IMG/VR virus record: IMGVR_UViG_3300030329_001736
Location: 1-64,000 of that record
Source of the DNA: a virus
Reading direction: 5' to 3' (one strand)
DNA length: 64,000 nt
Shown here: piece after piece, positions 1-64,000 of the stretch
How the letters are laid out: every line of letters begins with the position of its first letter
Position numbering within the stretch: position 1 is the first letter of the stretch
Translations under genes and position numbers: made by a program
Notes under the pieces: model-generated
Seen by the model: only the letters and a program-made list of their open reading frames with translations
What the model was told of the DNA's origin: nothing
The model's database searches: none

Positions 1-942
1 GGTAAAGTTCTTACGCTCGGCAGCGATGCTGGTAGCACACAGACGGCGATAAAATCTACGGGTCAGGAACGCATCAGGATTGACGACTCGGGCCGGGTTG
101 GGATTGGGACAAGTTCGCCAGATGCTAACTCAAAACTCGACGTTAATGGTCAAGTCATTGTACGCAACACTGGTGCTGGTGTGGATACGACTCCCGGCGG
201 TCAATACGGATTTTATATCCAGCCAGATAGCGGCGGTAACGTCAATTTGATGTCGTACAGCGGGGGCGGAGGCACTCAACTCAGGTTCTACACTAACGCC
301 GGTGCCGGTTCTGCTGCGGCAGAGCGCATGTCGATCAACTCCGCTGGCGCAGTTACGGTCCAAGGGGCGTTGTCCGCTGCCAATTTTAAAATCAACGGCG
401 CGCAAGGCAGCGATGGGCAGGTGCTAACGTCCACGGGTTCTGGAGTTGCATGGGAAGACGCAAGCGGTGGTGGTGGAGGTGGAGCCACATACGACGTAAT
501 CTATGCAGGAACGACGCCTTCTACGTCTACTTATATTGATTGTAACGGATATAAGTATATCAAGTGTATTGGGTTTATAACCAGTAACGCTTCAAACTCG
601 GGAGTAGGTGTATATACAAACACCTCTGGTGGCACAGTATCTTCGTCTCAAGGATATTGGTATCGAATTCAAGGGGGCAATACTAATGGTGTTACATATG
701 GTTCGTACAGTCCCTCTTCTGGGCAGGGTTATTTCGGGCACAACTCGACTGCCGATTATGTACTTACCACCGCTGAAGTGTTCGGTTTAGGCACTTCAAC
801 CCAGACGTTTCACAATACGGCCTGGGTTAAATCAGCCGGTACTATGATAGGACACTGGACCGGGAAAACTGCCTCCAGCTCATTAAGATATATTAAACCC
901 CATATGAGTTTCACTACATTCTACGTTATAGGAGTCAAGTAA
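1..942 (+). CDS. tail fibre, C-terminal part (5' end cut by window)
   Basis: The frame is open from base 1 to the stop at 940-942, so the gene begins outside the window and the GTG at 181 is not its start. The protein opens with the VGIGTSSP-type repeats of beta-rich phage fibres, has a glycine-rich linker (GGGGGG) near residue 160, and ends in a compact domain likely to be the receptor-binding tip. Its first 45 or so residues align with residues about 1085-1130 of the second fibre (38055-42182); both have LTLGSDAGS, TAIKS, RVGIGTS and PD in the same order. The tips then differ completely. It is followed without a gap by tail accessory genes. The fibre identity is well supported; the receptor is unknown. 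Confidence 0.85.
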   Translation, partial: GKVLTLGSDAGSTQTAIKSTGQERIRIDDSGRVGIGTSSPDANSKLDVNGQVIVRNTGAGVDTTPGGQYGFYIQPDSGGNVNLMSYSGGGGTQLRFYTNAGAGSAAAERMSINSAGAVTVQGALSAANFKINGAQGSDGQVLTSTGSGVAWEDASGGGGGGATYDVIYAGTTPSTSTYIDCNGYKYIKCIGFITSNASNSGVGVYTNTSGGTVSSSQGYWYRIQGGNTNGVTYGSYSPSSGQGYFGHNSTADYVLTTAEVFGLGTSTQTFHNTAWVKSAGTMIGHWTGKTASSSLRYIKPHMSFTTFYVIGVK

Positions 943-1313
943 TGAGTACAGAAACGCTCGGCGTCTATAAGGTCGGAGATGAATGGAGTTTTGTAAAAGG
1001 TCCGGGTATAGAAGAGGTGTTAGCTAATGAAAATAGCGATGAATCCTTTATCTCTACCCTTACCTATACCGGAGAAGTTGATAATATCCAGTTCGACTTA
1101 ATCACGGTTAATGCAGACGAAACATTAACTTACAACCAAGATGAACACGATAAGAGGCTTGATTCTTTTAGGGAAACATATGCGGATAAACGGCGTGAAG
1201 ATTATCCTCCAATTGGCGACCAGCTAGACATGATCTACCACGCTGGTCAAGGCGGTGATGAGTTCCAAGCAGCAATCAAAGCTGTTAAGGATGCACACCC
1301 AAAGCCTTCGTAA
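942..1313 (+). CDS. probable fibre assembly/accessory protein
   Basis: This 123-residue protein starts on the ATG that overlaps the fibre stop by one base (TAATG), so translation is probably coupled to the fibre. Its C-terminal half contains RREDYPPIGDQLDMIYH. The element YPPIGDQLDM is typical of small phage tail-fibre accessory or chaperone-like proteins encoded just after fibres. No signal peptide or membrane segment is visible. Placement between two fibre-type genes supports a role in fibre folding or attachment. That role is inferred from position and motif, not from a diagnosed catalytic or binding site. Confidence 0.7.
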   Translation: MSTETLGVYKVGDEWSFVKGPGIEEVLANENSDESFISTLTYTGEVDNIQFDLITVNADETLTYNQDEHDKRLDSFRETYADKRREDYPPIGDQLDMIYHAGQGGDEFQAAIKAVKDAHPKPS

Positions 1314-1354
1314 TAACTTAAACTTTGTAACCCAAGATAAGGATTAAAAAACAA

Positions 1355-1684
1355 ATGAGTACGACCTACGCATGGACATTCGACCTGCAAACCGCGACCT
1401 CTCCGGTCGATGGTAAAGATGACGTAATCAAGGAAATCCATTGGCGGTTTGTCGCCACCACTGACGATGACCCGCCACTTGCACCTAACGTGTATAGCAG
1501 CGTTGCACTTGGCGATCCTGACGACAGTTTTGTCGCATTTAACGATGTAACCAAAGAGATGTGCAGGGATTGGGTTCTTGCAGCTTGCGGCAAAACGGAA
1601 GACGAACTCATAGCTATGCTTGACCGACAAATTGCAGCAATTAAAACTCCTGCCCTGGCATCTAAAGTTCCTAGTAGTTGGTAA
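1355..1684 (+). CDS. small tail-region protein, DUF7936-like
   Basis: The protein has 109 residues. It resembles the product of 44403-44732 along its length: a hydrophobic strand ending TFDLQT/EALDC, then K-D-x-V with IHWRF or VHWRC, then F-x-F/D-D-x-TK-E/D-x-C/V-x-x-W-V, and a final Gln/Ile-rich helix ending near PSSW/LPWS. Small proteins of this type sit beside fibres in many marine phages; their role is unknown. Having one copy after each of the two fibre loci shows that the loci are equivalent alternatives. The start is the ATG at 1355 after an A-rich leader with a weak AAGGA. Confidence 0.7.
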   Translation: MSTTYAWTFDLQTATSPVDGKDDVIKEIHWRFVATTDDDPPLAPNVYSSVALGDPDDSFVAFNDVTKEMCRDWVLAACGKTEDELIAMLDRQIAAIKTPALASKVPSSW

Positions 1685-1699
1685 TAGGAGAAAAAGGTA

Positions 1700-2572
1700 A
1701 TGGCGTTAACTAAAGTTACCAAAGATGTCTTAGGAGACAATGAAGTCGGCGCGGCGCATATTTCAGACAACTCCGTGAACTCTAGCGAGCTTGCAGACAA
1801 CGCTGTTACCTCTAGTAAAATTTCTGCAAACGCTGTTACCTCTAGTAAAATTTCTGCAAACGCTGTTACCGAGAGCAAAATTGCCAACAACTCTGTGAGC
1901 GGACAGAAAATCGCGATGGGCAGTGACGCCCAAGGCGATATCCTGTTCCGTGGGGCGAGCGGCTACGAGAGGTTGGCGAAGGGTGCCGCTGGACAAAAAC
2001 TCCAAATGAACAGCGGTGCAACCGCTCCAGAGTGGGCCGATGACAGCACATATCGGGCCGGGGAGGTCATCGAAGAAATTGCGCTCATTCAAAACGGTTC
2101 TAGCCAGACAGTTTTGAGCGGGACATATACCGCCGGAAACGTCACTGTGAAACAAGAACCCGGCGACACCTACGTCGATATGACTGGGAGTTCCATCAGC
2201 TATACACCGCCGTCATCTGCGTCACGGGTAGTCTACTCGTTGATTTTTTATGCGTCATACGCGAGCGGCGCGACCTCAATTGCTCATTTCAGACTTTATC
2301 TTGATAGCAATGAGGTGACGCGGGCACGCACATCATTCGGCGGTACTTACTTTGAAGGCGTGTATAACATCAGTTGGCCCTTTGAAATTGGAGGCTCTGC
2401 TAACACAACGACCGGGAAAGTTGCAAGCTGGTCGTCCGCAAAACAAATCAAGGTGCAGACGCGCAGGTCTTCGTCCAGTTATCCAATGAGGTTGCACGAA
2501 ACGTACAACTGGGATTCTTCTCCCAGCACGAACCTCCATCCACCAATCATTAACATTCGGGCAATCAAATGA
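1700..2572 (+). CDS. short tail fibre/appendage protein with 10-residue repeats
   Basis: The protein has 290 residues. After a short N-terminal segment it has about five 10-residue repeats of the form NAVTSSKISA (about residues 25-75). This pattern is typical of trimeric fibre shafts in marine phages. A linker with GDILFRGASGYERL and a compact beta-rich C-terminal domain ending NLHPPIINIRAIK follow. GGAGAAAAAGG at 1685-1695 serves as ribosome binding site. The stop overlaps the start of the downstream holin (ATGA). It could be an accessory adhesin attached to the main fibre. The DNA under the repeats is itself tandemly repeated (see the repeat at 1771-1890). Confidence 0.75.
   Translation: MALTKVTKDVLGDNEVGAAHISDNSVNSSELADNAVTSSKISANAVTSSKISANAVTESKIANNSVSGQKIAMGSDAQGDILFRGASGYERLAKGAAGQKLQMNSGATAPEWADDSTYRAGEVIEEIALIQNGSSQTVLSGTYTAGNVTVKQEPGDTYVDMTGSSISYTPPSSASRVVYSLIFYASYASGATSIAHFRLYLDSNEVTRARTSFGGTYFEGVYNISWPFEIGGSANTTTGKVASWSSAKQIKVQTRRSSSSYPMRLHETYNWDSSPSTNLHPPIINIRAIK
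1771..1890 (+). repeat. 30-bp in-frame tandem repeat in fibre gene
   Basis: A 30-base unit occurs twice without a mismatch at 1801-1830 and 1831-1860. Diverged copies flank it at 1771-1800 and 1861-1890. The unit encodes NAVTSSKISA in frame, so gain or loss of units would change fibre length by ten residues without a frameshift. Confidence 0.9.
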
Positions 2573-2724
2573 CCGATCCCAAAGCAATCACTGATTTAGC
2601 CGCCGCTGGAACAGGGTTGGCTACTGTATTCAGTTGGCTACCAGAGGTCGCAGCTTTATTCACAATTGTTTGGTATTTGTGGCGTTTCTTTGAGAAGATT
2701 AAAGATAAATGGTTAAAAAACTAG
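2569..2724 (+). CDS. small holin, T7 gp17.5-like (51 aa)
   Basis: This 51-residue protein starts with ATG inside ATGA, overlapping the stop of the upstream fibre gene. The sequence runs MTDPKAITDLAAAGTG, then a hydrophobic stretch through FSWLPEVAALFTIVWYLWRF, and ends in a charged tail EKIKDKWLKN. This matches small class II holins of T7-like phages, which sit in the inner membrane and time lysis. It lies in the expected place between the fibre genes and the terminase. Its last 16 bases overlap the next gene. A second holin-type protein is encoded at 3449-3847, so division of labour between the two is possible. Confidence 0.75.
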   Translation: MTDPKAITDLAAAGTGLATVFSWLPEVAALFTIVWYLWRFFEKIKDKWLKN

Positions 2725-3017
2725 CAGCGTTCTCAGCAGCATTTCTACTGTTGATGTTCTCATGTAGCTGCACAAGTTACGCACAAGTAGCATGTGGCCC
2801 TCGCACAGACGTTGTTAAAAGGCTTGCCGAAAAATATCAAGAACTCCAAGTAGCAATGGGACTTAGTGTCACTGGTAAACTTGTAGAAGTCTTTGTTTCA
2901 AAGGAGGGTGCTTTTACAGTCCTTTTGTCAGAACCTAACGGCAAGTCTTGCATAGCAACAACAGGTCACAATTGGGTTACTGAAGGCTTTCCAGAGGTGC
3001 CGAAAGTTGGAACTTGA
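2709..3017 (+). CDS. small exported protein of lysis region
   Basis: The protein has 102 residues. The N-terminus is a clear export signal: MVKKLAAFSAAFLLLMFSCSCTSYAQ, with Cys residues near 19-21 that could form a lipobox and an AQ/V boundary that could be cleaved by signal peptidase I. The mature part has two further Cys residues and the motif GKSCIATTGHNW. The gene overlaps the holin by 16 bases and the next gene by 11 bases, so it belongs to the lysis cassette. It could act as an outer-membrane spanin subunit or a periplasmic lysis factor. Function is inferred from position and signal only. Confidence 0.65.
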   Translation: MVKKLAAFSAAFLLLMFSCSCTSYAQVACGPRTDVVKRLAEKYQELQVAMGLSVTGKLVEVFVSKEGAFTVLLSEPNGKSCIATTGHNWVTEGFPEVPKVGT

Positions 3018-3354
3018 TGTAAGGTTGTTGGTCACTCTAGGCGGCATGGCAGTCAGCGTGATCAGTAGTTTTGTTGTGGTTAAAACTAAACTTCAGCAAG
3101 TAGAAAAAGACATTAATGAGACATTCAACCGTATTTCTGGTCTAGATACTCGTCTAGATATTAACGATAAAAATACAGAAGTTACTAAACAAAGACTTGG
3201 TGTATTGGTCAGTATGATGTCTCCAGAGACTATGGAGAAACGTCATAGAGAAACTGAAAGAATGCAAGTGACTATTGATACTTTAGTCTCTGATGTTTCC
3301 TCATTAAAGAAGATGCATAATGGGGCGCACCCTGTAATCAAAGGTGGAAAATGA
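3007..3354 (+). CDS. membrane-anchored coiled-coil protein of lysis region
   Basis: A TTG start at 3007, preceded by GAGGTG at 2993-2998, gives 115 residues. The first in-frame ATG (3046) would cut into the membrane helix. Residues about 5-25 form a single hydrophobic segment (LLVTLGGMAVSVISSFVVV). A long charged coiled coil follows, and the protein ends SSLKKMHNGAHPVIKGGK. The layout is that of an inner-membrane spanin (Rz-like) or a related stalk protein. The phage B protein at 60127-60498 has the same architecture and a similar ending, VVLQHMHNGKHPP. The conserved MHNGxHP tail suggests one family with a shared partner. Confidence 0.65.
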   Translation: MELDVRLLVTLGGMAVSVISSFVVVKTKLQQVEKDINETFNRISGLDTRLDINDKNTEVTKQRLGVLVSMMSPETMEKRHRETERMQVTIDTLVSDVSSLKKMHNGAHPVIKGGK

Positions 3355-3452
3355 AGTATGTAGAAGAGTTCTTTGATTATCTGTATTTCAAAATGTTTAA
3401 GAAGAAGCCTGGGGATGACATACCTAAATATCTATCGGGTAAGGGAAAATGA
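3351..3452 (+). CDS. 33-aa hypothetical protein
   Basis: The ATG at 3351 overlaps the previous stop (ATGA), and the stop overlaps the next ATG in the same way. This gives a 33-residue peptide, MKYVEEFFDYLYFKMFKKKP followed by GDDIPKYLSGKGK. It has an aromatic amphipathic N-terminal half and a basic middle. AAAGGTGG just upstream fits a ribosome binding site. The precise four-base overlaps on both sides are the main evidence that it is translated. Its function is unknown, and position suggests a lysis accessory peptide. Confidence 0.55.
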   Translation: MKYVEEFFDYLYFKMFKKKPGDDIPKYLSGKGK

Positions 3453-3847
3453 TTGGACTTGTAACTAGCCTTCTACCTGTTGTCGGAAATGTACTAGATA
3501 GAGTACTTCCTGACACAGTTGAGAAGGACCGTGTAAAAGCAGAGCTACACTCTCAGATGCTTCAACACAGCGCGTCTATTGAGAAGGCTGCTGCTGATGT
3601 TGTGATTGCAGAAGCCAAAGGAGAAAGTTGGATTCAGCGGTCATGGCGTCCAATTACCATGATGTCTTTTGTCACAATAATCATAAACAATTACATTGCA
3701 GTTCCTTGGTTACAGACGCTTGGATATCCTGCTGTATCCCTAGAAGTCCCACCGGATATGTGGACTCTCCTTCAAATTGGTCTTGGAGGGTACATCGTGA
3801 GTCGCGGGGCAGAAAAGGGTATTAAGAACTGGAAGGATAAACCTTGA
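3449..3847 (+). CDS. 3TM-type holin family protein
   Basis: The protein has 132 residues. An N-terminal hydrophobic segment (IGLVTSLLPVVGNVLDRVLP) is followed by a charged helix, the signature ESWIQRSWRPITMMSF, and two further hydrophobic stretches (about residues 65-90 and 105-120). SWIQRSWRPITM is characteristic of the Holin_3TMs family. The protein should insert in the inner membrane and contribute to lysis. The ATG overlaps the upstream peptide gene, and the stop overlaps the TTG start of the small terminase, so the whole run 2569-4059 is translationally coupled. Confidence 0.8.
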   Translation: MIGLVTSLLPVVGNVLDRVLPDTVEKDRVKAELHSQMLQHSASIEKAAADVVIAEAKGESWIQRSWRPITMMSFVTIIINNYIAVPWLQTLGYPAVSLEVPPDMWTLLQIGLGGYIVSRGAEKGIKNWKDKP

Positions 3848-4059
3848 AGACGCCAGAAGAGCTATTAGCAGATTTACACTCAGAGGTCGCTAAAGACCTC
3901 CTCAACAGAGTTAAGAGTGGGGAAGCCTCAAGTCAGGAACTTTCTGTTGCTGTGCGATTCCTAAAGGACAACAACATTGAGGCTCAGATGACTGAAAATA
4001 GCCCATTAGCACACCTGGTGGACTCATTACCCATATTTGATGACGAAAAACTGCACTAA
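3844..4059 (+). CDS. terS: terminase small subunit, T7 gp18-like
   Basis: The protein has 71 residues and starts with TTG at 3844, overlapping the holin stop. KTPEELLADLHSEVAKDLLNRVKSGEASSQELSVAVRFLKDN is the usual helical segment of T7-like DNA maturase A. The acidic end FDDEKLH probably contacts the large subunit. The small subunit recognises concatemeric phage DNA for packaging. Direct placement before the large terminase, with a 20-base overlap, supports the call. It is unrelated in sequence to the Terminase_2-type small subunit of phage B (60598-61074). Confidence 0.8.
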   Translation: MKTPEELLADLHSEVAKDLLNRVKSGEASSQELSVAVRFLKDNNIEAQMTENSPLAHLVDSLPIFDDEKLH

Positions 4060-5845
4060 AAACCCCGAAATGCCCGCTAAGGCCCCTAGGAAGCCCACGC
4101 AGAAGAATAAGGGTGTTTCTGGGGGCAGGGTAGCCAAGGCATCGAAGAAGGCTACTCAGGAACGCTCTGAGGAGTCTGTTTCAGAAGATTTCAGGATGTT
4201 TCTCTTCTTGATCTGGAAACATCTCAGTTTACCACCCCCAACTCCGGTACAGTACAACATTGCAACCTATCTACAACATGGTCCAAAGCGATCTTGCGTA
4301 CAAGCATTTCGAGGAGTCGGTAAATCGTGGATTACCTCCGCATTTACGTTATGGACTCTCTACAGAAACCCCGAGACGAAAATACTCGTTGTCAGTGCGT
4401 CTAAGGAAAGAGCGGATGCATTTTCGACGTTTACTCTCAGACTTATTTCAGAGGTGCCATTTCTCAAGCACCTAAAACCCAAAGAAGAACAGAGAAGCTC
4501 CAAGATTGCCTTTGATGTAGGACCGGCAAAAGCCGCTCATGCCCCCAGTGTCAAATCTGTGGGAATCACAGGACAGCTAACAGGCTCCCGTGGCGACCTG
4601 ATCATCGCTGATGACGTTGAAGTTCCCAATAACAGTGCAACACAGCAGATGCGAGACAAGCTCAGTGAGCAAGTCAAGGAGTTTGACGCTGTGTTAAGCC
4701 CTGGGGGACGTATAATCTACTTAGGAACCCCTCAGACTGAAGACAGCCTGTATCAGGCACTGTCTGACCGTGGGTATGACCTGAGGGTTTGGCCCGCATT
4801 AAAACCTAGTGCCAAGGAAGAGGCGCAGTATGGGAATATGCTGGCTGATTTCATAAGTGATCTGCCAATGGAACCGGGTGATCCCACCGATCCTCTCAGG
4901 TTTGACACTGAAGACCTACTGGAACGCAAGGCATCCTACGGTAAAGCTGGGTTTGCCCTACAGTTCATGTTGAATACCCAGTTATCTGATGTTGAAAGGT
5001 ATCCGCTGAAGGTCAGGGATATCCTGTTCATGGCGTGTGACAAGACACTGGCACCCATGAAGATTGGCTGGGGGCCTGATGAGGACAGGCGGCTGAATAG
5101 TCTGCCTAACACAGCCATGAATGGGGATTACATGTATGCCCCCATGCATATCGACAGGGAACATGTGTCTGAATACACAGGGTCAGTCATGGCTATTGAC
5201 CCCTCAGGCAGAGGTCAAGATGAGACAGGGTACGCTGTGGTCAAGATGCTCAATGGGTATCTGTTTGTTGTAGCCTGTGGGGGACTCAAGGGGGGCTATG
5301 ATGACCAGACGTTACAGACACTGGCTGGACTTGCTAAGAGTCACTCAGTGAATTCTGTGATTGTCGAGAGCAACTTCGGTGATGGGATGTACACCAAACT
5401 GCTGATCCCTGTGATGAACAAGATACACAGGGTGATGATTGAAGAGGTGAGGCACAGTCAGCAGAAAGAGAAGCGCATCATAGACACCATAGAGCCTGTG
5501 GTAGCCAGACATAAGCTGGTGATCGATCCCAGTGTGGTCGAAGAGGACTACAGGAGTGCCCAGAAGTACGACCAGTCTGTCAGACTCAGTAAACAACTGA
5601 TCTACCAGATGACCAGGGTTACCTATGAACGTGGAGCCCTGAGACATGACGATAGGCTTGATGCATTGTCCATGGCTGTTGGCTACTGGGTAGAACAGAT
5701 GGCTAGAGATGAATCACTGGGTATATCAGAAGAGAGAGATAAGGCTTTGCAAGCTGAACTGGATGACTTTGCTGATATGGTGAGAAACCCAATGGTGAAC
5801 AGGAAACAAAACCAGCATACAAGACCACTGGTCTGGATGAATTAA
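4040..5845 (+). CDS. terL: terminase large subunit (DNA maturase B)
   Basis: This is the packaging ATPase and nuclease that fills the prohead. After a basic leader of about 45 residues it has Walker A FRGVGKSW (about residue 90), Walker B LIIADDVE (about 186), and a nuclease domain opening with AIDPSGRGQDETGY (about 383). A later acidic site is RHDDRLDALSMAV. Length, about 601 residues, matches T7 gp19. The frame also opens with TTG at 4037; I chose the ATG at 4040, while the ATG at 4070 would remove only ten residues. It is the last gene of the phage A right end, and no gene follows for about 660 bases. Confidence 0.93.
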   Translation: MTKNCTKNPEMPAKAPRKPTQKNKGVSGGRVAKASKKATQERSEESVSEDFRMFLFLIWKHLSLPPPTPVQYNIATYLQHGPKRSCVQAFRGVGKSWITSAFTLWTLYRNPETKILVVSASKERADAFSTFTLRLISEVPFLKHLKPKEEQRSSKIAFDVGPAKAAHAPSVKSVGITGQLTGSRGDLIIADDVEVPNNSATQQMRDKLSEQVKEFDAVLSPGGRIIYLGTPQTEDSLYQALSDRGYDLRVWPALKPSAKEEAQYGNMLADFISDLPMEPGDPTDPLRFDTEDLLERKASYGKAGFALQFMLNTQLSDVERYPLKVRDILFMACDKTLAPMKIGWGPDEDRRLNSLPNTAMNGDYMYAPMHIDREHVSEYTGSVMAIDPSGRGQDETGYAVVKMLNGYLFVVACGGLKGGYDDQTLQTLAGLAKSHSVNSVIVESNFGDGMYTKLLIPVMNKIHRVMIEEVRHSQQKEKRIIDTIEPVVARHKLVIDPSVVEEDYRSAQKYDQSVRLSKQLIYQMTRVTYERGALRHDDRLDALSMAVGYWVEQMARDESLGISEERDKALQAELDDFADMVRNPMVNRKQNQHTRPLVWMN

Positions 5846-5866
5846 TATGGTGCCATACTAGAAGGA
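5843..5866 (+). promoter_or_regulatory. phage RNA polymerase promoter, right-end copy
   Basis: The segment GGTGCCATACTAGAAG matches the SP6 promoter core GGTGACACTATAGAAG at 12 of 16 positions, and TAAT stands upstream as in the T7 promoter. The predicted start is G5861. It lies just after terL, where T7 has its right-end origin promoter. The 12-base core recurs exactly at 8915, 13880 and 24298. Confidence 0.65.
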
Positions 5867-5868
5867 AT

Positions 5869-5894
5869 GGGGGGTTACCTACCTGTATCCCCCC
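5869..5894 (+). other. G6/C6 hairpin next to genome-end region
   Basis: GGGGGG (5869-5874) pairs with CCCCCC (5889-5894) across a 14-base loop. It starts a few bases after the predicted transcription start of the adjacent promoter, so any transcript would begin with this hairpin. No T-run follows, so an ordinary terminator is less likely than a processing or packaging signal. Confidence 0.5.
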
Positions 5895-6120
5895 TAGGGT
5901 AACCTTAGGGTAATACAACTGTCCCCCTCCGGTTGGAACCTAAGGTTACCCCCTTCAATAGGAGTACCCTAGGGTAACCTTAGGGTAGTCAAAGGGTAGC
6001 CAAAGGGTAATCCTAGGGAATGAATATCATTATTCATAACAATGAAGATAAAGACCCCTGGGTAACAGTGACCCGGTGCAGAATCCATAAGACTTGGTTG
6101 TCTGATTAACCTGTAGGGTT
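5892..6120. repeat. GGGTAACC-type repeats at probable genome-end junction
   Basis: A 21-base unit built from CCCTAGGGTAACC and TTAGGGTA occurs exactly at 5892-5912 and 5967-5987. Its core is inverted at 5939-5951 (CCTAAGGTTACCC). Further short copies (AAAGGGTA twice, GGGTAATCCTAGGG, CTGGGTAACAG, GTAGGGTTAC) continue to about 6120. An inverted repeat TGAATA-TCAT-TATTCA lies at 6021-6036. T7 flanks its terminal repeats with arrays of a short CCT-AAAG motif. The position between terL and the early genes suggests the same packaging/end function here. No gene lies between 5846 and 6510. The 6140-6320 part is GC-rich with no gene I can support. Confidence 0.6.
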
Positions 6121-6435
6121 ACATATGTACCGCTTGTATTTTCACTGAAAAATCTCAGGGGGTTGAATTAGCGCGAGCCTTCCCCGCTCCCCCCTTGGCC
6201 CCTCGCGCCGGGGTGTCTGACATTCATTCGTTAGGGGCCCCTCGGGTGCCCTCAGGGCGTCTAGACACAGCGCCCGACACAGCCCCGCCCAGCGGCCCCA
6301 CAATCCCCCCAGATTTACACATTTATTTAACATGTAGGCGAGCCTCAGGGCTCATCCTGTGGTTGATCCAAGGGGGAACCGTTGGGGTGCCCGCTGGTTG
6401 TCTATGTCTGTCCGTTTGTTTTTGTCCCCGTCATT

Positions 6436-6475
6436 TTTTTTATTTTCCCTATTGCAACCCCTGTATAATTGTGAA
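6436..6475 (+). promoter_or_regulatory. sigma70-like early promoter
   Basis: A perfect TATAAT stands at 6464-6469 behind a T-rich stretch, but the -35 element (TATTTT at 17 bases) is weak. The site is 42 bases before the first small early gene, where T7-like phages place the promoters used by the host polymerase before the phage polymerase is made. Confidence 0.5.
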
Positions 6476-6510
6476 TAATGAGCATAGATACAACAAACCG
6501 GGGGCACCTA

Positions 6511-6654
6511 ATGGACGAACTAACCCTGACCGTCTGTCGCTTGACGTTTCTTTTCATCGTGGTTTCGCCGCTGGTGATCATGTTGGGCTTTACGATCCAC
6601 GATATATACCGCCGCGCCAAGGGAAAGCCGCCGTATCACAAGGGGGAATTCTAG
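6511..6654 (+). CDS. 47-aa single-pass membrane early protein
   Basis: The ATG at 6511 follows a GGGGG ribosome binding site (6499-6503). The 47-residue product has one hydrophobic segment at about residues 8-30 (CRLTFLFIVVSPLVIMLGF) and a basic C-terminal tail ending RRAKGKPPYHKGEF. Base composition changes from the AT-rich promoter to a GC-rich coding pattern here. It is the first gene of the early region, and small membrane or host-takeover proteins are common in this position. No family is recognised. From 6655 to 6768 I see no supported gene. Confidence 0.5.
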   Translation: MDELTLTVCRLTFLFIVVSPLVIMLGFTIHDIYRRAKGKPPYHKGEF

Positions 6655-6768
6655 GTGGAGACCGCCGCAAGCCAATAAATCCCCCTACTGATGAGCGGGG
6701 GTGGTCCCCCCGCGAAACAGTCCTGAAATACGGGCTGTCTAGGGAAACTGAACAGAGGGAACTTAGAA

Positions 6769-6945
6769 ATGTTCGACATTGAAACCACGATGCCCGTGCC
6801 CACCAATACCAAGCCCATCGAAACCATTGACCGCGTGACTATCGACGCGCCACCGCCGCGCCACGGGGAAGGGCCTGCCGTTTTCGATTATTGTCTGGCC
6901 GCCGGTCGCGACCGCGTAGGCTTGAGGGGGGATAACTATGCGTAA
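6769..6945 (+). CDS. 58-aa hypothetical early protein
   Basis: The ATG at 6769 is preceded by AGAGGGA. The product (58 residues) begins MFDIETTMPVPTNTKPIETI and ends GRDRVGLRGDNYA. The stop overlaps the next gene's ATG by eight bases, which suggests coupled translation. It contains a proline stretch (DAPPPRHGEGP) and no membrane segment. No family is recognised. Confidence 0.55.
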   Translation: MFDIETTMPVPTNTKPIETIDRVTIDAPPPRHGEGPAVFDYCLAAGRDRVGLRGDNYA

Positions 6946-7699
6946 ATCCCTGCACGTTGTAAGCCTGTTTGATTTTACAGGGGCTGCGCTGGCCCCGTTT
7001 GCAAGCGCCGGTTTCAAGTGTTTTGCCTATGATATTCAGCATGAAGCCCGCGAGTATCCGTGGAAGCTTCCCGCCACGCGGGTAGACAATCTGGGCATTC
7101 GGTACATCCATGCTGATCTAGCCAGCCCCGATTATCTCCAAGCCATCGTGGACAGGCACAAGGGACGCACGCTCTTGTTATCTGCGTTCCCGCCTTGTAC
7201 GGACCTCGCCGCTTCGGGTGCCCGCTGGTGGAAGGCTAAGGCGGCGCGGAACCCGCACTTCCAAGAGGAAGCGGCGGCGATGGCTCGCAATGCAAGCGCG
7301 ATAGGCCGCATGCTCAATTGCCATTGGTATCTGGAAAATCCCATCGGTGCCCTGTCGCGCTTGTGGCGCAAACCTGATTACAAATTCCAGCCTTATGAGT
7401 ATTCCGGCTACATCCCTAAGGCTGATAGTATCCACCCGCTATATCCTGAGTACATCCCAGCGCGCGACCTCTACCGCAAACGCACTTGCATCTGGCATGG
7501 CGGGGGCTTTGTCGTACCGCCTAAGGAACAAGCAGGCGAACCGGTCAGCCTTGTTTATCAGCGCCGCGACCCGCGCAAGGGTGCCAACTTCTCGCCTCAG
7601 GCGGGAAAGCTTGGTGGCACCAGCCAGAAAACCAAAAACATACGCAGCGCCACGCCTAGGGGCTGGTCTAATGCCGTCTATTTGTTTAATTCCATGTAA
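6938..7699 (+). CDS. C5-cytosine-methyltransferase-like protein
   Basis: The protein has 253 residues, with AGGGGGG just before the ATG. It carries a reduced set of C5-methyltransferase motifs in order: LFDFTGAALAPFASAGF and AYDIQH (SAM-binding motif I, about residues 9-35), FPPCTDLAASGARWW (catalytic PPC loop, Cys about residue 87), and WYLENPIGAL (ENP, motif VI-like, about 130). A long target-recognition domain is not evident. The last part, TPRGWSNAVYLFNSM, is where motif X would be. It may methylate or otherwise modify phage DNA to evade restriction. The catalytic Cys and ENP are visible; specificity and actual product are unknown. It is encoded just before the GP88 protein in the early region. 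Confidence 0.7.
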   Translation: MRKSLHVVSLFDFTGAALAPFASAGFKCFAYDIQHEAREYPWKLPATRVDNLGIRYIHADLASPDYLQAIVDRHKGRTLLLSAFPPCTDLAASGARWWKAKAARNPHFQEEAAAMARNASAIGRMLNCHWYLENPIGALSRLWRKPDYKFQPYEYSGYIPKADSIHPLYPEYIPARDLYRKRTCIWHGGGFVVPPKEQAGEPVSLVYQRRDPRKGANFSPQAGKLGGTSQKTKNIRSATPRGWSNAVYLFNSM

Positions 7700-7712
7700 C
7701 TTGTAAGGGGAC
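7693..7712 (+). promoter_or_regulatory. conserved 20-base leader element
   Basis: CATGTAACTTGTAAGGGGAC belongs to a family of four intergenic elements (also 8011, 13839, 17638) with consensus CCTGTAA-n2-TGTAAGGGGAT placed 6-9 bases before a start codon. The AAGGGGA part is a Shine-Dalgarno sequence; the upstream conservation exceeds what ribosome binding needs. Confidence 0.5.
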
Positions 7713-7718
7713 TACCAA

Positions 7719-8018
7719 ATGACAGATACAACACACCAGCTAGACCTTGATCTCACCCAGCGCGAAAACCAGCGCCTCACATATCCGCAACTAGAGGCGA
7801 AACTTGGGATTTTACACGGCACCATGCACAGCGCCAAGGCCCTAGGGCTTCTATACAGGTGCCAAGACTTCCAGCGGCGTTGCAAGAGCTTGGATATCAA
7901 CCAGCGCGAGCTAGGGCTGTACATGATTTCGCAATGGGTCTTGATGCGCGTGGAACTGGCGAAAACGCCGAAAGCTCTTGCGTCTACCGTAGACCGTTTG
8001 CGCCGTTTTACCTGTTAA
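7719..8018 (+). CDS. 99-aa hypothetical early protein
   Basis: The protein is helical and Leu/Arg-rich, beginning MTDTTHQLDLDLTQRENQRL. It has no signal, membrane segment or cysteine cluster beyond single Cys residues. The start follows a conserved leader ending in AAGGGGA. A second conserved leader lies at its end, before the GP88 gene. It belongs to the run 6769-8913 of closely packed early genes. I do not recognise a family. Confidence 0.65.
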   Translation: MTDTTHQLDLDLTQRENQRLTYPQLEAKLGILHGTMHSAKALGLLYRCQDFQRRCKSLDINQRELGLYMISQWVLMRVELAKTPKALASTVDRLRRFTC

Positions 8019-8030
8019 ATTCGAGGGGAT
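8011..8030 (+). promoter_or_regulatory. conserved 20-base leader element
   Basis: CCTGTTAAATTCGAGGGGAT is the most diverged copy of the leader family described at 7693. It provides the GAGGGG ribosome binding site for the ATG at 8036. Confidence 0.45.
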
Positions 8031-8035
8031 TACAA

Positions 8036-8812
8036 ATGACAACGATTAAATCTCTAAAGGCTGAACTGAAAGCCCGTGGCGTCAATTCGTTCTTTACCGC
8101 GCCGGATGCTAACCCGAAGATTGCCAAGAACATGAAAGATGGCGTGATAACGTGGGGGCTACACTTAGCGCCCGCCGATCTATCGGGTTTCAACGTGTGC
8201 GCGGCGTCCACGGCGGGGTGCCGTGAAGCTTGTCTCCATACCGCTGGCAATCCGCTGTATATGGCAGCAAAAGAAAAGGCCCGCATCGCCCGCACTAAGC
8301 TTTACTTTCAAGATCGTGAATTATTTTTACAGGGCTTGCAGCGCGAAATAGATGCGGCATTCAGGAAAGCCAAGCGGGTAAACATGGCACCTGCATTTCG
8401 GCTTAATGCAACGTCTGACATACCATGGGAACGGGTGGCGCTTGGCGGCGAAACTGTGATTGACTACATCAACGCCAACGGCGGCGAGACCTACGATTAC
8501 ACCAAGCGGGCGAACCGTAAACCGCCTGCCGGTTATCACCTTACATTCAGTCTCGCAGAGAGTAACCTAGGGGACGCCGTAGACGCCTACAGGCGCGGCC
8601 TTAATGTTGCTGTGGTATTTGACACCCCAAAGGGCAAGCCATTGCCGTCTACATGGTCCCTAGGGCCGATCAAGGGCGTCCCTGTACATGACGGAGACCT
8701 GAGCGATTATCGCCCCGCTGATCCTAGCCCTTGCGTTGTTGGGCTGCGTGCCAAGGGCGACGCCATAGGCGATCAATCTGGATTTGTGCAAGCGGCAGGG
8801 GAGGCGGTCTAA
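8036..8812 (+). CDS. GP88-family protein
   Basis: The frame extends upstream to 7859, but the ATG at 8036 has GAGGGGAT at the right distance and leaves the conserved region intact, giving 258 residues. The signature is GFNVCAASTAGCREACLHTAG (about residues 59-79): four cysteines in the arrangement of the phage gene product 88 family. TKLYFQDRELFLQGL and LRLNATSDIPWE-type elements follow (here FRLNATSDIPWERV). The cysteines probably bind metal or an iron-sulfur cluster. The biochemical role of the family is not established. It sits directly after the methyltransferase-like gene, which may hint at DNA modification or host takeover. Confidence 0.75.
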   Translation: MTTIKSLKAELKARGVNSFFTAPDANPKIAKNMKDGVITWGLHLAPADLSGFNVCAASTAGCREACLHTAGNPLYMAAKEKARIARTKLYFQDRELFLQGLQREIDAAFRKAKRVNMAPAFRLNATSDIPWERVALGGETVIDYINANGGETYDYTKRANRKPPAGYHLTFSLAESNLGDAVDAYRRGLNVAVVFDTPKGKPLPSTWSLGPIKGVPVHDGDLSDYRPADPSPCVVGLRAKGDAIGDQSGFVQAAGEAV

Positions 8813-8913
8813 TGTTTAACGTAATACGGCATTCAGCCCTAGCCCTTGCCTATGCTGTGATTATTGTCGAAATCGTGGCGGCGTTCACCGTTCTAGGGTG
8901 GTTACTCGAATAA
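8812..8913 (+). CDS. 33-aa single-pass membrane protein
   Basis: The ATG shares a base with the GP88 stop (TAATG) and has GGGGAGGCGG upstream. The product begins MFNVIRHSALALAYAVIIVE and is almost one continuous hydrophobic helix ending TVLGWLLE. It is too short for family assignment. Coupled translation and a good ribosome binding site support expression. It is the last gene before a promoter and terminator pair. Confidence 0.55.
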   Translation: MFNVIRHSALALAYAVIIVEIVAAFTVLGWLLE

Positions 8914-8929
8914 CGCCATACTAGAAATA
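8907..8929 (+). promoter_or_regulatory. phage RNA polymerase promoter copy
   Basis: GCCATACTAGAAATA (8915-8929) repeats the 12-base core found at 5852. The predicted start is G8924. It stands immediately before a strong terminator, so transcripts would be about 50 bases unless read-through occurs. A replication-priming role, as for the left-end origin promoter of T7, is possible. Confidence 0.6.
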
Positions 8930-8940
8930 AACCCCAGTGT

Positions 8941-8972
8941 AACCCCTAGGTTTATCCTAGGGGTTTCTTTTT
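8941..8972 (+). terminator. rho-independent terminator
   Basis: AACCCCTAGG and CCTAGGGGTT form a perfect 10-bp stem with a TTTAT loop, followed by TCTTTTT. It closes the early operon 6511-8913. Confidence 0.9.
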
Positions 8973-9092
8973 GCCTGCCCTCCGCTGCCTCTTAGGGGAG
9001 GCCCAGGCAAGTCTGATAGTAGACCTTCGCGCACACCTTCCCCCTGTGTGATCATGGGCTCGGAATGAGGTGATTCGTTGCCGTTATCGGCA
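8971..9092 (+). ncRNA. hairpin-rich non-coding stretch, candidate structured RNA
   Basis: Five successive local hairpins can be read: TTGCCTG/CAGGCAA (8971-8977 with 9004-9010, plus inner CCTCC/GGAGG), GTCT/AGAC about 9011-9024, CACAC/GTGTG about 9034-9052, GAAT/ATTC about 9063-9076, and TGCCG-TTAT-CGGCA (9079-9092). No open reading frame of note covers it. It may be a structured leader, a small RNA or a recombination site. No known RNA family is recognised. Confidence 0.4.
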
Positions 9093-9140
9093 GTGTCCCT
9101 CCACCTTCCCTCATAACTCTCTGTTTTATATGGGATTAAT

Positions 9141-9177
9141 GTTGTAGGTTTACAACCAATAAAATATTTGATACAAT
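9141..9177 (+). promoter_or_regulatory. sigma70 promoter with overlapping palindromic operator
   Basis: The -35 TTTACA (9149-9154) and -10 TACAAT (9172-9177) are exactly 17 bases apart. A perfect inverted repeat GTTGTA-GGTT-TACAAC (9141-9156) overlaps the -35, and a further half-site GTTGTA lies at 9194-9199. This would drive the regulator and integrase genes from the host polymerase and allow repression, plausibly by the regulator encoded at 9223. Confidence 0.7.
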
Positions 9178-9222
9178 CAGGTTAGAGTCAGGGGTTGTAA
9201 AAATTTACTGAGAGATGCCACA

Positions 9223-9582
9223 ATGTGTGGTCACACAATTTCAGGCGCTAAACTAGCGTACCTACAGAAGATGCGGGCTGTCACGCGATACATGCGTGAG
9301 CTTGATGGGTCTATAAGCGCGTATCAATTAGAGGCGTTCCTGATCGTCGCTGCTGCCGGACCTGACGGCATGTCGATGCGAGACATTGAGAGTCGTATGC
9401 GGATTGGCAATGCCACATTGTCGCGGGTCATGGCAAATTGGTCGAAGTGGAAGAAGCCAGATGTCCCCGGAATGGACATGATCGAAATCAATATTGATCC
9501 AAGGGACCGCCGCTTCCGCATCGCCACCTTGACGCCCAAGGGGCTCGCAGTGGCTGAGAAAATCGCTGCAATGATGGAGTAG
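9223..9582 (+). CDS. MarR-like winged-helix regulator
   Basis: The protein has 119 residues. It has the MarR-type order: helices with SAYQLEAFLIVAAAGPDGMSMRDIESRM, recognition helix GNATLSRVMANWSKW, then a wing with DPRDRRFRIATLTPKGLAVAEKI (DxRxRR..LTxxG is the typical wing motif). It should bind a palindromic operator as a dimer, and a perfect palindrome lies in its own promoter. The integrase gene follows three bases after its stop. I infer a switch controlling integration or lysogeny. There is no CI- or Cro-like gene nearby. Confidence 0.75.
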   Translation: MCGHTISGAKLAYLQKMRAVTRYMRELDGSISAYQLEAFLIVAAAGPDGMSMRDIESRMRIGNATLSRVMANWSKWKKPDVPGMDMIEINIDPRDRRFRIATLTPKGLAVAEKIAAMME

Positions 9583-9585
9583 TGC

Positions 9586-10716
9586 ATGGCACGACAGAGA
9601 GGGAAAGCGTGGTACGGAGTTGTCCGCGTACCAGGCGCGAAAGTTCCGCTACGGAAAAGCTTTGGGTCATCTAAAGATTCCGCTGAAGCGTGGGAAAACG
9701 CCTGTAAACGGGCAATCGCTGACGGCTTGCCAATCCCTGATCCAAACGTGATGAAGGGCGACGGCAGCGTTGGCGAGTTTTTCACCGCTGCTTATGATTA
9801 TCTTTGGGCAAACAAGAAAGGCGCACAAAAAAAGTGGTACGCCGTCCGGCAACAGATCAGGTTTTGGGGTCCAAACCTTCCGGTCTCAGCTATCGACTAC
9901 AACGCGGTGGTCAGGTTCACCACTCACTGGCTAGAGACTGATCAGCCGTCTACGGTCAATCAGAAACTCAGTGATTTGAAGATGATTTTGACACATGCCG
10001 TTGATTGCGGGCACCTCCAGAAGGTTCCTAAAATTAAAAAGCTTCGGCAGAGCCAAGGTCGCCTACGTTTTCTCACCGATCTTGAACGCGCCCAGTTGCT
10101 GCAAGGGTTCCGGCATCTTGGGTTTGAAAACGAATACTGGTTGACGCTCTTTTTGCTTGAGCAAGGAAACCGCATAACTGAGGCTGTTGTGAGGAAGCAC
10201 GGGGATAGCCGCCGGATCGACATGAATACCCCTCCGATTGAGTGGGCCGATGTCTCTACGCCTATAGGCACCGCGCCGAGGGTACAGATTACCCATGAAG
10301 ATGGGAGCGTGACGGATGAGCCAGCGGTCACGTTTTGGAAAACCAAGAATGGAAGCTTCCGGACAATACCGCTGACACCCTTGGCTTGTCAGGCGTTGGA
10401 ATACACCCGCCAGCAAGGCTGGGAGCGACCATTCTCCGAGATCACTTATGAGGGGTATTGGAAATCATTCAAACGAGTGCAGGAGTTTTTGGGGCACGCA
10501 GATGACAAGGAGTATGTGCCGCATATTCTTCGACACACCTGTGCTTCTCAATTTGCCATCAAGGGCATGGACATGCGCCGGATAATGGCTTGGATGGGGC
10601 ACGCATCCATGCAGACAACCCTGCGCTACGCCAAGTTGGCTCCAACTGATTTGTTTAGCATGGTGCCGTCAGCGACACCTGTACAACAACAGCAACAACT
10701 GAGGGTGATTGAATAG
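9586..10716 (+). CDS. int: tyrosine recombinase / integrase
   Basis: The protein has 376 residues. The N-terminal half has an arm-binding and SAM-like core-binding part. The catalytic domain shows the Arg in EQGNRITEAV (about 195), Lys in FWKTKNGSFRTIPL, HILRHTCASQ (HxxR, about 312-316), GHASMQTTLRYAKL with the nucleophile Tyr at about 347, and a Gln-rich tail. It would integrate phage DNA site-specifically into the host chromosome. Integrases are absent from T7 itself but present in several marine T7-like phages that use host tRNA genes as targets. It is cotranscribed with the MarR-like regulator. Confidence 0.92.
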   Translation: MARQRGKAWYGVVRVPGAKVPLRKSFGSSKDSAEAWENACKRAIADGLPIPDPNVMKGDGSVGEFFTAAYDYLWANKKGAQKKWYAVRQQIRFWGPNLPVSAIDYNAVVRFTTHWLETDQPSTVNQKLSDLKMILTHAVDCGHLQKVPKIKKLRQSQGRLRFLTDLERAQLLQGFRHLGFENEYWLTLFLLEQGNRITEAVVRKHGDSRRIDMNTPPIEWADVSTPIGTAPRVQITHEDGSVTDEPAVTFWKTKNGSFRTIPLTPLACQALEYTRQQGWERPFSEITYEGYWKSFKRVQEFLGHADDKEYVPHILRHTCASQFAIKGMDMRRIMAWMGHASMQTTLRYAKLAPTDLFSMVPSATPVQQQQQLRVIE

Positions 10717-10717
10717 C

Positions 10718-11107
10718 ATGAGTTTTAAATCCTACTTGGTGGAACTGAAAAACAAAGAAGACGTTGAGTATCTAGACAGCTATCTGGGCGCACCGGCATT
10801 GGACGGCGTTGTTTTCCTTAATCATGTCTATCGGGCTGACGAGAAGGTGCCGGGTTACTCTACACACACTCTGGTAGCAGCACTGACAGCAGACAGGGCG
10901 GACCTTCCCGCGTCGATGGTGGATGAGGCGGGACTTGGACCAAGACCCCTGAACATTGAGAGGCTGGATAATCTGCCAGATCACCTCAAGATAAAAGAGG
11001 AACACGGTTTTAGCGTTAAGGGGTGGTCAGTGCCTGAGTGGTCAGACGCTACTTGGGCAACCGAAGCCACACGGTATCTTATGACTGTGGTTTATGGCGC
11101 ACGGTAG
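10718..11107 (+). CDS. hypothetical protein downstream of integrase
   Basis: I chose the ATG at 10718 just after the integrase stop; an in-frame TTG at 10709 with better-spaced GAGGGTGA would add three residues. The product has about 129 residues, is acidic and soluble with no membrane segment, and contains WSVPEWSDATWATEATRYLM near the end. No family is recognised. It ends before a gene-free stretch and terminator and belongs to the integrase operon. Confidence 0.65.
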   Translation: MSFKSYLVELKNKEDVEYLDSYLGAPALDGVVFLNHVYRADEKVPGYSTHTLVAALTADRADLPASMVDEAGLGPRPLNIERLDNLPDHLKIKEEHGFSVKGWSVPEWSDATWATEATRYLMTVVYGAR

Positions 11108-11246
11108 TGTGTTTACGCTGTGTCTAATACATACACTTGTGCTTATCAGGTGTAGCTAAGTGGCTGGTTTGAAACACAAATTCCGAAATTACACACTGGC
11201 GAATTCTGTACCCGATCCATGTAGGTGAGCAATACTTGTTAAGAAA
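11108..11246. other. gene-free stretch after integrase, possible attP
   Basis: About 140 bases without a coding frame lie between the integrase operon and the terminator. Repeated TGTGT/TACAC-like words (11108-11160) could be arm sites. 11150-11225 has loose similarity to tRNA sequence (GTGTAGCTAAGTGGC, then GCGAATTCTGTACCC and GATCCA), but no complete cloverleaf forms. The attP call rests on position and these weak hints only. Confidence 0.3.
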
Positions 11247-11282
11247 GGGACGTAGGGCATTGTTTCTACGCCCTTTTCCTTT
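11247..11282 (+). terminator. rho-independent terminator before RNA polymerase gene
   Basis: GGGACGTAG pairs with CTACGCCC (one bulge) around a GGCATTGTTT loop, followed by TTTTCCTTT. It separates the integrase operon from the RNA polymerase gene. Confidence 0.75.
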
Positions 11283-11346
11283 GGTCTAATCCCTGTAATT
11301 CAACAACTATTATGTGTTTACAGGGCACAGCAAAATAGGGGTGAAA

Positions 11347-13836
11347 ATGGCTGAGAACAACGCGGTTAATATTTACCATGAGCAACGAGCCCTCGAAGAA
11401 TCCATGCGGTCTGAGACGATCCGGCGTTACCACAGGCTTCACCATAAAGCGCGGCAGCGCGGCGATTATGCCGCAACCCACACAGGTCGCGCTGTGCTGC
11501 ATCACGCTATCGATGCTTTTGAAATTGCGATTGATAACTTTAAGTCTGATAGCAATTCGGGAAAACCCGGCAAGCGGCACACCGCCGCTAAAATGCTAGA
11601 CACAGTTGATACTCCCACCGTTGCTTATCTGTTCACGCGGGCAATTCTCAATTTTGTACCGATCTCGACAAAAGAGGGGGCTACTGCCGCACTATCTGCT
11701 GTGGCAATCCGAGGCTGTACCTTGATCCACGACGAGATGCGGATACGCTTTTTCGCTGAGAACCACTTCAAGCTTGCCCGCAAGATGTTGCAGGATTTTG
11801 ACGCCCGTGATCTGCCTCGCCGCCGCCGGAAGGAGATGCTCCAGCGCAAATTCTCGCAGATGCGGATGGAATGGGCGGTGTGGTCGAAGCGCGAGATGGT
11901 CAGCCTAGGTCGCGTGCTTGTTGAGCTTTTCGGAAACGCAACCGGCATGACACACATTAGCCAGGTTTTCGAGAACGGGAAGAAGCGGACAATAGTACAG
12001 CCTACTGCTGAGATGCTGACAAAAATCGAGGAGCGGATCAAAGCTAACGAAGACATATTCACTGTCTTCTTGCCCATGATCACCAAGCCCAAGCCGTGGC
12101 AGAACGGTAAGCTATTTGGGGGCGGATATTTCACAGACAATGTGACAGCTTACCCACTGGTCAAAGGGATCAAGCGGCAATTCCTTGAAGAGATGAATAA
12201 CATGGACTTGTCCGAAGTTCTCCGCGCCGTCAACGCCATCCAAGAGGTGCCGTTTCGCATCAGTGCCGTCATGCCGGACCTGTTGGAGCATGTCTTCTCT
12301 CTAAACAGAGAGCTTGCGGGTCTCCCCCTCGCTGACCAAGAACCTATCCCTGACGCACCAGCGGGTGCTGATGTTGACGGGGAGATAAAAAATTCCTACC
12401 GGCGGGAATGCTACCAAGTTCACGATAAAAACCGCCGCCGGATTTCCAAGCGTTTGATGGTGGCGCGCGTTATCCATCTCGCCAAGCGTTTTGAAAAAAA
12501 TCCTGAGCTTTATTTCCCCGTCCAGATGTGCAGTCGCGGGCGGCTCTATGATGTATCTACGTTCTTAAATCGGCAGGGGCCAGATTTCGTAAAAGCACAG
12601 CTTGAATTCGCGCAGGGAAAGCCCGTTACCACACCTGAGCAAGCAGCATGGCTTGCCGTTATCGGCGCAAATCACTATGGCAAGGACAAGCTGCCGTTAC
12701 AGGAGCGTGCTGATTGGGTGACCGAAAATGAACATTGGATTTTTGAGATTGCCGCCGATCCTTTCAACGACCTTAGATGGACTGACGCGGACGAGCCATT
12801 CCAGTTCGTGCGCTGGTGCATGGAATGGTCGAACTTCAGGCGTGAGGGCTACGGGTACGTGTCTCATCTCCCGTGCAACGTCGATGCTACGTGTAGCGGA
12901 TTACAGGTCTTCAGCGCCGCACTAAGAGACCCTGAGGGTGCCCGCTGGACTAACCTTACCGCACGCCCTGACCGACAAGACATCTACGTGCGTGTCGCGG
13001 AACTCGCTACTGCCAAATTTGAAGCAGAGACAGACCCTGAAAAACTAGACCTTGCCCGTGCCGCTCTGAAATTCGGAATCGGCCGCACTGAGTGCAAGCG
13101 CCCGTGCCTTGTTATACCGTATTCTGGGACGTTCCACGCGGTTATGAAGTACGTGCGTGAGGCAATTCATAAGCGGACCCAGAAAGGGGAAACGCACGCA
13201 TTCATGGAGAACGATTCCAAGTTTATCGCCTATATCTCATCGAAAATATGGGATTCGATACATGAATCAATCCCCGCTGCGCGTGAGTGCATGAAATGGA
13301 TGCAGGCAGCATCACGCCTTGTCTCCAAGAGTGATACACCTATACCTTTAGTTTGGTTTACGCCAGATGGTTTCCCTGTCCAGCAAGCTAGATACGAGCA
13401 GAAGCACGTTCGCGTCTCGACGTTCCTAGACGGAGTGATCTATCGGCTGTCGCTGTTCGAGGACACGCCGAAGCTAGACGCGAAGAAAATGGCATCATCC
13501 ATCGCCCCAAATTGGGTGCATTCCTTAGACGGCTCAATACTGCGCGGCGCAATAAACCTGGCGCTGGATCAAGAAGAAGACTTCGGGCGAGGGCCGGTTT
13601 ACTTCAACACCATACATGACTCATTCGGCACGCACTGTGCTGATCTGCCTGATTTTCTGGAGTACTGTATCAAACCCTCGTTCATACAGATTTTTGATGA
13701 GGGTGACCCGCTTGCTGATTTTGAAAATGAGGTGGCGAAAATAATTAACCAAGATGGGGTCGTGCTGCCACCGCCGCCGGATCGCGGAGACTTCGATGTT
13801 CGCGAGGTCAGGCAGAATGATTTCTTTTTCAGTTAA
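11347..13836 (+). CDS. single-subunit DNA-dependent RNA polymerase
   Basis: The protein has 829 residues from the ATG at 11347, which has TAGGGGTG upstream; the frame extends to an ATG at 11314 without a ribosome binding site. Catalytic elements of T7-type polymerases are visible: VDATCSGLQVFSAALRD (metal-binding Asp, about 510), ECKRPCLVIPYSGT (Lys and Tyr of the fingers, about 581-590) and NTIHDSFGTHCADLP (second Asp, about 757). The enzyme transcribes the phage middle and late genes from its own promoters, for which the repeated CATACTAGAA motif is the best candidate. The amidase at 15247 may restrain it, as in T7. Confidence 0.95.
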   Translation: MAENNAVNIYHEQRALEESMRSETIRRYHRLHHKARQRGDYAATHTGRAVLHHAIDAFEIAIDNFKSDSNSGKPGKRHTAAKMLDTVDTPTVAYLFTRAILNFVPISTKEGATAALSAVAIRGCTLIHDEMRIRFFAENHFKLARKMLQDFDARDLPRRRRKEMLQRKFSQMRMEWAVWSKREMVSLGRVLVELFGNATGMTHISQVFENGKKRTIVQPTAEMLTKIEERIKANEDIFTVFLPMITKPKPWQNGKLFGGGYFTDNVTAYPLVKGIKRQFLEEMNNMDLSEVLRAVNAIQEVPFRISAVMPDLLEHVFSLNRELAGLPLADQEPIPDAPAGADVDGEIKNSYRRECYQVHDKNRRRISKRLMVARVIHLAKRFEKNPELYFPVQMCSRGRLYDVSTFLNRQGPDFVKAQLEFAQGKPVTTPEQAAWLAVIGANHYGKDKLPLQERADWVTENEHWIFEIAADPFNDLRWTDADEPFQFVRWCMEWSNFRREGYGYVSHLPCNVDATCSGLQVFSAALRDPEGARWTNLTARPDRQDIYVRVAELATAKFEAETDPEKLDLARAALKFGIGRTECKRPCLVIPYSGTFHAVMKYVREAIHKRTQKGETHAFMENDSKFIAYISSKIWDSIHESIPAARECMKWMQAASRLVSKSDTPIPLVWFTPDGFPVQQARYEQKHVRVSTFLDGVIYRLSLFEDTPKLDAKKMASSIAPNWVHSLDGSILRGAINLALDQEEDFGRGPVYFNTIHDSFGTHCADLPDFLEYCIKPSFIQIFDEGDPLADFENEVAKIINQDGVVLPPPPDRGDFDVREVRQNDFFFS

Positions 13837-13838
13837 AC

Positions 13839-13858
13839 CCTGTAAATTGTAAGGGGAT
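13839..13858 (+). promoter_or_regulatory. conserved 20-base leader element
   Basis: CCTGTAAATTGTAAGGGGAT follows the RNA polymerase stop directly and ends six bases before the ATG at 13865. It is the best match to the four-member leader family. Confidence 0.5.
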
Positions 13859-13864
13859 ACGGGA

Positions 13865-14011
13865 ATGAAAATGAATATAGCCATACTAGAAATAAAAGAA
13901 TTTTTAAACCAATCAGAGGAGGGCCAGACCCCCATGGATCAAGACTTGGACGACTACGAGTTCCAGCAGAGGCTGGCGGAATTTGGGGAGGATTTCGTTA
14001 TCGATGACTGA
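13865..14011 (+). CDS. 48-aa acidic hypothetical protein
   Basis: The ATG at 13865 follows the leader AAGGGGAT. The 48-residue product begins MKMNIAILEIKEFLNQSEEG and ends in a strongly acidic stretch (DLDDYEFQQ, EFGEDFVIDD). Its first codons contain the phage promoter motif, so the same bases read AILE. The stop overlaps the next gene. Small acidic proteins in this place can be DNA mimics or host enzyme inhibitors, but nothing here proves it. Confidence 0.5.
   Translation: MKMNIAILEIKEFLNQSEEGQTPMDQDLDDYEFQQRLAEFGEDFVIDD
13871..13893 (+). promoter_or_regulatory. phage RNA polymerase promoter copy, middle genes
   Basis: TGAATATAGCCATACTAGAA has the exact 12-base core at 13880-13891. The predicted start is G13889. 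It stands just downstream of the RNA polymerase gene, ahead of the DNA replication genes, the classical position for the first class II promoters of T7-like phages. Confidence 0.65.
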
Positions 14012-14282
14012 TGATGACAACGACGAAATCGACTATCCGGGAAACGTGGTGCCGTTGTTTAGGGATTTAGATAACGATCCTGATGACGAAACAAGTCCAC
14101 TTAACACCGCGCTTTATGCAGGTCCAACTGGCGTATTCATCCAGCAGGAGTCTAGCAGTCTTACCGAAAATGACAACGACTGCGTTGCCTTGACTTGGCA
14201 ACAGACTCAAATGCTGGTGACCAGCCTGATTGGACTTTTGGCCCACAGAATAAATGGAGAATTCAATGGCACACTCCACTAA
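14004..14282 (+). CDS. 92-aa acidic hypothetical protein
   Basis: I took the ATG at 14004, which overlaps the previous stop; the frame also opens at a TTG (13983). The product begins MTDDDNDEIDYPGNVVPLF and is highly acidic in its first half, then ends in a helix WQQTQMLVTSLIGLLAHRI. The last 17 bases overlap the SSB gene. No family is recognised. The neighbours point to the DNA metabolism module. Confidence 0.6.
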   Translation: MTDDDNDEIDYPGNVVPLFRDLDNDPDDETSPLNTALYAGPTGVFIQQESSSLTENDNDCVALTWQQTQMLVTSLIGLLAHRINGEFNGTLH

Positions 14283-14877
14283 ATCCCCGCGCTTTTCCAC
14301 TCCAGTGGGAGAGGCGGTCTATCCATATCTGCACGGAGATGGAGATACCAAATACCACGATCTAGGCACGTATAAGGCTGATCTCCGGGTGTCCAAAGAA
14401 GAAGCCGCGCCTCTCCAAAAGAAAATTTCAAAGCTTTATCAGACCCACGTTGGCGATCCTGTGCCCACAGAGAATTTCCTGTGGTCCGAAGAGACTGACG
14501 AGGCCGGTGATCCCACCGGAAATGTGGTCTTCAAGCTCCGCGTTAAAAACGTGCAGCTACGTGACGGCTCGGTCTGGTCTCGCCGCCCAAAGCTTTTTGA
14601 CACTAGCGCACCTCCTAAGCCTATCGACGTACAGCCGTGGGGCGGCACGAAGATGATCGTCGCATTCGACGCCTACGCCTACAGCAAGCCGCGAAAAGGT
14701 CTGAAGCTACAGCCTGTCGCTATTCAGATTGTCGATCTAGTGGAGGGTGAAGAAGTTAGTGACGCTGAGAAATTTGGATTTGGAGAAATGGAGTCAGGTT
14801 TCAAACAAGATGCCACAGAGGAAGAGTTCCCGTTCGACACCCAAGAAGAAGAAGACGAAGAAAACGCAGACTTCTAA
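14266..14877 (+). CDS. single-stranded DNA-binding protein, T7 gp2.5-like
   Basis: The protein has about 203 residues from the ATG at 14266 (GGAG eight bases upstream). The N-terminal beta-rich part contains TPVGEAVYPYLHGDGDTKYHDLGTYK, as in phage SSB proteins. GGTKMIVAFDAYAYSKPRKGLKLQPVAIQI forms the next strands. The C-terminus is strongly acidic (EEEFPFDTQEEEDEENADF), the typical tail that contacts polymerase and helicase. It coats single-stranded DNA during replication. The gene overlaps the next gene by 68 bases if the endonuclease starts at 14810. Confidence 0.85.
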   Translation: MAHSTKSPRFSTPVGEAVYPYLHGDGDTKYHDLGTYKADLRVSKEEAAPLQKKISKLYQTHVGDPVPTENFLWSEETDEAGDPTGNVVFKLRVKNVQLRDGSVWSRRPKLFDTSAPPKPIDVQPWGGTKMIVAFDAYAYSKPRKGLKLQPVAIQIVDLVEGEEVSDAEKFGFGEMESGFKQDATEEEFPFDTQEEEDEENADF

Positions 14878-15277
14878 GCATGTAGGTTACCGCTTGGGCT
14901 TCCGCTCAGGCTTGGAAGAAAAAGTGGCGCACCAGTTGAAACATGCTGGTGTGCCTTTTCGTTACGAACATCGTGATGATCGAATTGAATATCTTAAACC
15001 AGCAAAAGTTTCGCGGTATCATCCAGACTTCTGCCTACCAAATGGCATTATAGTCGAAACTAAAGGGCGGTTCCTTACCGCTGATAGACAGAAACACTTG
15101 CTGATCCGAGACCAGCACCCAGACAAAGACATACGTTTTGTTTTCAGCAACCCGCGTCAGAGAATCTCTAAAACGTCTAAAACCACATACGCAATGTGGT
15201 GTGAGACGCATGGGTTTGAATACGCACATGCAACTATACCGGAGGGATGGCTACGAGAAGCGAGACGAACAAATTGA
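14810..15277 (+). CDS. endonuclease I (Holliday junction resolvase), T7 gp3-like
   Basis: The product begins MPQRKSSRSTPKKKKTKKTQ, a basic leader. The fold core follows: GYRLGFRSGLEEKVAHQL (catalytic Glu), RYHPDFCLPNGIIVETKGRF (PDF-x-ETKGR, the Asp-Glu-Lys active site) and YAMWCETHGFEYA. It resolves branched DNA and helps degrade host DNA. The frame is open upstream to 14747, but that would add about 21 residues with no ribosome binding site. The long overlap with the acidic SSB tail is unusual: the same DNA encodes an acidic tail in one frame and a lysine-rich leader in another. Confidence 0.88.
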   Translation: MPQRKSSRSTPKKKKTKKTQTSKHVGYRLGFRSGLEEKVAHQLKHAGVPFRYEHRDDRIEYLKPAKVSRYHPDFCLPNGIIVETKGRFLTADRQKHLLIRDQHPDKDIRFVFSNPRQRISKTSKTTYAMWCETHGFEYAHATIPEGWLREARRTN

Positions 15278-15690
15278 CTACAAAAACTAGAGAACACACA
15301 GACTACATTGTTGTGCATTGCACAGCCACACCAAGCGATATGGACATTGGCGCTGATGATATTGACCGCTGGCATAAAGAGCGAGGCTGGCTAGGTATTG
15401 GCTACCATCGTGTCATACGCAGAGATGGCACCGTGGAACACGGAAGACCTATCGACACTATTGGCGCACATGTACGCGGTGCCAATGGAAACAGTGTCGC
15501 CATCGCGATGGTCGGTACAGATGAGTTTGAGGTGGAACAGTTCGATGCGCTTAAACTTTTAATCAGTGACGTATTGGTCAAGTACCCCGGCGCGAAGGTT
15601 TTAGGACATCGCGATTTTCCCAGTGTCAAAAAAACGTGTCCGGGTTTTGACGTACAAGACTGGTGGAGCAAACAGAAACAGGAGGGTTAA
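15247..15690 (+). CDS. N-acetylmuramoyl-L-alanine amidase, T7 lysozyme-like
   Basis: The protein has 147 residues. Zinc-amidase motifs are IVVHCTATPSDMDIG (first His ligand, about 24), GIGYHRVIRRDGTVEHGR (about 50-68), and GHRDFPSVKKTCPGFDV (second His, Lys and Cys ligands, about 117-133). It cleaves peptidoglycan at lysis. In T7 the homologue also binds and restrains the phage RNA polymerase, which is plausible here because a related polymerase is present. The ATG overlaps the end of the endonuclease gene by 31 bases. Confidence 0.93.
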   Translation: MATRSETNKLTTKTREHTDYIVVHCTATPSDMDIGADDIDRWHKERGWLGIGYHRVIRRDGTVEHGRPIDTIGAHVRGANGNSVAIAMVGTDEFEVEQFDALKLLISDVLVKYPGAKVLGHRDFPSVKKTCPGFDVQDWWSKQKQEG

Positions 15691-15693
15691 CGC

Positions 15694-17310
15694 ATGTCTG
15701 AGGAGCCGCAGAGTTTCGTAACCAAGCAACCGTGCAAGCTGTGCGGTTCTAAAGACAATGTTGGAGTCTGGAGTGATGGGCACACGTACTGCTTCGGGTG
15801 TAAAGCGTACACCCCGCCGCCGAAATCTGATGGCGACGAAGCTGACATCCTCCCTTTTCCACCAGAGGAAAATCCCATCGAAAAAGAGCTATTCGCGCAA
15901 GGGCAAGCGGAAGCAATCCCTTCCCGAAGACTGACTGAGGCTACCTGTAAACACTGGAAATACCAGCTAGGCATACACAACGGGGAGCCCTGTCAGATTG
16001 CTAACTACATTGTAGATGGCAAAGTGGTGGCTCAAAAAATTAGGAAAAAAAATAAGAAGATATTCACTAAAGGAAATATCCGAAAAGCTGGCTTGTATGG
16101 TCAGCACCTTTGGTCAAAAGGAAAGATGATAGTTGTGACCGAAGGGGAACTGGATGCGTTGTCGGTGTCCCAAGCACAGAATAATAAATGGCCGGTTGTG
16201 AGCGTCAGCACAGGCAGTTCCGGTGCCGCTGGTGTCATTACTCGTAACCTTGATTACCTGTTAAAATTTCAAACCATTGTGCTGATGTTTGACACTGATG
16301 ATGCCGGTGAAGCAGCGGTTGCTGAGTGTGCCCCGTTGTTTCCGCCGGGACGCTGTAAGGTAGCCAGGCTTCCTCTCAATGATGCATCTGAGATGCTTCA
16401 GGCAAGCAGAGGCAAGGAGATCATAGACGCTATATGGCAAGCTAAAGAGTATCGACCAGATGGTATTGTTTCTGGACCTGAGCTTTGGGACGAGTTCATC
16501 CGAAACGACGATGCAGAAAGTGTGCCTTATCCTTGGGAAGGTCTCAATGAAAAGACACGGGGCCTGAGAAAACGAGAGCTTACTGTTTTCACAGCCGGAT
16601 CAGGAATTGGCAAGAGTGCAATCGTTAAAGAAATCGCACACCATCTTCTGACCCAAGGAGAAACTGTTGGGCTTATCTGTCTTGAAGAAAGTGTTAGACA
16701 CACCCTCAGGTCGCTGGTTGGTATTGAAATCAACGAGAGGCTTAACCTTAACTTTGAAGATATTCCAGAGAGTGTCTTACGAGATGGGTTTGATCGTGTT
16801 GTGTCTACCAATCGGTTATACCTGTATGATCATTTTGGTTCCCTTGGCAGCGACAATCTTCTCGAAAGAGTACAGTATTTCGCAGCAATGGGCTGTTCCT
16901 TTTGTGTGCTTGATCATCTCAGTATTGTTGTATCTGACAACATGGATAGTGAGGCTGGGTCGGAGAGAATCTTGATTGATTCAATTATGACGCGGCTACG
17001 CTCCTTGGTTGAACAGACAGGCATGGGGCTGATTCTTGTGTCTCACTTGAAGCGCCCTGATGGTAAGCCCCATGAGGAAGGCGGACAGACCTCTCTGGCG
17101 CAGCTTAGGGGCTCAGGTGCTATTGGACACCTAGCTGATATTGTCTGTGGCTGTGAGCGCAACCAGCAGGACTCTGATACCGCACACCAGACTGTTATCA
17201 GAGTGCTGAAGAACCGCTTCAGCGGTGAAACAGGCGTTGCCACAAAACTTCAATTTGACCGAGATACTGGAAGGCTAAATGAGGTTATGGCAGATGCAGA
17301 AGACTTCTGA
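15694..17310 (+). CDS. primase-helicase, T7 gp4-like
   Basis: The protein has 538 residues with GGAGGG upstream. Order: zinc-binding CKLCG...CFGCKAY (about residues 13-36), TOPRIM primase core with TEGELDALSV (about 149) and LMFDTDDAGEAA (about 198), then a RecA-type helicase with Walker A AGSGIGKSA (about 301), Walker B VLDHLSIV (about 405), and ILVSHLKRP, with the DNA-binding loop GSGAIGHLADIV. It unwinds DNA and makes primers at the fork. Adjacent SSB and polymerase genes complete the T7-type replisome. Confidence 0.94.
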   Translation: MSEEPQSFVTKQPCKLCGSKDNVGVWSDGHTYCFGCKAYTPPPKSDGDEADILPFPPEENPIEKELFAQGQAEAIPSRRLTEATCKHWKYQLGIHNGEPCQIANYIVDGKVVAQKIRKKNKKIFTKGNIRKAGLYGQHLWSKGKMIVVTEGELDALSVSQAQNNKWPVVSVSTGSSGAAGVITRNLDYLLKFQTIVLMFDTDDAGEAAVAECAPLFPPGRCKVARLPLNDASEMLQASRGKEIIDAIWQAKEYRPDGIVSGPELWDEFIRNDDAESVPYPWEGLNEKTRGLRKRELTVFTAGSGIGKSAIVKEIAHHLLTQGETVGLICLEESVRHTLRSLVGIEINERLNLNFEDIPESVLRDGFDRVVSTNRLYLYDHFGSLGSDNLLERVQYFAAMGCSFCVLDHLSIVVSDNMDSEAGSERILIDSIMTRLRSLVEQTGMGLILVSHLKRPDGKPHEEGGQTSLAQLRGSGAIGHLADIVCGCERNQQDSDTAHQTVIRVLKNRFSGETGVATKLQFDRDTGRLNEVMADAEDF

Positions 17311-17635
17311 CGACTGCCTTTTTGAGCGGGCAGAGAAACTAGCCATACTAGCAGTAGACGATCCGAAGCTCATCCCAGAATATGAATCTGTGATGGCAGA
17401 AATTTCAAAACTAGAAGGAGGGTGGAAAGTGAAAACCGGGCAATCTCAAAATGTGAAAATTCTTAAACACCTACAGGCTGGCAAGACGATCAGCCCTCTT
17501 GAAGCCATGGGCGTCTACGGTGTCTACAGGCTTGCTGCACGTATCTATGAGCTACGTGTATGTGGGTGGAATATTACAAAGCAAATTAAATATGATGGGC
17601 AAGGACGCACTTACGCTGAATATTCCTTAGCCTAA
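17279..17635 (+). CDS. HTH_39-like small DNA-binding protein
   Basis: The protein has 118 residues, starting inside the helicase end (32-base overlap). The second half, KILKHLQAGKTISPLEAMG followed by VYGVYRLAARIYELR, is a helix-turn-helix of the HTH_39 type common in phage replication regions, ending in a beta-rich tail. It probably binds double-stranded DNA. A variant of the phage promoter motif, GCCATACTAG, lies at 17342-17351 inside the gene, ahead of the DNA polymerase. A shorter version from the ATG at 17294 is equally possible. Confidence 0.7.
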   Translation: MRLWQMQKTSDDCLFERAEKLAILAVDDPKLIPEYESVMAEISKLEGGWKVKTGQSQNVKILKHLQAGKTISPLEAMGVYGVYRLAARIYELRVCGWNITKQIKYDGQGRTYAEYSLA

Positions 17636-17637
17636 TA

Positions 17638-17657
17638 CCTGTAATCTGTAGGGGGAT
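17638..17657 (+). promoter_or_regulatory. conserved 20-base leader element
   Basis: CCTGTAATCTGTAGGGGGAT stands between the HTH protein gene and the DNA polymerase ATG at 17664. It differs from the copy at 13839 at only a few positions. Confidence 0.5.
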
Positions 17658-17663
17658 GACACA

Positions 17664-19430
17664 ATGCATATACTTGACATTGAGACAAAGGGCTTAGATG
17701 GCGATGCCATTCATTGTGTTGTCCTCCGAGATTGCGAAACAGATGAGGTTGAAGCCTACGGTCCAGCAGAGATCGAAGAGGGGCTGCGATCTGCCATGTC
17801 CAAAGATGGTCTGGTAGGTCACAACCTTATTAAGTTTGATATACCGTTTATGGTCAGACTGTATCCATGGTTTGATTATCCTGAAGACAAGGTTGTAGAC
17901 ACCCTAGTTTGCTCCCGTCTTATCTGGACTGATATTTCGGAGACTGAGCATTCCAGAAAAGTAGAGATTCCCAGCAAGCTCAAAGGGTCACATAGCTTGG
18001 CCGCGTGGGGGCACAGACTGGGGTGTCATAAAGGCGACTACCAAGGGGGCTGGGACGATTTCAGCAATGAGATGTTGGAATACTGCATTCAGGACACAGC
18101 AGTCACCGCAAAGCTTTGGAAGCTGATCCAATCAAAGAACTACTCTAACAGGGCCATTAACCTTGAGCATGAGGTACAGTGGTTGATTGCGCGGCAAGAG
18201 CGGCATGGTTTCATGTTTAATGAAACTTCGGCACTTGATTTGTGTCGGAAGCTACAGCGCAGAAGGGTAGAGATTGAGGAAGAGCTTCAATCTGTGTTCT
18301 CCCCTTGGTGGTCGCCCTGTGGAGAGGCGACACCAAGTCGCACGCTCAATTACAAAGACCCCACAACGGCGTCTAAGGTGGAGGGTTGTGCGTATACCAA
18401 AGTTAAGCTGAATGTGTTTAACCCTGGTTCAAGGTTCCATGTCGCAGACAAATTAATCGAATTAGGGTGGGAACCAAAGGCGTTTACTCCTGATGGACAC
18501 CCTAAGGTAGATGAGACAACTCTCAATTCCGTGAGCTTCCCACAGGCAAAGATAATGGTCGAATATTTCACCATACAAAAGCGTCTTGGGATGTTGTCAG
18601 AGGGGAAGAATAGTTGGCTTGGTTCGTTGCGCGGCGACCGTATTCATGGAAGTGTTTTGACTAATGGTACGGTAACCGGCAGGGCGTCTATGAAAAGCCC
18701 TAATCTGCAACAAGTTCCAGCGGTCTATGCACCCTTCGGTAAGGAGTGCCGAAAATTATTTACTGTGCCCGAAGGTAATTCTCTTGTTGGTGTCGATATG
18801 AGCGGCATCGAATTGAGAATGTTAGGACACTTCACCGCTCCCCTAGATGATGGAGCATACGCAAAGGTAGTAATTGATGGCGACATTCACACGCACAACC
18901 AACATGCTGCTGGTTTGGACAGTAGGGATATTAGTAAACGGTTTATTTATGCTTTCATTTATGGTGCGGGCATCAATAAGCTGGCTGAAGTTACCTCTCT
19001 TGGAAAAAAGGAAGTTGCTAAAGTCAAGGAGCGATTCCTTAAAGAAAACCACGGTCTCCATAAGCTTATCGGCTTGGTCAAAGACACGGCGGAAGATCGC
19101 GGATACCTTTTAGGACTAGACAAGCGCAAGCTTTCAATCCGCTCACCTCACCGCGCATTAAACGTGCTGTTGCAAAGCAGTGGTGCCATTTGTTCTAAAC
19201 AATGGCTTGTTGAGTTCGACAAACAAATAAAAGCTAAGGGTCTTCGGGATCGTGTACAGCAAGTGGCGTGGATTCACGATGAAATACAAATTGAAACCGA
19301 CAAGGAACTAGCTGAAGAAGTGGGTCAACTGGCTGTGTCTGCTATTGAAGATGCGGGTAAGGCTTTCAATCTTAGAGTTCCGATTACTGGGGAGTATAGA
19401 ATTGGACGAACGTGGGCGGACACACACTGA
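17664..19430 (+). CDS. family A DNA polymerase with 3'-5' exonuclease
   Basis: The protein has 588 residues. Exonuclease motifs: LDIETKGLDG (about 3-12), GHNLIKFDIPFM (about 52) and EYCIQDTAVTAKL (about 144). Polymerase motif A: VGVDMSGIELRMLGHF (about 374). Motif B: RDISKRFIYAFIYGAG (about 417). Motif C: WIHDEIQIE (about 535). The enzyme replicates the phage genome. It is shorter than the 704-residue T7 enzyme, so a large thioredoxin-binding insertion like that of T7 is unlikely. The leader GGGGGAT precedes the ATG. Confidence 0.95.
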   Translation: MHILDIETKGLDGDAIHCVVLRDCETDEVEAYGPAEIEEGLRSAMSKDGLVGHNLIKFDIPFMVRLYPWFDYPEDKVVDTLVCSRLIWTDISETEHSRKVEIPSKLKGSHSLAAWGHRLGCHKGDYQGGWDDFSNEMLEYCIQDTAVTAKLWKLIQSKNYSNRAINLEHEVQWLIARQERHGFMFNETSALDLCRKLQRRRVEIEEELQSVFSPWWSPCGEATPSRTLNYKDPTTASKVEGCAYTKVKLNVFNPGSRFHVADKLIELGWEPKAFTPDGHPKVDETTLNSVSFPQAKIMVEYFTIQKRLGMLSEGKNSWLGSLRGDRIHGSVLTNGTVTGRASMKSPNLQQVPAVYAPFGKECRKLFTVPEGNSLVGVDMSGIELRMLGHFTAPLDDGAYAKVVIDGDIHTHNQHAAGLDSRDISKRFIYAFIYGAGINKLAEVTSLGKKEVAKVKERFLKENHGLHKLIGLVKDTAEDRGYLLGLDKRKLSIRSPHRALNVLLQSSGAICSKQWLVEFDKQIKAKGLRDRVQQVAWIHDEIQIETDKELAEEVGQLAVSAIEDAGKAFNLRVPITGEYRIGRTWADTH

Positions 19431-20073
19431 TGTTAAGCTTGTTGACTATATGGGCAGTGATAAGCGCGTGGTTGACGCCGCTAGGGTAAGCTTTAATTTT
19501 GAGAAGAAAACGTGGGATGACGCGAGGGACACCAAGCTGATTAAATACTTGGCGCAGCATAAACACTGGTCACCATTTTCCCATTGTTTCGCCACGTTCA
19601 AGATAAAAGCTCCTATCTTTGTGGCTAGGCAACTTATGAAACATCAGGTTGGTCTATCTTGGAACGAAGTGAGTAGGAGGTACGTGGACTCTGAAGTGGA
19701 GTTTGATACCCCCAATGTATGGCGCGGTCGTCCTGTGGATAAGAAGCAAGGGTCAGGAAACGCATTAAAAGAGAACCCTGTGCTTGATTGGATATACGAA
19801 GACACCATCCGCCACGCTCATAACTCGTATAAAATTTTAATAGAAAAAGGTGTCGCACCTGAGCAAGCCCGTGGTGTCTTACCTTTATCCATGATGACTG
19901 AGTGGTTTTGGTCTGGAAGTTTGTATGCATTTTCCCGTGTGTGCAATCTGCGTTTGGCGGCAGATGCACAACAGGAAACTAGGTATGTGGCAGGACACAT
20001 GAACCAGATTTTGTCTGTCACTTTCCCTGTAAGTTGGAAGGAGTTGAGGAATGCAGAAAACAGTTTTGATTGA
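19402..20073 (+). CDS. thyX: flavin-dependent thymidylate synthase
   Basis: ThyX makes dTMP from dUMP using methylene-tetrahydrofolate and FAD. The signature region reads MKHQVGLSWNEVSRRYVDSEV; the usual form is RHRxxSxNExSxRY, so the first Arg is Lys and the second Arg is Gln here. LPLSMMTEWFWSGSLYAFSRVCNLRLAADAQQETR is the substrate-binding end. The frame is open from 19345, but the homologous part begins at VKLVDYMGSDKRVVDAARVSF, so I favour TTG at 19402 with GGGGAG eight bases upstream. It overlaps the polymerase gene by 29 bases and the exonuclease by 23. Confidence 0.88.
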   Translation: MDERGRTHTDVKLVDYMGSDKRVVDAARVSFNFEKKTWDDARDTKLIKYLAQHKHWSPFSHCFATFKIKAPIFVARQLMKHQVGLSWNEVSRRYVDSEVEFDTPNVWRGRPVDKKQGSGNALKENPVLDWIYEDTIRHAHNSYKILIEKGVAPEQARGVLPLSMMTEWFWSGSLYAFSRVCNLRLAADAQQETRYVAGHMNQILSVTFPVSWKELRNAENSFD

Positions 20074-20785
20074 TGGAGATATCCTTTTGTACAGGGTATC
20101 CGCTGCCGCCGAAGAATCTGTAGAATTTTCTAATGATGTTGTTGCTGCGTGGGTTGACATGAAGGAAGCACAGCAGACGGTACGGAGTGCTGTTGCTGAA
20201 ATCGTTGATTGTACAGCTACTAACACACCTGTTGTGTGTCTAACCAGCCGCACAAATTTCCGAAAAGAAATCCTTCCCAGCTACAAGGCTAACAGAAAGG
20301 GTGTTCGTAAGCCGATTGCCTTCGGCCCCCTCAGAGAGTGGATTAAGAAAGAGTATAAGACCTATGAAAAAGAGGGGTTAGAAGCGGACGATGTTCTTGG
20401 AATCTTGGCGACACACCCAGACCTTGTTAAAGGGCACAAGGTTATCTACAGCCAAGATAAAGACCTTCTGCAAATCCCAGGGTTCCACTTCGATTTTTCT
20501 CTTAATTCAGTGGTGAATATAACTGAAGAGGAGGGGGATTATCAGCACTACTTTCAAACGCTAACCGGAGACCGTGTAGATAATTATGTCGGCTGTCCTA
20601 CGTGCGGTCCAAAAAAAGCGGAAAAAATTTTAAAGGATGATGCTAGTTGGAAATCTGTTCTGTCTGCTTTTGAGAAACAAGGACTTTCAGAAAAGGAAGC
20701 AATGGTACAGGCGCAAGTATCACGGATTTTGAGACATACAGATTATGACTTAGCGAAAGAGGAGGTTCTGTTGTGGACACCGTAA
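20051..20785 (+). CDS. 5'-3' exonuclease / flap nuclease, T7 gp6-like
   Basis: The protein has 244 residues. FEN-type acidic residues are visible in VLIDGDILLYRV (about 5-16), LPSYKANRKGVRK (about 73), EADDVLGILAT (about 111), YSQDKDLLQIPG (about 134) and LTGDRVDNYVGCPTCGPKKAEKIL (about 171-194, the helix-hairpin-helix region, here with two Cys). It removes RNA primers and degrades host DNA to nucleotides for reuse. AAGGAGTTGAGG precedes the ATG inside thyX. Confidence 0.9.
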   Translation: MQKTVLIDGDILLYRVSAAAEESVEFSNDVVAAWVDMKEAQQTVRSAVAEIVDCTATNTPVVCLTSRTNFRKEILPSYKANRKGVRKPIAFGPLREWIKKEYKTYEKEGLEADDVLGILATHPDLVKGHKVIYSQDKDLLQIPGFHFDFSLNSVVNITEEEGDYQHYFQTLTGDRVDNYVGCPTCGPKKAEKILKDDASWKSVLSAFEKQGLSEKEAMVQAQVSRILRHTDYDLAKEEVLLWTP

Positions 20786-21114
20786 AACATGAGAACGATG
20801 GGTCGTACCGTAGTCGCATGGAGAGGGCAGGGGCATTCTATAGCCGCACAGCACAAGGAATGAAGCAGAAGGAAGAAGAAAGTCTGGTGTCCCGTCCGCC
20901 TCATTATTCTAGGTGGAAGATAGAACCAATAACATACATCATGCGGAACGGTATGGAATTTTGGCGTGGGAATATAGTCAAGTATGCAACGCGCGCCGGT
21001 TTCAAAAAATACCCAGACATGTCGGAACAAGACTCAGAGATAACCGATCTTAAAAAGGTAATCCGTTATGCGGAGATGCGTATTAACCAATTAAAGGGAG
21101 AGGTTGAACTATAA
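20773..21114 (+). CDS. DUF3310-family protein
   Basis: A GTG start at 20773 follows GAGGAGG (20759-20765) and gives 113 residues. The family core is PPHYSRWKIEPITYIMRNGMEFWRGNIVKYATR, then an acidic-basic helix SEITDLKKVIRYAEMRI. DUF3310 proteins are widespread in phage nucleotide and replication modules and are sometimes annotated as nucleotide-kinase related; the activity is not established here. Both ends overlap the neighbours, so it is cotranscribed and translated with the exonuclease and ribonucleotide reductase. Confidence 0.82.
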   Translation: MDTVKHENDGSYRSRMERAGAFYSRTAQGMKQKEEESLVSRPPHYSRWKIEPITYIMRNGMEFWRGNIVKYATRAGFKKYPDMSEQDSEITDLKKVIRYAEMRINQLKGEVEL

Positions 21115-22811
21115 TGCTGGCGACTAACCAACACTACGGGATGACACTACCAATAAGTGAAGAAATCGACACGATTAAATACAGGCAGACAGGAGAAGAT
21201 TTCTATTCAAAGGTGGTGCGGATTGCAGATAGCCTCAAAGACAGCCCTGATCATTTTGAATCGTTCAAAGATTCTTTGAGGTATCTACGATTTCTTCCTG
21301 CTGGTCGCGTACAAAACGCCATGGGTAGTATAAGGCAGACAACGGCATATAACTGTTTCGTATCAGGTATAATTACAGATGATATGCCTTCGATTATGCA
21401 CCGTGCTACTGAAGCCGCTGAAACTATGCGGCGTGGCGGTGGGATAGGGTATGACTTCTCTCGACTGCGGCCCCGTGGAGAGATGATTAAATCCTTAGAG
21501 TCCAGAGCCAGCGGACCTGTCAGTTTTATGCAAATCTACGATGCTGTCTGCCAAACGATAGCATCTAGCGGGCATCGTCGCGGGGCACAGATGGGCGTTC
21601 TTCGCATTGACCACCCAGACATACAGACATTCCTGACAGCTAAACATAACGAACATTTCCTTACCGGATTCAATATATCGGTGGGGGTTACCGATAAGTT
21701 TATGAAATGCCTTGAGCAAAAGAAGCCGTTTCCTCTGGAGTTTGAAGGAAGGGTGTATGAGGAGATCGATCCTGTAGCGTTGTGGGATCAAATCATGCGT
21801 AGCACATGGGATTGGGCTGAACCTGGGGTGCTATTCATCGATACCATCAACAAGATGAATAATCTTTGGTATGCAGAAACCATCGAAGCAACAAACCCAT
21901 GTGGAGAACAGCCCCTCCCGCCATATGGTGCGTGTTTGTTGGGAAGTTTTAATCTAACAAAATATGTAGACGGGGGCCGATTTGATTTTGAGTTGTATAA
22001 AAACGATATTCCTGTTGTTGTTCGCAGCATGGATAATGTTATTGACCGTACAACCTATCCTCTAGATGAACAGGAAACTGAAGCGAAAAATAAACGCAGG
22101 ATGGGCCTAGGCATTACAGGGCTTGCTAACGCTGCTGAAATGTGTGGCTACCCTTATGGTTCTCCTAAGTTTATGAAGTTTACTGCAAAGGTTATGCGAG
22201 AGTTACGGGACACTTGCTACTCAGCCAGTGCAGACCTTGCATTGGAAAAGGGGAGCTTCCCGTTGTTCGATAGTGAAAAGTATCTGCAATCGGGTTTTGT
22301 AAAGACTCTTCCCCAGTATCTAAGAGATAAGATTGCACAGCAGGGCATACGGAATAGTCATCTAACATCTATTGCTCCTACAGGTACAATCTCTTTAACC
22401 GCTGACAACGTGAGTAGCGGCATTGAACCTCCATATTCCCTTTTCTATGACCGCACTATTCAAAATTTTGATGGGCATCAGATAGAACGGGTAGAGGATT
22501 ATGCGTACCGACAGGGTGTTCACGGGAAGACAGCTAATGAAACATCAGCGGAAGAGCATGTAGCGGTGCTGGCACTAGTCTCTAAGTATGTAGATTCTGC
22601 TGTTAGTAAGACATGTAATGTAGGGGATACCGTCACTTACGATCAGTTTAAAGACCTATATCTCACTGCTTGGAAGAAAGGGTGTCGTGGAATTACCACC
22701 TTTAGGGCAGCGGGAAAACGATATGGGATACTGAATGAAGTTAAAGAAGAAGAACCTAAAGCAGAAGCGTGTTACATCGATCCTACCACTGGGCAGAAGC
22801 AGTGTGAGTAA
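21114..22811 (+). CDS. nrdJ: class II (adenosylcobalamin-dependent) ribonucleotide reductase
   Basis: The protein has 565 residues. LPAGRVQNAMGS, AYNCFVSG (first redox Cys), MRRGGGIGYDFSRLRP, SGPVSFMQIYDAVC, ATNPCGEQPLPPYGACLLGSFNL (radical Cys and Glu) and SIAPTGTISL are the order expected for NrdJ-type enzymes. The C-terminus, EACYIDPTTGQKQCE, supplies the redox Cys. It converts ribonucleotides to deoxyribonucleotides and needs B12 from the host. There is no separate NrdB subunit, as fits class II. With thyX and the nuclease it forms a nucleotide-supply module typical of marine phages. Confidence 0.92.
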   Translation: MLATNQHYGMTLPISEEIDTIKYRQTGEDFYSKVVRIADSLKDSPDHFESFKDSLRYLRFLPAGRVQNAMGSIRQTTAYNCFVSGIITDDMPSIMHRATEAAETMRRGGGIGYDFSRLRPRGEMIKSLESRASGPVSFMQIYDAVCQTIASSGHRRGAQMGVLRIDHPDIQTFLTAKHNEHFLTGFNISVGVTDKFMKCLEQKKPFPLEFEGRVYEEIDPVALWDQIMRSTWDWAEPGVLFIDTINKMNNLWYAETIEATNPCGEQPLPPYGACLLGSFNLTKYVDGGRFDFELYKNDIPVVVRSMDNVIDRTTYPLDEQETEAKNKRRMGLGITGLANAAEMCGYPYGSPKFMKFTAKVMRELRDTCYSASADLALEKGSFPLFDSEKYLQSGFVKTLPQYLRDKIAQQGIRNSHLTSIAPTGTISLTADNVSSGIEPPYSLFYDRTIQNFDGHQIERVEDYAYRQGVHGKTANETSAEEHVAVLALVSKYVDSAVSKTCNVGDTVTYDQFKDLYLTAWKKGCRGITTFRAAGKRYGILNEVKEEEPKAEACYIDPTTGQKQCE

Positions 22812-22817
22812 CGGTAC

Positions 22818-22842
22818 TCAATAGAAGACATACTAGAAGGGA
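22818..22842 (+). promoter_or_regulatory. phage RNA polymerase promoter copy, structural operon
   Basis: GACATACTAGAAGGGAA (22827-22843) repeats the core with one change. The predicted start is G22836. It lies between the nucleotide genes and the virion genes, the expected place for a late promoter. Confidence 0.62.
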
Positions 22843-22849
22843 ACTAAGC

Positions 22850-23032
22850 GTGAGAGCGCCTCTTATAACACAAGACCTTATTGACTATTTAGACCACCAG
22901 TTTCCCAACCAGTGCCCAAGAGTTAGTTTCACAGACAGACAGATTTGGGTATCTGTAGGAAGTGCTGATGTTGTCAAACATTTAAAACGGGTCAAAGAAG
23001 ATCAGGAAGAAAACATTTTAACTAACAGATGA
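22850..23032 (+). CDS. 60-aa hypothetical protein
   Basis: A GTG start follows GAAGGGAACTAAGC. The product begins MRAPLITQDLIDYLDHQFPN and contains CPRVSFTDRQIWVSVGSADVVKHLKRV, a mixed alpha-beta domain. It is the first gene behind the late promoter. Similar short proteins precede portal genes in marine T7-like phages. Function is unknown. Confidence 0.6.
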   Translation: MRAPLITQDLIDYLDHQFPNQCPRVSFTDRQIWVSVGSADVVKHLKRVKEDQEENILTNR

Positions 23033-23044
23033 GGAAAACTAAGT

Positions 23045-23269
23045 ATGTGTGGTTCTAGCCCTAGCCCGCCCCCACCGCCACCCCCTCCAGCACCTCCTGT
23101 GGCACCACCGCCGCAGTTAGAACAGATTGTGCCAGAGCGGGCAGATGATGACACCACAGCAGATAAGCAGAAAAAGAAGGCCAAAGGGACGAAAAAGTAC
23201 CAGACCCCGCTGAACATTGCGAAGAACACCTCTGCTAAAGATGGCAGCGGCGTGAACACCCCGTCTTAG
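23045..23269 (+). CDS. proline-rich short protein upstream of portal
   Basis: The protein has 74 residues: MCGSSPS, a run of eight prolines and a further proline-rich stretch, then a lysine-rich part (ADKQKKKAKGTKKYQ) and a TPLNIA motif. The next gene's product has the same layout: an N-terminal MC-xx-S, a lysine-rich middle and a PLNI ending. Small Pro-rich proteins of this kind sit before the portal in related phages. A head-assembly role is possible but unproven. GAGGAAAACTAAGT precedes the ATG. Confidence 0.6.
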   Translation: MCGSSPSPPPPPPPPAPPVAPPPQLEQIVPERADDDTTADKQKKKAKGTKKYQTPLNIAKNTSAKDGSGVNTPS

Positions 23270-23271
23270 AT

Positions 23272-23463
23272 ATGTGCTTTATGGGTTCACGTAGCTCCCC
23301 AGTGGTTCAACCGGAACCGCGCAGGGATATGACCTACGCATATAAGGACGCTGGTCTGGAAGAAATTAAAGTCCCTACCGACAAAAAGAAAGGTGTTAAA
23401 ACCGAACCATCTGAAACTAAGGCTGTTTCAAAAGCGACTAAATCTCCCCTCAATATTGGATAA
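23272..23463 (+). CDS. short protein with PLNI ending, paralogue-like
   Basis: The protein has 63 residues, starting MCFMGSRSSPVVQPEPRRDM and ending KATKSPLNIG. It starts two bases after the upstream stop and ends just before the portal gene. The resemblance to the previous product at both ends (MC start, TPLNI/SPLNI) suggests a diverged tandem pair. The same SPLNI peptide occurs in the internal virion protein (31768-34152; SESPLNIDSG). Confidence 0.6.
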   Translation: MCFMGSRSSPVVQPEPRRDMTYAYKDAGLEEIKVPTDKKKGVKTEPSETKAVSKATKSPLNIG

Positions 23464-23466
23464 GCT

Positions 23467-25104
23467 ATGTATGGTAATGTCTCTTGTGCTGCCCGATATG
23501 AGAAGTTAGCGACTGAAAGAGAAACCTTCCTTAGTAGGGGGCGAGAGTGTGCAAAGCTTACAATACCGGCATTGCTTCCTGATGCTGGGCATTCCTCATC
23601 TTCAATACTACACACTCCCTACCAAGGTATCGGGGCACGGGGAGTCAATAACCTAGCGTCCAAACTACTGTTGAGCCTTCTCCCGCCAAACACTCCATTC
23701 TTTCGGTTTGTGCTGGATGATTTTACAGCTACGGAGTTGGCTCAACAGCCTGGGGCTAGGGCGCAGATAGAAGAAGCACTGAATAAAATAGAGCGGTCTA
23801 TTCAGGCCGAAATTGAAAGTCAAAACCTAAGATCAATTATATTTGAAGCTCTGAAGCAATTGATCGTTGTTGGTAATGTTCTTGTCTATCTACCAAAAGA
23901 TGAAGGCGCGCGGGTATTCGATCTTCGCCGGTATGTTGTACAGCGTGACCCCATGGGTACTCCCTTAAATATCATCATTAAGGAAAGCGTATCTCCTGAG
24001 GTTCTGGACGATAAAGTCAGGGAAGCTGTACTCCAGAATATGCAAGACACAGACAACAGTAAGACCAGCACAGACAAGTCTATAGATGTTTACACCGCAA
24101 TGTACAGAGACGGAAAGCGGTGGAGATTACACCAAGAGATAAATGCCACGGTAGTTCCCGGCTCTGAAGGTACTTGGCCTATCGATAAGTCCCCCATGCT
24201 CCCCCTTCGGTGGGAGAGGATTGACTCTGAAGACTACGGTCGATCCTATGTAGAGCAATACAAAGGGGATATGATTTCTCTAGAAGGAATCTCTAAAGCC
24301 ATACTAGAAGCCACAGCGGCAAGCGCCAAAGTGGTGTTCATGGTTAACCCCAATGGTACTACCCGTGCCCGTGATATCGCTGATGCACCAAACGGTGCGA
24401 TAGTTAGCGGGAATGCTAGTGAGGTCACTGTCCTCCAAGCAGAAAAATACAATGACATGAGGGTAGCCCGTGAAACCGCTCAGGGGATTGAGCAACGCAT
24501 GGCGTTTGCTTTCCTGATGAACACAGCGGTTCAGCGCGACGGGGAAAGAGTCACTGCTGAAGAAATAAGGCGCATGTCCCAAGAATTGGATGACGCACTT
24601 GGCGGCACTTTCAGCTTAATGTCAGAAGAATTCCAGTTACCACTGGTGACTAGGATAATGGACAGGATGACAAAACAAAGGCGACTGCCAGCGTTGCCTA
24701 AGGGCGTTGTGAAGCCTGCGATTGTCACTGGCCTTGAAGCCTTAGGCAGAGGTCACGATCTCAATAAGCTAGACATGTTCTTCCAAGGTCTAGCCCAGTT
24801 ACCCCCTGAGGTTCTGGCTAACTACCTCAATGTTGGTGACTACATTAAGCGAAGGGGAACATCACTAGGCATTGATATGGACGGCTTGGTGAAATCTGAG
24901 GAACAAATTCAACAAGAACAGATGGCAGCGCAACAGGCGCAGCAACAACAAATGCAACAACAGGGCGCGATGGACTTGGCTAATAAAGCTGTAGGAAGTG
25001 GGACCGGCCCTGCAATCAAAGCCGCTGCTGACATAGGGCAGAGCATGGACCCTGAAATGGCCCAGCAGATGGCTCAACAGATTCAAGAGGCGACAGGACA
25101 ATAA
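23467..25104 (+). CDS. portal (head-tail connector) protein, T7 gp8-like
   Basis: The protein has 545 residues and would form the dodecameric portal. The N-terminus has RYEKLATERETFLSRGRECAKLTIP, then SILHTPYQGIGARGVNNLASKLLLSLLPPNTPFFRF, the hallmark of T7-type connectors. GYVEQYKGDM-type clip residues (here RSYVEQYKGDMISLEGISKAI) and a Gln-rich tail follow. It is directly followed by the scaffold gene. The phage promoter core GCCATACTAGAAG occurs inside the gene at 24298. Confidence 0.92.
   Translation: MYGNVSCAARYEKLATERETFLSRGRECAKLTIPALLPDAGHSSSSILHTPYQGIGARGVNNLASKLLLSLLPPNTPFFRFVLDDFTATELAQQPGARAQIEEALNKIERSIQAEIESQNLRSIIFEALKQLIVVGNVLVYLPKDEGARVFDLRRYVVQRDPMGTPLNIIIKESVSPEVLDDKVREAVLQNMQDTDNSKTSTDKSIDVYTAMYRDGKRWRLHQEINATVVPGSEGTWPIDKSPMLPLRWERIDSEDYGRSYVEQYKGDMISLEGISKAILEATAASAKVVFMVNPNGTTRARDIADAPNGAIVSGNASEVTVLQAEKYNDMRVARETAQGIEQRMAFAFLMNTAVQRDGERVTAEEIRRMSQELDDALGGTFSLMSEEFQLPLVTRIMDRMTKQRRLPALPKGVVKPAIVTGLEALGRGHDLNKLDMFFQGLAQLPPEVLANYLNVGDYIKRRGTSLGIDMDGLVKSEEQIQQEQMAAQQAQQQQMQQQGAMDLANKAVGSGTGPAIKAAADIGQSMDPEMAQQMAQQIQEATGQ
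24298..24310 (+). promoter_or_regulatory. internal copy of phage promoter core
   Basis: GCCATACTAGAAG is an exact match to the 12-base core, with the following G also shared with the copy at 5852, inside the portal gene where it encodes AILE. The predicted start is G24307. It could drive scaffold and capsid genes, whose transcription must be high. Upstream bases fit the consensus less well. Confidence 0.45.
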
Positions 25105-25872
25105 ATGGCTGAACAGGTCACAGCGGTTACAGAAGAACCGACAGGAAAATCATTAGAACAAGAAGCACGGGAGATGGGTATTGATGTCGATGGTGTACCT
25201 GAGGGCAATGGAGATGATCAATCCCGCCCAGAATGGTTACCAGACAAGTTTCAATCCCCAGAAGATTTGGCAAAGGCTTATTCAGAGCTTGAACGTCGCC
25301 AGAGTCAGCCGCGAGAAAATCGAGAAACCGGCGCGGAAGAAGCTAAAGAAGCTGTCGAATCAGCCGGTGTAGATTTCCAAGCTCTTTCAGACGAATGGGC
25401 AGAAACTGGCGAACTATCGCCACAGAGTTACGAAGCCTTGGAAAAGGCTGGCATCCCCAATGATGTTGTTAATAGTTATATTGAAGCACAGACAGCACGA
25501 ATGGAGGTTGCTCAGTCCAAGGTGTATGAATCCGTTGGTGGACAAGAAGCTTATCAAAATATGATTTCTTGGGCATCTAATTCTTTATCGGAAGCGGAAA
25601 TCGACGCCTATAATACAGCAGTTAACTCAAACAATATGGCACAGATTGAGCTTGCAGTTAACGGGCTTAAATCTAGGTATTCATTGAGCGAAGGACAAGA
25701 ACCTTCCACATCGATATCAGGCAATGTTTCCGCCCCAGGAGGAGCGTACCGTTCTTTAGGAGAACTTATGGAGGACATGCAGTCTCCTAAGTATAGAGAT
25801 GACTCAGCGTTCAGGGCGGATGTAGAAGCTAAGTTAGCTAGGAGTAATATCCTAGAATCTAGAAATGCCTAA
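25105..25872 (+). CDS. scaffolding protein, T7 gp9-like
   Basis: The protein has 255 residues, acidic and largely helical, with WLPDKFQSPEDLAKAYSELERRQ near residues 42-65, an element typical of phage scaffolds. A middle section is rich in Glu and Ala. It would guide capsid assembly and leave before packaging. It begins on the base after the portal stop and would normally be followed by the capsid gene. Here two extra genes (25865-26634) intervene. Confidence 0.85.
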   Translation: MAEQVTAVTEEPTGKSLEQEAREMGIDVDGVPEGNGDDQSRPEWLPDKFQSPEDLAKAYSELERRQSQPRENRETGAEEAKEAVESAGVDFQALSDEWAETGELSPQSYEALEKAGIPNDVVNSYIEAQTARMEVAQSKVYESVGGQEAYQNMISWASNSLSEAEIDAYNTAVNSNNMAQIELAVNGLKSRYSLSEGQEPSTSISGNVSAPGGAYRSLGELMEDMQSPKYRDDSAFRADVEAKLARSNILESRNA

Positions 25873-26416
25873 CCACCCGATACAGGTTTTTAAAACCAAG
25901 GTATTTACAGAAAAACAATGTGACTCTATTATAAAAGATTTGGCAGATGTCCCTATTGTTTCCGGCGAAACCATGGACGCTGGACGTAGTTGGTTACATA
26001 GGCGATGTAACATCCAATGGATATCAACACAGACAAATCTAGATTACATATTCAATCCTGTTTTAAACGTGATGACTGAAGCGGCTGAATTCTTTGGATT
26101 TCAGTTCGATAGACTACCGCCACTTCAATACACAACATATAAACCGTTTGGATTTTATCTGTCTCATGTAGACAATGGGCACAATGAAGACGCAGTGTTA
26201 AAGAGAAAACTAACGCTGAGTATTAACTTGAGCCCCCCTAGATCATACGTTGGAGGGGGGCTGAGTGTACGCACAAACGACAGTCATAAAATAGATAAAA
26301 CACAAGGCATGGCAACTGTGTTTCCCAGTTTCTTGTGGCACAGAGCAAACCCAGTGTTTTGGGGAACACGCAGGGCGTTGGTGGCGTGGGGGATTGGTGA
26401 GGAATCATTTAAATGA
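25865..26416 (+). CDS. 2-oxoglutarate/Fe(II) dioxygenase (prolyl-hydroxylase type)
   Basis: The protein has 183 residues. The double-stranded beta-helix motifs are present: SHVD (about residues 100-103, giving His and Asp ligands), KRKLTLSINLSPPRSYVGGGLSV, then FPSFLWHRANPVFWGTRRALVAWG with distal His (about 159) and the 2-oxoglutarate-binding Arg (about 169-170). It would hydroxylate a protein or nucleic acid side chain using oxygen. It overlaps the scaffold end by eight bases, and its stop overlaps the HNH gene. Its placement just before the capsid gene makes a virion protein a possible substrate; that is inference. Confidence 0.85.
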   Translation: MPNHPIQVFKTKVFTEKQCDSIIKDLADVPIVSGETMDAGRSWLHRRCNIQWISTQTNLDYIFNPVLNVMTEAAEFFGFQFDRLPPLQYTTYKPFGFYLSHVDNGHNEDAVLKRKLTLSINLSPPRSYVGGGLSVRTNDSHKIDKTQGMATVFPSFLWHRANPVFWGTRRALVAWGIGEESFK

Positions 26417-26634
26417 GCCGGAACTACCGTAAAGAATACGATAATTACCATAAACGCCCTGAACAGAAAAAGAATCGTGCAAAGCGTAATGCAGCACGTA
26501 GTTTGATGATTAAAAAGAATGGTGCATCTTCTGTGGCTGGTAAAGATGTACATCATAAAGATGGAAACCCACAGAACAACTCAGTGTCCAACCTAAGCAT
26601 TCGGAGTAAATCTAAAAATCGATCCCGAAAATAA
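26413..26634 (+). CDS. small HNH nuclease
   Basis: The protein has 73 residues, very basic. The HNH core is KDVHHKDGNPQNNSVSNLSI, with the zinc/metal-binding His pair and Asn. The N-terminal part, RKEYDNYHKRPEQKKNRAKRNAAR, is typical of short phage HNH proteins. It could be a homing-type nuclease that spread here with the oxygenase gene, or a packaging-related nuclease. ATGA overlap with the oxygenase stop. Confidence 0.8.
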   Translation: MSRNYRKEYDNYHKRPEQKKNRAKRNAARSLMIKKNGASSVAGKDVHHKDGNPQNNSVSNLSIRSKSKNRSRK

Positions 26635-26643
26635 CGTCGCTCC

Positions 26644-26781
26644 TCTTTAGGAGGGCGTTCAGACGACGGTCTGAATCTTCATTACTTCAACTAACTTGAC
26701 CCATTACGATGGATAATCCTGTTTCCCGTTGAGTATCTGAAGAACCACACCTTTGTTTAACTTTAGAAAGGATCGAAGCGA
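26644..26781 (+). promoter_or_regulatory. leader of the capsid gene with two small hairpins
   Basis: The stretch holds two inverted repeats, CTCCT-CTTT-AGGAG (about 26642-26655) and CAGACGACGGTCTG (about 26661-26674), then AT-rich sequence and AGAAAGGATCG before the capsid ATG. No copy of the phage promoter core is visible here, so the hairpins may process or stabilise the capsid mRNA. Confidence 0.4.
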
Positions 26782-27750
26782 ATGGCTAATGCCACTCCAT
26801 CACGCCTAGGTCTCGTAGAAGCAACGGGAACAGGTTATGATGCCCTTTTCCTGAAAATCTTTTCGGGCGAGGTCATGGCTACCTTCAACGCTGCAACCGT
26901 AATGAAAGAGCGGGTGCGGCAACGTAACATCTCCTCAGGTAAGTCGGCCCAATTTCCGGCAGTTGGTAAGTCAAGTAGTTCTTATCATTCGCCTGGGGCA
27001 GAAATCGTAGGTACTGCGATTAAACACAATGAAAAAGTCATCACAATTGATGATCTTCTCATTGCTCATGCCTTCATCGCGAACATTGATGAAGCTAAAA
27101 ATCACTATGATGTTCGTAGTGAATATAGCACCCAACTGGGTGAAGCTCTTGCACAGACATATGACCGTAACTTGCTGTCTATGGCTGTCAAGGATTGCGC
27201 CACCCCGCCCACGGCAATTGCCGATCAAGGCACCTCAGAACAGATCGTTCAGTCTTCTGTCTTGAACATGGGCACTGCCGCTGATGTTACCACATTGGTC
27301 GGTCAGATTTACGACGCGGCTCAGAAGCTGGACGAAAAGAATGTCCCGCGTAACGACCGATATGTGTTCGTAACCCCTGCCGCATATTATGGTATCGTCC
27401 AGAATGACAAGATTGTGAACCGCGACTTTGGTGGTTCTAATGGCGTCTACTCTGACGGCACTGTGATTAATGTTGCGGGTATGCAAGTTGTTATGACCAA
27501 CAACCTTGCCCTTAATCACCCGTCCGTAACTACGGATACCGCTGCTAATAAGTACGGCGTTAATGCTAGTTCTTATCTTGCAGTTGTGATGCAGAAACAA
27601 GCCTTGGGAACCGTCGAGCTTCTATCGATTGCATCTGAGGCTGAATACGACATTCGTCGTCAAGGCACGTTGATGGTAAGCAAGATGGCGGTCGGCCATG
27701 GAACCTTGCGACCGGAGTGTATGGTAGCGATTAAGAACGCCACCTCGTAA
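26782..27750 (+). CDS. major capsid protein, T7 gp10-like
   Basis: The protein has 322 residues. Starting ANATPSRLGLVEATGTGYDALFLKIFSGEV, it continues with FNAATVMKERVRQRNISSGKSAQFPAVGKSS (HK97-fold N-arm and E-loop region). DRNLLSMAVKDCATPP and RYVFVTPAAYYGIVQN are conserved in T7-type capsid proteins. It has no visible frameshift product. A strong terminator follows directly. It forms the icosahedral shell. Confidence 0.93.
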   Translation: MANATPSRLGLVEATGTGYDALFLKIFSGEVMATFNAATVMKERVRQRNISSGKSAQFPAVGKSSSSYHSPGAEIVGTAIKHNEKVITIDDLLIAHAFIANIDEAKNHYDVRSEYSTQLGEALAQTYDRNLLSMAVKDCATPPTAIADQGTSEQIVQSSVLNMGTAADVTTLVGQIYDAAQKLDEKNVPRNDRYVFVTPAAYYGIVQNDKIVNRDFGGSNGVYSDGTVINVAGMQVVMTNNLALNHPSVTTDTAANKYGVNASSYLAVVMQKQALGTVELLSIASEAEYDIRRQGTLMVSKMAVGHGTLRPECMVAIKNATS

Positions 27751-27765
27751 TACCTCCTCTACACA

Positions 27766-27806
27766 GAGGCACCTCAGATTAACTTCTGGGGTGCCTCATT
27801 TTTTAT
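27766..27806 (+). terminator. rho-independent terminator after capsid gene
   Basis: GAGGCACC pairs perfectly with GGTGCCTC, extended by CAG/CTG inside, and ATTTTTTATTT follows. This matches the position of the T7 terminator downstream of gene 10. Confidence 0.9.
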
Positions 27807-27820
27807 TTGAGAGATAATAA

Positions 27821-28441
27821 ATGGCAATTGTCACCCCAACCACAGAGCTAGAAGCCGTAAACATTATGCTCAGTATGATTGGAGAAAGCCCTGTAAATAC
27901 GTTGGAAGATGACAATGTTGTAGATGCAGCAATCGCAAGAAATATTTTAAGCAACACTAATAGAGAACTTCAAAGCATCGGGTGGAATTTTAACACTGAA
28001 ATAGGATACCCGATTCTTAAAGATAACGAAGGCAAGTTCCCTGTGCCTAGTAATACAGCAAGGATTGACACTGTTAATACCGTAGACTCAAGTTCCGCTA
28101 CGGATTACGACCTAGTTCTCAGGGGTAAATATTTATACGATAGAAAAAACCACACATATTCTCCAGATACAACAAAAGTCACTGTAGATATTGTAGTGAT
28201 GCTTGCTTTTGAAGACCTCCCTGAGACAGCCCGAAGATATATTACGTTAAAAAGCGGCAGGATGTTTGGTGAACGGCATCTGGGGGCTGTGGTTACAGAC
28301 ACTTCACAACGAGATGAAGCCCTTGCTTATGCGGCCTTGAAAAATGATGAAGTGTGGACGGGCGATTACAACATGATTAAAGACGATATAACCCCTCTAA
28401 ACATTGTACGTCGCTTTGGGTTCGACAGGGGCGTTTATTAA
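27821..28441 (+). CDS. tail tubular protein A, T7 gp11-like
   Basis: The protein has 206 residues. LEAVNIMLSMIGESPVNTLEDDNVVDAAIARNIL near the N-terminus and ALAYAALKNDEVWTGDYNMIKD near the end are typical of the podovirus gatekeeper/tail tube A family. It attaches below the portal. It follows the capsid terminator and overlaps tail tube B by one base. Confidence 0.9.
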   Translation: MAIVTPTTELEAVNIMLSMIGESPVNTLEDDNVVDAAIARNILSNTNRELQSIGWNFNTEIGYPILKDNEGKFPVPSNTARIDTVNTVDSSSATDYDLVLRGKYLYDRKNHTYSPDTTKVTVDIVVMLAFEDLPETARRYITLKSGRMFGERHLGAVVTDTSQRDEALAYAALKNDEVWTGDYNMIKDDITPLNIVRRFGFDRGVY

Positions 28442-30762
28442 TGCCTCTGATATCATCCGCACTTCCCAACATGATCAATGGGGTGTCACAACAACCTCCA
28501 CCAATCAGGCTGGAGACAAGTTGTCAGGAGATGATAAACGCATTCCCGTCTGTGGTTACTGGGCTACAAAAACGCCCACATACTAACTACATTTCTGAGC
28601 TAAATACGAGTGTTACTATTCCAGACGACGCAGCGATACATCTTGTACAACGAGATGCAACGGAACAATACATAATTGTGTGTGTCAACGGTGATCTAGA
28701 AGTATATGATCTGTCTGGTAACAAAAAGACCGTAAGCTTTCCCAATGGAAAATCCTATTTATCTACAAACAAACCAAATGAACAGCTAAGGTTTTTATCA
28801 GTAGCAGATCAAACATGGATTGTTAACACTTCAGTATCTACTGCGGCTGCGGCTACTACTGAAACTAGAACAGACCCAAAGACTCAGGCTACCATATACA
28901 TATTCCAAGCGGTCGCTAATAAAACCTATGCCATATACATAAATGGAACGCTTAGGGCGACCACCACGACAAATACAAATACTTCAGAAGCCACCGCACT
29001 AGAGGGCACTGATGAAATTGCCACTGCGCTGAAGAATGCGTTGGTGACCGCTGGATATACAGCGACTACAGAAAACAGTGCGGTTTGCATCAGTGGACTT
29101 AGCACCACTGATAAGGTGGAGGTGACCGAAGGGTACGGTGGTCGCTCAATGCGGGTATTTAAAGATGAAATACAGGAGTTTTCTAAGCTTCCCCCACAAG
29201 ACGTTGATAATCGTCTAGTTAAAATTAAAGGAGACATTGAAGAATCTGGTGACGATTACTGGGTATTTTACCTAGACAATGTGTGGACGGAGACTGTTGG
29301 TTATAATTCCGGCAGAGAACTGACAGCTTCTACTATGCCTCATATCTTAACCCGGAATTCTGACGGCACGTTTACCTTTGATAGAGACACTTGGGCTACT
29401 AGAATTTCAGGAGACGATAATACTAATAGTGATCCCTCGTTTGTTGGTAACAAGATAAACGACATTTTCTTACACAAAGGCAGAATGGGATTTCTGTCCG
29501 GAGAAAATGTAATATTTAGTGAAAACCAAGAATTTGAAAACTTTTGGCGCACCACGACTGTGCAGCTTCTCGACACTGAGCGTATTGATGTAGCCAGCAC
29601 AACAAACAGAGTGTCTACACTATACCACGCTATTCCGTACAATAGAACACTTATGTTATTTTCGGATAAAGCACAGTTTGAGGTGACTGAAGGGGACTCG
29701 TTGTCTCCTAAAACAGTGGGATTGGATATCGCCACTAGTTTTGATGCTAGTATTAAAGCAAAGCCGACATCTGTAGGACCGAATGTATATTTTGCCGTGG
29801 ATGGAATTTCTCATGCTAATTTAAGAGAACTGTTTGTTACAGATCAGGCAGACAATAAAGATAGCTCTGAAATTACAGTACAGATTCCAAGGTACATCCC
29901 AGCGAACATAGTCAAAATGGCGTCTTCTACCACGGACGATATCATGGCTGTGTTAAGCTCTGGAGACCGTACAACATTGTACATATACAAATGGTATATG
30001 TCTGGAGATGAGAAACTTCAATCATCGTGGGGGAAGTGGACATTTCCTGCCGGGTACACAATCCTCACCATGGAATTTTTAGAACAGAACTTATTTGTCG
30101 TATATAAGTCCAATTCCGGTGTACACCTAGATAAGATAATGCTCACCGAGGGAGAGGGGGTGGATGCTGTCCCTGATGACGTACTTATAGATAGGCGCGT
30201 ATCTAACGCAGAATGTACTGAAAGTTACAATAGCACCACCGATCAAACCACTATTACTGTTCCATACACTGAGTCGGCTGATTGGACGTTGGTTGAAAGC
30301 GACGGAACCGTTCCAATAATTGTGTCTCAGAGTACAACGCAGATTGTTGTTTCTGGTGATGTAACATCTAAAAATTACCATGTTGGAATTCCTTACACGT
30401 TTGAATATCACTACAGCCAGCAGTTTTTACGTGATGGGGAACGGGGGGCACAGGTTCCCGTACAGGATGGGCGTCTACAATTACGCTATATGTCACTGTT
30501 GTACTTAAACACCGCGCAGTTTGAAGTCACTGTAGAACCAACAAATAAACCAATTAAAACCTATAAATTCACCGGTAGGGTATTAGGTTCAAGCGGGAAT
30601 ATCATAGGACAAACCAGCTATGACACTGGTGAGTTTAGGTTTCCAGTGTTCAGTAAAAATGATGAAGTAGAAATAAAGATTAAAAATGATACGCCATTTA
30701 ACTCCTCATTCTCATCGACAGAATGGGAGGCAATGTACACCCCAAAAGCTAAACGAATATGA
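28441..30762 (+). CDS. tail tubular protein B (nozzle), T7 gp12-like
   Basis: The protein has 773 residues. The opening ISSALPNMINGVSQQPPPIRLETSCQEMINAFPSVVTGLQKRP is the hallmark of this family. FLHKGRMGFLSGENVIFSENQEFENFWRTT near residues 345-375 and GDSLSPKTVGLDIATSFDAS are further conserved parts. It forms the tail nozzle. The downstream internal virion gene overlaps its end. Confidence 0.93.
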   Translation: MPLISSALPNMINGVSQQPPPIRLETSCQEMINAFPSVVTGLQKRPHTNYISELNTSVTIPDDAAIHLVQRDATEQYIIVCVNGDLEVYDLSGNKKTVSFPNGKSYLSTNKPNEQLRFLSVADQTWIVNTSVSTAAAATTETRTDPKTQATIYIFQAVANKTYAIYINGTLRATTTTNTNTSEATALEGTDEIATALKNALVTAGYTATTENSAVCISGLSTTDKVEVTEGYGGRSMRVFKDEIQEFSKLPPQDVDNRLVKIKGDIEESGDDYWVFYLDNVWTETVGYNSGRELTASTMPHILTRNSDGTFTFDRDTWATRISGDDNTNSDPSFVGNKINDIFLHKGRMGFLSGENVIFSENQEFENFWRTTTVQLLDTERIDVASTTNRVSTLYHAIPYNRTLMLFSDKAQFEVTEGDSLSPKTVGLDIATSFDASIKAKPTSVGPNVYFAVDGISHANLRELFVTDQADNKDSSEITVQIPRYIPANIVKMASSTTDDIMAVLSSGDRTTLYIYKWYMSGDEKLQSSWGKWTFPAGYTILTMEFLEQNLFVVYKSNSGVHLDKIMLTEGEGVDAVPDDVLIDRRVSNAECTESYNSTTDQTTITVPYTESADWTLVESDGTVPIIVSQSTTQIVVSGDVTSKNYHVGIPYTFEYHYSQQFLRDGERGAQVPVQDGRLQLRYMSLLYLNTAQFEVTVEPTNKPIKTYKFTGRVLGSSGNIIGQTSYDTGEFRFPVFSKNDEVEIKIKNDTPFNSSFSSTEWEAMYTPKAKRI

Positions 30763-31195
30763 GGTAAGGGACTGCGTTCCTTCCGATATCCCATATTTAG
30801 CAGAGAACCTTAGGCAGTCAGACAAAGACGAGTTATACGCTGCATCTGGGAGAGACACGTTTAGTAGTTTGTTTTCCAGCGCCATGGTTTCAGATTATCT
30901 AAAAGTAGCTACCAACGATAGTAACCCGTTTATGATTTTTGGTACAACACCAACTGGTTCTGTGTGGATGGTGGGAACTCCGGTACTGGAACAATTTACA
31001 ATCCCTTTCTTACGATTGAATAGACAGTACATAAGTGAATTACACACCCGTCACAAACTGTTGTGGAACTACACAGATTGTAGAAACCATGTACACCATA
31101 GATGGTTAAAATGGTTAGGTTTTGTGTTTATCAGAAAGTGTCCATATGGACCATTCCAAAGGGACTTCTACGAATTTGCTAGAATAGGACAGTAA
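30686..31195 (+). CDS. internal virion protein A-like, T7 gp13 / acetyltransferase fold
   Basis: The annotated frame begins at ATG 30686 inside tail tube B; no later in-frame start lies before the conserved part NEYEVRDCVPSDIPYLAENL, so the true start is uncertain. The C-terminal LLWNYTDCRNHVHHRWLKWLGFVFI resembles the end of T7 gp13 and the GNAT fold. Such proteins assist assembly of the internal core. It is followed four bases later by the next internal virion gene. Confidence 0.78.
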   Translation: MIRHLTPHSHRQNGRQCTPQKLNEYEVRDCVPSDIPYLAENLRQSDKDELYAASGRDTFSSLFSSAMVSDYLKVATNDSNPFMIFGTTPTGSVWMVGTPVLEQFTIPFLRLNRQYISELHTRHKLLWNYTDCRNHVHHRWLKWLGFVFIRKCPYGPFQRDFYEFARIGQ

Positions 31196-31198
31196 TGA

Positions 31199-31768
31199 AT
31201 GTGTGAACCCGCTACTATTGGTCTTGCACTCAGCATAGCGTCTGCTGCTGTAGGATACGTTCAGTCTGTCCAAGCAACCAACGAGAAAAACGCCCAGATC
31301 GAAGCGGAGAATCTTGCTAAGTCAGAATCTGATCGTCAGGCAAGAATAGCAGCAAACCAAGAGCGTGAAGATTTAGAAAATCAAGCCCGTGTGGAATCTG
31401 AACGTATCTTAAAGGATGAATACGAAAACCAACTTGCTGCAAGGGCAACAGCAGCAGAATTAAAAACACAAGCCTCTAGTTATGGGTTGAACATGGCAGG
31501 GTCAGTTGTAGAAGCGTGGGATGAACTTAATGCCGCTGGGTACAGAAGTGAAGCTTCAGCAGTCGAAGAAATGGCCCAGGTTCAAGATCAGCTTGTAGCT
31601 AACAAACGCGGTGTGAAAACTAAAGAACGCCGTCGAATAGAAGAGAACAGGTTGCTCCCTTACAGGTCTGCGCCCAGCCCTCTAGGAGCGGTATTAGAGA
31701 TAGGGGCAAGTACTAATAAATACGCCGATAAAAAGGGTGGATATGCTAAGGCATTCGGAGTTTCGTAA
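31199..31768 (+). CDS. internal virion protein B, T7 gp14-like
   Basis: The protein has 189 residues. The N-terminal hydrophobic segment PATIGLALSIASAAVGYVQS is followed by a long coiled coil of Glu/Ala/Arg repeats, and it ends RSAPSPLGAVLEIGA. This is the standard layout of podovirus gp14, which is ejected first and forms a pore in the outer membrane. It starts MCEP and overlaps the next gene by one base. Confidence 0.85.
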   Translation: MCEPATIGLALSIASAAVGYVQSVQATNEKNAQIEAENLAKSESDRQARIAANQEREDLENQARVESERILKDEYENQLAARATAAELKTQASSYGLNMAGSVVEAWDELNAAGYRSEASAVEEMAQVQDQLVANKRGVKTKERRRIEENRLLPYRSAPSPLGAVLEIGASTNKYADKKGGYAKAFGVS

Positions 31769-34152
31769 TGGCACCTAGATCAAAGATTGCAGTTCCTGAT
31801 GTCAGGAGAATGCGGAATCTCTTATCCCCTGTAGATACTTATGTTCAGACCAAGCCGCAATACACATCTGATGCGTATGATGATAAATCCAAAGCTTTAG
31901 CGGAGTTGAAGAAAGCTCTCGGTGTCGCTCAGGCAGAAAATAAAGAACAAGAGAAAATCTGGCAGAAGAAGAAAGACAAGGAAGACAAAGCCGCAGCAAC
32001 AAGAGCGGCAATGTTGCAAAAATTAGGCGACGGAAACCTTGATGCTGTATCTGGTGAAAGACTGCACCCAGAACAAAGCGAGTTGTTTCATGATGTTTAC
32101 AACGAGAAACTGGGAAACATACACGCAACAAAATGGCAAAGGTCGCTTTTAGAAAAATATGAAAAAGAAAAAGGTGCGATTTTCGACATTCCGTCTTGGC
32201 TATCGGGTGAAACACAGACCTATCTTAATTCTCTAGGAGAAAACCCTAGTTATATTGCTGGGGCATATCCAATTATTCAACAGGTTTCTGCAAATCTAGT
32301 TTCTAGTCACGTTAAGTATAAACGTGAAGTTAATCATAATAATATGAAAGTGGCTTTGGCTCAGGTTTGGTCAAACGCCTATGGTGACCATACCCGCGAC
32401 CCAGCGAAGGCAATTGAACAAAACTGGAAGGACTTACAAATTGCAATTGTTTATGGCACCACCGGGCAAGATCGCGTAACTCTAAGGAGTGATTTCTTTA
32501 CCCATGCAATTTCCAGTGCAGAATCCATGGACCCTAGCAGAGGAATTCTATTACTTAACGCTTTAAAACAACTTGGCGTCAACAAACAGTATGTTCTTAA
32601 AGAACAGACCCCTGATGGAATTCGTAGCACCCCTACCGGATTGAGTTCAAAAGAGTTGTTAGCCGTAGAAAATGCCATAGATAATCTAGAACAAGAAGAT
32701 CGCAAACAGAGAGACCTTGATAGGGATATTAGAACAAACTTAATAGCCGACAATACAGCTAAAGCAATTGCTGCATTTACGGAGTATAGGTTTCAACTGG
32801 GATCAAAAATCCCAACCCTTGCAGATAAAAGAGCTTGGATTACGAAATACAAGAAAGCCAACAAGCTTGATGTAAACAACTTTGACATTGGTAAATGGGA
32901 ATCGACAGTAGACGCACGGATCAGTAATGATCAAACCGCAATTGAACATCAAGCCAGAGGTCCTCTTATTAGCGATGCTGAAAAAGCTATACGAACTAGC
33001 AAAGCAACGGGAGAAGCGCTGGCGGCGTTCCATGTAACAGGAAGTAATCGTCAAGAAGATGTTGAGAAAGAAGTTACGAAAGTATTAGCTAAGTATCCAC
33101 ACGCAAACCCTGCCGTAATACGCGCCGCGCTTCTAAGGTCTATGTCCGGTACTGGCGTACACGCACAGATTAACAAATTTCAGAAATCTACAGACAAGCT
33201 GTTTAAAGTATTTGGTTATGATTCTATGGGATATTCAACGGCATTGGGAGTATCTATTGCTGCCAATTTTCATTCCGAGTTAGTTGAGATAGAAAAAACA
33301 TTGGAAAATACTCCCGGCATAACGCAGATTAGTTACGGCGGGGAAGTTTATCATACAGATAAAAAAATCGGAATTTTGAACCTTCGGGATGCAATATTAG
33401 AAAGTGTTTTTAAAGAAGCTGTAGAGGACAGTACACACCTACAGACAATATTGAAAGGTCCGAACGATCCAGAAAACAAAGACGACTGGAATTCAGTAGA
33501 TTCAATTAATAAGGTTTCAAAAAAGACAATCTATGAGGTATTGACAAGATACGGAGTCGGTACACCAGTAGTAGAAGAAGAAAAAGCAGCCGACCCAGCC
33601 GCTGAATTATCTGACGCTGCAAAGGTTATATATGAGAGTAAATTAAAAGATCAAATTGCTAAAAACGCCGGAAAACCGGTATTGGATAAGACTAAACGGA
33701 TGCTTGCGTTCGCCGCAGCGAAAGAAGCGGAAAAAGCGTCTTCTAACATACCGTCGAAGCCCAGTGAAAGCCCCTTAAATATTGATTCAGGAATTAACGA
33801 TCTGTTAAAACAATATGGATCAGATAGTGAACGGGAATTCAAATCCACAGCAGGGAGGGGAACTCAAGGTCAACGTCTTACTGCTGAACAAATAGATAAC
33901 TTCCTTGATTTCCTTGTCAAAGTTGGCGCGGCAGGGTTGTACAAATCAGAAGATGTGTTTGACGGAGCGCAAAATAGGCGTGAGAAAGTAGACACTAAGA
34001 AAACAGAGGTTCCTTTAAACACAGAAACACAAAAAGAACTATTCAATAGGTTCTTTGATTTAACCAGAATGGGAATGCGGGCCGCATACTTTGATGCTCT
34101 GTGGAATCAAGTAGAACAAAGATTATTAAATACAGGAATGGGCAATGAGTGA
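31768..34152 (+). CDS. internal virion protein C, T7 gp15-like
   Basis: The protein has 794 residues, starting MAPRSKIAVPDVRRMRNLLS. Predominantly helical, with a charged N-terminal coil (AELKKALGVAQAENKEQEKIW) and no membrane segment. Position between gp14-like and gp16-like genes and length agree with the T7 core protein that crosses the periplasm during DNA ejection. It carries the peptide SESPLNIDSG also seen in two small head-region proteins. It overlaps the next gene by eight bases. Confidence 0.82.
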   Translation: MAPRSKIAVPDVRRMRNLLSPVDTYVQTKPQYTSDAYDDKSKALAELKKALGVAQAENKEQEKIWQKKKDKEDKAAATRAAMLQKLGDGNLDAVSGERLHPEQSELFHDVYNEKLGNIHATKWQRSLLEKYEKEKGAIFDIPSWLSGETQTYLNSLGENPSYIAGAYPIIQQVSANLVSSHVKYKREVNHNNMKVALAQVWSNAYGDHTRDPAKAIEQNWKDLQIAIVYGTTGQDRVTLRSDFFTHAISSAESMDPSRGILLLNALKQLGVNKQYVLKEQTPDGIRSTPTGLSSKELLAVENAIDNLEQEDRKQRDLDRDIRTNLIADNTAKAIAAFTEYRFQLGSKIPTLADKRAWITKYKKANKLDVNNFDIGKWESTVDARISNDQTAIEHQARGPLISDAEKAIRTSKATGEALAAFHVTGSNRQEDVEKEVTKVLAKYPHANPAVIRAALLRSMSGTGVHAQINKFQKSTDKLFKVFGYDSMGYSTALGVSIAANFHSELVEIEKTLENTPGITQISYGGEVYHTDKKIGILNLRDAILESVFKEAVEDSTHLQTILKGPNDPENKDDWNSVDSINKVSKKTIYEVLTRYGVGTPVVEEEKAADPAAELSDAAKVIYESKLKDQIAKNAGKPVLDKTKRMLAFAAAKEAEKASSNIPSKPSESPLNIDSGINDLLKQYGSDSEREFKSTAGRGTQGQRLTAEQIDNFLDFLVKVGAAGLYKSEDVFDGAQNRREKVDTKKTEVPLNTETQKELFNRFFDLTRMGMRAAYFDALWNQVEQRLLNTGMGNE

Positions 34153-37100
34153 CGCCTTTAACCTTGACGAAGAAACCAAACAAACAATTGAGTTACTAAA
34201 ATCGGACCCAGAACAGTACACTGAGATTTTTGATTCTTTGTACGGAAAGGGGATGTCTGCACAAGTTTTAGGCCAGCAGGATGCATTTTCAGTGTCCGAA
34301 GTAACAGCCCCACCGGAGACAGAGGATGATGGGGGAGCGTGGTTTGAAGTGGGAGACACGATACAGGGTGTTGCCCACGGTGTTGCTAAGGCAGGAGAGG
34401 CTATTATGAGCCTTGCTGACACACCGGCTCAGTGGCTCAGTGAGAATGTCGGTACGGTCACAATGTTTGATCCAGTAACCGGGGAATTTGACCCCCAAAT
34501 ATTATCTGGAGAAGAAGTAACAGAGTACATCAAACAGGGCGGGTCCACTGATTTTGGAAATGCTGCTAGTGACCTCATTGGAGCCCCAGATACTGTAGTA
34601 GGAAGCGGGGTGTCTGGCATTACACAGTTTGTTGTTGGCTGGGTCGGGCCTGGTAAGTTTGCCAAAGCTGCAACTTTTATAAAAGCAGGAACAGCACACG
34701 CAGCTAAGAAAAAAGGATTATCCAAAGCTGCCACAACACGGGCTGTACAGAGGGCTGAACGGCAGTTTAATCCGACTAAGAAATTCCAAGTAGCGGAAGG
34801 TATGGTGCGGGGAGCTATCGCTGACTTCACCGCGTTTGAAGGGTCTGACGGAAACCTTTCAAATTGGCTCCATGAAATGGGAGTGGATAACGCGATAACA
34901 GAAGGGTTAATGACTAACCCTGAAGATGGCGAGCTTATCAACAGAATGAAGACAGCACTAGAAGGCGTGGTGCTAGGGGGAATGATTGAAGGCGTCATCC
35001 TTGCATTCAGGGCACGAAGCCACTTGATGAAAGGCAATGCTGAAGAAGCCAACACACTTGCAACTGAAGCAGAAACGTCACTTAAAGACGGAGCGGCCAA
35101 GGAACAAGAAGCTTTGGGTGCCAGAGAGCAAGAGGCAATGGACGGCACCCCAGCCCCAAAGGAAATCAACGACAATCCTGATTTAGAGGAAGTGACCTTT
35201 AGACACTATGACGCTGAAGGAGAGACACCGCTATTTCCAGAGACTGCCTCAGAACGTGCAGCTAGGAAGCTAAACGAACAAGAGGACATTCGCAGCTATA
35301 ACGAAAGCCTGAGAAACCCTAACAGTCCCCACTTCAAGGGCACACAGGAATTAGCGGATACTATATTGCACGGCTCTGGTATTCGTATGCAACAAACGGG
35401 AGAATCGTTTGATCCTCAAACATTTGGAGGAGATCGTGCGAAGCAAGCCGCTAACTTCTCTAGGCGCCTTCGCATTGTAACAGACGATGATGATATTCAG
35501 GACGTTTTAATAACTGTAGGGCAGCGGCTTGAAGATGAATTCAAAATTCTCAAAGGTGGGGATGTACAAAGCCACGTTGAAGTCAGACAACGATTAAACG
35601 GATACGCGACCACACTCGCGAAGCTGTACAAAGAATCTCCTAAAAAGTTATTAGATAGGTTCAGTGAGTTATCTCCCGGTGACTATACCAAACTCGCTGC
35701 TGATCTTGCTGCTAAGTCCCAATTTGCGGACACACTTGCGAAACATATAGCCCAGACGGCAAGGACTTGGACCAGTTTCAAAGAAGGTGTAATCGATGAA
35801 GATAGATTGAAGGAGCTTGGCTTTGAGTCAAAAGAAGATTTTAAGCTGCAATCGATGGCTATGGTTGAACTATACGGCAATCTTGAAGGGATTGTAAGGG
35901 GACAAGTCACAGCAGTAGCCCGTGCATTGAACGCACAAAAGATGAGTTACAAAGAAGGGACCATGCTTAACAAGGCTCTGATTGCAAAAATGGGCCGATC
36001 TGAGTCTGCGATGACTGCATACTTTAGGGATGTTGTTGAAGCGTCGAATGCGGGGGGTCACAGGAATATCCCAAGTCCAAAAGACATTGCATCTCGTTGG
36101 GACCGTCTTAACAGTTTGCGAATTAACTTTATGCTGTCTGGCCCAAACACCCAGATAATAAACACCGTATCAAACTTTATGAACATGAACCTGTTGCCTA
36201 TGGAACAAGCAATGGGTGGAGCGGTGGCTGGCGACCGACAGGAAATCATGCGCGGCATAAGGCAACTAGGAGCCACCTATGGTTCTATGTGGAACGCCAT
36301 GAAAATGGCCGCAAGGGCACTCAAAGAAGACCAGACCATTCTTGATCAGTTAAACAAGGTGGAACAAGACGAGCTTCAGCAGGGAATATTTGGGGGAGAG
36401 AAAGTCTCGTTTTCTAACATTGCTGAGTTCAAACGGACAGGAAAAAGTGTAAGAAACTGGGCGAACCTTACGACCACCCTGCCTTCACGGTTGCTGTTGT
36501 TTTCCGATGAATTCTTTAAACAGGCGACCTACAGCGGAAAGCTACATGCTGATCTATGGGTAGCAGGGCAAAAGGAAATAGCAGATGGGAAGCTTACAAA
36601 AGACAAGTTAACGGATTGGATAAACACCAAGGCAAAAGAAGCTTACGACCCAGAAACAGGTGCGGCAGTTGCAACAACAAAGGCAGGGGCGAAACTAAGC
36701 CCGCACTCAAAAGCGGCATTGGATATAGCAAGGGAATCCACCTTTACCACAGAATTAGATGGATTTTTTGCAACGATACAAGCACTGGCTATCAAATATC
36801 CAGCCGCAAGGTTTGTCCTTCCGTTTGTCAGAACCCCAACTAACTTGCTTTTAGCCACTTGGCGACGCGCCCCTGGCGTTAACTTGGCGAGAAAACAGGG
36901 GAAGATTCGACGCGATCTAAGAAGCAGCGACCCCTCAATTAGAGCGCAAGCCCGTGGAAAAATATTCACTGGCTGGGCAATAACAGGAGTTGCTGGATTT
37001 CTTGCACACAGTGGAATCATTACAGGTTCTGGACCGAGCAACCCAAAAGACAAGAAAGAACTGATGGCTACTGGGTGGCGTCCTTATAGCATCCGAAGGG

Positions 37101-38053
37101 AGAATCCTGATGGGACGTTCTCATACATTCCATACCAGAGATATGAGCCCTTATCTAATTTCCTAGGTATTGCCGCTGATTTATATGAATTACAAAAAGA
37201 AGCCTTACTAGAAGGTAGGAAAGGGGAGGAAGACCGCGTTGAAGATATTGTATTAGGTCTTATTACTGCGATTAGTGAAAACACAATTAACAAAACGTAC
37301 ATGCGCGGCCTCAGTGATTTTATGGAAGCGTTGATTAGCCCTGAAAGGTCTTTTGAACGAGTTGCTGCTGGTGTTGTAAAAAGCTTCAGTCCAAACATTA
37401 TCAACCAATTAAATAACGATCCGTATCTAAGAGAAACCAGAAGTATTCTTGATGGGCTTCGGTCTGCTTGGAATACAGAATTAGGCGGTATGGCAGCACC
37501 GCGAAAACGAAACGCTTTGGGAGAGCCCATCCTTAGACAGACTTCTAAAGCACACCCTTTTACAGCATCTGAGCGCGATCCTGATGATATTGTACTGAAT
37601 GAACTTGCAGCTATCGCTCAGTACACAGGTAAAACCTTTGGTCTTCCGTCTGACAGAAGGATGGGGACAAACAAAGATTTCTCTCTGGTGCCGCTAGAAG
37701 ATGGAATGTCTGTCTTTGAAACTTATCTGGATGATATACACACTTTAAAAATAGGGGGTAAGACGCTAAGGCAGCGTTTAGAGAGGTTAATCTCTAGTCC
37801 TTCTTATCAAAAACTCTCCCCAGGAAGTCGTGATTTTAAAGACGGCCCAAGAGTTGAGCGTCTACAGAGTTTGATCAATACTTACAAGAAAACTGCCAGA
37901 AAGAAACTGTTTGCTAAAGGGCGATCTTCAACTGCGCCTGAAGGTTTACGGATGTTCTACCAAGAATCTAGAAAATTTCTAAAAGATGAAGCAGCGACAA
38001 AACGCGGGGGTCCACCGAAAGAGTTCAAAGATTTAATACTGAGGCGAAACTGA
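34145..38053 (+). CDS. internal virion protein D, T7 gp16-like (1302 aa)
   Basis: The very long ejection protein has an acidic N-terminus, several hydrophobic stretches (about residues 155-185, 270-285, 950-970) and a basic C-terminal region. T7 gp16 has an N-terminal lytic transglycosylase; no clear ExxxS/GLMQ motif is visible here, so peptidoglycan opening may be left to another protein. It is expected to span the inner membrane during DNA ejection. A one-mismatch copy of the promoter core (GCCTTACTAGAAGG) lies inside at 37202. Confidence 0.85.
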   Translation: MSDAFNLDEETKQTIELLKSDPEQYTEIFDSLYGKGMSAQVLGQQDAFSVSEVTAPPETEDDGGAWFEVGDTIQGVAHGVAKAGEAIMSLADTPAQWLSENVGTVTMFDPVTGEFDPQILSGEEVTEYIKQGGSTDFGNAASDLIGAPDTVVGSGVSGITQFVVGWVGPGKFAKAATFIKAGTAHAAKKKGLSKAATTRAVQRAERQFNPTKKFQVAEGMVRGAIADFTAFEGSDGNLSNWLHEMGVDNAITEGLMTNPEDGELINRMKTALEGVVLGGMIEGVILAFRARSHLMKGNAEEANTLATEAETSLKDGAAKEQEALGAREQEAMDGTPAPKEINDNPDLEEVTFRHYDAEGETPLFPETASERAARKLNEQEDIRSYNESLRNPNSPHFKGTQELADTILHGSGIRMQQTGESFDPQTFGGDRAKQAANFSRRLRIVTDDDDIQDVLITVGQRLEDEFKILKGGDVQSHVEVRQRLNGYATTLAKLYKESPKKLLDRFSELSPGDYTKLAADLAAKSQFADTLAKHIAQTARTWTSFKEGVIDEDRLKELGFESKEDFKLQSMAMVELYGNLEGIVRGQVTAVARALNAQKMSYKEGTMLNKALIAKMGRSESAMTAYFRDVVEASNAGGHRNIPSPKDIASRWDRLNSLRINFMLSGPNTQIINTVSNFMNMNLLPMEQAMGGAVAGDRQEIMRGIRQLGATYGSMWNAMKMAARALKEDQTILDQLNKVEQDELQQGIFGGEKVSFSNIAEFKRTGKSVRNWANLTTTLPSRLLLFSDEFFKQATYSGKLHADLWVAGQKEIADGKLTKDKLTDWINTKAKEAYDPETGAAVATTKAGAKLSPHSKAALDIARESTFTTELDGFFATIQALAIKYPAARFVLPFVRTPTNLLLATWRRAPGVNLARKQGKIRRDLRSSDPSIRAQARGKIFTGWAITGVAGFLAHSGIITGSGPSNPKDKKELMATGWRPYSIRRENPDGTFSYIPYQRYEPLSNFLGIAADLYELQKEALLEGRKGEEDRVEDIVLGLITAISENTINKTYMRGLSDFMEALISPERSFERVAAGVVKSFSPNIINQLNNDPYLRETRSILDGLRSAWNTELGGMAAPRKRNALGEPILRQTSKAHPFTASERDPDDIVLNELAAIAQYTGKTFGLPSDRRMGTNKDFSLVPLEDGMSVFETYLDDIHTLKIGGKTLRQRLERLISSPSYQKLSPGSRDFKDGPRVERLQSLINTYKKTARKKLFAKGRSSTAPEGLRMFYQESRKFLKDEAATKRGGPPKEFKDLILRRN
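37202..37215 (+). promoter_or_regulatory. variant phage promoter core
   Basis: GCCTTACTAGAAGG differs by one base from the copy at 5852 and lies on the plus strand less than 1 kb before the fibre gene. Because it encodes ALLEG inside a long gene, chance is harder to exclude than for the intergenic copies. Confidence 0.3.
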
Positions 38054-38054
38054 C

Positions 38055-41000
38055 ATGGCTAATGCATCCCACATTATACAGGCAAGCAGTGTGGATGGGA
38101 CAACGAATACATTCAATATTCCGTTCTCATACATCAGTGAAGATCATCTTGCATTTTATGTAGATAATGTTTTAACAACGGATTCTTCATCTCTCTACAC
38201 CGCCACTGTACTTACAGGTGGGACCACGGTTCAGATTGTTAAGACTTCAGATTCTTCTAATCCTAACAATGTCACAATTAAACTTGAACGTAACACTCCT
38301 ATAAGCACAGCCAGTGTTGTCTTCTCAAATTCCTCTACACTTAAAGCGTCTGATCTAAACACCAGTAATAACCAGTGGCTTTACGCAGCCCAAGAAGCCG
38401 CTGACGATGCTGCTGAAGCCATCCGCCTAGACGCTGCCGGGGTATACGATGCCAATAGTACAAAAATAACAAATGTAACTGACCCCACAGCCGCCCAAGA
38501 CGCTGCGACGAAAAACTATGTGGACACTGCTGGCGACTCTAAGGTCGCGCAGGCCGCCGCCAGTGCAACAAGTGCAGCTAATAGTGCTACAGCAGCGGGG
38601 CAGTACGCCGGAACCCAGAATGTTGATACCTTCAACGGAACTGGGTCACAAACTGCCTTTACTTTGTCTGCTTCCCCTGCAACAGAGAACAACACTCTCG
38701 TTACGATTTCGGGAGTAGTGCAGCACAAAAGCTCGTACTCCCTTAGTGGAAACACGCTAACCTTTTCGTCACCACCAGCGGCAGGAACCGGGAATATTGA
38801 GGTCGTTCACTTATCGCTTTTGTCGATAGCGAATCTTGATGAAGACCTATCCTCTACATCGTCGGCACACGATTCGATCCCTTCGGCTAAAGCTGTAAAG
38901 AGCTATGTGGATACGCAGGTCGATACGGTCGATACGTTGGCTGAGGTGTTAGCGAACGGCAACGGAACCGGCGGCAACGACATTGCTGTTGGTGCGAACG
39001 ACGACATAACTCTGGTTGATGGAGCAAACATTAAGTGGGGAACGGGTGGAGACGGTCTAGGAATCTACCACAATGGCTCGAACAGCTACATCACCGAGAT
39101 TGGTAATGGTACGGGCAACCTGTTTGTACTCGCCACGGACCTGACGCTCGGTGACAAGGGAAATCAACATCATTACGCGCATTTTGTCAGCGGCGGCGAA
39201 GCAAAGCTGTTTTACGACAATGGGTTGTCATTTGAGACGACCAGCGGCGGCGGTAAAGTTTATGGCGACTTACAGATCACTGGGGGCGACATTGAGCTTG
39301 GCAGCAGCAACGATACGACCATCTCGCGGGCGTCCGCTGGCGTCGTAACCATCGAAGGGCAGACTGTTCGCACTGGCACTGTTGGAATCTCGGACGGCGG
39401 AACCGGCGCGACGACTGCGGCTGCGGCAGCGACCGCGCTGGGTGTTGGCGCTGGGTCCAATGTTACATTTCATGGGCTGACAACGACCGGTAACGCAAGC
39501 ATTGATGGCGCGGTCACGGTAAACAACTCCGGTGCAGATGCCGATTTCCGGGTCGAAACATCTGGCAATGCAAACATGCTGTTTGTCGATGGCGGCACCA
39601 ATCGCGTCGGCATAGGCACAGGCTCGCCAAACCAGTTACTCGCTGTCAACGGATCGGATGGCGCGACGAACATGATGTTGCAATCCGGTGGCACTTATCG
39701 GCTCGGATTCTACAACGACTCATCGCAACAGCGTCTCTCAACCTATGGCTCGCCTACTACGGCCCTGACCTTCGCGATCCAAGAAAGCGAAAAGATGCGG
39801 GTTTCGGCTAATGGGAAAATCGCAATCGGCGGCCAGACCGCTGACGGCCCGCTGCACGTTTTTAACGGGTCTGCGGGCAGTGTGACAGCCGCCACGGGCG
39901 CGGAAACAATTGTTGCTGAAGCTGGCGGACATGGGGGGGTGTCTATCCTGACTCCCCAGACCCACACCGGCTACCTCACGTTCGGGTCGCCCACCGCATC
40001 TACTCGCGGTTTTGTCAGTTATGAACACAACAACGACGCTATGGCGATCCAAGTCGCTGGCGGCGAAGCCATGCGGATCAACTCGTCTCGCAACGCGACG
40101 TTTGCCGGGAACGAAATCAAAGTTGGCGACAACAACGCTGCTGGCGGCAACTACGATTCCGTGTTGCACTTGCTCGGAGATTCGTCCAGCGGCTTTAAGT
40201 TAAGCACCAACAGCGGCAACAGCGCCTTCAATATTGAGCGCGAATATTACGGCTGGCAAGGCGGGCTGACGATGAAACGCGACACGGGAAATATCGGAAT
40301 TGGCTGTTCCGACCCCGGTGCGGAGCTTGAAATTGCTGGGGATTATCAACCGCTTATCGTCAATAGCACGAACAGTAGCATCCCCAAGATTGTCCTTGAA
40401 GACAATGGCTCGGCGCGAGGATATTTAGGAGCCGGTTCGGGGCACCCGCTCGTCGTCAGTGCCAGTAACGGATCAAACAAATATTTCTTCAGCGATTTGA
40501 ACGGACACAGCTACTTCCAGATTGCCGCCAGCAGCACAGCGGGTAGCGGCGCTGGGGGTGCCTACATCAAAGCGACAGGCAGTGCCGCTTCTGGACCGCC
40601 ACAGATAGCTGGCATTGACTTGTCGATGACGGACGGAACCGATGGCAGTGAGAGCGGAATCATTGCTTTCCACACGACGAATAGTGGTACTTCCTCCGAG
40701 AAAGTTAGGATAACGTCATCGGGGCTAGTCGGTTTGGGAGTAGCGGCACCAACCGAGGAGCTACACATTAAAGCGTCGGCTCCCACGATCAGGCTGGAAG
40801 ATTCCGACAACAATCTATCTGGCTACATCAATGGGGATAATGGAAATGTCCTCATCCAAAGTTACAACGCAAACCGAGATATTATTTTCGGCGAAAACGC
40901 TGCCGGTGGTGAGATCATGCGCGTCACTGGGCTGGGGTCCGTCGGGATTGGCACTTCGGCACCCGGCGCAGAACTTGAAATTGCTGGGGATTATCAACCA

Positions 41001-42182
41001 CTTATCGTTAATTCGACGAACAGCAGTGGTGCCAAAATTGTCTTTGAAGACAACGGTGTGACGAGAGGTTATATCGGCGGCGCGTCTAGCATGCCAGTAA
41101 CATTTTACAACTCTAGTGCCACATTGCTTGGCGGCTTCGACACTAACGGCAGATTTGGAATTGGTACTTCGACGCCAACATCTCCTCTAACTGCCCACGG
41201 ATATACTAGTGGTGTTGGTGTTATCTACGGTAACGCTGGTGCAGCATCACAGCACTTAATAACACTAACAGACGGTGTTGCGACCAACTTTTCTATCGTC
41301 ACTAGTGGTACAGTTCTTACTCTTGGGTCAGATGCTGGAAGCAATCAAACGGCCATAAAATCTTCGGGGGTCGAGGCAATACGGATCGATTCCTCGCAGC
41401 GGGTCGGGATTGGTACTTCGACGCCAGATAGCAATCATAAATTAGAAGTGTACAGCACAGGTACTACCGAAGTAGCAATCCGAAGCGGAAACAGTTCTGA
41501 GGCAATCATTAATTTTGGAGATGTCGCTAGTCGTTTACGAGGTCGAATAGCGTATAACAACAGCAGTGAATACCTAGCTTTTTGGGCTAATGCTGGTGAA
41601 AAGATGCGAATTGATTCATCTGGTAACTTAATCGTAAAACCAGCTAGTTCAAGTCAGACTATCAGCGTTGAAGCGTCGGGCGGCGGCGCAAAAATTGAAA
41701 TGCAAGCTGATGGTGGTACACTCACAACAGTAGGCAGCACGAACAATGTGCCGACTGCTATTCAAGCTAATAGCAGTGAAGCTGTGAGGGTTTTAACGGA
41801 TGGAAAAGTTGGAATTGGCACAACCTCACCTTCAGCAAAACTTGAGGTAAACGGAACAGTATTGGCGTCTACTGACACTGATACAAGTAACACTGGAAGT
41901 GTGACGCTAGACTTTTCTGCTAATCAAAACTTTGTCCTGACTCTCACAGGTAATGTTACACTAGCCAACCCATCCACAGAACAAGTTGGTCAGGCTGGCG
42001 TGATGGTCTTTATTCAAGACGGAACGGGGTCCAGAACCCTGAGTCTCGGATCGGACTACGAGACGGCTGAAGGGGCTGGCATTACGCTTAGCACCGCTGC
42101 TAATGCGGTTGATATTGTTCCGTATTTTGTTAAGGCTTCTGGCTCGATTCAACTCGGCGCACCACAACTGGCGTTTAGTTAA
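38055..42182 (+). CDS. tail fibre, T7 gp17-type N-terminus, 1375 aa
   Basis: Residues about 1-135 (ANASHIIQASSVDGTTNTFN through QWLYAAQEAADDAAEA) match the T7 tail-fibre N-terminal domain that docks to the tail. The rest is a long shaft with VGIGT-x-x-P units and repeated LEIAGDYQPLIVNSTNSS blocks. It ends in a C-terminal domain with NFVLTLTGNVTLANPST and QDGTGSRTLSLGSD. The C-terminal domain resembles that of the phage B fibre at 46954. G+C is higher in the middle (about 38.9-41.1 kb) than at either end, which suggests a mosaic gene. Confidence 0.9.
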   Translation: MANASHIIQASSVDGTTNTFNIPFSYISEDHLAFYVDNVLTTDSSSLYTATVLTGGTTVQIVKTSDSSNPNNVTIKLERNTPISTASVVFSNSSTLKASDLNTSNNQWLYAAQEAADDAAEAIRLDAAGVYDANSTKITNVTDPTAAQDAATKNYVDTAGDSKVAQAAASATSAANSATAAGQYAGTQNVDTFNGTGSQTAFTLSASPATENNTLVTISGVVQHKSSYSLSGNTLTFSSPPAAGTGNIEVVHLSLLSIANLDEDLSSTSSAHDSIPSAKAVKSYVDTQVDTVDTLAEVLANGNGTGGNDIAVGANDDITLVDGANIKWGTGGDGLGIYHNGSNSYITEIGNGTGNLFVLATDLTLGDKGNQHHYAHFVSGGEAKLFYDNGLSFETTSGGGKVYGDLQITGGDIELGSSNDTTISRASAGVVTIEGQTVRTGTVGISDGGTGATTAAAAATALGVGAGSNVTFHGLTTTGNASIDGAVTVNNSGADADFRVETSGNANMLFVDGGTNRVGIGTGSPNQLLAVNGSDGATNMMLQSGGTYRLGFYNDSSQQRLSTYGSPTTALTFAIQESEKMRVSANGKIAIGGQTADGPLHVFNGSAGSVTAATGAETIVAEAGGHGGVSILTPQTHTGYLTFGSPTASTRGFVSYEHNNDAMAIQVAGGEAMRINSSRNATFAGNEIKVGDNNAAGGNYDSVLHLLGDSSSGFKLSTNSGNSAFNIEREYYGWQGGLTMKRDTGNIGIGCSDPGAELEIAGDYQPLIVNSTNSSIPKIVLEDNGSARGYLGAGSGHPLVVSASNGSNKYFFSDLNGHSYFQIAASSTAGSGAGGAYIKATGSAASGPPQIAGIDLSMTDGTDGSESGIIAFHTTNSGTSSEKVRITSSGLVGLGVAAPTEELHIKASAPTIRLEDSDNNLSGYINGDNGNVLIQSYNANRDIIFGENAAGGEIMRVTGLGSVGIGTSAPGAELEIAGDYQPLIVNSTNSSGAKIVFEDNGVTRGYIGGASSMPVTFYNSSATLLGGFDTNGRFGIGTSTPTSPLTAHGYTSGVGVIYGNAGAASQHLITLTDGVATNFSIVTSGTVLTLGSDAGSNQTAIKSSGVEAIRIDSSQRVGIGTSTPDSNHKLEVYSTGTTEVAIRSGNSSEAIINFGDVASRLRGRIAYNNSSEYLAFWANAGEKMRIDSSGNLIVKPASSSQTISVEASGGGAKIEMQADGGTLTTVGSTNNVPTAIQANSSEAVRVLTDGKVGIGTTSPSAKLEVNGTVLASTDTDTSNTGSVTLDFSANQNFVLTLTGNVTLANPSTEQVGQAGVMVFIQDGTGSRTLSLGSDYETAEGAGITLSTAANAVDIVPYFVKASGSIQLGAPQLAFS
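40293..41080 (+). repeat. duplicated shaft module in fibre gene
   Basis: Two copies of a block starting near 40293 and 40943 encode IGIG(C/TS), PGAELEIAGDYQPLIVNST, NSS and IVxEDNG-x-RGY-G. A 25-base core is identical at 40326-40350 and 40974-40998, spaced 648 bases (216 codons) apart, in frame. Confidence 0.85.
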
Positions 42183-43834
42183 TGACGATGTTTGGTTCAC
42201 AATGGTTTGCTAATTCAGGCGGGTTTGATACAGGCTTGATTAGCAACTCGGTATGGTTAGATGAATCCGACTATCTGAGTCGCTCGACCAGTAGTTTTAG
42301 TAGCAATGAATTTATAATGGCATGCTGGTTTAGAATTATGGAACCGCTAGGTACTGGCGGCTACGCTATAGAGCCGCTAATGAGCATTGGAAATAACTCT
42401 GCTTCGGGCGTTGGAAACGTGGCAATGAATTTTGAAGGCGGTATGGCTTATTTCTCATGTGATGGCTATGCCGTAAAATCTTCTGCGAACATGATTAGAG
42501 ACATTGGTTGGTATCATATACTTGCAAGTTATAAAATTAACGAATCAACGGCAAGCAACAAAGGTAAGTTTTTTCTTAATGGTGTAGAAATTACTAGTTT
42601 TTCGGCAGACCAGCGTAGTTATTGGGGTACGTCTTTTAACAATACAAGTAAACAACTCGTTGGTGCTTCATTTGCGTGGACCGGAAAAACCTATATTGCA
42701 CAGCCGGTAATGCTTGATGGGCAATCAATTCAAGGCGGCGATGTTTCTATATCTGATTTTGTAGATACAGAAACTTTTGCGCCAAACGATGCTCAGACTA
42801 TTCCTAAATCAGACGCAGATATAGCTGCGCTTGCGTCATCTGCTGGAGGAAATAGTTTTTGCTTAGACTTTTCTGATAGCTCTAATCTTGGAAACGATCT
42901 AAGCAGCAATAACAGTGATTTAACTACGACAAGTATGACAGCAGCGAATCAGTCTGCTAACACGCCCAGTAAAGTTTATCCAATTTGGAATCCGTTAGAA
43001 CCGACGAACTCGACCATTACCTTGACTGAAGGTAATTTGCGAGCAGCGGGTTCGGGTGGTTCCGATGGCGGTGCAATTGGAACAATGCCGTTGCCGACGA
43101 CCGGCACATCAGAATTTCAGATAAAAACAAATAATGGTCAAGGAAGAGTTGGCATCATTGCTCATGCTGGCGCTGTCGCTGTTGATGAAGTGTCGAACAA
43201 TTGCGCTGCAGGCGCTGGATATAATTTTAATGCGGCATACCATTATGCTGAAAATGGAAGCATAAGACAAATACTCTCTTCTGGTAGTAGTGATGCACAA
43301 ACAGGTATTGGCTCATGGTCAACAAATGATGTGATTACAGTGCGATATAATGCCGATGACAACGAATTGAGTTTTCTAAAAAATAACAGTGCTGTGGGAA
43401 GTGCAGTTTCCACTGTTTCGGGACTAGTCTACTATCCAGTTGTCTGTCGTTGGAACAACTATGACATAACTGCATATTTTGATTCTTCTGATTTTCCGCA
43501 CACAATAGGTACGGGAAATAAAGAAGTTAATAGTGCTAATCTAACAACAGAAACATTTTCAAATCCAGCAACAGGTTCGTTTAAAGGTAACGCAAGTACG
43601 GCTGGTCCGCTTATCTTTTTGGGATTCAAACCGTCGCCAGACGATGCGCTTACTATTAACGGCAATAGCGTTACTTACGGCACAGACGTTAGACTTACCT
43701 CCGATGGATTCAAAGTTATAAGCAGCAGTTCAAATTTTAACACAACCAGTGGAACAAACAGTTATTCAATTGTGACAGCAAACGCATTGCAAATTAACGG
43801 AAAATTTCCACCAGCAATTGCTGAGACAAGCTAG
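42182..43834 (+). CDS. concanavalin A-like (LamG/SPRY) tail protein
   Basis: The protein has 550 residues. The N-terminal half (MACWFRIMEPLGTGGYAIEPLMSIG, YHILASYKINESTASNKGKFFLNGVEIT) is a LamG-like lectin domain. LDFSDSSNLGNDLSSNNSDL is a motif common in marine phage tail lectins, and the second half is a SPRY-like domain. It probably binds surface glycans. It starts on the fibre stop (TTAATGACG). Composition is more AT-rich than the fibre middle. Confidence 0.75.
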   Translation: MTMFGSQWFANSGGFDTGLISNSVWLDESDYLSRSTSSFSSNEFIMACWFRIMEPLGTGGYAIEPLMSIGNNSASGVGNVAMNFEGGMAYFSCDGYAVKSSANMIRDIGWYHILASYKINESTASNKGKFFLNGVEITSFSADQRSYWGTSFNNTSKQLVGASFAWTGKTYIAQPVMLDGQSIQGGDVSISDFVDTETFAPNDAQTIPKSDADIAALASSAGGNSFCLDFSDSSNLGNDLSSNNSDLTTTSMTAANQSANTPSKVYPIWNPLEPTNSTITLTEGNLRAAGSGGSDGGAIGTMPLPTTGTSEFQIKTNNGQGRVGIIAHAGAVAVDEVSNNCAAGAGYNFNAAYHYAENGSIRQILSSGSSDAQTGIGSWSTNDVITVRYNADDNELSFLKNNSAVGSAVSTVSGLVYYPVVCRWNNYDITAYFDSSDFPHTIGTGNKEVNSANLTTETFSNPATGSFKGNASTAGPLIFLGFKPSPDDALTINGNSVTYGTDVRLTSDGFKVISSSSNFNTTSGTNSYSIVTANALQINGKFPPAIAETS

Positions 43835-43846
43835 GAGAATAAAATA

Positions 43847-44350
43847 ATGTGGAAATATAACGGGAAAACAATTAATGAGCGGAAGTCTTGGGTTGATGAT
43901 AATGGTATTCAGCATCCTTCTAATTGGCATATCTGGTCGCCATCAGATAAAGCTGCCGCCGGTCTGGTAGAGGTTGTCGAAGACACACCACCAGATAGCC
44001 GCTTGTACAATTGGACTATGGATACAAATGGAAAGATAGATAAGACTCCTAGAAATTTAGAGGATGTTAAAGTAAATCTAAAACGAGAAGTTAAGGACCA
44101 TCAAGGTGCTTTACTTACTCAAACGGATTGGGCAGTCGTTCGCAAAGCTGACAACGGTACAGCTATTCCTTCCGATATCCAAACTTGGAGAGATGCTATT
44201 CGCACTAAAGCAACCGAGATGGAAAATGCGATTGATGGTGCAGAGAATACAGATGCTGTAGCTGCGCTGTTTGTGTCTTACACAACTAACGAAGACGGCA
44301 GTGTAACGCAGTCGGGCATCCTTTACGATTGGCCTGAATTAGAAAGTTAA
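43847..44350 (+). CDS. tail accessory protein, DUF4376-like
   Basis: The protein has 167 residues. An N-terminal domain (WKYNGKTINERKSWVDDNGIQHPSNW) is followed by a helical C-terminal part with LLTQTDWAVVRKADNGTAIPSDIQTWRDAIR. TDWxVxRxxD-x-x-x-PxDIxxWR is typical of the helical domain in phage tail fibre assembly proteins. AGGAGAATAAAATA precedes the ATG. It is likely a fibre accessory factor for the lectin-like protein. Confidence 0.75.
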   Translation: MWKYNGKTINERKSWVDDNGIQHPSNWHIWSPSDKAAAGLVEVVEDTPPDSRLYNWTMDTNGKIDKTPRNLEDVKVNLKREVKDHQGALLTQTDWAVVRKADNGTAIPSDIQTWRDAIRTKATEMENAIDGAENTDAVAALFVSYTTNEDGSVTQSGILYDWPELES

Positions 44351-44402
44351 ATGTTTACAAACTGGTACAAAGATTTAAATAATACAAGAAAGGAATTAAA
44401 TT

Positions 44403-44732
44403 ATGGCTGCTACAATTGAATGGCTAGTAGAAGCATTAGATTGTTATCCTACAAAAGATAGCAAGACTGATGTTGTTATGATGGTTCATTGGCGTTGCAA
44501 TGGGTCTGAAGAGAATGATAGTAAAACCTATCACTCAACTTCTTATAGTACGGTTGGCGTAACCTATGAAGATGGTGATGCTTTTACTCCCTTCGCAGAT
44601 TTAACTAAGGATCAAGTTCTTGGTTGGGTCTGGGAAAGTGTAGATAAGAATGAAACTGAAGCTAGTATACAAAAAAGTATTGACAATCAAATTAATCCTC
44701 CTATAATTCAACCTGACCTACCGTGGTCTTAA
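44403..44732 (+). CDS. small tail-region protein, DUF7936-like (second copy)
   Basis: The protein has 109 residues, equal in length to the product of 1355-1684 and similar in order of motifs (VMMVHWRC, FADLTKDQVLGWVWE, final LPWS). Its DNA is far more AT-rich than the first copy, so the two are diverged homologues and not a recent duplication. AAGAAAGGAATTAAAT precedes the ATG. Role unknown. Confidence 0.7.
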   Translation: MAATIEWLVEALDCYPTKDSKTDVVMMVHWRCNGSEENDSKTYHSTSYSTVGVTYEDGDAFTPFADLTKDQVLGWVWESVDKNETEASIQKSIDNQINPPIIQPDLPWS

Positions 44733-44755
44733 TAAAATAAAAGGAGAAATAAATA

Positions 44756-45016
44756 ATGACTCAAGAAGAAAACAATAATAATATCATTAATATTAATGGG
44801 ACTGATTATTCTCAAGATGATCTTAGTAAAGAGCAGCAATACATGATTGCTCAAGTCAAGGACTTGCAAATAAAAGCAGCCCAGACCAAGTTTCAGCTTG
44901 ATCAAATCCAAGTATCACTAGATCATTTTACTAATAAGGTAATTGAAAGTATTGAAGATAAGGGACAAGATTCTGACCCTTCTGAGATTATTCAACGGAA
45001 ACAATTGGTGAATTAA
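44756..45016 (+). CDS. DUF6447-like small protein
   Basis: The protein has 86 residues. NIINING-x-DYSQDDLSKEQQ followed by a helix of about 40 residues (IAQVKDLQIKAAQTKFQLDQ) matches the pattern of DUF6447 proteins found in marine phage tail regions. The N-terminus is Asn-rich. AAAAGGAGAAATAAATA supplies a ribosome binding site. Function is unknown. From here on the DNA is uniformly AT-rich. Confidence 0.65.
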   Translation: MTQEENNNNIININGTDYSQDDLSKEQQYMIAQVKDLQIKAAQTKFQLDQIQVSLDHFTNKVIESIEDKGQDSDPSEIIQRKQLVN

Positions 45017-45025
45017 TAGTTAGCT

Positions 45026-45709
45026 ATGGCTTTTGGCAGTATTATATTATTAGGAGCAGGTTCTGCAGGATCAACAGGGTTAGACCTTGTAATCTCTTCT
45101 AATACAACAGATTATAATGTTTTGACTGCAGCAACCGCTGCTGGTTACGATAATTCATTAGGAGATAATGTTACTATTACAGTAACTATCAACTCTGGTG
45201 TTAATGTAACTGCAACTGGAGGAGGCGGAACTGCATTTACTACTGGTGCTTTGAATGCCAATACTACACTTAGTATTATTAATAACGGTAATATTACTGG
45301 GAGTAATGGTGGCACAGGCAGTAACGGAGGTAATGGTGGTTCTGGTGGTAAAGGTGTTTTCTTTAATACTGTTACTGGTGGATCAGCTACACACAGTTTA
45401 GAAAATAACGGCGTTATCGCTGGAGGTGGAGGTGGCGGTGGTAGTGGTGGACATAAGCGAACATGCTATTCAGACGGCGACGGAGGCCACGAATGTAATG
45501 ATCCAGTTGCAATAGGTGCTGCTGGCACTGTTGGAGCTTTAGGACAAAGTGGCACAGCCGGTGCTAATCCTCCTGCTCAAGGTCTTTGTGATTGTAGTCT
45601 AAGTCCTGCCCGTGGTCTTGGCGGTGCTGGTGGTTATTCTATAGATAAGAATGGTCGTACAGTTACTCAAACTGGTTCAGGAACCTATGTTGGAACACAA
45701 AAACCATGA
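45026..45709 (+). CDS. glycine-rich adhesin-like protein
   Basis: The protein has 227 residues. A beta-rich N-terminal part (LDLVISSNTTDYNVLTAATA) leads into repeated glycine runs (GGTGSNGGNGGSGGKG, GGGGGGSGG), with a Cys-containing insert (KRTCYSDGDGGHECND and LCDCSLS). Glycine-rich sandwiches of this kind form host-recognition tips in T4-like gp38 adhesins, which suggests receptor binding. The stop overlaps the next ATG by four bases, so it is coupled to the QueC-like gene. Confidence 0.65.
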   Translation: MAFGSIILLGAGSAGSTGLDLVISSNTTDYNVLTAATAAGYDNSLGDNVTITVTINSGVNVTATGGGGTAFTTGALNANTTLSIINNGNITGSNGGTGSNGGNGGSGGKGVFFNTVTGGSATHSLENNGVIAGGGGGGGSGGHKRTCYSDGDGGHECNDPVAIGAAGTVGALGQSGTAGANPPAQGLCDCSLSPARGLGGAGGYSIDKNGRTVTQTGSGTYVGTQKP

Positions 45710-46545
45710 GAGTATTAGTACCGTATAGTGGTCTAGGAACCAATAGTACTTATGGACTGTATCGCTGGTTAACAGAAACAGACTATGAAGTAGTAGCTAT
45801 GTTTTTAGATATATATTATTCTTCAGATGAATATACTGCTTTTGAAAGAGAACATTTTCACAGAGGAGTTAAATGGTTTAAAGATAATATAAGAGATTTT
45901 GAAACTATAGAAAGAAAATGTGAACAAGTATATTCTGATACTTATGAGCCAGTCAGAGAAAATTTTACTTTGAATGTGAAAACCGGTTCTTATAAAAATA
46001 TGAGAAAGGTTTATATAGATACTGCTAAAGAATATAAAGTTGATTTTTTAAGTAGTGGTAAGTCAGGAGAAGACACAAATGTTTCTTTGAACAAATCTGT
46101 TAGTATTTCAAAAGGATCAGATTATGATTATATTCATCCTTCTTGGTCTTTAACAGAACCAGTTACTTTAGAGAATAGAGATCAAGCAATAAAAGAAATG
46201 TCTGCTAAATGGAGTCAACGAGAAAAGTTACCACAAGAACTAAGAAATATTATTACTGATTGCACTTGTAAAGGTGATGGAGGAATATGTTATTTTTGCA
46301 CAGACTTACTTTTAAATGAAGTTCGTCCAGAAACAGGACAAGAGCTTGATGATGTTATACTAGAAAAATTATGTGCAGGAAAATTTAGACACTTAGCTGA
46401 TCCAAAAACTTTTAGACTAGACCAGCGAACAGTTACATATTTTAAGTTATTAGGTTATAACGAAGAACAATGGCTTGATCCAGTTACAAGAAAAGAATAC
46501 AAGGAAAAAGTTAAAGATATGTATGCAAAAGCAGGAAACATATGA
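45706..46545 (+). CDS. QueC-like PP-loop protein
   Basis: The protein has 279 residues. MRVLVPYSGLGTNSTYGLYRW has a PP-loop ATP-pyrophosphatase-like P-loop (residues 7-15; canonical SGGxDS is here SGLGTNS). VDFLSSGKSGEDTN lies around 112-125, and a Cys cluster C186-x-C188-x6-C195-x2-C198 resembles the zinc site of 7-cyano-7-deazaguanine synthase (QueC). Such enzymes make preQ0 for DNA or tRNA modification. No other deazaguanine genes (FolE, QueD, QueE or a DNA transferase) are visible in the window, so a different PP-loop reaction is possible. Confidence 0.6.
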   Translation: MRVLVPYSGLGTNSTYGLYRWLTETDYEVVAMFLDIYYSSDEYTAFEREHFHRGVKWFKDNIRDFETIERKCEQVYSDTYEPVRENFTLNVKTGSYKNMRKVYIDTAKEYKVDFLSSGKSGEDTNVSLNKSVSISKGSDYDYIHPSWSLTEPVTLENRDQAIKEMSAKWSQREKLPQELRNIITDCTCKGDGGICYFCTDLLLNEVRPETGQELDDVILEKLCAGKFRHLADPKTFRLDQRTVTYFKLLGYNEEQWLDPVTRKEYKEKVKDMYAKAGNI

Positions 46546-46940
46546 TAAAGAAAATATTATTCTTAGTAACTTTTTTAAGTTCTATTTTATTTTTTTCTAC
46601 GAATGTTAATGCTGAAGATAAAAAAGATAAGGAAATATATTGGCAGATTGGAGATGCAGTACTAACCATTATGGTTTGTAGAACTGAGGAAGATATTTTA
46701 GAAATAGGTTATGCTGATAGTCAATCTGCATTAAAACTAAATCAGTTAATTCAAATTAAAATTATGCAAAATAGTTGTCTAGTCTTTAATCCTCCTTTAC
46801 AATTAGAAGTATCTAAGATTGTAGGAGACTACAAAGATTATAACGGAAATAATACAACAATGGTTGGTGTTTCTCCTATACAGGAACCAGATAATATCTT
46901 AGGTTATTTAATAATATTAGGTAAACCTTTAACAATTTAG
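46542..46940 (+). CDS. small secreted protein
   Basis: The protein has 132 residues. MIKKILFLVTFLSSILFFST followed by NVNAED is a textbook signal peptide with AxA-like cleavage at about residue 25. The mature part has two Cys residues (VCRTEED, NSCLVFN). It overlaps the QueC-like gene (ATGA). Its function is unknown; periplasmic or virion export is possible. It has no clear similarity to the exported protein of phage A at 2709. Confidence 0.6.
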   Translation: MIKKILFLVTFLSSILFFSTNVNAEDKKDKEIYWQIGDAVLTIMVCRTEEDILEIGYADSQSALKLNQLIQIKIMQNSCLVFNPPLQLEVSKIVGDYKDYNGNNTTMVGVSPIQEPDNILGYLIILGKPLTI

Positions 46941-46953
46941 TAAGGGATGAAAA

Positions 46954-47880
46954 ATGGCGAGTACTTATACTTCTAGAATTAGATTAGAAAAGCAGGGAGA
47001 TGGAGAGAATCCTAATACTTGGGGTTTACGTCTTAATCAGAATGTTATTGATTTGCTTGATGAAGCTGTAGCTGCATACGTTACTGTTTCTGTATCTAAT
47101 GCTAATGTAACTCTATCTGCTAATAATGGAACTACTGATCAGTCTAGGTCACCTTTTATTGAACTACAAGGAGAGGTAACTTCTAATCTTAATGTTATTG
47201 TTCCTAGTGTAGATAAGGGTTATACAATTAATGATAAAACAACTAGAAATCCAGCAGGAAGCACAGTTACACTAAAGACTGCTACAGGAACAGGAACTGA
47301 AGTTAAGGTAGGAAGAATTGCTCAGTTTGTATGTGATAGTGTTTCTGTTCATCCAGTAGAAGGATACACAAGTGTAAGTGATGTATATGCAGGAACTAAT
47401 AATACCTTTACTGGTACAAATACTTTTAGTGGTTTAGCTAGTTTTACTAGTGCTACATCGTTTAACACTAGTGTTTCAGTAAAAGATTTAAGAATTACTG
47501 AAGGGCGCATAGAAGATGTTAGTGTTTCTGTTGCTTCTATAGTACACGCAAGTGTTACCAGAGGTATTATGCCTTTTACTTCTCTTACTGATGGTGCAAC
47601 TATTACAATAGACTTTAATACAGGAAATAACTTTTGTGTGACATTAGGAGGTAACAGAACTTTAGCTAACCAAACTAATGGTACAGTAGGACAAACAGGG
47701 TATATTTACGTTAAACAAGATGGAACAGGAGGTAGAACTTTAACCTTTGGTAACTGGTGGAAATTTAGCGGAGGAGAGACGCCTGAACTAACAAGTGTTG
47801 CAAATTCTGTTGATATGCTTGTTTATAATATACGAGAGACAGAAAAAGTAGATACTGTTTTTATAGCTGATTTTAAATAG
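46954..47880 (+). CDS. phage B tail fibre
   Basis: The protein has 308 residues. TYTSRIRLEKQGDGENPNTWGLRLNQNVIDLLDEAVA is a typical N-terminal virion attachment segment. The C-terminal domain (ITIDFNTGNNFCVTLGGNRTLANQTNGTVGQTGYIYVKQDGTGGRTLTFG) is homologous to the end of the phage A fibre (38055-42182). It probably forms a trimeric fibre. AAGGGATGAAAA precedes the ATG. Confidence 0.8.
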   Translation: MASTYTSRIRLEKQGDGENPNTWGLRLNQNVIDLLDEAVAAYVTVSVSNANVTLSANNGTTDQSRSPFIELQGEVTSNLNVIVPSVDKGYTINDKTTRNPAGSTVTLKTATGTGTEVKVGRIAQFVCDSVSVHPVEGYTSVSDVYAGTNNTFTGTNTFSGLASFTSATSFNTSVSVKDLRITEGRIEDVSVSVASIVHASVTRGIMPFTSLTDGATITIDFNTGNNFCVTLGGNRTLANQTNGTVGQTGYIYVKQDGTGGRTLTFGNWWKFSGGETPELTSVANSVDMLVYNIRETEKVDTVFIADFK

Positions 47881-47901
47881 GAATACTAGTAAGGATAACA
47901 C

Positions 47902-49785
47902 ATGTCTTCTACTACTTCCAGATTATCTAAGTTAAATCTTAAACCGGGATTTCACAGAGAATCAACTCAATACTCTGAAGAGGGGCGTTGGTTTGATGGA
48001 GATCGTGTGCGTTTCAGAGAAGGAAAGCCAGAAAATTTAAGAGGCTATAATAAATTTACATTAGATGATAACAGAACACTTGAAGGTATTGGCAGAGATT
48101 TAATAACTTGGTCACGAAATAATTCACAAAAACTTCTTTCTGTAGGAACAGAGAAGAAACTTTATATTGTAGATGGTTCTTTCCCTTATGATGTAACACC
48201 TATTGTTACTGTAGTTTCTATAGGTAATAGTGGAACACAAGGTAATCTTAGTACTGTATCTGGTCAAAATAGAATTTATGTAAGTATTACAAATAATAAT
48301 GTAAGTGTAGGAGATTTTGTAGAATTTACTTCTGCTTCTACTAATGGATTTAGCCAAGGAACAGACTTTGCTGTTACTGCGTTTGGTGGTCCTGTTTATG
48401 AAGTTGTTAATGTTTCAGGTGTAAATAATTTTAGTGTATCTGTTAACTATTCTTCTAATGCAACACAGACAGGACCGGGACAAGCTACTGCACATTTTCT
48501 TTTACCTACTGGATCAAATGATAGTATCCAAGGAACTGGATATGGTGCAGGAAACTATCTTGCAGGAACAAATGATCCTTCTGCAAGAGCATGGAATGAA
48601 CCTGCAGCTACGTCTAATATTGTTTTTGCTGCTTCTCAGTGGTCACTAGATACATTTGGTGAAGATTTGTTAGGTGTTAGAAGAGGAAATAAATTATGTC
48701 ATTGGGATGCAGATGCCAGTGTAACGCCAGTAAGAGCTAATATTATTTCTGGAAGTCCTGATCAAATAAATAGTATTGTTGTATCTCCTAATGATAGGCA
48801 TGTTATTGCATTAGGTGCAAATGAATTTGCTACTGGTACTTTTAATCCTATGCTTATTAGATGGGCAGATCAATTAAATTTTAATAACTGGACTCCTGCT
48901 ATTACTAATACAGCAGGAGAACTGGTTGTAGTAGACGGTACAGAAATCATTGCTGGTATTAGAACCAGAAGCTCTATTCTTATTTGGACAGATAATGCTT
49001 TGTATGGTTTACAATTTGTTGGTCCTCCGTTTACATTTAGTATTCAACAGTTAGGGTCTAATTGTGGACTTATAGGACAACATGGAGCAATAGCTGTAGA
49101 CTCTGCCTCTTTCTGGATGAGCAACGATAACTTCTATGTTTTTGATGGAACTGTAAGAAAATTAGATTGTACTGTTAGAAGACATCTATATGATAATTTT
49201 AATATGACGCAGAAAGATAAAGTTTTTTGTGCTACTAATTCAGAGTTCCACGAAATTATTTGGTTGTATCCTTCAGAAAGTTCTTCTGAACCTGACTCAT
49301 ATATTATCTATAACTATGAGGAAAATACTTGGGTATATGGGTCTAGTTTCTATACTACTTTTTCTGATGATCATGTATTTGATAATACCATTACAACAGG
49401 AAGAGTTAGTGCTTCTGATGATACTCGTATATGGAACAATGAACCTGAGAATATTTTTACTGGAGATGGTAAAGCACTAACTTCTTTCTTAGAATCTGCT
49501 GATTTTGATTTGCAAGATGGTGCAGATATAATGTTTGTTAATAGAGTTATCCCTGATCTTACTTTTGGATCAGGTACTAATTTAACTTTTACTATTAATT
49601 TAAAAGATTATCCTGCTGATTCAACTACGCAAAAAGGACCGTATACTTTAAATTCAGGAATAAAAAAAGTAGATTTAAGAGCTAGAGGAAGACAAGCTAA
49701 TGTTCGTGTCTCTACTTCTGATTTAGGTGCAGAGTGGAGATGGGGTAATGTTAGGGTAGCCTTACAGCCAGATGGTAAACGATAA
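47902..49785 (+). CDS. phage B tail/stabilisation protein
   Basis: The protein has 627 residues. LNLKPGFHRESTQYSEEGRWFDGDRVRFREGKPENLRGY is a conserved opening of large structural proteins in HMO-2011-like podoviruses, related in layout to P22-type tail stabilisation proteins. The middle contains FNNWTPAITNTAGELVV and GIRTRSSILIWTDNALYGLQFVGPPFTFSIQQLG, beta-propeller-like. TAAGGATAACAC precedes the ATG. It likely forms part of the tail hub. Confidence 0.75.
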   Translation: MSSTTSRLSKLNLKPGFHRESTQYSEEGRWFDGDRVRFREGKPENLRGYNKFTLDDNRTLEGIGRDLITWSRNNSQKLLSVGTEKKLYIVDGSFPYDVTPIVTVVSIGNSGTQGNLSTVSGQNRIYVSITNNNVSVGDFVEFTSASTNGFSQGTDFAVTAFGGPVYEVVNVSGVNNFSVSVNYSSNATQTGPGQATAHFLLPTGSNDSIQGTGYGAGNYLAGTNDPSARAWNEPAATSNIVFAASQWSLDTFGEDLLGVRRGNKLCHWDADASVTPVRANIISGSPDQINSIVVSPNDRHVIALGANEFATGTFNPMLIRWADQLNFNNWTPAITNTAGELVVVDGTEIIAGIRTRSSILIWTDNALYGLQFVGPPFTFSIQQLGSNCGLIGQHGAIAVDSASFWMSNDNFYVFDGTVRKLDCTVRRHLYDNFNMTQKDKVFCATNSEFHEIIWLYPSESSSEPDSYIIYNYEENTWVYGSSFYTTFSDDHVFDNTITTGRVSASDDTRIWNNEPENIFTGDGKALTSFLESADFDLQDGADIMFVNRVIPDLTFGSGTNLTFTINLKDYPADSTTQKGPYTLNSGIKKVDLRARGRQANVRVSTSDLGAEWRWGNVRVALQPDGKR

Positions 49786-50057
49786 TGATTTATCCTGAAC
49801 TACCTACATATGGACGAAAAATAGAAGATGAAGAATTAAAGAAAATGTACAGGGATATTACTTCTTGGGCTTCTCAATTAAAAAATCTATTAGAGATCAG
49901 AGATATTCAAGTTGATAGTACTCCTTCTACTACAATTTTTTCTGTAGTTACTGTAACATCTATAGGTAGACCTGCAAGTGGAGATGTAGCTTTCTCTATA
50001 GGCGAAGGAAAATTTAAAGGATATGTTAGCGGAACAGGATGGGTAGACTTTAACTGA
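49785..50057 (+). CDS. small virion-region protein
   Basis: The protein has 90 residues. The stop of the upstream gene and this ATG share bases (TAATG). The N-terminal half is helical (DEELKKMYRDITSWASQLKNLLEIRD), the C-terminal half a small beta domain ending FKGYVSGTGWVDFN, which resembles fibre-cap domains. Function is unknown; it is cotranscribed with the tail genes. Confidence 0.6.
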   Translation: MIYPELPTYGRKIEDEELKKMYRDITSWASQLKNLLEIRDIQVDSTPSTTIFSVVTVTSIGRPASGDVAFSIGEGKFKGYVSGTGWVDFN

Positions 50058-50266
50058 TGGCAATGACACAAAGACAAAAGATTTTGGATATATTATACAA
50101 CAGTACTTATATCCAGAATATGAATAAAGGTTATATAGAAAGCACAGAGGATAAGGGTATGGCGTATCCTAACAATTCGGTGTATAATAACCCCAACACT
50201 TTACATGCAGATATGACTAAATCTCAGTCTAACTATATGAATCCCAAACAAGCAAAGGTAATTTAG
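50057..50266 (+). CDS. 69-aa hypothetical protein
   Basis: The start overlaps the upstream stop (TGATGG). The protein begins MAMTQRQKILDILYNSTYIQ and is rich in Asn, Tyr and Met, with no membrane segment. It ends three bases before the next gene. No family is recognised; position suggests a virion-associated peptide. Confidence 0.55.
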   Translation: MAMTQRQKILDILYNSTYIQNMNKGYIESTEDKGMAYPNNSVYNNPNTLHADMTKSQSNYMNPKQAKVI

Positions 50267-50268
50267 TA

Positions 50269-53200
50269 ATGGCGTATATGGTAAACAGGGACGCTCCTTA
50301 TAGTGGTTTAGCTACTCTTATGAACATGAGAGATAATAATCCAAATACTCAGTTGGCTTATGTACCTACTCGCGATGTAGAGATGCGCTATGACACTATC
50401 TATAACCCGTCTACTGGTATACCTCAAGCAGTAGGTGTTTCTTCCTTCAATGAAGGAGGTGCTATTGGTTTTGCTCCTCCAGTACCAGAAGCAGAATATA
50501 TGGATAAGTTAGGAGAACTACAAAAAGAGTTGTTATCTACTTTACCTCGTCCTGCTAGACCTAATTTTAATGCGCCTTCACCACTAGCAAGGACTCCTAT
50601 GCCTATGTTTGATAGCTCTTATACACCTCCTCAAGGAGGTCGTGGAGCAGGTAAAGGAACTTCTATGCCTCCTATGCCTCCTATGCCTCCTATGCCTCCT
50701 CAAGGAGGTCGTGGAGCAGGTAAGGGACCGGCTGGTCAAACAGGTACAGGACCAGTTATAACAGGATTACCTGATGGTTTGGTCGTAGATAGGTTTCCTC
50801 CTAGTATGCCTAATCCTATTCATCCTGATATGGTAACAGCACAGATTGAACCGAAACTACCTACACCTAGTATGCCTACTCCTGCTACACCTAGTATGCC
50901 TACTACACCTAGTATGCCTACTACTCCTTTACCTGATACAGCTCTGACAGAACTAAACGATTTAAAAAATTTAATTGATAGTAGACATCCTGTTACAACT
51001 CAACCGGCTACTCCTACTATGCCTACTCCTAGTATGCCAAGTTATCCTATACCTACTCTCCATACTCCTAGTATGCCAAGTTATCCTATGCCTACTCTCC
51101 CTAATCAACCACAACCGCAACCGAATAAACCTGTATATGATCAGTATGGTTATGTACAGTCAGGTTACGAAGGTGGATACCGTCCACCAACTAATAATAA
51201 TAACACTAATAATCTTACTGGTCTTACTGGTATTGGTGGTGGTTTAGCAGGTATCATGGGGCATCGCGCTGCTGGTGGTAGTGTAGCTAGTAAAGCTGAT
51301 GAAGTAGCTTCCTATGGTAGATACGGAGATACTACTCTTGTTCATATGACACCAAGAGAAGTAAGTGGTCTAGCTTCTTTAGGTCAACTTACTATTAATC
51401 CTGATACGGGATTACCTGAAGCTTTTAGTCTAGGCAGTATTATGCCTATTGTAGCAAATGTAGCATTAGGTGTTGCGACGGGAGGAATGTCTGTTCCTAT
51501 GCAGATGGCTGTAATGGGCGGTGCTAATCTATTTATGGGTCTGGCTCAAGGACAAGACTTTGGAGATGCTTTACTGGGTGCTGCTCTTAGTGCGGGTAGT
51601 ACTGGAATAATGAGAGGTCTTGGTAGTGGTCTGTTTAGTGGTGCTGCAAGTGGTGGTGCAGATGCTGCTGCTGCTGGTTCTTTAGCTGGTGGTGCAGATG
51701 CTGCTTTAGCAAGTAATGCTGTTCCTACATTTGCAGAAGGTGCTTTAGCTCTTCCGACAGCTACTCAGATAGAGGCAGGAATTCTACCACCGGGATTTGG
51801 GGGTGTTACTGCTGATACTTATTTAGCTGATGCTATTAGTACACATGGAGGTGAACTAGGTGGAGTAGGTCAAGCAATGAGTCCTGTTTCTCCTCCTAAA
51901 TCTCCCTCTTTTTTGTCTAACGTGACAGATTTTATTAAAGATAATCCTGTTAAAACAGGTCTTTTAGGTTTAGGTTTAGGTTCTGCTTTTCTTGGAGGAG
52001 AACCAGAACAACTAGATAATGAGCCAACTATAGCCCCGCGAAAACCTCTTGAATTTACAGGACATGAAGCTAAAGGTCCATTTACAGAACAACAACTGCT
52101 AGACTTAGCTCTTAAAGGAGAAACATTTGATGAAGATGGTGAGCGTATTGATTATGATCTCTTTACTCCCGGTAGGGGTGAAGGTGGACAATGGTACGTT
52201 AGTAAAAATGAAGGTGGTTTAGTTGGAATACCTCAAACTAAACAAAGAAGTAATGTAACTAATTATATGTTTGACAAAAAACAGGGGGCAGTTTCTCCAT
52301 TTAATATCTTTGAAGTAGGTAAGGGTTTAGGAAGTATGGGGAAGAAAAATAATTCTACTCTTATGCAACTAGCTACTGGTGGACAACCAAGATCAAATGT
52401 TGCTGATATGATAAATCCTATGTCAAGACCTGTAGAATTTCCTAGAATGATTTCTCCCTCTGTTTTTAGTTATGATAATTTATTAAAGAGAGCGGCAGAG
52501 AAAGAAGAAGTAGAAGGCTTTGAATCTCCTGATGCTTATCAAAAAAGGCATGAGGAGATACTAGAAAAACTTCTAAAAGATATGAAGAATATTTCTACAA
52601 TACTTCCTGAAGAAAAAGAACCTGTAGTTGCTGCCCCTGAACCTTTGATTGAGGAGCCTGATGATTCTACTTTTGCAGACGGTGATCCTGATCAAGGTAT
52701 GGGTCCACCTTCAGGAGTAGGTGTAGATGCAGCAGCGGCAGCGGCAATGGGTATGGCAGATGATGAAGCAGATGTAGGTGCGGCAGCGGCGGCGGCAGCG
52801 GATGCGGCAGATGCAGCAGCAGCGGAAGCAGACGGGGTAGATGAAGCTTCTAGCGGAGATGAGTGGGCAAAGGGTGGTCTTATTGGTTTAGCTAAAGGTG
52901 GTAAACTAAACTATTATGATGAAGCTTTTGACAGTCTTTATAAGTTAGGTGTTAAATTTCCTGAACTTGAAAGTATGTTAGCAGGAGAAACTGAATCTTC
53001 CCTTCCATTAGAACAAAGATTAAGGAGAGTTAACCCTAAAAGTAAAGCAACAGGTTTATTTCAATTTATACCTAAAACAGCTAAAGACTTAGGAACAACT
53101 ACATCTAAAATTAAAAACATGTCAGCAAAAGAACAAGCTGATCTTTATGCTAAATATTTAAAAAAGTATAAATGGAAGCCGGGAATTCCTCTTGGTATGA

Positions 53201-53862
53201 TGCAAGCTGCACCAAGTATGGCTAACAAACCAGATGATCATATTGTTTACAAGAAGGGAAGCAAAGCATACAAACAAAATCCTAATTGGGTTGGACCTGA
53301 CGGAGAAATCAGGGTAGAAAGCATAAAAAAATACTATGATCCTAACTATAATGTGAAACCTGAAGAAGAATCAGATAGTAGTTCAGGTCTATTAGAAATG
53401 TTGCAAAACTTATTTACAAGTCAAGACGACAATACTATTACTATTAGTAAAGGAGATACTTTATTTGATATATCAAAAGAGTATGGTATACCTTTGCCAG
53501 AGATACTACAAAAGAACCCTAGTATTACAGACCCTAATCTTATTAGGGAAGGACAGGTTATTAACAAATATCAAGGTGGCTCCGTCAACCCTTATTTTGA
53601 AGGACAAGTTATAGGTAAAGGAGATGGTCAGTCTGATCAAATTCTCTTTGAGGTAGAAGGAAAGAATCCTGATATGGCTTTGCTAAGTAGAGATGAGTAC
53701 GTTCTTCCTGCAGATGCAGTAGCTATGCTAGGTAATGGTTCTTCTAATGCAGGTGCAAAAGAGCTTGATCAGTTCGTAAAAAATTTAAGACAGCAATCTT
53801 TCGGAACACAACAACAGCAGAAAAGATTAAATCCCCAGAAAGGATTGTCAGCATTAGTATAG
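50269..53862 (+). CDS. 1197-aa structural protein with lysozyme-like and LysM domains
   Basis: Order: N-terminal part; Pro/Met-rich repeats (PPMPPMPPMPP, TPSMPTTPSMPTTP, SYPIPTLHTPSMPSYPMPTL; about residues 100-280); a hydrophobic Gly/Ala region (about 380-470); acidic Ala runs (about 820-870); a soluble-lytic-type segment with RRVNPKSKATGLFQFIPKTAKDLG (about 918-945); a LysM (TISKGDTLFDISKEYGIP through EGQVI, about 1060-1105); and an end motif LSRDEYVLPADAVAMLGNGSSNAGA shared with HMO-2011-like virion proteins. It probably opens the cell wall during infection. Confidence 0.72.
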   Translation: MAYMVNRDAPYSGLATLMNMRDNNPNTQLAYVPTRDVEMRYDTIYNPSTGIPQAVGVSSFNEGGAIGFAPPVPEAEYMDKLGELQKELLSTLPRPARPNFNAPSPLARTPMPMFDSSYTPPQGGRGAGKGTSMPPMPPMPPMPPQGGRGAGKGPAGQTGTGPVITGLPDGLVVDRFPPSMPNPIHPDMVTAQIEPKLPTPSMPTPATPSMPTTPSMPTTPLPDTALTELNDLKNLIDSRHPVTTQPATPTMPTPSMPSYPIPTLHTPSMPSYPMPTLPNQPQPQPNKPVYDQYGYVQSGYEGGYRPPTNNNNTNNLTGLTGIGGGLAGIMGHRAAGGSVASKADEVASYGRYGDTTLVHMTPREVSGLASLGQLTINPDTGLPEAFSLGSIMPIVANVALGVATGGMSVPMQMAVMGGANLFMGLAQGQDFGDALLGAALSAGSTGIMRGLGSGLFSGAASGGADAAAAGSLAGGADAALASNAVPTFAEGALALPTATQIEAGILPPGFGGVTADTYLADAISTHGGELGGVGQAMSPVSPPKSPSFLSNVTDFIKDNPVKTGLLGLGLGSAFLGGEPEQLDNEPTIAPRKPLEFTGHEAKGPFTEQQLLDLALKGETFDEDGERIDYDLFTPGRGEGGQWYVSKNEGGLVGIPQTKQRSNVTNYMFDKKQGAVSPFNIFEVGKGLGSMGKKNNSTLMQLATGGQPRSNVADMINPMSRPVEFPRMISPSVFSYDNLLKRAAEKEEVEGFESPDAYQKRHEEILEKLLKDMKNISTILPEEKEPVVAAPEPLIEEPDDSTFADGDPDQGMGPPSGVGVDAAAAAAMGMADDEADVGAAAAAAADAADAAAAEADGVDEASSGDEWAKGGLIGLAKGGKLNYYDEAFDSLYKLGVKFPELESMLAGETESSLPLEQRLRRVNPKSKATGLFQFIPKTAKDLGTTTSKIKNMSAKEQADLYAKYLKKYKWKPGIPLGMMQAAPSMANKPDDHIVYKKGSKAYKQNPNWVGPDGEIRVESIKKYYDPNYNVKPEEESDSSSGLLEMLQNLFTSQDDNTITISKGDTLFDISKEYGIPLPEILQKNPSITDPNLIREGQVINKYQGGSVNPYFEGQVIGKGDGQSDQILFEVEGKNPDMALLSRDEYVLPADAVAMLGNGSSNAGAKELDQFVKNLRQQSFGTQQQQKRLNPQKGLSALV

Positions 53863-53863
53863 T

Positions 53864-54295
53864 ATGAAATTAATTAAGATTGAGCAGAATTGTACTCAAA
53901 TTACTTTTCCTTATGTGTCTCATTTATTAGAGAAGGCTATAGAACATAGTGACGGAGAATATTTAATAGGCGATATTTACTCTAGTTTACTGGATGGTAG
54001 ATTAAATTTATGGGTAGGTTGTTCAGAAGAAAGAAAGAGAATAGTCTTTGCAGGAGTTACCTCTTTAATTGGCTACCCACAATATAATGCATTGTTAATA
54101 TCACATATAGGATCAGAGACTAATGAATTTATGAGACACATAGAAGATATGTGGAACGAGAACTCTGAATTAATGAAGTACATAAAACTAAATAATGTTA
54201 AGAAGGTAGAGATTTTAGGAAGAAGTGGTTGGCTTAGAGCTTTGAGTAAAGTTGGTTTTAAAAAGTCATATACAGCATTAACAAAGGATATATAA
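53864..54295 (+). CDS. GNAT-like small protein
   Basis: The protein has 143 residues. A GNAT-like pattern is visible: LNLWVGCSEERKRIVFAGVTSLIGYP, then ALLISHIG, and VKKVEILGRSGWLRALSKVGFKKSYTALTKDI (the last part is the typical beta-alpha-beta end). It is encoded between two large virion proteins. In phage A a GNAT-like gp13 has the comparable place, so a virion-assembly role is plausible. No catalytic evidence. Confidence 0.6.
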   Translation: MKLIKIEQNCTQITFPYVSHLLEKAIEHSDGEYLIGDIYSSLLDGRLNLWVGCSEERKRIVFAGVTSLIGYPQYNALLISHIGSETNEFMRHIEDMWNENSELMKYIKLNNVKKVEILGRSGWLRALSKVGFKKSYTALTKDI

Positions 54296-54297
54296 CT

Positions 54298-56295
54298 ATG
54301 GACCTGATGAAAAATATTAATAGTCTTTCTATCCCAGAAAAGATTTCTCTTTATAATTGCCTTTATGAAGATTTGTCTGGTAAGGGTATTGATGGAGATA
54401 CTGAACTTGCTCATGTGAATAAGGAGGAAATGGAAGTACTTCGTTCTATGGGCGGATCAGGTACTACTAATCCACACACTAATCTTATTCAGTTTGGTGG
54501 TGGTAGTAAAAGCCCCCCAGCGACACAGACTGTTAAACAGGAAGCTTCTATTCCTCCTGAACTTCGTCCCTTTGTTACGGATATTCTTGAACAGGCACAG
54601 GCTCTTAACAAGAAAAGAACGTCGGAAGGCTACGTTCCTTTTCAAGGTCCACGATTAGCTGACTTTACTCAAGATCAGCAAGTTGCCTTCCAAGGTGTAA
54701 GAGATACAGTAGGAGCAAGCGATCCTTACTTTACTAGAGCTTCGCAACTAACTGAATCTAGCAGTGCTGCACCTACATCTGAGTCAGTAGGTGAGCTTAT
54801 GAATCCTTACATTCAGAATGTACTAGATATTCAGAGGAGAGAAGCAAGAAGAGATGCTGATAGAGTAGGTCAACAGATTGCTGCTAGAGCAGCCCAGCAA
54901 GGAGGTTTTGGAGGAACAAGAGATGCTGTCTTAGCTGCAGAGCATGAAAGAGAAACCCAAAGAAATCTTGATGATATTCAATCAAGAGGATTAGCCGCTG
55001 CATTTGAAGATGCTCAAACCAGATTTGCTCAACAAAGAGAAAGAGAGCGTGCATCAGGGCAGCAGTTTGCTGGTTTAGGTACTAGAATACCAGAGCAAAG
55101 ATTGAGAGAACTTAGCGCTCTTGAAAATGTAGGTAGTGTTCATCAAGACAGAGGTCAGCAAGCTCTTGATATTGCCCAGCAAGAATATGAATTTGGCAGA
55201 ACATTTCCTGAGAGAACTTTGCAAGACTACAGTTCTATTATCAGAGGATTTAGTTCACCTGTTCCTGCCTCTCAATTTACAACATCTAGGACTACTCCAG
55301 CTAGAGCGACCTTTGGTCAAAAGGTTTCGGGTGCAGCAGGTTTAATAGGTGCTGCAGATAGAGCAGGATTTTTTGGGAAGGGTACTAGTATAAGCTCAAC
55401 TGGTGGTTTGATTGGTCGTGCCAGTGGTGGTAGGGTAGCAAGGTATAATGACGGTACTGGTGAGTATACTTTAGCAGGACAAACTAAGCAACAGATTGAA
55501 GACAAATTAAAAATGAGTCCTAGAGAACGTGCTGTTTTACACCAAAATAAGGAGGCTGAAAGACTTGCTAAAATTAAACAAGAAGCAGAGGCGGCTAGAA
55601 AACAAAAATTATCCGCAGGAGAAGCTCCAAAACCCGTTCCGCCACAGGTATCAGAACCATCTTTCCCTCAGTTTTCCCTTCCTGTTCAAACAATGGAAGA
55701 TTACCAAAGACTTTTAGTAAAGCAGGGCGATCTTCAGAAAAGCAGGGCTGCTATGTTAGATGCGAAAAGAAAACTATTACAAAAACAAATAGCAGATGCT
55801 GAAGGTGCGGGTAAAGATGAGTTGTATGCTGGTCTTCTAAGGTATGCTGCTGCTGATCCTGACAAGGGAATACAAGGTCTTTTTGAGGCTTTCCAAGATT
55901 CTCCTGAAAATCTAAAAAAATCACAACAAAGATTAGCCGATCTTCGACTAACAGAAGCTGGTGTAGATTTAGAAGGTGAAGAAGCAGCTATAGAGGACAT
56001 AAAGGGACGAATAACTTTAAGCACTGCCATACAGAAAGCTATTGAATCAAGGCAAGTAGGTATGTCTGAAGCTATTCAAATGAAAAAGTTAGTAGAGTTG
56101 GGTATTGATCCTGAAGACCTACAAAAATATAATATTAAAATTTCTCCAGAGAAACTAAAAGTTTACAAACAACTGTGGAATGCAAGGAACAATAATCCTA
56201 TAAAAACTACTGGAGGAAATACCCGTTCTCCTTCAGCAAAAGACGCTGCGAAGGCAATAAATGATCTTGTAGTAACAACGACAACAAAGGGTTAG
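54298..56295 (+). CDS. phage B ejection/internal virion protein (665 aa)
   Basis: An acidic start is followed by ELRPFVTDILEQAQALNKKRTSEGYVPFQGPRLADFTQDQQVAFQGVRD, then long Gln/Arg-rich helices (RREARRDADRVGQQIAARAAQQGGFGGTRDAV, about residues 175-207). A glycine-rich hinge (SSTGGLIGRASGGRVARYNDGTGEYTLAGQ) and a basic coiled coil complete it. The helices with GGFGGTR are common in virion ejection proteins of this phage group. It is followed by the largest ejection-type protein. Confidence 0.7.
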   Translation: MDLMKNINSLSIPEKISLYNCLYEDLSGKGIDGDTELAHVNKEEMEVLRSMGGSGTTNPHTNLIQFGGGSKSPPATQTVKQEASIPPELRPFVTDILEQAQALNKKRTSEGYVPFQGPRLADFTQDQQVAFQGVRDTVGASDPYFTRASQLTESSSAAPTSESVGELMNPYIQNVLDIQRREARRDADRVGQQIAARAAQQGGFGGTRDAVLAAEHERETQRNLDDIQSRGLAAAFEDAQTRFAQQRERERASGQQFAGLGTRIPEQRLRELSALENVGSVHQDRGQQALDIAQQEYEFGRTFPERTLQDYSSIIRGFSSPVPASQFTTSRTTPARATFGQKVSGAAGLIGAADRAGFFGKGTSISSTGGLIGRASGGRVARYNDGTGEYTLAGQTKQQIEDKLKMSPRERAVLHQNKEAERLAKIKQEAEAARKQKLSAGEAPKPVPPQVSEPSFPQFSLPVQTMEDYQRLLVKQGDLQKSRAAMLDAKRKLLQKQIADAEGAGKDELYAGLLRYAAADPDKGIQGLFEAFQDSPENLKKSQQRLADLRLTEAGVDLEGEEAAIEDIKGRITLSTAIQKAIESRQVGMSEAIQMKKLVELGIDPEDLQKYNIKISPEKLKVYKQLWNARNNNPIKTTGGNTRSPSAKDAAKAINDLVVTTTTKG

Positions 56296-56303
56296 TAGTT
56301 GTA

Positions 56304-59300
56304 ATGTCAAGTAAGGCATCCAGAACATATGACGATATGCTACAGGATCAAGCATTAATTGATGCTATGTGGCATACGGATAAAGCTTTGGGAAATGAGG
56401 TAGCTTATGGTGATAACAAAGCTATCCTAGATAATTTCTTGGAAAACTATAGATGGCGTGAGACTAATCTAGGCTCTATTATTAATGCTTCTAATAGAGT
56501 TGAAGATATGGATACTGATCACAGGAAGATGTTTGCCTACACTCTTCAAGAAATAGAGAAACTGCCTAGCGCTTTCTCGGAAGGTGGTGGAAGCATGTGG
56601 GACGCTATTCTAGATTATGGTGGTGCTGCTATTGCTGATCCAACCAACCTTGCATCTCTGGTTGCAGGTGGTTTTACATTTGGTACTGCAGGGGCGGCTA
56701 CATTTGCTGCTAAAGAAGCAGCGAAGCAAGCAGCTAAAGCTAGTGTCAAAGCTAAACTTAAAGCATTGGTAGGTAAAGCTGGAGCAGCTTCTTTAGTTGC
56801 AGATGGGTCTATAGCCGCTACAGGCGGTGCTTATCATAATCTAAAAAAACAAGGGATACAAAAAGACTTAGGTCTTATTGATGAAATTGATGAGTGGGGT
56901 GCAGTAACTCAAGGACTAATAGAAGGTGTAGCTAGTCCTGTTGTAGGCATTGGGGCTGGAGCAATTGGTCAGGGAATAGGGACAGCAGCAGGTAAACTTA
57001 TTGATAAATCTGAGATAGCTACCCAAGGTAAAGATTTTATATCTCGTTGGCTTATGCCTACTGCAGGTGTATCAGAAATTCAAAGAAGGCTTATTGAAAA
57101 ACCTACTGGTGAGATGCTTCTATTAAAAGAAGATGCGGATATCCTATATAAAAAGCTGAATAAAATTATTTCGGCAGATAAGAATCTTAATTCAAAAGAA
57201 GGTAGAGACTTAATAAACAATGCTCTTGAAGGTGATAAGAATGCTATGGATGTCTTGCGTCAAATGCAAGAGCAAGTAACATATGATAGTGCTGGTAATA
57301 AAGTAGCTAATCCAAATGCAGAACTAGCAGATTTGATAGAAGCAAATAGAGCAAAGATTAAAGAGGCACAAGACTTTGCTGATGAATCTGCTTTATCCAG
57401 AGAGATAAAGGGGTTATTTAATACAGAGAAAGATTATGTAAGAAATATTTATGATGTATATACTCAAAGAAAAAGAAATGTTCCATTCGATAAGTTTATA
57501 AAGGAAAATCCAGAAGTTTTAGGACAACTTAAATGGCAGATCAGAAAAAATCCTAACTCACATTTATGGAATGATTTATCTGAAAAATATATAAACCTCA
57601 AGACTAAAAAAATAATACCTGAAGAAGCAGGTAATGAAGATGCTGTTGTGAAGGAGATTGCAAAAACTCTTTATGCTCCTACTACTAGACTAAGAAAAGA
57701 ATCTGCACCTCTCTTAAAGAAAAGAATCAGAGCGTTAGACCAAGAAAAGATATCTCCATTAGTTCGTAAAATTATGGGTCAGAATAATGATCCTGCTTTA
57801 AGAGCTTTGGAAAGCATAAACGGTTTGATTGAGTCTGCTGCACGAACTAATGCTATCAGAAACATAGCTTATGATTCAGTCAGAAATAATTATGGTTATA
57901 TTTCTAAAGCAAGAAATCTTGAAGAGGCGCGTGCTGAAGCGGTAGCAAAATTAGGACCAGATATAATGCGTTTGGTTGGTACAACTACAGACGCTGGAAA
58001 TAAAAAACTTAAAGATAAAAAAACAGTAACAAGTCTAGATGACGATGTAATTGAAGAAGGTCTGAAGTACACCTTTGTTACTAAGAAAGAAGGTGAAAAA
58101 TTAAAGATGCTCCTTGATGAGACAGATATGTATCAAGGAGATAGTTTACTTGCTAGTGCAGGTAGGGCTATTTCTGGTTTACAAGGGTTTATGAAGGCAG
58201 GTAAAACTCTTTACAATCCTATAGGTGCAGGTAGAAATATTTTAGGCGCTGCTGGATATACGTTAGCTGGTGGTAATGTCAAAGGTATTATAAATGCTGC
58301 TACGAATGCATACGGTAAGATGACTAATAAAGAAAGAGGTCTTCTAGAAGAAGAGTTTATTAATTCTGGTTTGAAGGGGTCAAACATTGATCTCAACCAA
58401 GCAATGAAAAGAATAGGCGATATCTCTAACAGAGAAAATAACCAGAGTTTTTGGACAGACACAAGTTTATCTAACCTTGCTAGATCAGGAGGTTTATCTT
58501 TATTTGGTAAAGGGGGTGCTAAAACAGCAGAAAAAATGAGAGCATTCTACGCTGCTGGTGATGATGTATTTAAGTATGGTACGTTTGTCAATGAAAAGGA
58601 TAAAGCCAAGAAAGTTTTTAACAGTTATTCTAAAGAAAGACAAGACGAAATACTAGATAAATTCCAAAAGGATTTCTTCTTCGATCCAAAGGTAGCTGAC
58701 AACTATGGACCTTGGGATGAAAAATATGGGGCAGCAAGAAAAGCTTTAGAGAATGCTTACCTAAAAGAAGAAGCAGCAAGAATTACAGCTAATATTACTC
58801 CTGTCTATGATCGTATTCCTAAACTCTTAGAGTTAATGAGAGGTGTACCTGTTATCGGTTCGTTTACTGCTTATCCTGCAGAGCGTCTACGCAATAGATA
58901 CAACATTATGAAACAAGCTTCTGAAGAAATATCCAGAGGTGCGGCTGAAGGTAACGGTAAGTTAGTTTTAAATGGAGTAAAAAGACTATCAGGATTTGGT
59001 ACGATGGTTGGTGGTCTTCATGTAGGAGCGCATCTTTTAAATGAATATAATAATTTTTCTTCAGAAGAGGATGTTTTAAGAAAGAACGCTCCTGAATATG
59101 ATAGGAATGGCGCTCTTCTTGTTACGGGTAAAGATAAGAAGGGTAATATAACTTACCATAATTTAAATTACATCCATCCTGACAGTGATATGCTGGATGC
59201 TATAACTCCAATTATGTTGAAAGCATTTAGAGGAGAAGATGTAAGTGAAAATTTAGGTGAAGCTGTAAAGGATTCCTTCTTTGGTTTAATCAAACCTTAT

Positions 59301-60110
59301 GTACAACCTAGTTTAGCTTTACAGTTTGCTAGTGACATGTTAGGTTATGTAGAGACAGGTGAAGATTACTTTTTTAAAGAAGCTCTTAAAACAATAGAGC
59401 CGGGATATGCCAATATTATTAGAGATTTTTCTCACCATGCAGGTGTTATGCCTACAGGAGTAGAAGAAACACTATATCCTAGTAGGTTTGGAGTTCCCTC
59501 TGAGAAGGCTGAAGGTGTAGGAGACTACTTAAATAAAGCTGGATTTGGTACTGTTCCTTTTGTCAAGGAGAAAAAATTTAATCCTAAACTAGGTTTAGCT
59601 TTTGCTCTGAAAAAAATAGCTAGGAATGTATCGGAAGAAAACAGAGACTTTACTAAGGAGATTAAAACTAAATTATTAAATACAAGCAGAAGTTCTTCTC
59701 TTCAAGATATATACGATACAGACTTATCTATACTAAAAAAATATAGCGATCTCCTTCAAGTTAAGCATGAGGAACAGAGAGCTTTGGCTAAAATTATAGA
59801 CAATTTAAAAGGGGTTATGTCCCATAGAGAAATAAAGAATTTTTTGAAGTACCAAGGAAGTTCTGCTAGAACTGGACTATCAGATAAAGTTATTAATTCT
59901 GTTATGAGAGGTAGAGCTTACGCTTTCGATAAAGGAAGAAACGATTCTTTTTGGAGAGGTATAAATAAATCTTTAGAAGGACAGACAGGTTTACTTCAAG
60001 GTAGAAGACTCAATCCTTTAAGAAAGAAGATGAAAGAAATAGAATCTTATTACCATAATCTTGATCTTCTCGAAGATGCACCTGAGTTAGAGTTTAGTCA
60101 ACCAAAGTAA
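56304..60110 (+). CDS. phage B large internal/ejection protein (1268 aa)
   Basis: The protein has 1268 residues, predominantly helical. There is a hydrophobic region near residues 100-175 (AIADPTNLASLVAGGFTFGTAGAATFAAKEAAKQAAK) and another near 200-230. The order and size match the gp16-like ejection protein of phage A, with shared themes such as GLKGxNxD-like helices, RxLVPFxRTP-type (here VPVIGSFTAYPAERLRNRYNI) and long C-terminal coils. No clear lytic domain is visible, which may be supplied by the 1197-residue protein. Confidence 0.7.
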   Translation: MSSKASRTYDDMLQDQALIDAMWHTDKALGNEVAYGDNKAILDNFLENYRWRETNLGSIINASNRVEDMDTDHRKMFAYTLQEIEKLPSAFSEGGGSMWDAILDYGGAAIADPTNLASLVAGGFTFGTAGAATFAAKEAAKQAAKASVKAKLKALVGKAGAASLVADGSIAATGGAYHNLKKQGIQKDLGLIDEIDEWGAVTQGLIEGVASPVVGIGAGAIGQGIGTAAGKLIDKSEIATQGKDFISRWLMPTAGVSEIQRRLIEKPTGEMLLLKEDADILYKKLNKIISADKNLNSKEGRDLINNALEGDKNAMDVLRQMQEQVTYDSAGNKVANPNAELADLIEANRAKIKEAQDFADESALSREIKGLFNTEKDYVRNIYDVYTQRKRNVPFDKFIKENPEVLGQLKWQIRKNPNSHLWNDLSEKYINLKTKKIIPEEAGNEDAVVKEIAKTLYAPTTRLRKESAPLLKKRIRALDQEKISPLVRKIMGQNNDPALRALESINGLIESAARTNAIRNIAYDSVRNNYGYISKARNLEEARAEAVAKLGPDIMRLVGTTTDAGNKKLKDKKTVTSLDDDVIEEGLKYTFVTKKEGEKLKMLLDETDMYQGDSLLASAGRAISGLQGFMKAGKTLYNPIGAGRNILGAAGYTLAGGNVKGIINAATNAYGKMTNKERGLLEEEFINSGLKGSNIDLNQAMKRIGDISNRENNQSFWTDTSLSNLARSGGLSLFGKGGAKTAEKMRAFYAAGDDVFKYGTFVNEKDKAKKVFNSYSKERQDEILDKFQKDFFFDPKVADNYGPWDEKYGAARKALENAYLKEEAARITANITPVYDRIPKLLELMRGVPVIGSFTAYPAERLRNRYNIMKQASEEISRGAAEGNGKLVLNGVKRLSGFGTMVGGLHVGAHLLNEYNNFSSEEDVLRKNAPEYDRNGALLVTGKDKKGNITYHNLNYIHPDSDMLDAITPIMLKAFRGEDVSENLGEAVKDSFFGLIKPYVQPSLALQFASDMLGYVETGEDYFFKEALKTIEPGYANIIRDFSHHAGVMPTGVEETLYPSRFGVPSEKAEGVGDYLNKAGFGTVPFVKEKKFNPKLGLAFALKKIARNVSEENRDFTKEIKTKLLNTSRSSSLQDIYDTDLSILKKYSDLLQVKHEEQRALAKIIDNLKGVMSHREIKNFLKYQGSSARTGLSDKVINSVMRGRAYAFDKGRNDSFWRGINKSLEGQTGLLQGRRLNPLRKKMKEIESYYHNLDLLEDAPELEFSQPK

Positions 60111-60126
60111 AGAGTACCAAAACAAA

Positions 60127-60498
60127 ATGGAAATGAACGCTGAATTTTTATTTCAGGTAGGAGCAGTAGTAGCTTCTCTTGCTGGAGCATGGGGTCTGGT
60201 CAGGGCGCAAGTCAATACCTTGAAGTCTACCCAAGAAGAAATGAAGAACTACATAGATGAACTGAATCGAGAGTTAGATAAGGCTGAGAATAATGTATCT
60301 GTTATGAAGAGTCAGATTAAAATCTTAGCTGATATACTTAGCCCTGCTAATCTAGCTTCAGAGAACAGAAGAAAAGGAGAAACTGCTAGAAGATTACAAT
60401 CATTAGAAGAAGCTGTTGTAGTACTCCAGCACATGCACAACGGAAAGCATCCCCCTGTGGATTATAATGAGCCTAAAAAGACAAAATCCTCTGAGTGA
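60127..60498 (+). CDS. membrane-anchored coiled-coil protein with MHNGxHP tail
   Basis: The protein has 123 residues. A hydrophobic N-terminal segment (LFQVGAVVASLAGAWGLV, about 6-23) is followed by a long coiled coil and ends VVLQHMHNGKHPPVDY. Architecture and ending match the phage A protein at 3007-3354. A spanin-like or virion-stalk role is possible. In phage B a separate Rz/Rz1 pair is present, so this family may not be the spanin itself. Confidence 0.65.
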   Translation: MEMNAEFLFQVGAVVASLAGAWGLVRAQVNTLKSTQEEMKNYIDELNRELDKAENNVSVMKSQIKILADILSPANLASENRRKGETARRLQSLEEAVVVLQHMHNGKHPPVDYNEPKKTKSSE

Positions 60499-60604
60499 AG
60501 CTGTAAGAGACACACAGAGGATTGATGTTCTTTCTGGTAGGTTGCCCTATAAAACTAAGAGAAGGCTACTCAGGGGCTTTCCTAGCGAGACAATTTTCTA
60601 CTGA
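60467..60604 (+). CDS. 45-aa basic hypothetical protein
   Basis: The frame begins at ATG 60467 inside the previous gene and ends with TGA at 60602-60604, giving MSLKRQNPLSEAVRDTQRID followed by a basic tail (KTKRRLLRGFPSETIFY). It overlaps the end of the convergent small terminase gene by seven bases and lacks a good ribosome binding site, so support is modest. Confidence 0.35.
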   Translation: MSLKRQNPLSEAVRDTQRIDVLSGRLPYKTKRRLLRGFPSETIFY

Positions 60605-61074
60605 ACCGTAGTAATTTCCTGTTCTTCCTCCTCTTCCTCCTCAATATCCTCTTCTTCCTCATCTTGAAACCATTTACATCCTAAAAATATTTTGGATGAT
60701 CTTTCCTCTCCTAAGATTTCAAAATTGTTTATTATGTCTTGCTCTAGTTCAGCGATAGATTTAATAACTTCTTCATCTTTGACTGATCTTACTTTGGATA
60801 GAACTTCAAGAGCTTTGATTGCGCTGTTGGTGTGACCATTATTCTTGGCGTAGGTATACTGGTTTTCTATTTCAGAGATAACATCAATCTTTGTCTCTAA
60901 TTCTTTTTCTAGTTCTTCTATTCTTTCCTTGATGTCTTCTCGTTGTACTAGCCTGTGTCCTTGAGTGTGAGCAGACACGGCAGAATATCCTGCTGACTTA
61001 GCAGACTCCGTGGCATTACGAAGAACAACGTATGCCTGACAAAACTTCTCTTGTTTTAAATTTAATTCTGCCAT
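60598..61074 (-). CDS. terS: phage B terminase small subunit, Terminase_2-like
   Basis: The protein has 158 residues. LNLKQEKFCQAYVVLRNATESAKSAGYSAVSAHTQGHRLVQREDIKERIEELEKE is the typical helix-turn-helix region of Terminase_2 small subunits, which recognise phage DNA. The C-terminus is a Glu-rich stretch. It is read from the minus strand and is the last gene of the minus-strand cassette, starting five bases after the embedded spanin gene. The large subunit of phage B lies outside the window. Confidence 0.85.
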   Translation of the reverse strand: MAELNLKQEKFCQAYVVLRNATESAKSAGYSAVSAHTQGHRLVQREDIKERIEELEKELETKIDVISEIENQYTYAKNNGHTNSAIKALEVLSKVRSVKDEEVIKSIAELEQDIINNFEILGEERSSKIFLGCKWFQDEEEEDIEEEEEEEQEITTVQ

Positions 61075-61078
61075 TACT

Positions 61079-61279
61079 CTACCCGCAAAATTTTTCCCAT
61101 GTTACATTATGTGATAGTATTTGTTTTGCTGTTATTTCAGTAAGCTTATCCTTGTCTGATATAGATATAGGTTTCGTCCATCCGCATTTAAGGCTCCCGC
61201 CTCCAACGCTTACGCAACCGCTTAGTAACAGTATCAGAAGAAAGCACCCAAATTTCGTTTTCAATTTTATTCCTTTCAT
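61079..61279 (-). CDS. o-spanin (Rz1-like lipoprotein), embedded gene
   Basis: The protein has 66 residues. KTKFGCFLLILLLSGCVSVGGG holds a lipoprotein signal with the lipobox LLSGC, so the mature protein is attached to the outer membrane. It starts inside the i-spanin gene in another frame, the classical embedded Rz/Rz1 arrangement, and extends beyond it. Together they would fuse inner and outer membranes at the last step of lysis. Confidence 0.75.
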   Translation of the reverse strand: MKGIKLKTKFGCFLLILLLSGCVSVGGGSLKCGWTKPISISDKDKLTEITAKQILSHNVTWEKFCG

Positions 61280-61403
61280 TAGCTTTTTCTACTGCATCTT
61301 TTAATCCAGCTTTCTGAGCCGCATCACTACCAGCTTTATAGGCAAAGATCAACGGAAGAAACTTAGTAACGAAACCAAACACAGATGAAATAATAGATAA
61401 CAT
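61188..61403 (-). CDS. i-spanin (Rz-like)
   Basis: The protein has 71 residues. A single N-terminal hydrophobic segment (IISSVFGFVTKFLPLIFAYKAG, about 3-24) is followed by a short charged helix (KDAVEKANERNKIENEIW) and a basic end (KRLRKRWRREP). AAAGGAG lies eight bases before the ATG. The Rz1 gene starts within it in a different frame. Shorter than lambda Rz, but of the right topology. Confidence 0.7.
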   Translation of the reverse strand: MLSIISSVFGFVTKFLPLIFAYKAGSDAAQKAGLKDAVEKANERNKIENEIWVLSSDTVTKRLRKRWRREP

Positions 61404-61467
61404 TTTATACTCCTTTAAGAAGGAAGGACAGGGACACTAATATGAATGCCCCTGTCTTGTTGGTAAT

Positions 61468-61653
61468 CTACTTGCCTGTCTCTTTAGCCTTTCCGATAGT
61501 AAGGCTCAAGAACTCAAGCACTTTGTAAATCTTTCCCATAACAGAATCAGGAGCAGGTGTTTTCGTACCTGCTACCAGTAGACTAGCGATAGTAACAATA
61601 CCTGTTACAGTTGATAGAATAACATCACTATTAGACATAACCATTTCTAGCAT
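61468..61653 (-). CDS. small holin-like protein
   Basis: The protein has 61 residues. A hydrophobic stretch (VILSTVTGIVTIASLLVAG, about 11-29) is followed by a Pro-containing linker and an amphipathic helix (MGKIYKVLEFLSLTIGKAKET). AAAGGAG is correctly spaced before the ATG at 61653. Position directly before the spanin genes on the same strand supports a holin or a holin-regulator role. Confidence 0.65.
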   Translation of the reverse strand: MLEMVMSNSDVILSTVTGIVTIASLLVAGTKTPAPDSVMGKIYKVLEFLSLTIGKAKETGK

Positions 61654-61666
61654 TTAGAATACTCCT

Positions 61667-63970
61667 TTATGCTGCTTCTCTTTCTGGAATCAAATCCAAG
61701 TAATGTACTTTATTGTTTTGCTTGGATGCCTTATATACTTCTGAGATTAATGTGTTCTCTCCGTATATGTTAATATTCATTTCTATTTCAGTATTATCAA
61801 ATAGTCTTTCGCAATCTTGTGCCATAGCTAGTAGTTCTCCGGTAGTCCAGAACTCTACACCATTGGTTTCTACTTTCATATACTTAGGTTTGTTATCCCT
61901 GACTGTTTCCTTTTTCTCTTCCTCTGTAATTTCTCTTGGCATACTACAATCGAAGCCAAACAAATGGAAGTTACGGAAACCATATATGTGCATCATACCA
62001 ATAGATCGCATGGCAGCGCAAGTACCTCCATTAACAAACACTGCATCACTTTGGATATCTAGTTTCTTATCTACCTCTATACTCTCTGTTGATTGACCCT
62101 TAACTTGTTTAGCTACAGCTTGTGAAAAGGCGTGCCATCCGTAGATGTTATCTGTTTTAGATTTAAGTAATTCAGTAACACTAGGATCAGTCATAGAGGC
62201 TATAAAGAATTTTGTTGTATCATCTACAGTATCAAACAAAGATGAACGTACTACACCATGAGTGCTTGTGCCTGTTACTGGTCGAGGATCAAGTATAACA
62301 CATGCCCACGGCTGTACACAAGCCTCTAGAAGTTTAGGATAACTGTGCTTCACACAGATAATCTTACCATTGGTTTCTTTCTGTACCCTCTTCACTTCTT
62401 CAAAGTCAACTGAAGGGCCAGCAGATACGATGATGGCATGTTCTTCGTGAATGTTACATGTCTTAATGGTATCCCACTTAGAGATTAGTTTTGCATTCTT
62501 ATTAATGTTATCCCAGATATATTCTTTTGGTACAGAATCTTTAGGTTGAACAATGATAGGCATCTTAGTTAAATCTGTAGGAATATCAGGAAGACTATCA
62601 TCATTAAGAAGAACAGCTAGATGGGTTCTTCCTCCACCCTTCACTCTATCTTGAGAGGGCAGAACAGTTACTCTCTTATTCTTCAGAGATTCTACAAGAC
62701 GGTTAGTTCCTAAGTACTCGTCGTCCAAGATGTTTCCATTCTCATCCTTAGAAAAGAAATCATCAAAGACAATACAAGGAATATGCTTTAGATTTTCGTA
62801 GTCTGACCTTACAGTTTCCTCACTGTGACCACCATCAATGAATGCAAAGGAAGCTTTCTTTAGTTTCTTCTGGGCTTTCTTCAGTGTAACTTTTGAATCA
62901 CCTCTGAATAGATTAAAGGTGAACGTCTTACCTTGCTCCTTCATCTTCTTCTTGAAGTCAGACAGTCTCTTTCGTACTGCCTTGGCTTTGTTGTGTGCCT
63001 TAGAGTTTAGTTCTACTACATCTAACTCATCCGTAGCTTCTTCAAATAGATCGAAGCCTACATACCTAACCTTATCGCTCTTCTCAAAAGCAGCTAGTGA
63101 CATTTCAATAGCACGACCGCCATTCCATGTACCTACCTCTACAATACTATCAGTAGCATACGCTCTAACAAGGTCTGCTAGTTGCCTGTAGCGTGGCAGA
63201 TTAACATCTGGTGCAACAGTATCATCAGATAGCTCACTCTTCAGATTACCTTTGAAGTGTTTCATATACTGGGATACAGGAGAATTAGCAAAGGCAGACA
63301 AGCCCTTGACGTTTGGAGTAAGGTTGTGAACCTTCATGCCATGAGCAATGTAAATCTTTAGAAGACGTTCAAAGATAAAGCCATCATGCCACTCTCTGTA
63401 AGACACCACCTCACCAATATCATAACACCCTCTCAAGTCTGCAAGAAGATAGTGAGGTGATTGATAATCAAGGTTAAAGCCCACGAAAGAAGTCTCACTG
63501 TAGTCTACATCCTTACGTCCGAGATGTACTAGCTCTGCTTTCTCTGGAAGAAAAGAAAGAACCTTCTCTTCGCTTAGAGGTTTGATAGTTTGAGTATCTG
63601 CATCAAGCCAGATCAACCATCCACCTTTGACTTCTTTCTCGCTTATCTCTAGGGATAGGTCAGTCATAGCATAGACTTTATGACACCACTTAATAGCATC
63701 CATACGCCAGTTGTAGTCTACCACCCCTCCTTCAGTACCGTCATGTACCTTCATGCTCTCTCTGTAAGATAGCATGTCTTCTACATCATTAAGATTCCTG
63801 TACTCAATTACTTTTGAATAAGGAAACTCAGCTACCAATTCATCAGGACAGTCATGGTAGTAAGCAATAAGTTTAAGGTCGTCTTTCCAATACTTAGCCA
63901 CTGAGTTAAGCATGTTCTCGGCATAGCTTACATAGCCAGCCGCACTAAACGAAGTTACAAATCTGATCAT
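61667..63970 (-). CDS. three-domain glycosyltransferase / methyltransferase / DUF115 protein
   Basis: About 767 residues from the ATG at 63970; a longer frame to 63991 adds seven residues. Domain 1 (about 1-250): GT-A-like, with LIWLDADTQTIKP giving the DxD metal motif. Domain 2 (about 255-440): SAM methyltransferase, with IVEVGTWNGGRAIEMSLA, YVGFDLFEE and ASFAFIDGGHSEETVRSDYENL, like CmcI/TylF-type enzymes. Domain 3 (about 500-740): DUF115/MptE-like, with HAIIVSAGPSVDFEEVKRVQ, VNGGTCAAMRSIGMMHIYG and LFGFDCSM. It heads the minus-strand lysis cassette. Substrate unknown; phage or host surface glycan modification is plausible. Confidence 0.72.
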   Translation of the reverse strand: MIRFVTSFSAAGYVSYAENMLNSVAKYWKDDLKLIAYYHDCPDELVAEFPYSKVIEYRNLNDVEDMLSYRESMKVHDGTEGGVVDYNWRMDAIKWCHKVYAMTDLSLEISEKEVKGGWLIWLDADTQTIKPLSEEKVLSFLPEKAELVHLGRKDVDYSETSFVGFNLDYQSPHYLLADLRGCYDIGEVVSYREWHDGFIFERLLKIYIAHGMKVHNLTPNVKGLSAFANSPVSQYMKHFKGNLKSELSDDTVAPDVNLPRYRQLADLVRAYATDSIVEVGTWNGGRAIEMSLAAFEKSDKVRYVGFDLFEEATDELDVVELNSKAHNKAKAVRKRLSDFKKKMKEQGKTFTFNLFRGDSKVTLKKAQKKLKKASFAFIDGGHSEETVRSDYENLKHIPCIVFDDFFSKDENGNILDDEYLGTNRLVESLKNKRVTVLPSQDRVKGGGRTHLAVLLNDDSLPDIPTDLTKMPIIVQPKDSVPKEYIWDNINKNAKLISKWDTIKTCNIHEEHAIIVSAGPSVDFEEVKRVQKETNGKIICVKHSYPKLLEACVQPWACVILDPRPVTGTSTHGVVRSSLFDTVDDTTKFFIASMTDPSVTELLKSKTDNIYGWHAFSQAVAKQVKGQSTESIEVDKKLDIQSDAVFVNGGTCAAMRSIGMMHIYGFRNFHLFGFDCSMPREITEEEKKETVRDNKPKYMKVETNGVEFWTTGELLAMAQDCERLFDNTEIEMNINIYGENTLISEVYKASKQNNKVHYLDLIPEREAA

Positions 63971-64000
63971 TTTATTGTGCCATCTCCTCATATAATTCTG

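Follow-up and report, generated by a model that had tools for sequence, protein, structure and literature searches.

A 12-base word, GCCATACTAGAA, occurs in seven exact or nearly exact copies in the window (the 64-kb stretch of viral DNA analyzed here), and comparison with related phages makes it very probable that the phage's own T7-type RNA polymerase (11347-13836) uses the word as its promoter. Each T7-type polymerase has its own promoter signal, and the word is therefore a new but expected example. No published description of it was found in the literature open to search. It provides an uncultured marine T7-like phage, and by extension Roseobacter phage isolates, with a short predicted promoter that can be tested, and the polymerase-promoter pairs would become available for orthogonal expression work.

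Copies of the word and the polymerase gene

The four exact copies reported in an earlier note on this DNA (5852, 8915, 13880 and 24298) were found again, as were the one-mismatch copies at 17342 (GCCATACTAGCA) and 37202 (GCCTTACTAGAA). The third near copy (GACATACTAGAA) had been placed one base off, at 22828, and starts at 22827. All seven lie on the plus strand, as had been claimed. When up to two mismatches are allowed, 15 matches are present in the 64 kb versus 5.2 expected, and none of 100 shuffles reaches 15; the minus-strand matches and those past 44 kb each carry two mismatches. On the plus strand of bases 1-44400 the word tops all 12-mers with its four exact copies, while in 20 order-3 Markov simulations the top 12-mer reached two to three copies each time. 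With one mismatch allowed, its count of seven was equalled in one of the 20 simulations. Past 44.7 kb, the 100,092-base record has no further exact copy.

It was also proposed that the copies fall at module boundaries. Copies do follow terL, the early ORFs and the RNA polymerase gene, and one precedes the virion genes. However, only four are at transcription-unit borders; those at 17342, 24298 (portal) and 37202 sit within genes, and the 13880 copy belongs to a small ORF that was identified by eye (the L006 counterpart is ORF 4061-4198). At 13880, 17342, 24298 and 37202 the word is in the reading frame and encodes A-I/L-L-E/A, a possible coding explanation that the earlier note had overlooked. 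Six copies have good support as predicted promoters. The seventh, at 17342, is doubtful because the word is absent there in L006 and out of step in L153.

Table 1. Predicted promoters and neighboring features of the window
Feature	Position	Strand	Remarks
Copy 1, predicted promoter	5852..5863	+	exact; 7 bases past terL end; predicted start G5861; place after terL as T7 phiOR, LUZ100 phi8
Repeat array, CCTAGGGTA-type, with hairpins	5892..6020	+	repeat family D4; downstream of copy 1
Copy 2, predicted promoter	8915..8926	+	exact; past early ORFs; predicted start G8924
Predicted intrinsic terminator	8941..8965	+	10-pair stem, T-rich tail; RNA fold z -3.0
Candidate sigma-70-like host promoter	9149..9177	+	10 of 12; TG before second hexamer
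Terminator-like hairpin	11251..11270	+	between integrase and RNA polymerase genes
T7-type single-subunit RNA polymerase	11347..13836	+	829 aa; PF00940 8e-76
Copy 3, predicted promoter	13880..13891	+	exact; past polymerase gene; predicted start G13889; within first codons of small ORF; place as T7 phi1.1A
Copy 4, doubtful	17342..17353	+	one mismatch; in gene between primase-helicase and DNA polymerase
Copy 5, predicted promoter	22827..22838	+	one mismatch; precedes virion operon; predicted start G22836; place as T7 phi6.5
Copy 6, predicted promoter	24298..24309	+	exact; in portal gene, upstream of scaffold and capsid
Copy 7, predicted promoter	37202..37213	+	one mismatch; in large virion protein gene

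The polymerase matches T7 RNA polymerase with a phmmer E-value of 7.5e-88 and retains the residues aligned with T7 D537, K631, Y639 and D812, presumably the catalytic ones. Its AlphaFold model (pLDDT 48.7) was unusable. The specificity-loop region is near-identical in the window phage, L005 and L006, and differs in the CRP phages, where the word is also different.

Conservation of the word in relatives

In relatives the word is found next to the same genes, with orthologous copies in loci L005, L006, L008, L009 and L088. On contig IMGVR_UViG_3300020431_000444 (L005 and L149) five of the seven sites are in place. Copy 1 has orthologues at L008:5889 and L009:11786 and variant forms in L011 and L012; the alignment behind terL is partial in L008 and L009 and gappy in other relatives. 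The place of copy 2 reads GCCATACTAGAT in both L006 and L007 (position 152 in each), and copy 3 is matched at L005:2571 and L006:4076. Counterparts of copy 5 are present in L005, L088, L153, L154, L164, L169, L170, L225 and L238.

The element behind the polymerase gene recurs across the group. In 19 of 20 loci TA[CT]TAG is found 42-52 bases downstream of the polymerase stop codon, versus 1-9% of windows. The 20 loci include near-identical sets (L320/L321/L322/L326; L315/L316/L318; L323 with CRP-403; L324/L328 with CRP-118), and L007, L242 and L243 were left out of the count.

A change of the word was observed on contig IMGVR_UViG_3300030329_001717 (L153/L243), whose polymerase has diverged (~60% identical). 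Four words here read TATTAG, those behind the polymerase gene, inside the lysozyme gene, ahead of the virion genes and inside the portal gene, and the change is largely coherent. The lysozyme-gene place has TACTAG in L005 and L006; the window lacks this copy. The 17342 place does not follow: the same word is present in L005 and L233, while L006 (GTTTTATTGGCA) and L238 are without it and L153 (GCCTTACTAGCA) has TACTAG, not TATTAG. Apart from this place, the word is conserved with the polymerase and changes with it, across few independent events.

An equal frequency in unrelated phages would speak against the promoter reading. Zero exact copies were counted in 271 other loci (2.68 Mb), compared with 11 in a close set of 20 loci from 18 contigs (181 kb) that was picked by similarity, partly after matches had been seen. 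Duplicates, the CRP phages, T7, T3, LUZ100, Syn5 and L315-L328 belong to neither set, nor do the window's first 44.7 kb, which were counted apart, and the remainder of the record. Bases -12 to -10 are not conserved among sites. All 17 aligned sites have G followed by A or G, the sites having been selected by a TAG-containing word; L013 and L317 have TACTAA. A/T is found in 17, 16 and 14 of these 17 sites, related by descent, at -15, -14 and -13. A prophage search of genome contigs gave one remote match, in a Synergistaceae MAG (29% identity), and indicated no host.

Regulatory, coding and RNA-level explanations

The word could instead be the operator of a DNA-binding regulator, for instance of the MarR-like protein encoded at 9223 (phrog_9665, transcriptional regulator, 4.6e-17). 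This is most improbable. The 8915 copy does lie upstream of that gene, and MarR control of phage transcription was proposed by the LUZ100 authors in the accessible part of their report (PMC10134795). However, the word is non-palindromic and always has the orientation of the genes, its copies in late virion genes and after terL are unexpected for lysogeny control, and a similar word follows the polymerase gene throughout the group. A host sigma-70 promoter was also considered and rejected for the copies in 5500-25400, where none of the 18 sigma-70 hexamer matches (16-18 spacing) overlaps a copy of the word. The candidate at 9149 precedes the MarR-like gene, and the sigma-70-like matches in total are at chance level; terminator-like matches are likewise near chance (23 versus 19.8 expected).

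Coding coincidence was initially favored because four copies are in frame (13880 AILE, 17342 AILA, 24298 AILE and 37202 ALLE): a helical peptide as frequent as A-I/L-L-E, written in preferred codons, would make the word common. For the 17342 copy this is quite likely, as L006 and L238 differ there. As a general explanation it is most improbable and was rejected; the codon tests at 24298 and 37202 speak against it. In the portal gene of five relatives the word is the sole codon-invariant window of 132 (L153, L154 and L225 were not part of this test; the eight portal sequences were those carrying GISKAILE among the loci compared, with near-identical ones such as L089 excluded). Across 785 columns the longest run of invariant codons takes in the 37202 copy, L150 having been dropped for want of a match. 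CRP-804, CRP-118 and CRP-403 retain AILE at the portal place but encode it with different codons. The copies at 5852, 8915 and 22827 are intergenic. A further coding copy with two mismatches, at 33391, had no counterpart in the relatives compared by pattern search, the behavior expected of a chance copy, and was treated as one. The portal and 37202 copies are under DNA-level constraint. Loss of synonymous drift can reveal promoter copies buried in virion genes, and codon invariance could serve to map the regulatory sites of uncultured phages where transcriptomes are lacking.

An RNA-level element (a processing site or ribosome-binding context) is likewise most improbable: TAGAAGG holds a Shine-Dalgarno-like AGAAGG ahead of the gene after 22827 and stable hairpins lie downstream of copies 1 and 2, but by eye 8915, 13880 and 17342 have neither GG after the word nor a start codon at ribosome-binding distance, conservation reaches 9 bases upstream of the G, and the sites match annotated phage promoter places, some of them roughly.

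Proposed transcription model and known promoters

In the promoter reading, the phage polymerase would recognize positions -9 to +3 of the word, with the core G[C/A]C[A/T]TA[C/T]TAGAA, and would start RNA at the G of TAG; the replication, virion and packaging genes would therefore be transcribed rightward, with starts at about six places (5852, 8915, 13880, 22827, 24298 and 37202). Transcription by the phage polymerase would depend on an intact CATACTAG. Polymerase binding, the start base and promoter strength are inferred here from sequence. Positions -4 to -1 read ACTA and not TATA. In an ACTA-based alignment the CRP words fit the T3 promoter better (TACTAGA versus T3 CACTAAA, with a better upstream fit), and the start would move two bases later. 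Such later starts are a possibility. However, the pre-polymerase copies of most CRP-type loci are CTAGAC, where other groups have TATAG or CATAG, and the start at G is favored because a start at the C of CTAGAC is unlikely.

The SP6 promoter consensus was the basis of an earlier comparison, in which the word was said to match at 12 of 16 positions. This is true of the 5852 copy (GGTG....TAGAAG) and is confined to it, because only this copy has the upstream GGTG. Positions -5 to -3 also differ from the consensus, and the core is ACTAG in place of TATAG. The word thus resembles the SP6 promoter loosely, and the SP6 class was rejected.

In the temperate T7-like Pseudomonas phage LUZ100, promoters were mapped by ONT-cappable-seq (PMC10134795, accessible part). 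Its polymerase is 32% identical to that of the window, and the two share the gene order MarR, integrase, terminator, polymerase and promoters past the polymerase gene and past terL. Most LUZ100 promoters, however, carry ATTACCACACAG. In the marine Roseobacter isolates CRP-403, CRP-118 and CRP-804 (polymerase 41-42% identical), TTACTAG, TTATTAG and TTTCTAG words occur, mostly intergenic, and would be their promoters. They follow the polymerase gene in all three, but their upstream part is AACC or CACC, usually with an AT-rich TTAAT-like block, and CATACTAGAA is absent from the three genomes. Repetitive sequence dominated the words counted de novo in CRP-118 and CRP-125. The main text of PMC11092137, on the CRP phages, does not contain the word "promoter".

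CRP-403, CRP-804 and LUZ100 have a promoter or word copy ahead of the polymerase gene (directly upstream of it in LUZ100), unlike the window, in which none was found there. Copy 2 lies immediately upstream of a terminator, and in L006 it is likewise followed by a hairpin and T-run. Tentatively, this pair could make a terminated RNA of ~50 bases, as a replication primer or from an attenuated positive-feedback promoter that reads through the MarR-integrase-polymerase block and replaces the pre-polymerase promoter of those phages.

The places of the copies agree roughly with the promoters annotated in T7 (NC_001604: phiOR, phi1.1A, phi6.5, phi9 and phi17), which lie at the same or nearby places in the same direction and start at G after TA. 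The T7 element is longer and has TATA at -4 to -1, whereas the window core is ~12 bases with ACTA. T7 phi9 follows the portal gene and phi17 precedes the tail fibre gene; copies 6 and 7 are intragenic, ~0.8 kb before those borders. The Syn5 promoter, ATTGGGCACCCGTAA followed by G, likewise has a short core and serves the polymerase of a marine phage; its sequence is different, with the start after GTAA (PMC3950665, accessible part), and a copy at 44801 follows terL (end at 44791). Copies 1 and 2 may also have roles in replication or packaging. Downstream of copy 1, the stretch 5861-5992 has an RNA fold z of -5.0, and the 5892..6020 array is possibly the genome-end or packaging region.

The repeated word and the phage polymerase

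In an unsupervised count over the window's first 44.4 kb, for which no word was preselected, GCCATACTAGAA tops the plus-strand 12-mers by exact copy number. Apart from the exact copies at 5852, 8915, 13880 and 24298, no further one occurs across the whole 100,092-base virus record containing the window. The copy positions in the earlier note were confirmed, except that 22828 shifts to 22827. With high confidence, six of the seven copies are predicted from sequence to be promoters of the T7-type RNA polymerase encoded by phage A, the T7-like marine phage of the window; the copy at 17342 is excepted.

Exact and near copies of GCCATACTAGAA in phage A
Copy	Position	Strand	Placement
1	5852	+	start 7 bases past terL end
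2	8915	+	after early ORFs; end 15 bases ahead of the stem of a strong terminator
3	13880	+	after polymerase gene; first codons of a small ORF (ORF read by eye)
4	17342	+	intragenic; gene between primase-helicase and DNA polymerase
5	22827	+	between ribonucleotide reductase gene and virion genes
6	24298	+	within portal gene
7	37202	+	within large virion protein gene, ahead of tail fibre gene

The polymerase product matches PF00940 (8e-76) and T7 RNA polymerase (7.5e-88), and the residues aligned with T7 D537, K631, Y639 and D812 are retained.

Conservation and coding constraint

Relatives were IMG/VR loci encoding homologues of five phage A proteins, the nearest with 79-93% identity. They carry the word at orthologous places: L008 and L009 downstream of terL; L005, L006 and L007 past the polymerase gene; L005, L088 and L089 ahead of the virion genes; and L006 and L007, with a final T, ahead of the early terminator. 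Its flanks diverge among relatives, except 3' of the terL-side copy, where a GGAATGGGGGGTTA-like sequence is common to the window, L008 and L009. After terL, more distant loci carry the variants GACATACTAGGA (L011) and TCCATACTAGAG (L012); L013 has GACGTACTAAGA there, and L010 has no clear copy. The pre-virion variant CCCTTACTAGAAGGGAAG occurs in L164, L169, L170, L225 and L238. TA[CT]TAG lies 42-52 bases past the polymerase stop codon in 19 of 20 polymerase loci, several of them near-identical, compared to 1-9% of 121-base windows from the same sequences. The sole exception, L317, has TACTAA.

Exact copies number 11 in 20 close loci (18 contigs, 181 kb; a list of our own choosing) versus none in 271 other loci (2.68 Mb). 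A looser pattern gives 23 versus 6 matches. Four of these six read CCCTTATTAGAA and belong to a single different phage group, L244-L247, whose own promoter this may be. The genomes of the marine Roseobacter phages CRP-403, CRP-118 and CRP-804 contain no CATACTAGAA.

The in-frame copies 3, 4, 6 and 7 encode AILE, AILA, AILE and ALLE, respectively, and a coding origin of the word therefore needed testing. In the portal gene, GCC ATA [C/T]TA GAA is retained in all eight sequences, despite a codon agreement of only 34-46% between the window and the seven relatives at amino-acid-identical positions. Among the 250 amino-acid-invariant columns of the eight sequences, ten are codon-invariant, and three of these ten are its GCC, ATA and GAA. 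When L153, L154 and L225 are omitted (five sequences), the portal copy alone is codon-invariant out of 132 four-codon windows in which the amino acids do not vary; with three sequences, the word is among the 4 of 250 windows that are codon-invariant. In CRP-804, CRP-118 and CRP-403 the portal AILE is encoded as GCTATCCTTGAG, GCTATTCTCGAA and GCAATCCTAGAG, respectively. At 37202 the word sits in KEALLE, the longest codon-invariant run found across 785 columns in three sequences, which accounts for three of the four codon-invariant windows (of 198) in this gene. Synonymous constraint may be of use in promoter mapping.

The copy at 17342 is doubtful and is not counted among the supported sites. 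It is retained in L005 and L233, where the surrounding gene is similar throughout (codon identity 0.56-0.80); 9 of 39 codon windows of this gene are invariant between phage A and L005. The same place holds GTTTTATTGGCA in L006 (polymerase 81% identical), GCTGTGCAAGCA in L238 and GCCTTACTAGCA in L153.

Change of the word with the polymerase and the predicted start

Contig IMGVR_UViG_3300030329_001717 (L153, L243) encodes a polymerase about 60% identical to that of phage A. It carries TATTAG at four places: past the polymerase gene, inside the lysozyme and portal genes, and ahead of the virion genes. Such a shift at separate sites of one genome is expected if one protein reads them all. The one exception is the fifth word, TACTAG at the 17342 place, which fits the reading that 17342 would not be a promoter. 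TATTAG is also present in both copies of L154 and, in L242, past the polymerase gene and within the lysozyme gene; the shift probably happened once in evolution. L005 (4265), L006 (5752) and L233 have TACTAG as the promoter-like word of the lysozyme gene; the window lacks this word. T7 phi3.8 and phi4 of LUZ100, a temperate T7-like Pseudomonas phage, lie near the lysozyme gene.

The word of CRP-403, CRP-118 and CRP-804, with a polymerase at about 41%, consists of AACC or CACC, one variable base and TTACTAG, TTATTAG or TTTCTAG; that of CRP-113 and CRP-125 (33-34%) is TTAGGTTGCACCATAG. TATAG words were seen by eye shortly past the polymerase gene in some other groups, e.g. L061, L024 and L190. 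The polymerase region aligned with the T7 specificity loop is near-identical between phage A and its relatives L005 and L006 and differs in the CRP phages, in step with the word.

The start is best predicted at the G of TAG, the register proposed in the earlier note. All 17 aligned sites (four mainly intergenic groups), selected by a word containing TAG, have G at this position, followed by A or G; L013 and L317, with TACTAA, fall outside the rule. A better T3 match suggested that the start might lie two bases later. In CRP-type loci, however, the pre-polymerase copies mostly read CTAGAC, so that the later start would land on C. Other groups have TATAG or CATAG at this place. A or T occupies -15, -14 and -13 in 17, 16 and 14 of the 17 sites, which are related by descent; this preference is in keeping with the AT-rich element that T7-type promoters have.

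Comparison with known phages and neighbouring elements

The annotated T7 promoters phiOR, phi1.1A and phi6.5 correspond in place to copies 1, 3 and 5. Those at the gene borders some 0.8 kb further downstream than copies 6 and 7 are phi9 and phi17. Among T7 promoters, none was identified that would correspond to copy 2. In LUZ100, for which transcription starts have been mapped (PMC10134795), phi2/phi3 follow the polymerase gene and phi8 follows terL. LUZ100, CRP-403 and CRP-804 have a promoter or word between the integrase and polymerase genes, whereas in the window no copy lies there. The nearest upstream copy is that at 8915, separated by its terminator from the MarR-like and integrase genes; the same pair of promoter word and terminator occurs in L006. 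This copy may act as an attenuated feedback promoter or a replication origin. A sigma-70-like promoter candidate (9149-9177) lies ahead of the MarR-like gene, and a terminator-like hairpin (11251-11270) separates the integrase gene from the polymerase gene; this arrangement resembles the layout of the LUZ100 lysogeny block.

The term "promoter" does not occur in the available main text of the CRP phage paper (PMC11092137). Among the papers listed for roseophage, pelagiphage and Autographiviridae promoters, with subscription journals largely outside this scope, none has a title or abstract opening that describes the word; passages on Syn5 (PMC3950665), KP34 (PMC6834552) and EM1 (PMC9596486) were also compared.

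In CRP-113 and CRP-125 (L145, L146), TTAGGTTGCACCATAG-type words stand before and after the polymerase gene and after terL (TAGGTTGCACCTTAAGGGG in CRP-113), and are likely promoter words in a second group of Roseobacter phages. CRP-804 has one promoter-like word on the minus strand, TTAATCACCCTTATTAGAA (L140:40605), directly ahead of leftward glutaredoxin/thymidylate synthase genes, suggesting that its phage polymerase may also drive this operon. In the more distant relatives L014 (2507-2620), L015, L016 and L017 (terL 64-68%), terL is followed by ACGACACTATAAGGGGGA or GTACACTATACGGGGGA, words that come close to T7/SP6 promoters.

On the 3' side of the predicted terL-side promoter, the segment 5861-5992 holds a nested hairpin of very high stability (RNA fold z -5.0). 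It contains the inner loop region CTGTCCCCCTCCGG and CCTTAGGGTA repeats, and L008 and L009 share it in part. It is reminiscent of the T7 end repeats and may be the packaging region.

The 100,092-base record seems to be composite. The tail genes at 1-942 and 1355-1684 are matched by others at 38055 and 44403 (40% and 30%), and G+C, 0.50 at 40-42 kb of the window, drops to 0.34 at 45-47 kb. The match of L011 to the window continues up to 46413, so that the join, if any, may lie past this position.

Follow-up and report, generated by a model that had tools for sequence, protein, structure and literature searches.

The nearest described relatives of the first part of the DNA analyzed here are the marine Autographiviridae roseophages CRP-118, CRP-403, and CRP-804 (PMC11092137), and the virion genes of its second part are of the kind carried by DSL-LC04 and by HTVC023P-type phages, whose genomes measure 58.8 ± 2.5 kb (PMC9599517). 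Among contigs of 10 kb or longer in simulated viromes, fewer than 5% are usually chimeric (PMC5610896). The stretch under study (the window, 64,000 nt) comprises bases 1 to 64,000 of the 100,092-bp IMG/VR record IMGVR_UViG_3300030329_001736, and we also read the rest of that record (L002 and L003). We conclude, with a probability of roughly 95%, that assembly software fused the circularly permuted genomes of two co-occurring phages into this record, which would make it a chimera and no hybrid virus.

Two phage gene sets on one record

The record holds two full phage gene sets, part 1 at bases 1 to 40,895 and part 2 at 40,896 to 99,995, each with its own terminase, portal, capsid, DNA polymerase, and primase-helicase. 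The G+C content falls from 0.477 in the former to 0.390 in the latter, and our recount of two sample 60-base lines, at 11881 and 47041, returned the 34 and 20 G+C given in the original prediction. Its reading of two packaging systems on one contig also agreed with the genes found: a TerS and a TerL in part 1, and a TerS of another family on the minus strand of part 2.

Its predicted genes make part 1 an Autographiviridae phage of ~41 kb that encodes an integrase and is cut open in its tail-fiber gene. The T7-like label that it had been given fits the T7-type single-subunit RNA polymerase (RNAP; 11314–13836; phrog_414, E 5e-205; 41% to the CRP-118 RNAP), the T7-like order of replication and virion genes, and the N-terminal part of the tail fiber (38055–40895), which matches PF03906 (Phage_T7_tail) over residues 1–160 and, at 71% over residues 1–158, the fiber of the T7-like contig G008 (3300045790_000556). 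These genes and the following ones are on the plus strand. TerS (3844–4059; phrog_891) was 54% to CRP-118 DNA maturase A, and TerL (4037–5845; phrog_38, E 4e-121) was 65% to DNA maturase B of this Roseobacter phage and 87% to G008. The portal, scaffold, capsid, and tail tubular A genes (23467–28441) matched CRP-118 gp24, gp25, gp28, and gp29 at 43–63% (portal 63%, capsid 60%) in the same order. A tyrosine integrase (9586–10716; phrog_1, E 9e-36) was 30% to the CRP-118 integrase and, as in that phage, is encoded upstream of the RNAP. Altogether, 24 part 1 proteins matched CRP-118, with the order largely kept, and the length of part 1 (40.9 kb, at 47.7% G+C) compares well with the 41,088 bp of CRP-118. 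Part 1 is nevertheless distant from the three roseophages in protein sequence, keeps the fiber only at its N-terminus, and has accessory genes of its own. Exact-peptide seeding gave no confirmed relatives for a 1302-aa T7-like virion protein and, as a search that shows close relatives only, no relative of the integrase in 84,980 genomes.

The record opens inside a reading frame (1–942, plus strand; already open at base 1 and ending in a stop at 942) for the C-terminal end of a tail fiber. We assign this piece to the distal fiber of the T7-like phage by its position, on which the assignment of its domain rests, since similar fiber pieces also occur in phage-2-type contigs; bases 1–123 match 41307–41429 at 71% of nucleotides. 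T7-like relatives carry TerS/TerL downstream of the fiber, and ~0.3 kb of the T7-like fiber seems to be absent at the contig start.

Part 2, which we class solely from its virion and packaging genes, is a predicted podovirus with a virion module of the HTVC023P/DSL-LC04 type. The capsid (50–56%), portal (40–42%), TerL (38–39%; record 83876–85447, outside the window), and stabilization protein (32–34%) are homologous to those of HTVC027P and DSL-LC04 and keep their order; GroES, an adaptor, and a size of ~59 kb are further likenesses, and the closed loop of 59,100 bp described below falls within the HTVC023P-type size range. The replication genes do not follow the HTVC023P type: the part 2 DNA polymerase showed 26% identity over 251 aa to that of HTVC027P, and the closest replication genes were those of HTVC103P/104P (HTVC104P polymerase 48%, primase-helicase 46%). 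Phage 2 thus has an HTVC103P/104P-like polymerase and primase-helicase at record positions 70432–74570 (in L002) beside an HTVC023P/DSL-LC04-type virion, a mosaic of two pelagiphage groups. The sole tRNA found on the record, a tRNA-Arg(TCT) at 76796–76872 (L002:12796–12872), is also in phage 2.

The original prediction had called the second phage HMO-2011-like, a label that is wrong for part 2 and that we replace by the relatives named above. Likeness to this Puniceispirillum phage amounted to endonuclease I (49%) and a few weak matches, whereas the part 2 capsid, portal, and TerL gave no tblastn match within the initial 50 kb of the HMO-2011 genome, the region holding those genes. The DnaJ/CXXCXGXG domain that defines the HMO-2011 type was missing from the polymerase as well: we counted 0 such motifs in the 574-aa part 2 protein and 2 in the HMO-2011 control.

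Within the window, phage 2 genes begin with the C-terminal part of its fiber (40993–42182, plus strand, as are the phage 2 genes of this paragraph except TerS). The N-terminal part lies at record positions 97521–100092, and the two pieces form a single open frame of 1,253 aa; 41400–41626 showed 78% identity to the fiber of G001 (IMGVR_UViG_3300037847_001391, 24.9 kb). A 550-aa lectin/SPRY-like virion-associated protein follows (42182–43834; phrog_27411 and phrog_19943, with PF00622 SPRY just under the cut-off), for which exact-peptide seeding gave no confirmed relatives; contig L204 carries a weak homologue flanked by phage-2-type genes. The tail-fiber assembly-like protein at 43847–44350 (phrog_4912) has a 69% homologue in contig G006, just upstream of a phage-2-type module. 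The next block, 44386–51054, is 92.7% identical in nucleotides to G001, where it comes directly after the phage 2 fiber (blastn). It includes a second, short fiber protein (46954–47880), found in the phage-2-type relatives examined, and the stabilization protein (47902–49785; phrog_3287; 34% to DSL-LC04, 32% to HTVC027P, 95% to G001). A lysis/ejection block at 50269–60110 encodes a peptidoglycan-active domain protein, a 143-aa protein, and DNA ejection-like proteins, with endolysin/transglycosylase families at 50269–53862 and a phrog_4287 DNA ejection protein at 54298–56295; the second virion module predicted past 45 kb, with stabilization and ejection proteins, is therefore present. Short-unit tandem repeats (TPSMPT-like) that vary among relatives lie at window positions 50602–51100, within the gene for a 1197-aa phage 2 virion protein. 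The phage 2 TerS is at 60598–61074 on the minus strand (PF03592 Terminase_2, E 1e-15; phrog_51). The end domain of the short fiber protein is homologous to that of the phage 2 fiber (39% over 84 aa, at 41898–42149). Homology between the domains at 41880–42180 and 47590–47870 had been proposed and stands, but both domains belong to phage 2 rather than one to each phage.

A 97-nt exact repeat at the junction

An exact-match scan revealed that bases 40896–40992 are identical to 99996–100092, a repeat of 97 nt (plus strand) whose second copy runs to the last nucleotide of the record; the longest other exact match between the two parts was 19 nt. Alignment extended the similarity around this stretch to 81% over 247 nt. 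The first copy, which marks the join, lies in the middle of the tail-fiber ORF at 38055–42182, with the frame open across it, and both record ends likewise fall within fiber genes, base 1 in the open C-terminus described above and the last base in an ORF that starts at 97,521. Because the 97 nt recur at the contig end, bases 40896–99995 close into a loop of 59,100 bp. The record thus has the shape of a lollipop, with the T7-like genome as the stick entering the circle of the second phage. A comparison of the start of the contig with its end revealed no contig-wide terminal direct repeat. When the 43-nt core of the repeat was used as a query against IMG/VR, in a search that may leave out near-identical records, no near-identical separate contigs of either phage were found, and 38.2–46.1 kb showed no direct DNA similarity to cultured phages.

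The original prediction placed a switch between phages at 41.1–45.1 kb. The change in gene content and composition is real, but the change of genome lies upstream, at 40896–40992. A Markov change-point test on composition pointed to 43,831, within the predicted interval, and the drop itself occupies ~43.8–44.4 kb, downstream of the join. We rejected 43,831 for the join on two grounds. G001, which is one phage of the part 2 kind, shows the same rise in its distal fiber, where G+C reaches 0.46–0.53 over a background of 0.38, and G001 and G006 place the sequences of 41400–44386 with phage 2. Composition falls later than the join since the distal fiber of part 2 is itself G+C-rich, and the 41–45 kb transition is the downstream edge of this fiber cassette, not the join.

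Independent contigs gave each flank of the join a different native neighbor. G001 is colinear with record positions 83.3–98.7 kb, with 97–99% identity at 83292–85642, 87326–94915, and 96563–98723 and some divergent genes between these stretches. It continues through a 1.9-kb fiber, which contains a 10-N scaffold gap, directly into the sequence of 44386–51054 without any T7 genes, indicating that the end of our contig natively adjoins the 41–44 kb region; the distal fiber and lectin region of G001 differ from those of the record. This difference and the scaffold gap count against the chimeric reading, as does the ~0.3 kb of T7-like fiber that seems to be missing at the contig start. In the T7-like contigs G008 and G010 (3300006929_000240, also L012), the order is part 1 virion genes, T7 fiber N-terminus, and TerS/TerL, so that the fiber near 38–41 kb natively adjoins bases 1–5,845.

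A wrong turn by the assembler at the 97-nt stretch is what we infer from this arrangement. With an identical 97 nt common to the fiber genes of the T7-like phage and phage 2, the assembler would exit the T7-like genome at that stretch, enter the other genome, circle it once, and halt on meeting the 97 nt again. The sizes of the two products support this scheme, the loop (59,100 bp) being close to the 58.8-kb HTVC023P-type mean and part 1 (40.9 kb) close to the CRP-118 genome. As in the chimeric contigs of viromes (PMC5610896), two distinct genomes are joined at a locally identical common region; unlike in the usual case, little is missing from either genome and the second forms an entire circle, which is why the artifact left an exact repeat between an internal position and the terminus. 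A second two-genome record, of 106,894 bp (IMGVR_UViG_3300025168_000039; G011/L140), contains two part-2-type phage genomes with two TerL, two capsid, and two portal genes, and a 491-nt repeat of 99.8% identity (33357–33847 and 88081–88571); it is probably a chimeric assembly as well.

Alternative origins of the record

The same two joins would result from a single crossover at the 97-nt stretch, and we therefore considered a real 100-kb cointegrate, formed in a coinfected cell when circular or concatemeric T7-like and HTVC023P-like genomes recombined at this fiber homology. The open ORF across the join is compatible with such a molecule. G001, G008, and G010, however, keep unbroken native neighborhoods of both phage kinds, a 100-kb genome would probably be too large for either head given relatives of ~41 and 58–61 kb, and an assembler yields the same contig with no need for a cointegrate, which we accordingly judge very unlikely. 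If it were true, the record would have caught recombination between phage lineages within a coinfected cell.

The original prediction had offered a hybrid or tandem prophage alongside a chimeric assembly; the 97-nt repeat and the native neighbors in independent contigs bear out the chimera and neither of the other two. That two tandem prophages were joined at attachment sites in a bacterial chromosome might be suspected from the tyrosine integrase in part 1, but the join is within a fiber ORF 30 kb from that gene, both contig ends are in fiber genes, no bacterial gene was recognized among the genes identified on the record, and the integrase search described above, which detects close relatives, returned none; we give this origin almost no credence. 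If a viable hybrid phage had swapped no more than a fiber/accessory cassette and its genome truly changed at 41–45 kb, this would account for fiber and accessory genes common to both phage kinds, such as those shared with L012/G010 (see below). Such a swap would not bring in the whole genome of another phage, terminase, capsid, and replication genes included, and with the native neighbors known from independent contigs we consider it extremely improbable. A chimeric assembly remains our reading of the record.

Possible fiber-module exchange and its implications

The biology that remains is a tail-fiber module common to two otherwise unrelated phages. The phage 2 genes at 45026–45709 and 45706–46545 have distant homologues (30–35%) between the fiber and terminase genes of the T7-like contig L012/G010, which suggests exchange of fiber-side blocks. 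One small gene in each phage, at 3007–3354 and 60127–60498, matched the same gene in the T7-like contigs L009 and L010, and the two are apparently homologous. The 97-nt stretch itself presumably reflects a recent exchange of the fiber module, probably in a common host. It is reasonable to infer exchange in the fiber region between marine podoviruses that share hosts, a kind of event already known.

We recommend splitting the record, since gene-sharing networks, genome-size statistics, and viral taxonomy would all be misled by a 100-kb "hybrid" that has two terminase systems. Its signature is the exact recurrence of an internal stretch at a contig end, with a whole phage genome between the copies; such a pattern is easily scanned for and is not the one sought by the usual terminal-repeat check. 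For the phages themselves, locally identical tail-fiber segments in unrelated marine phages hint that exchange takes place in hosts they share.
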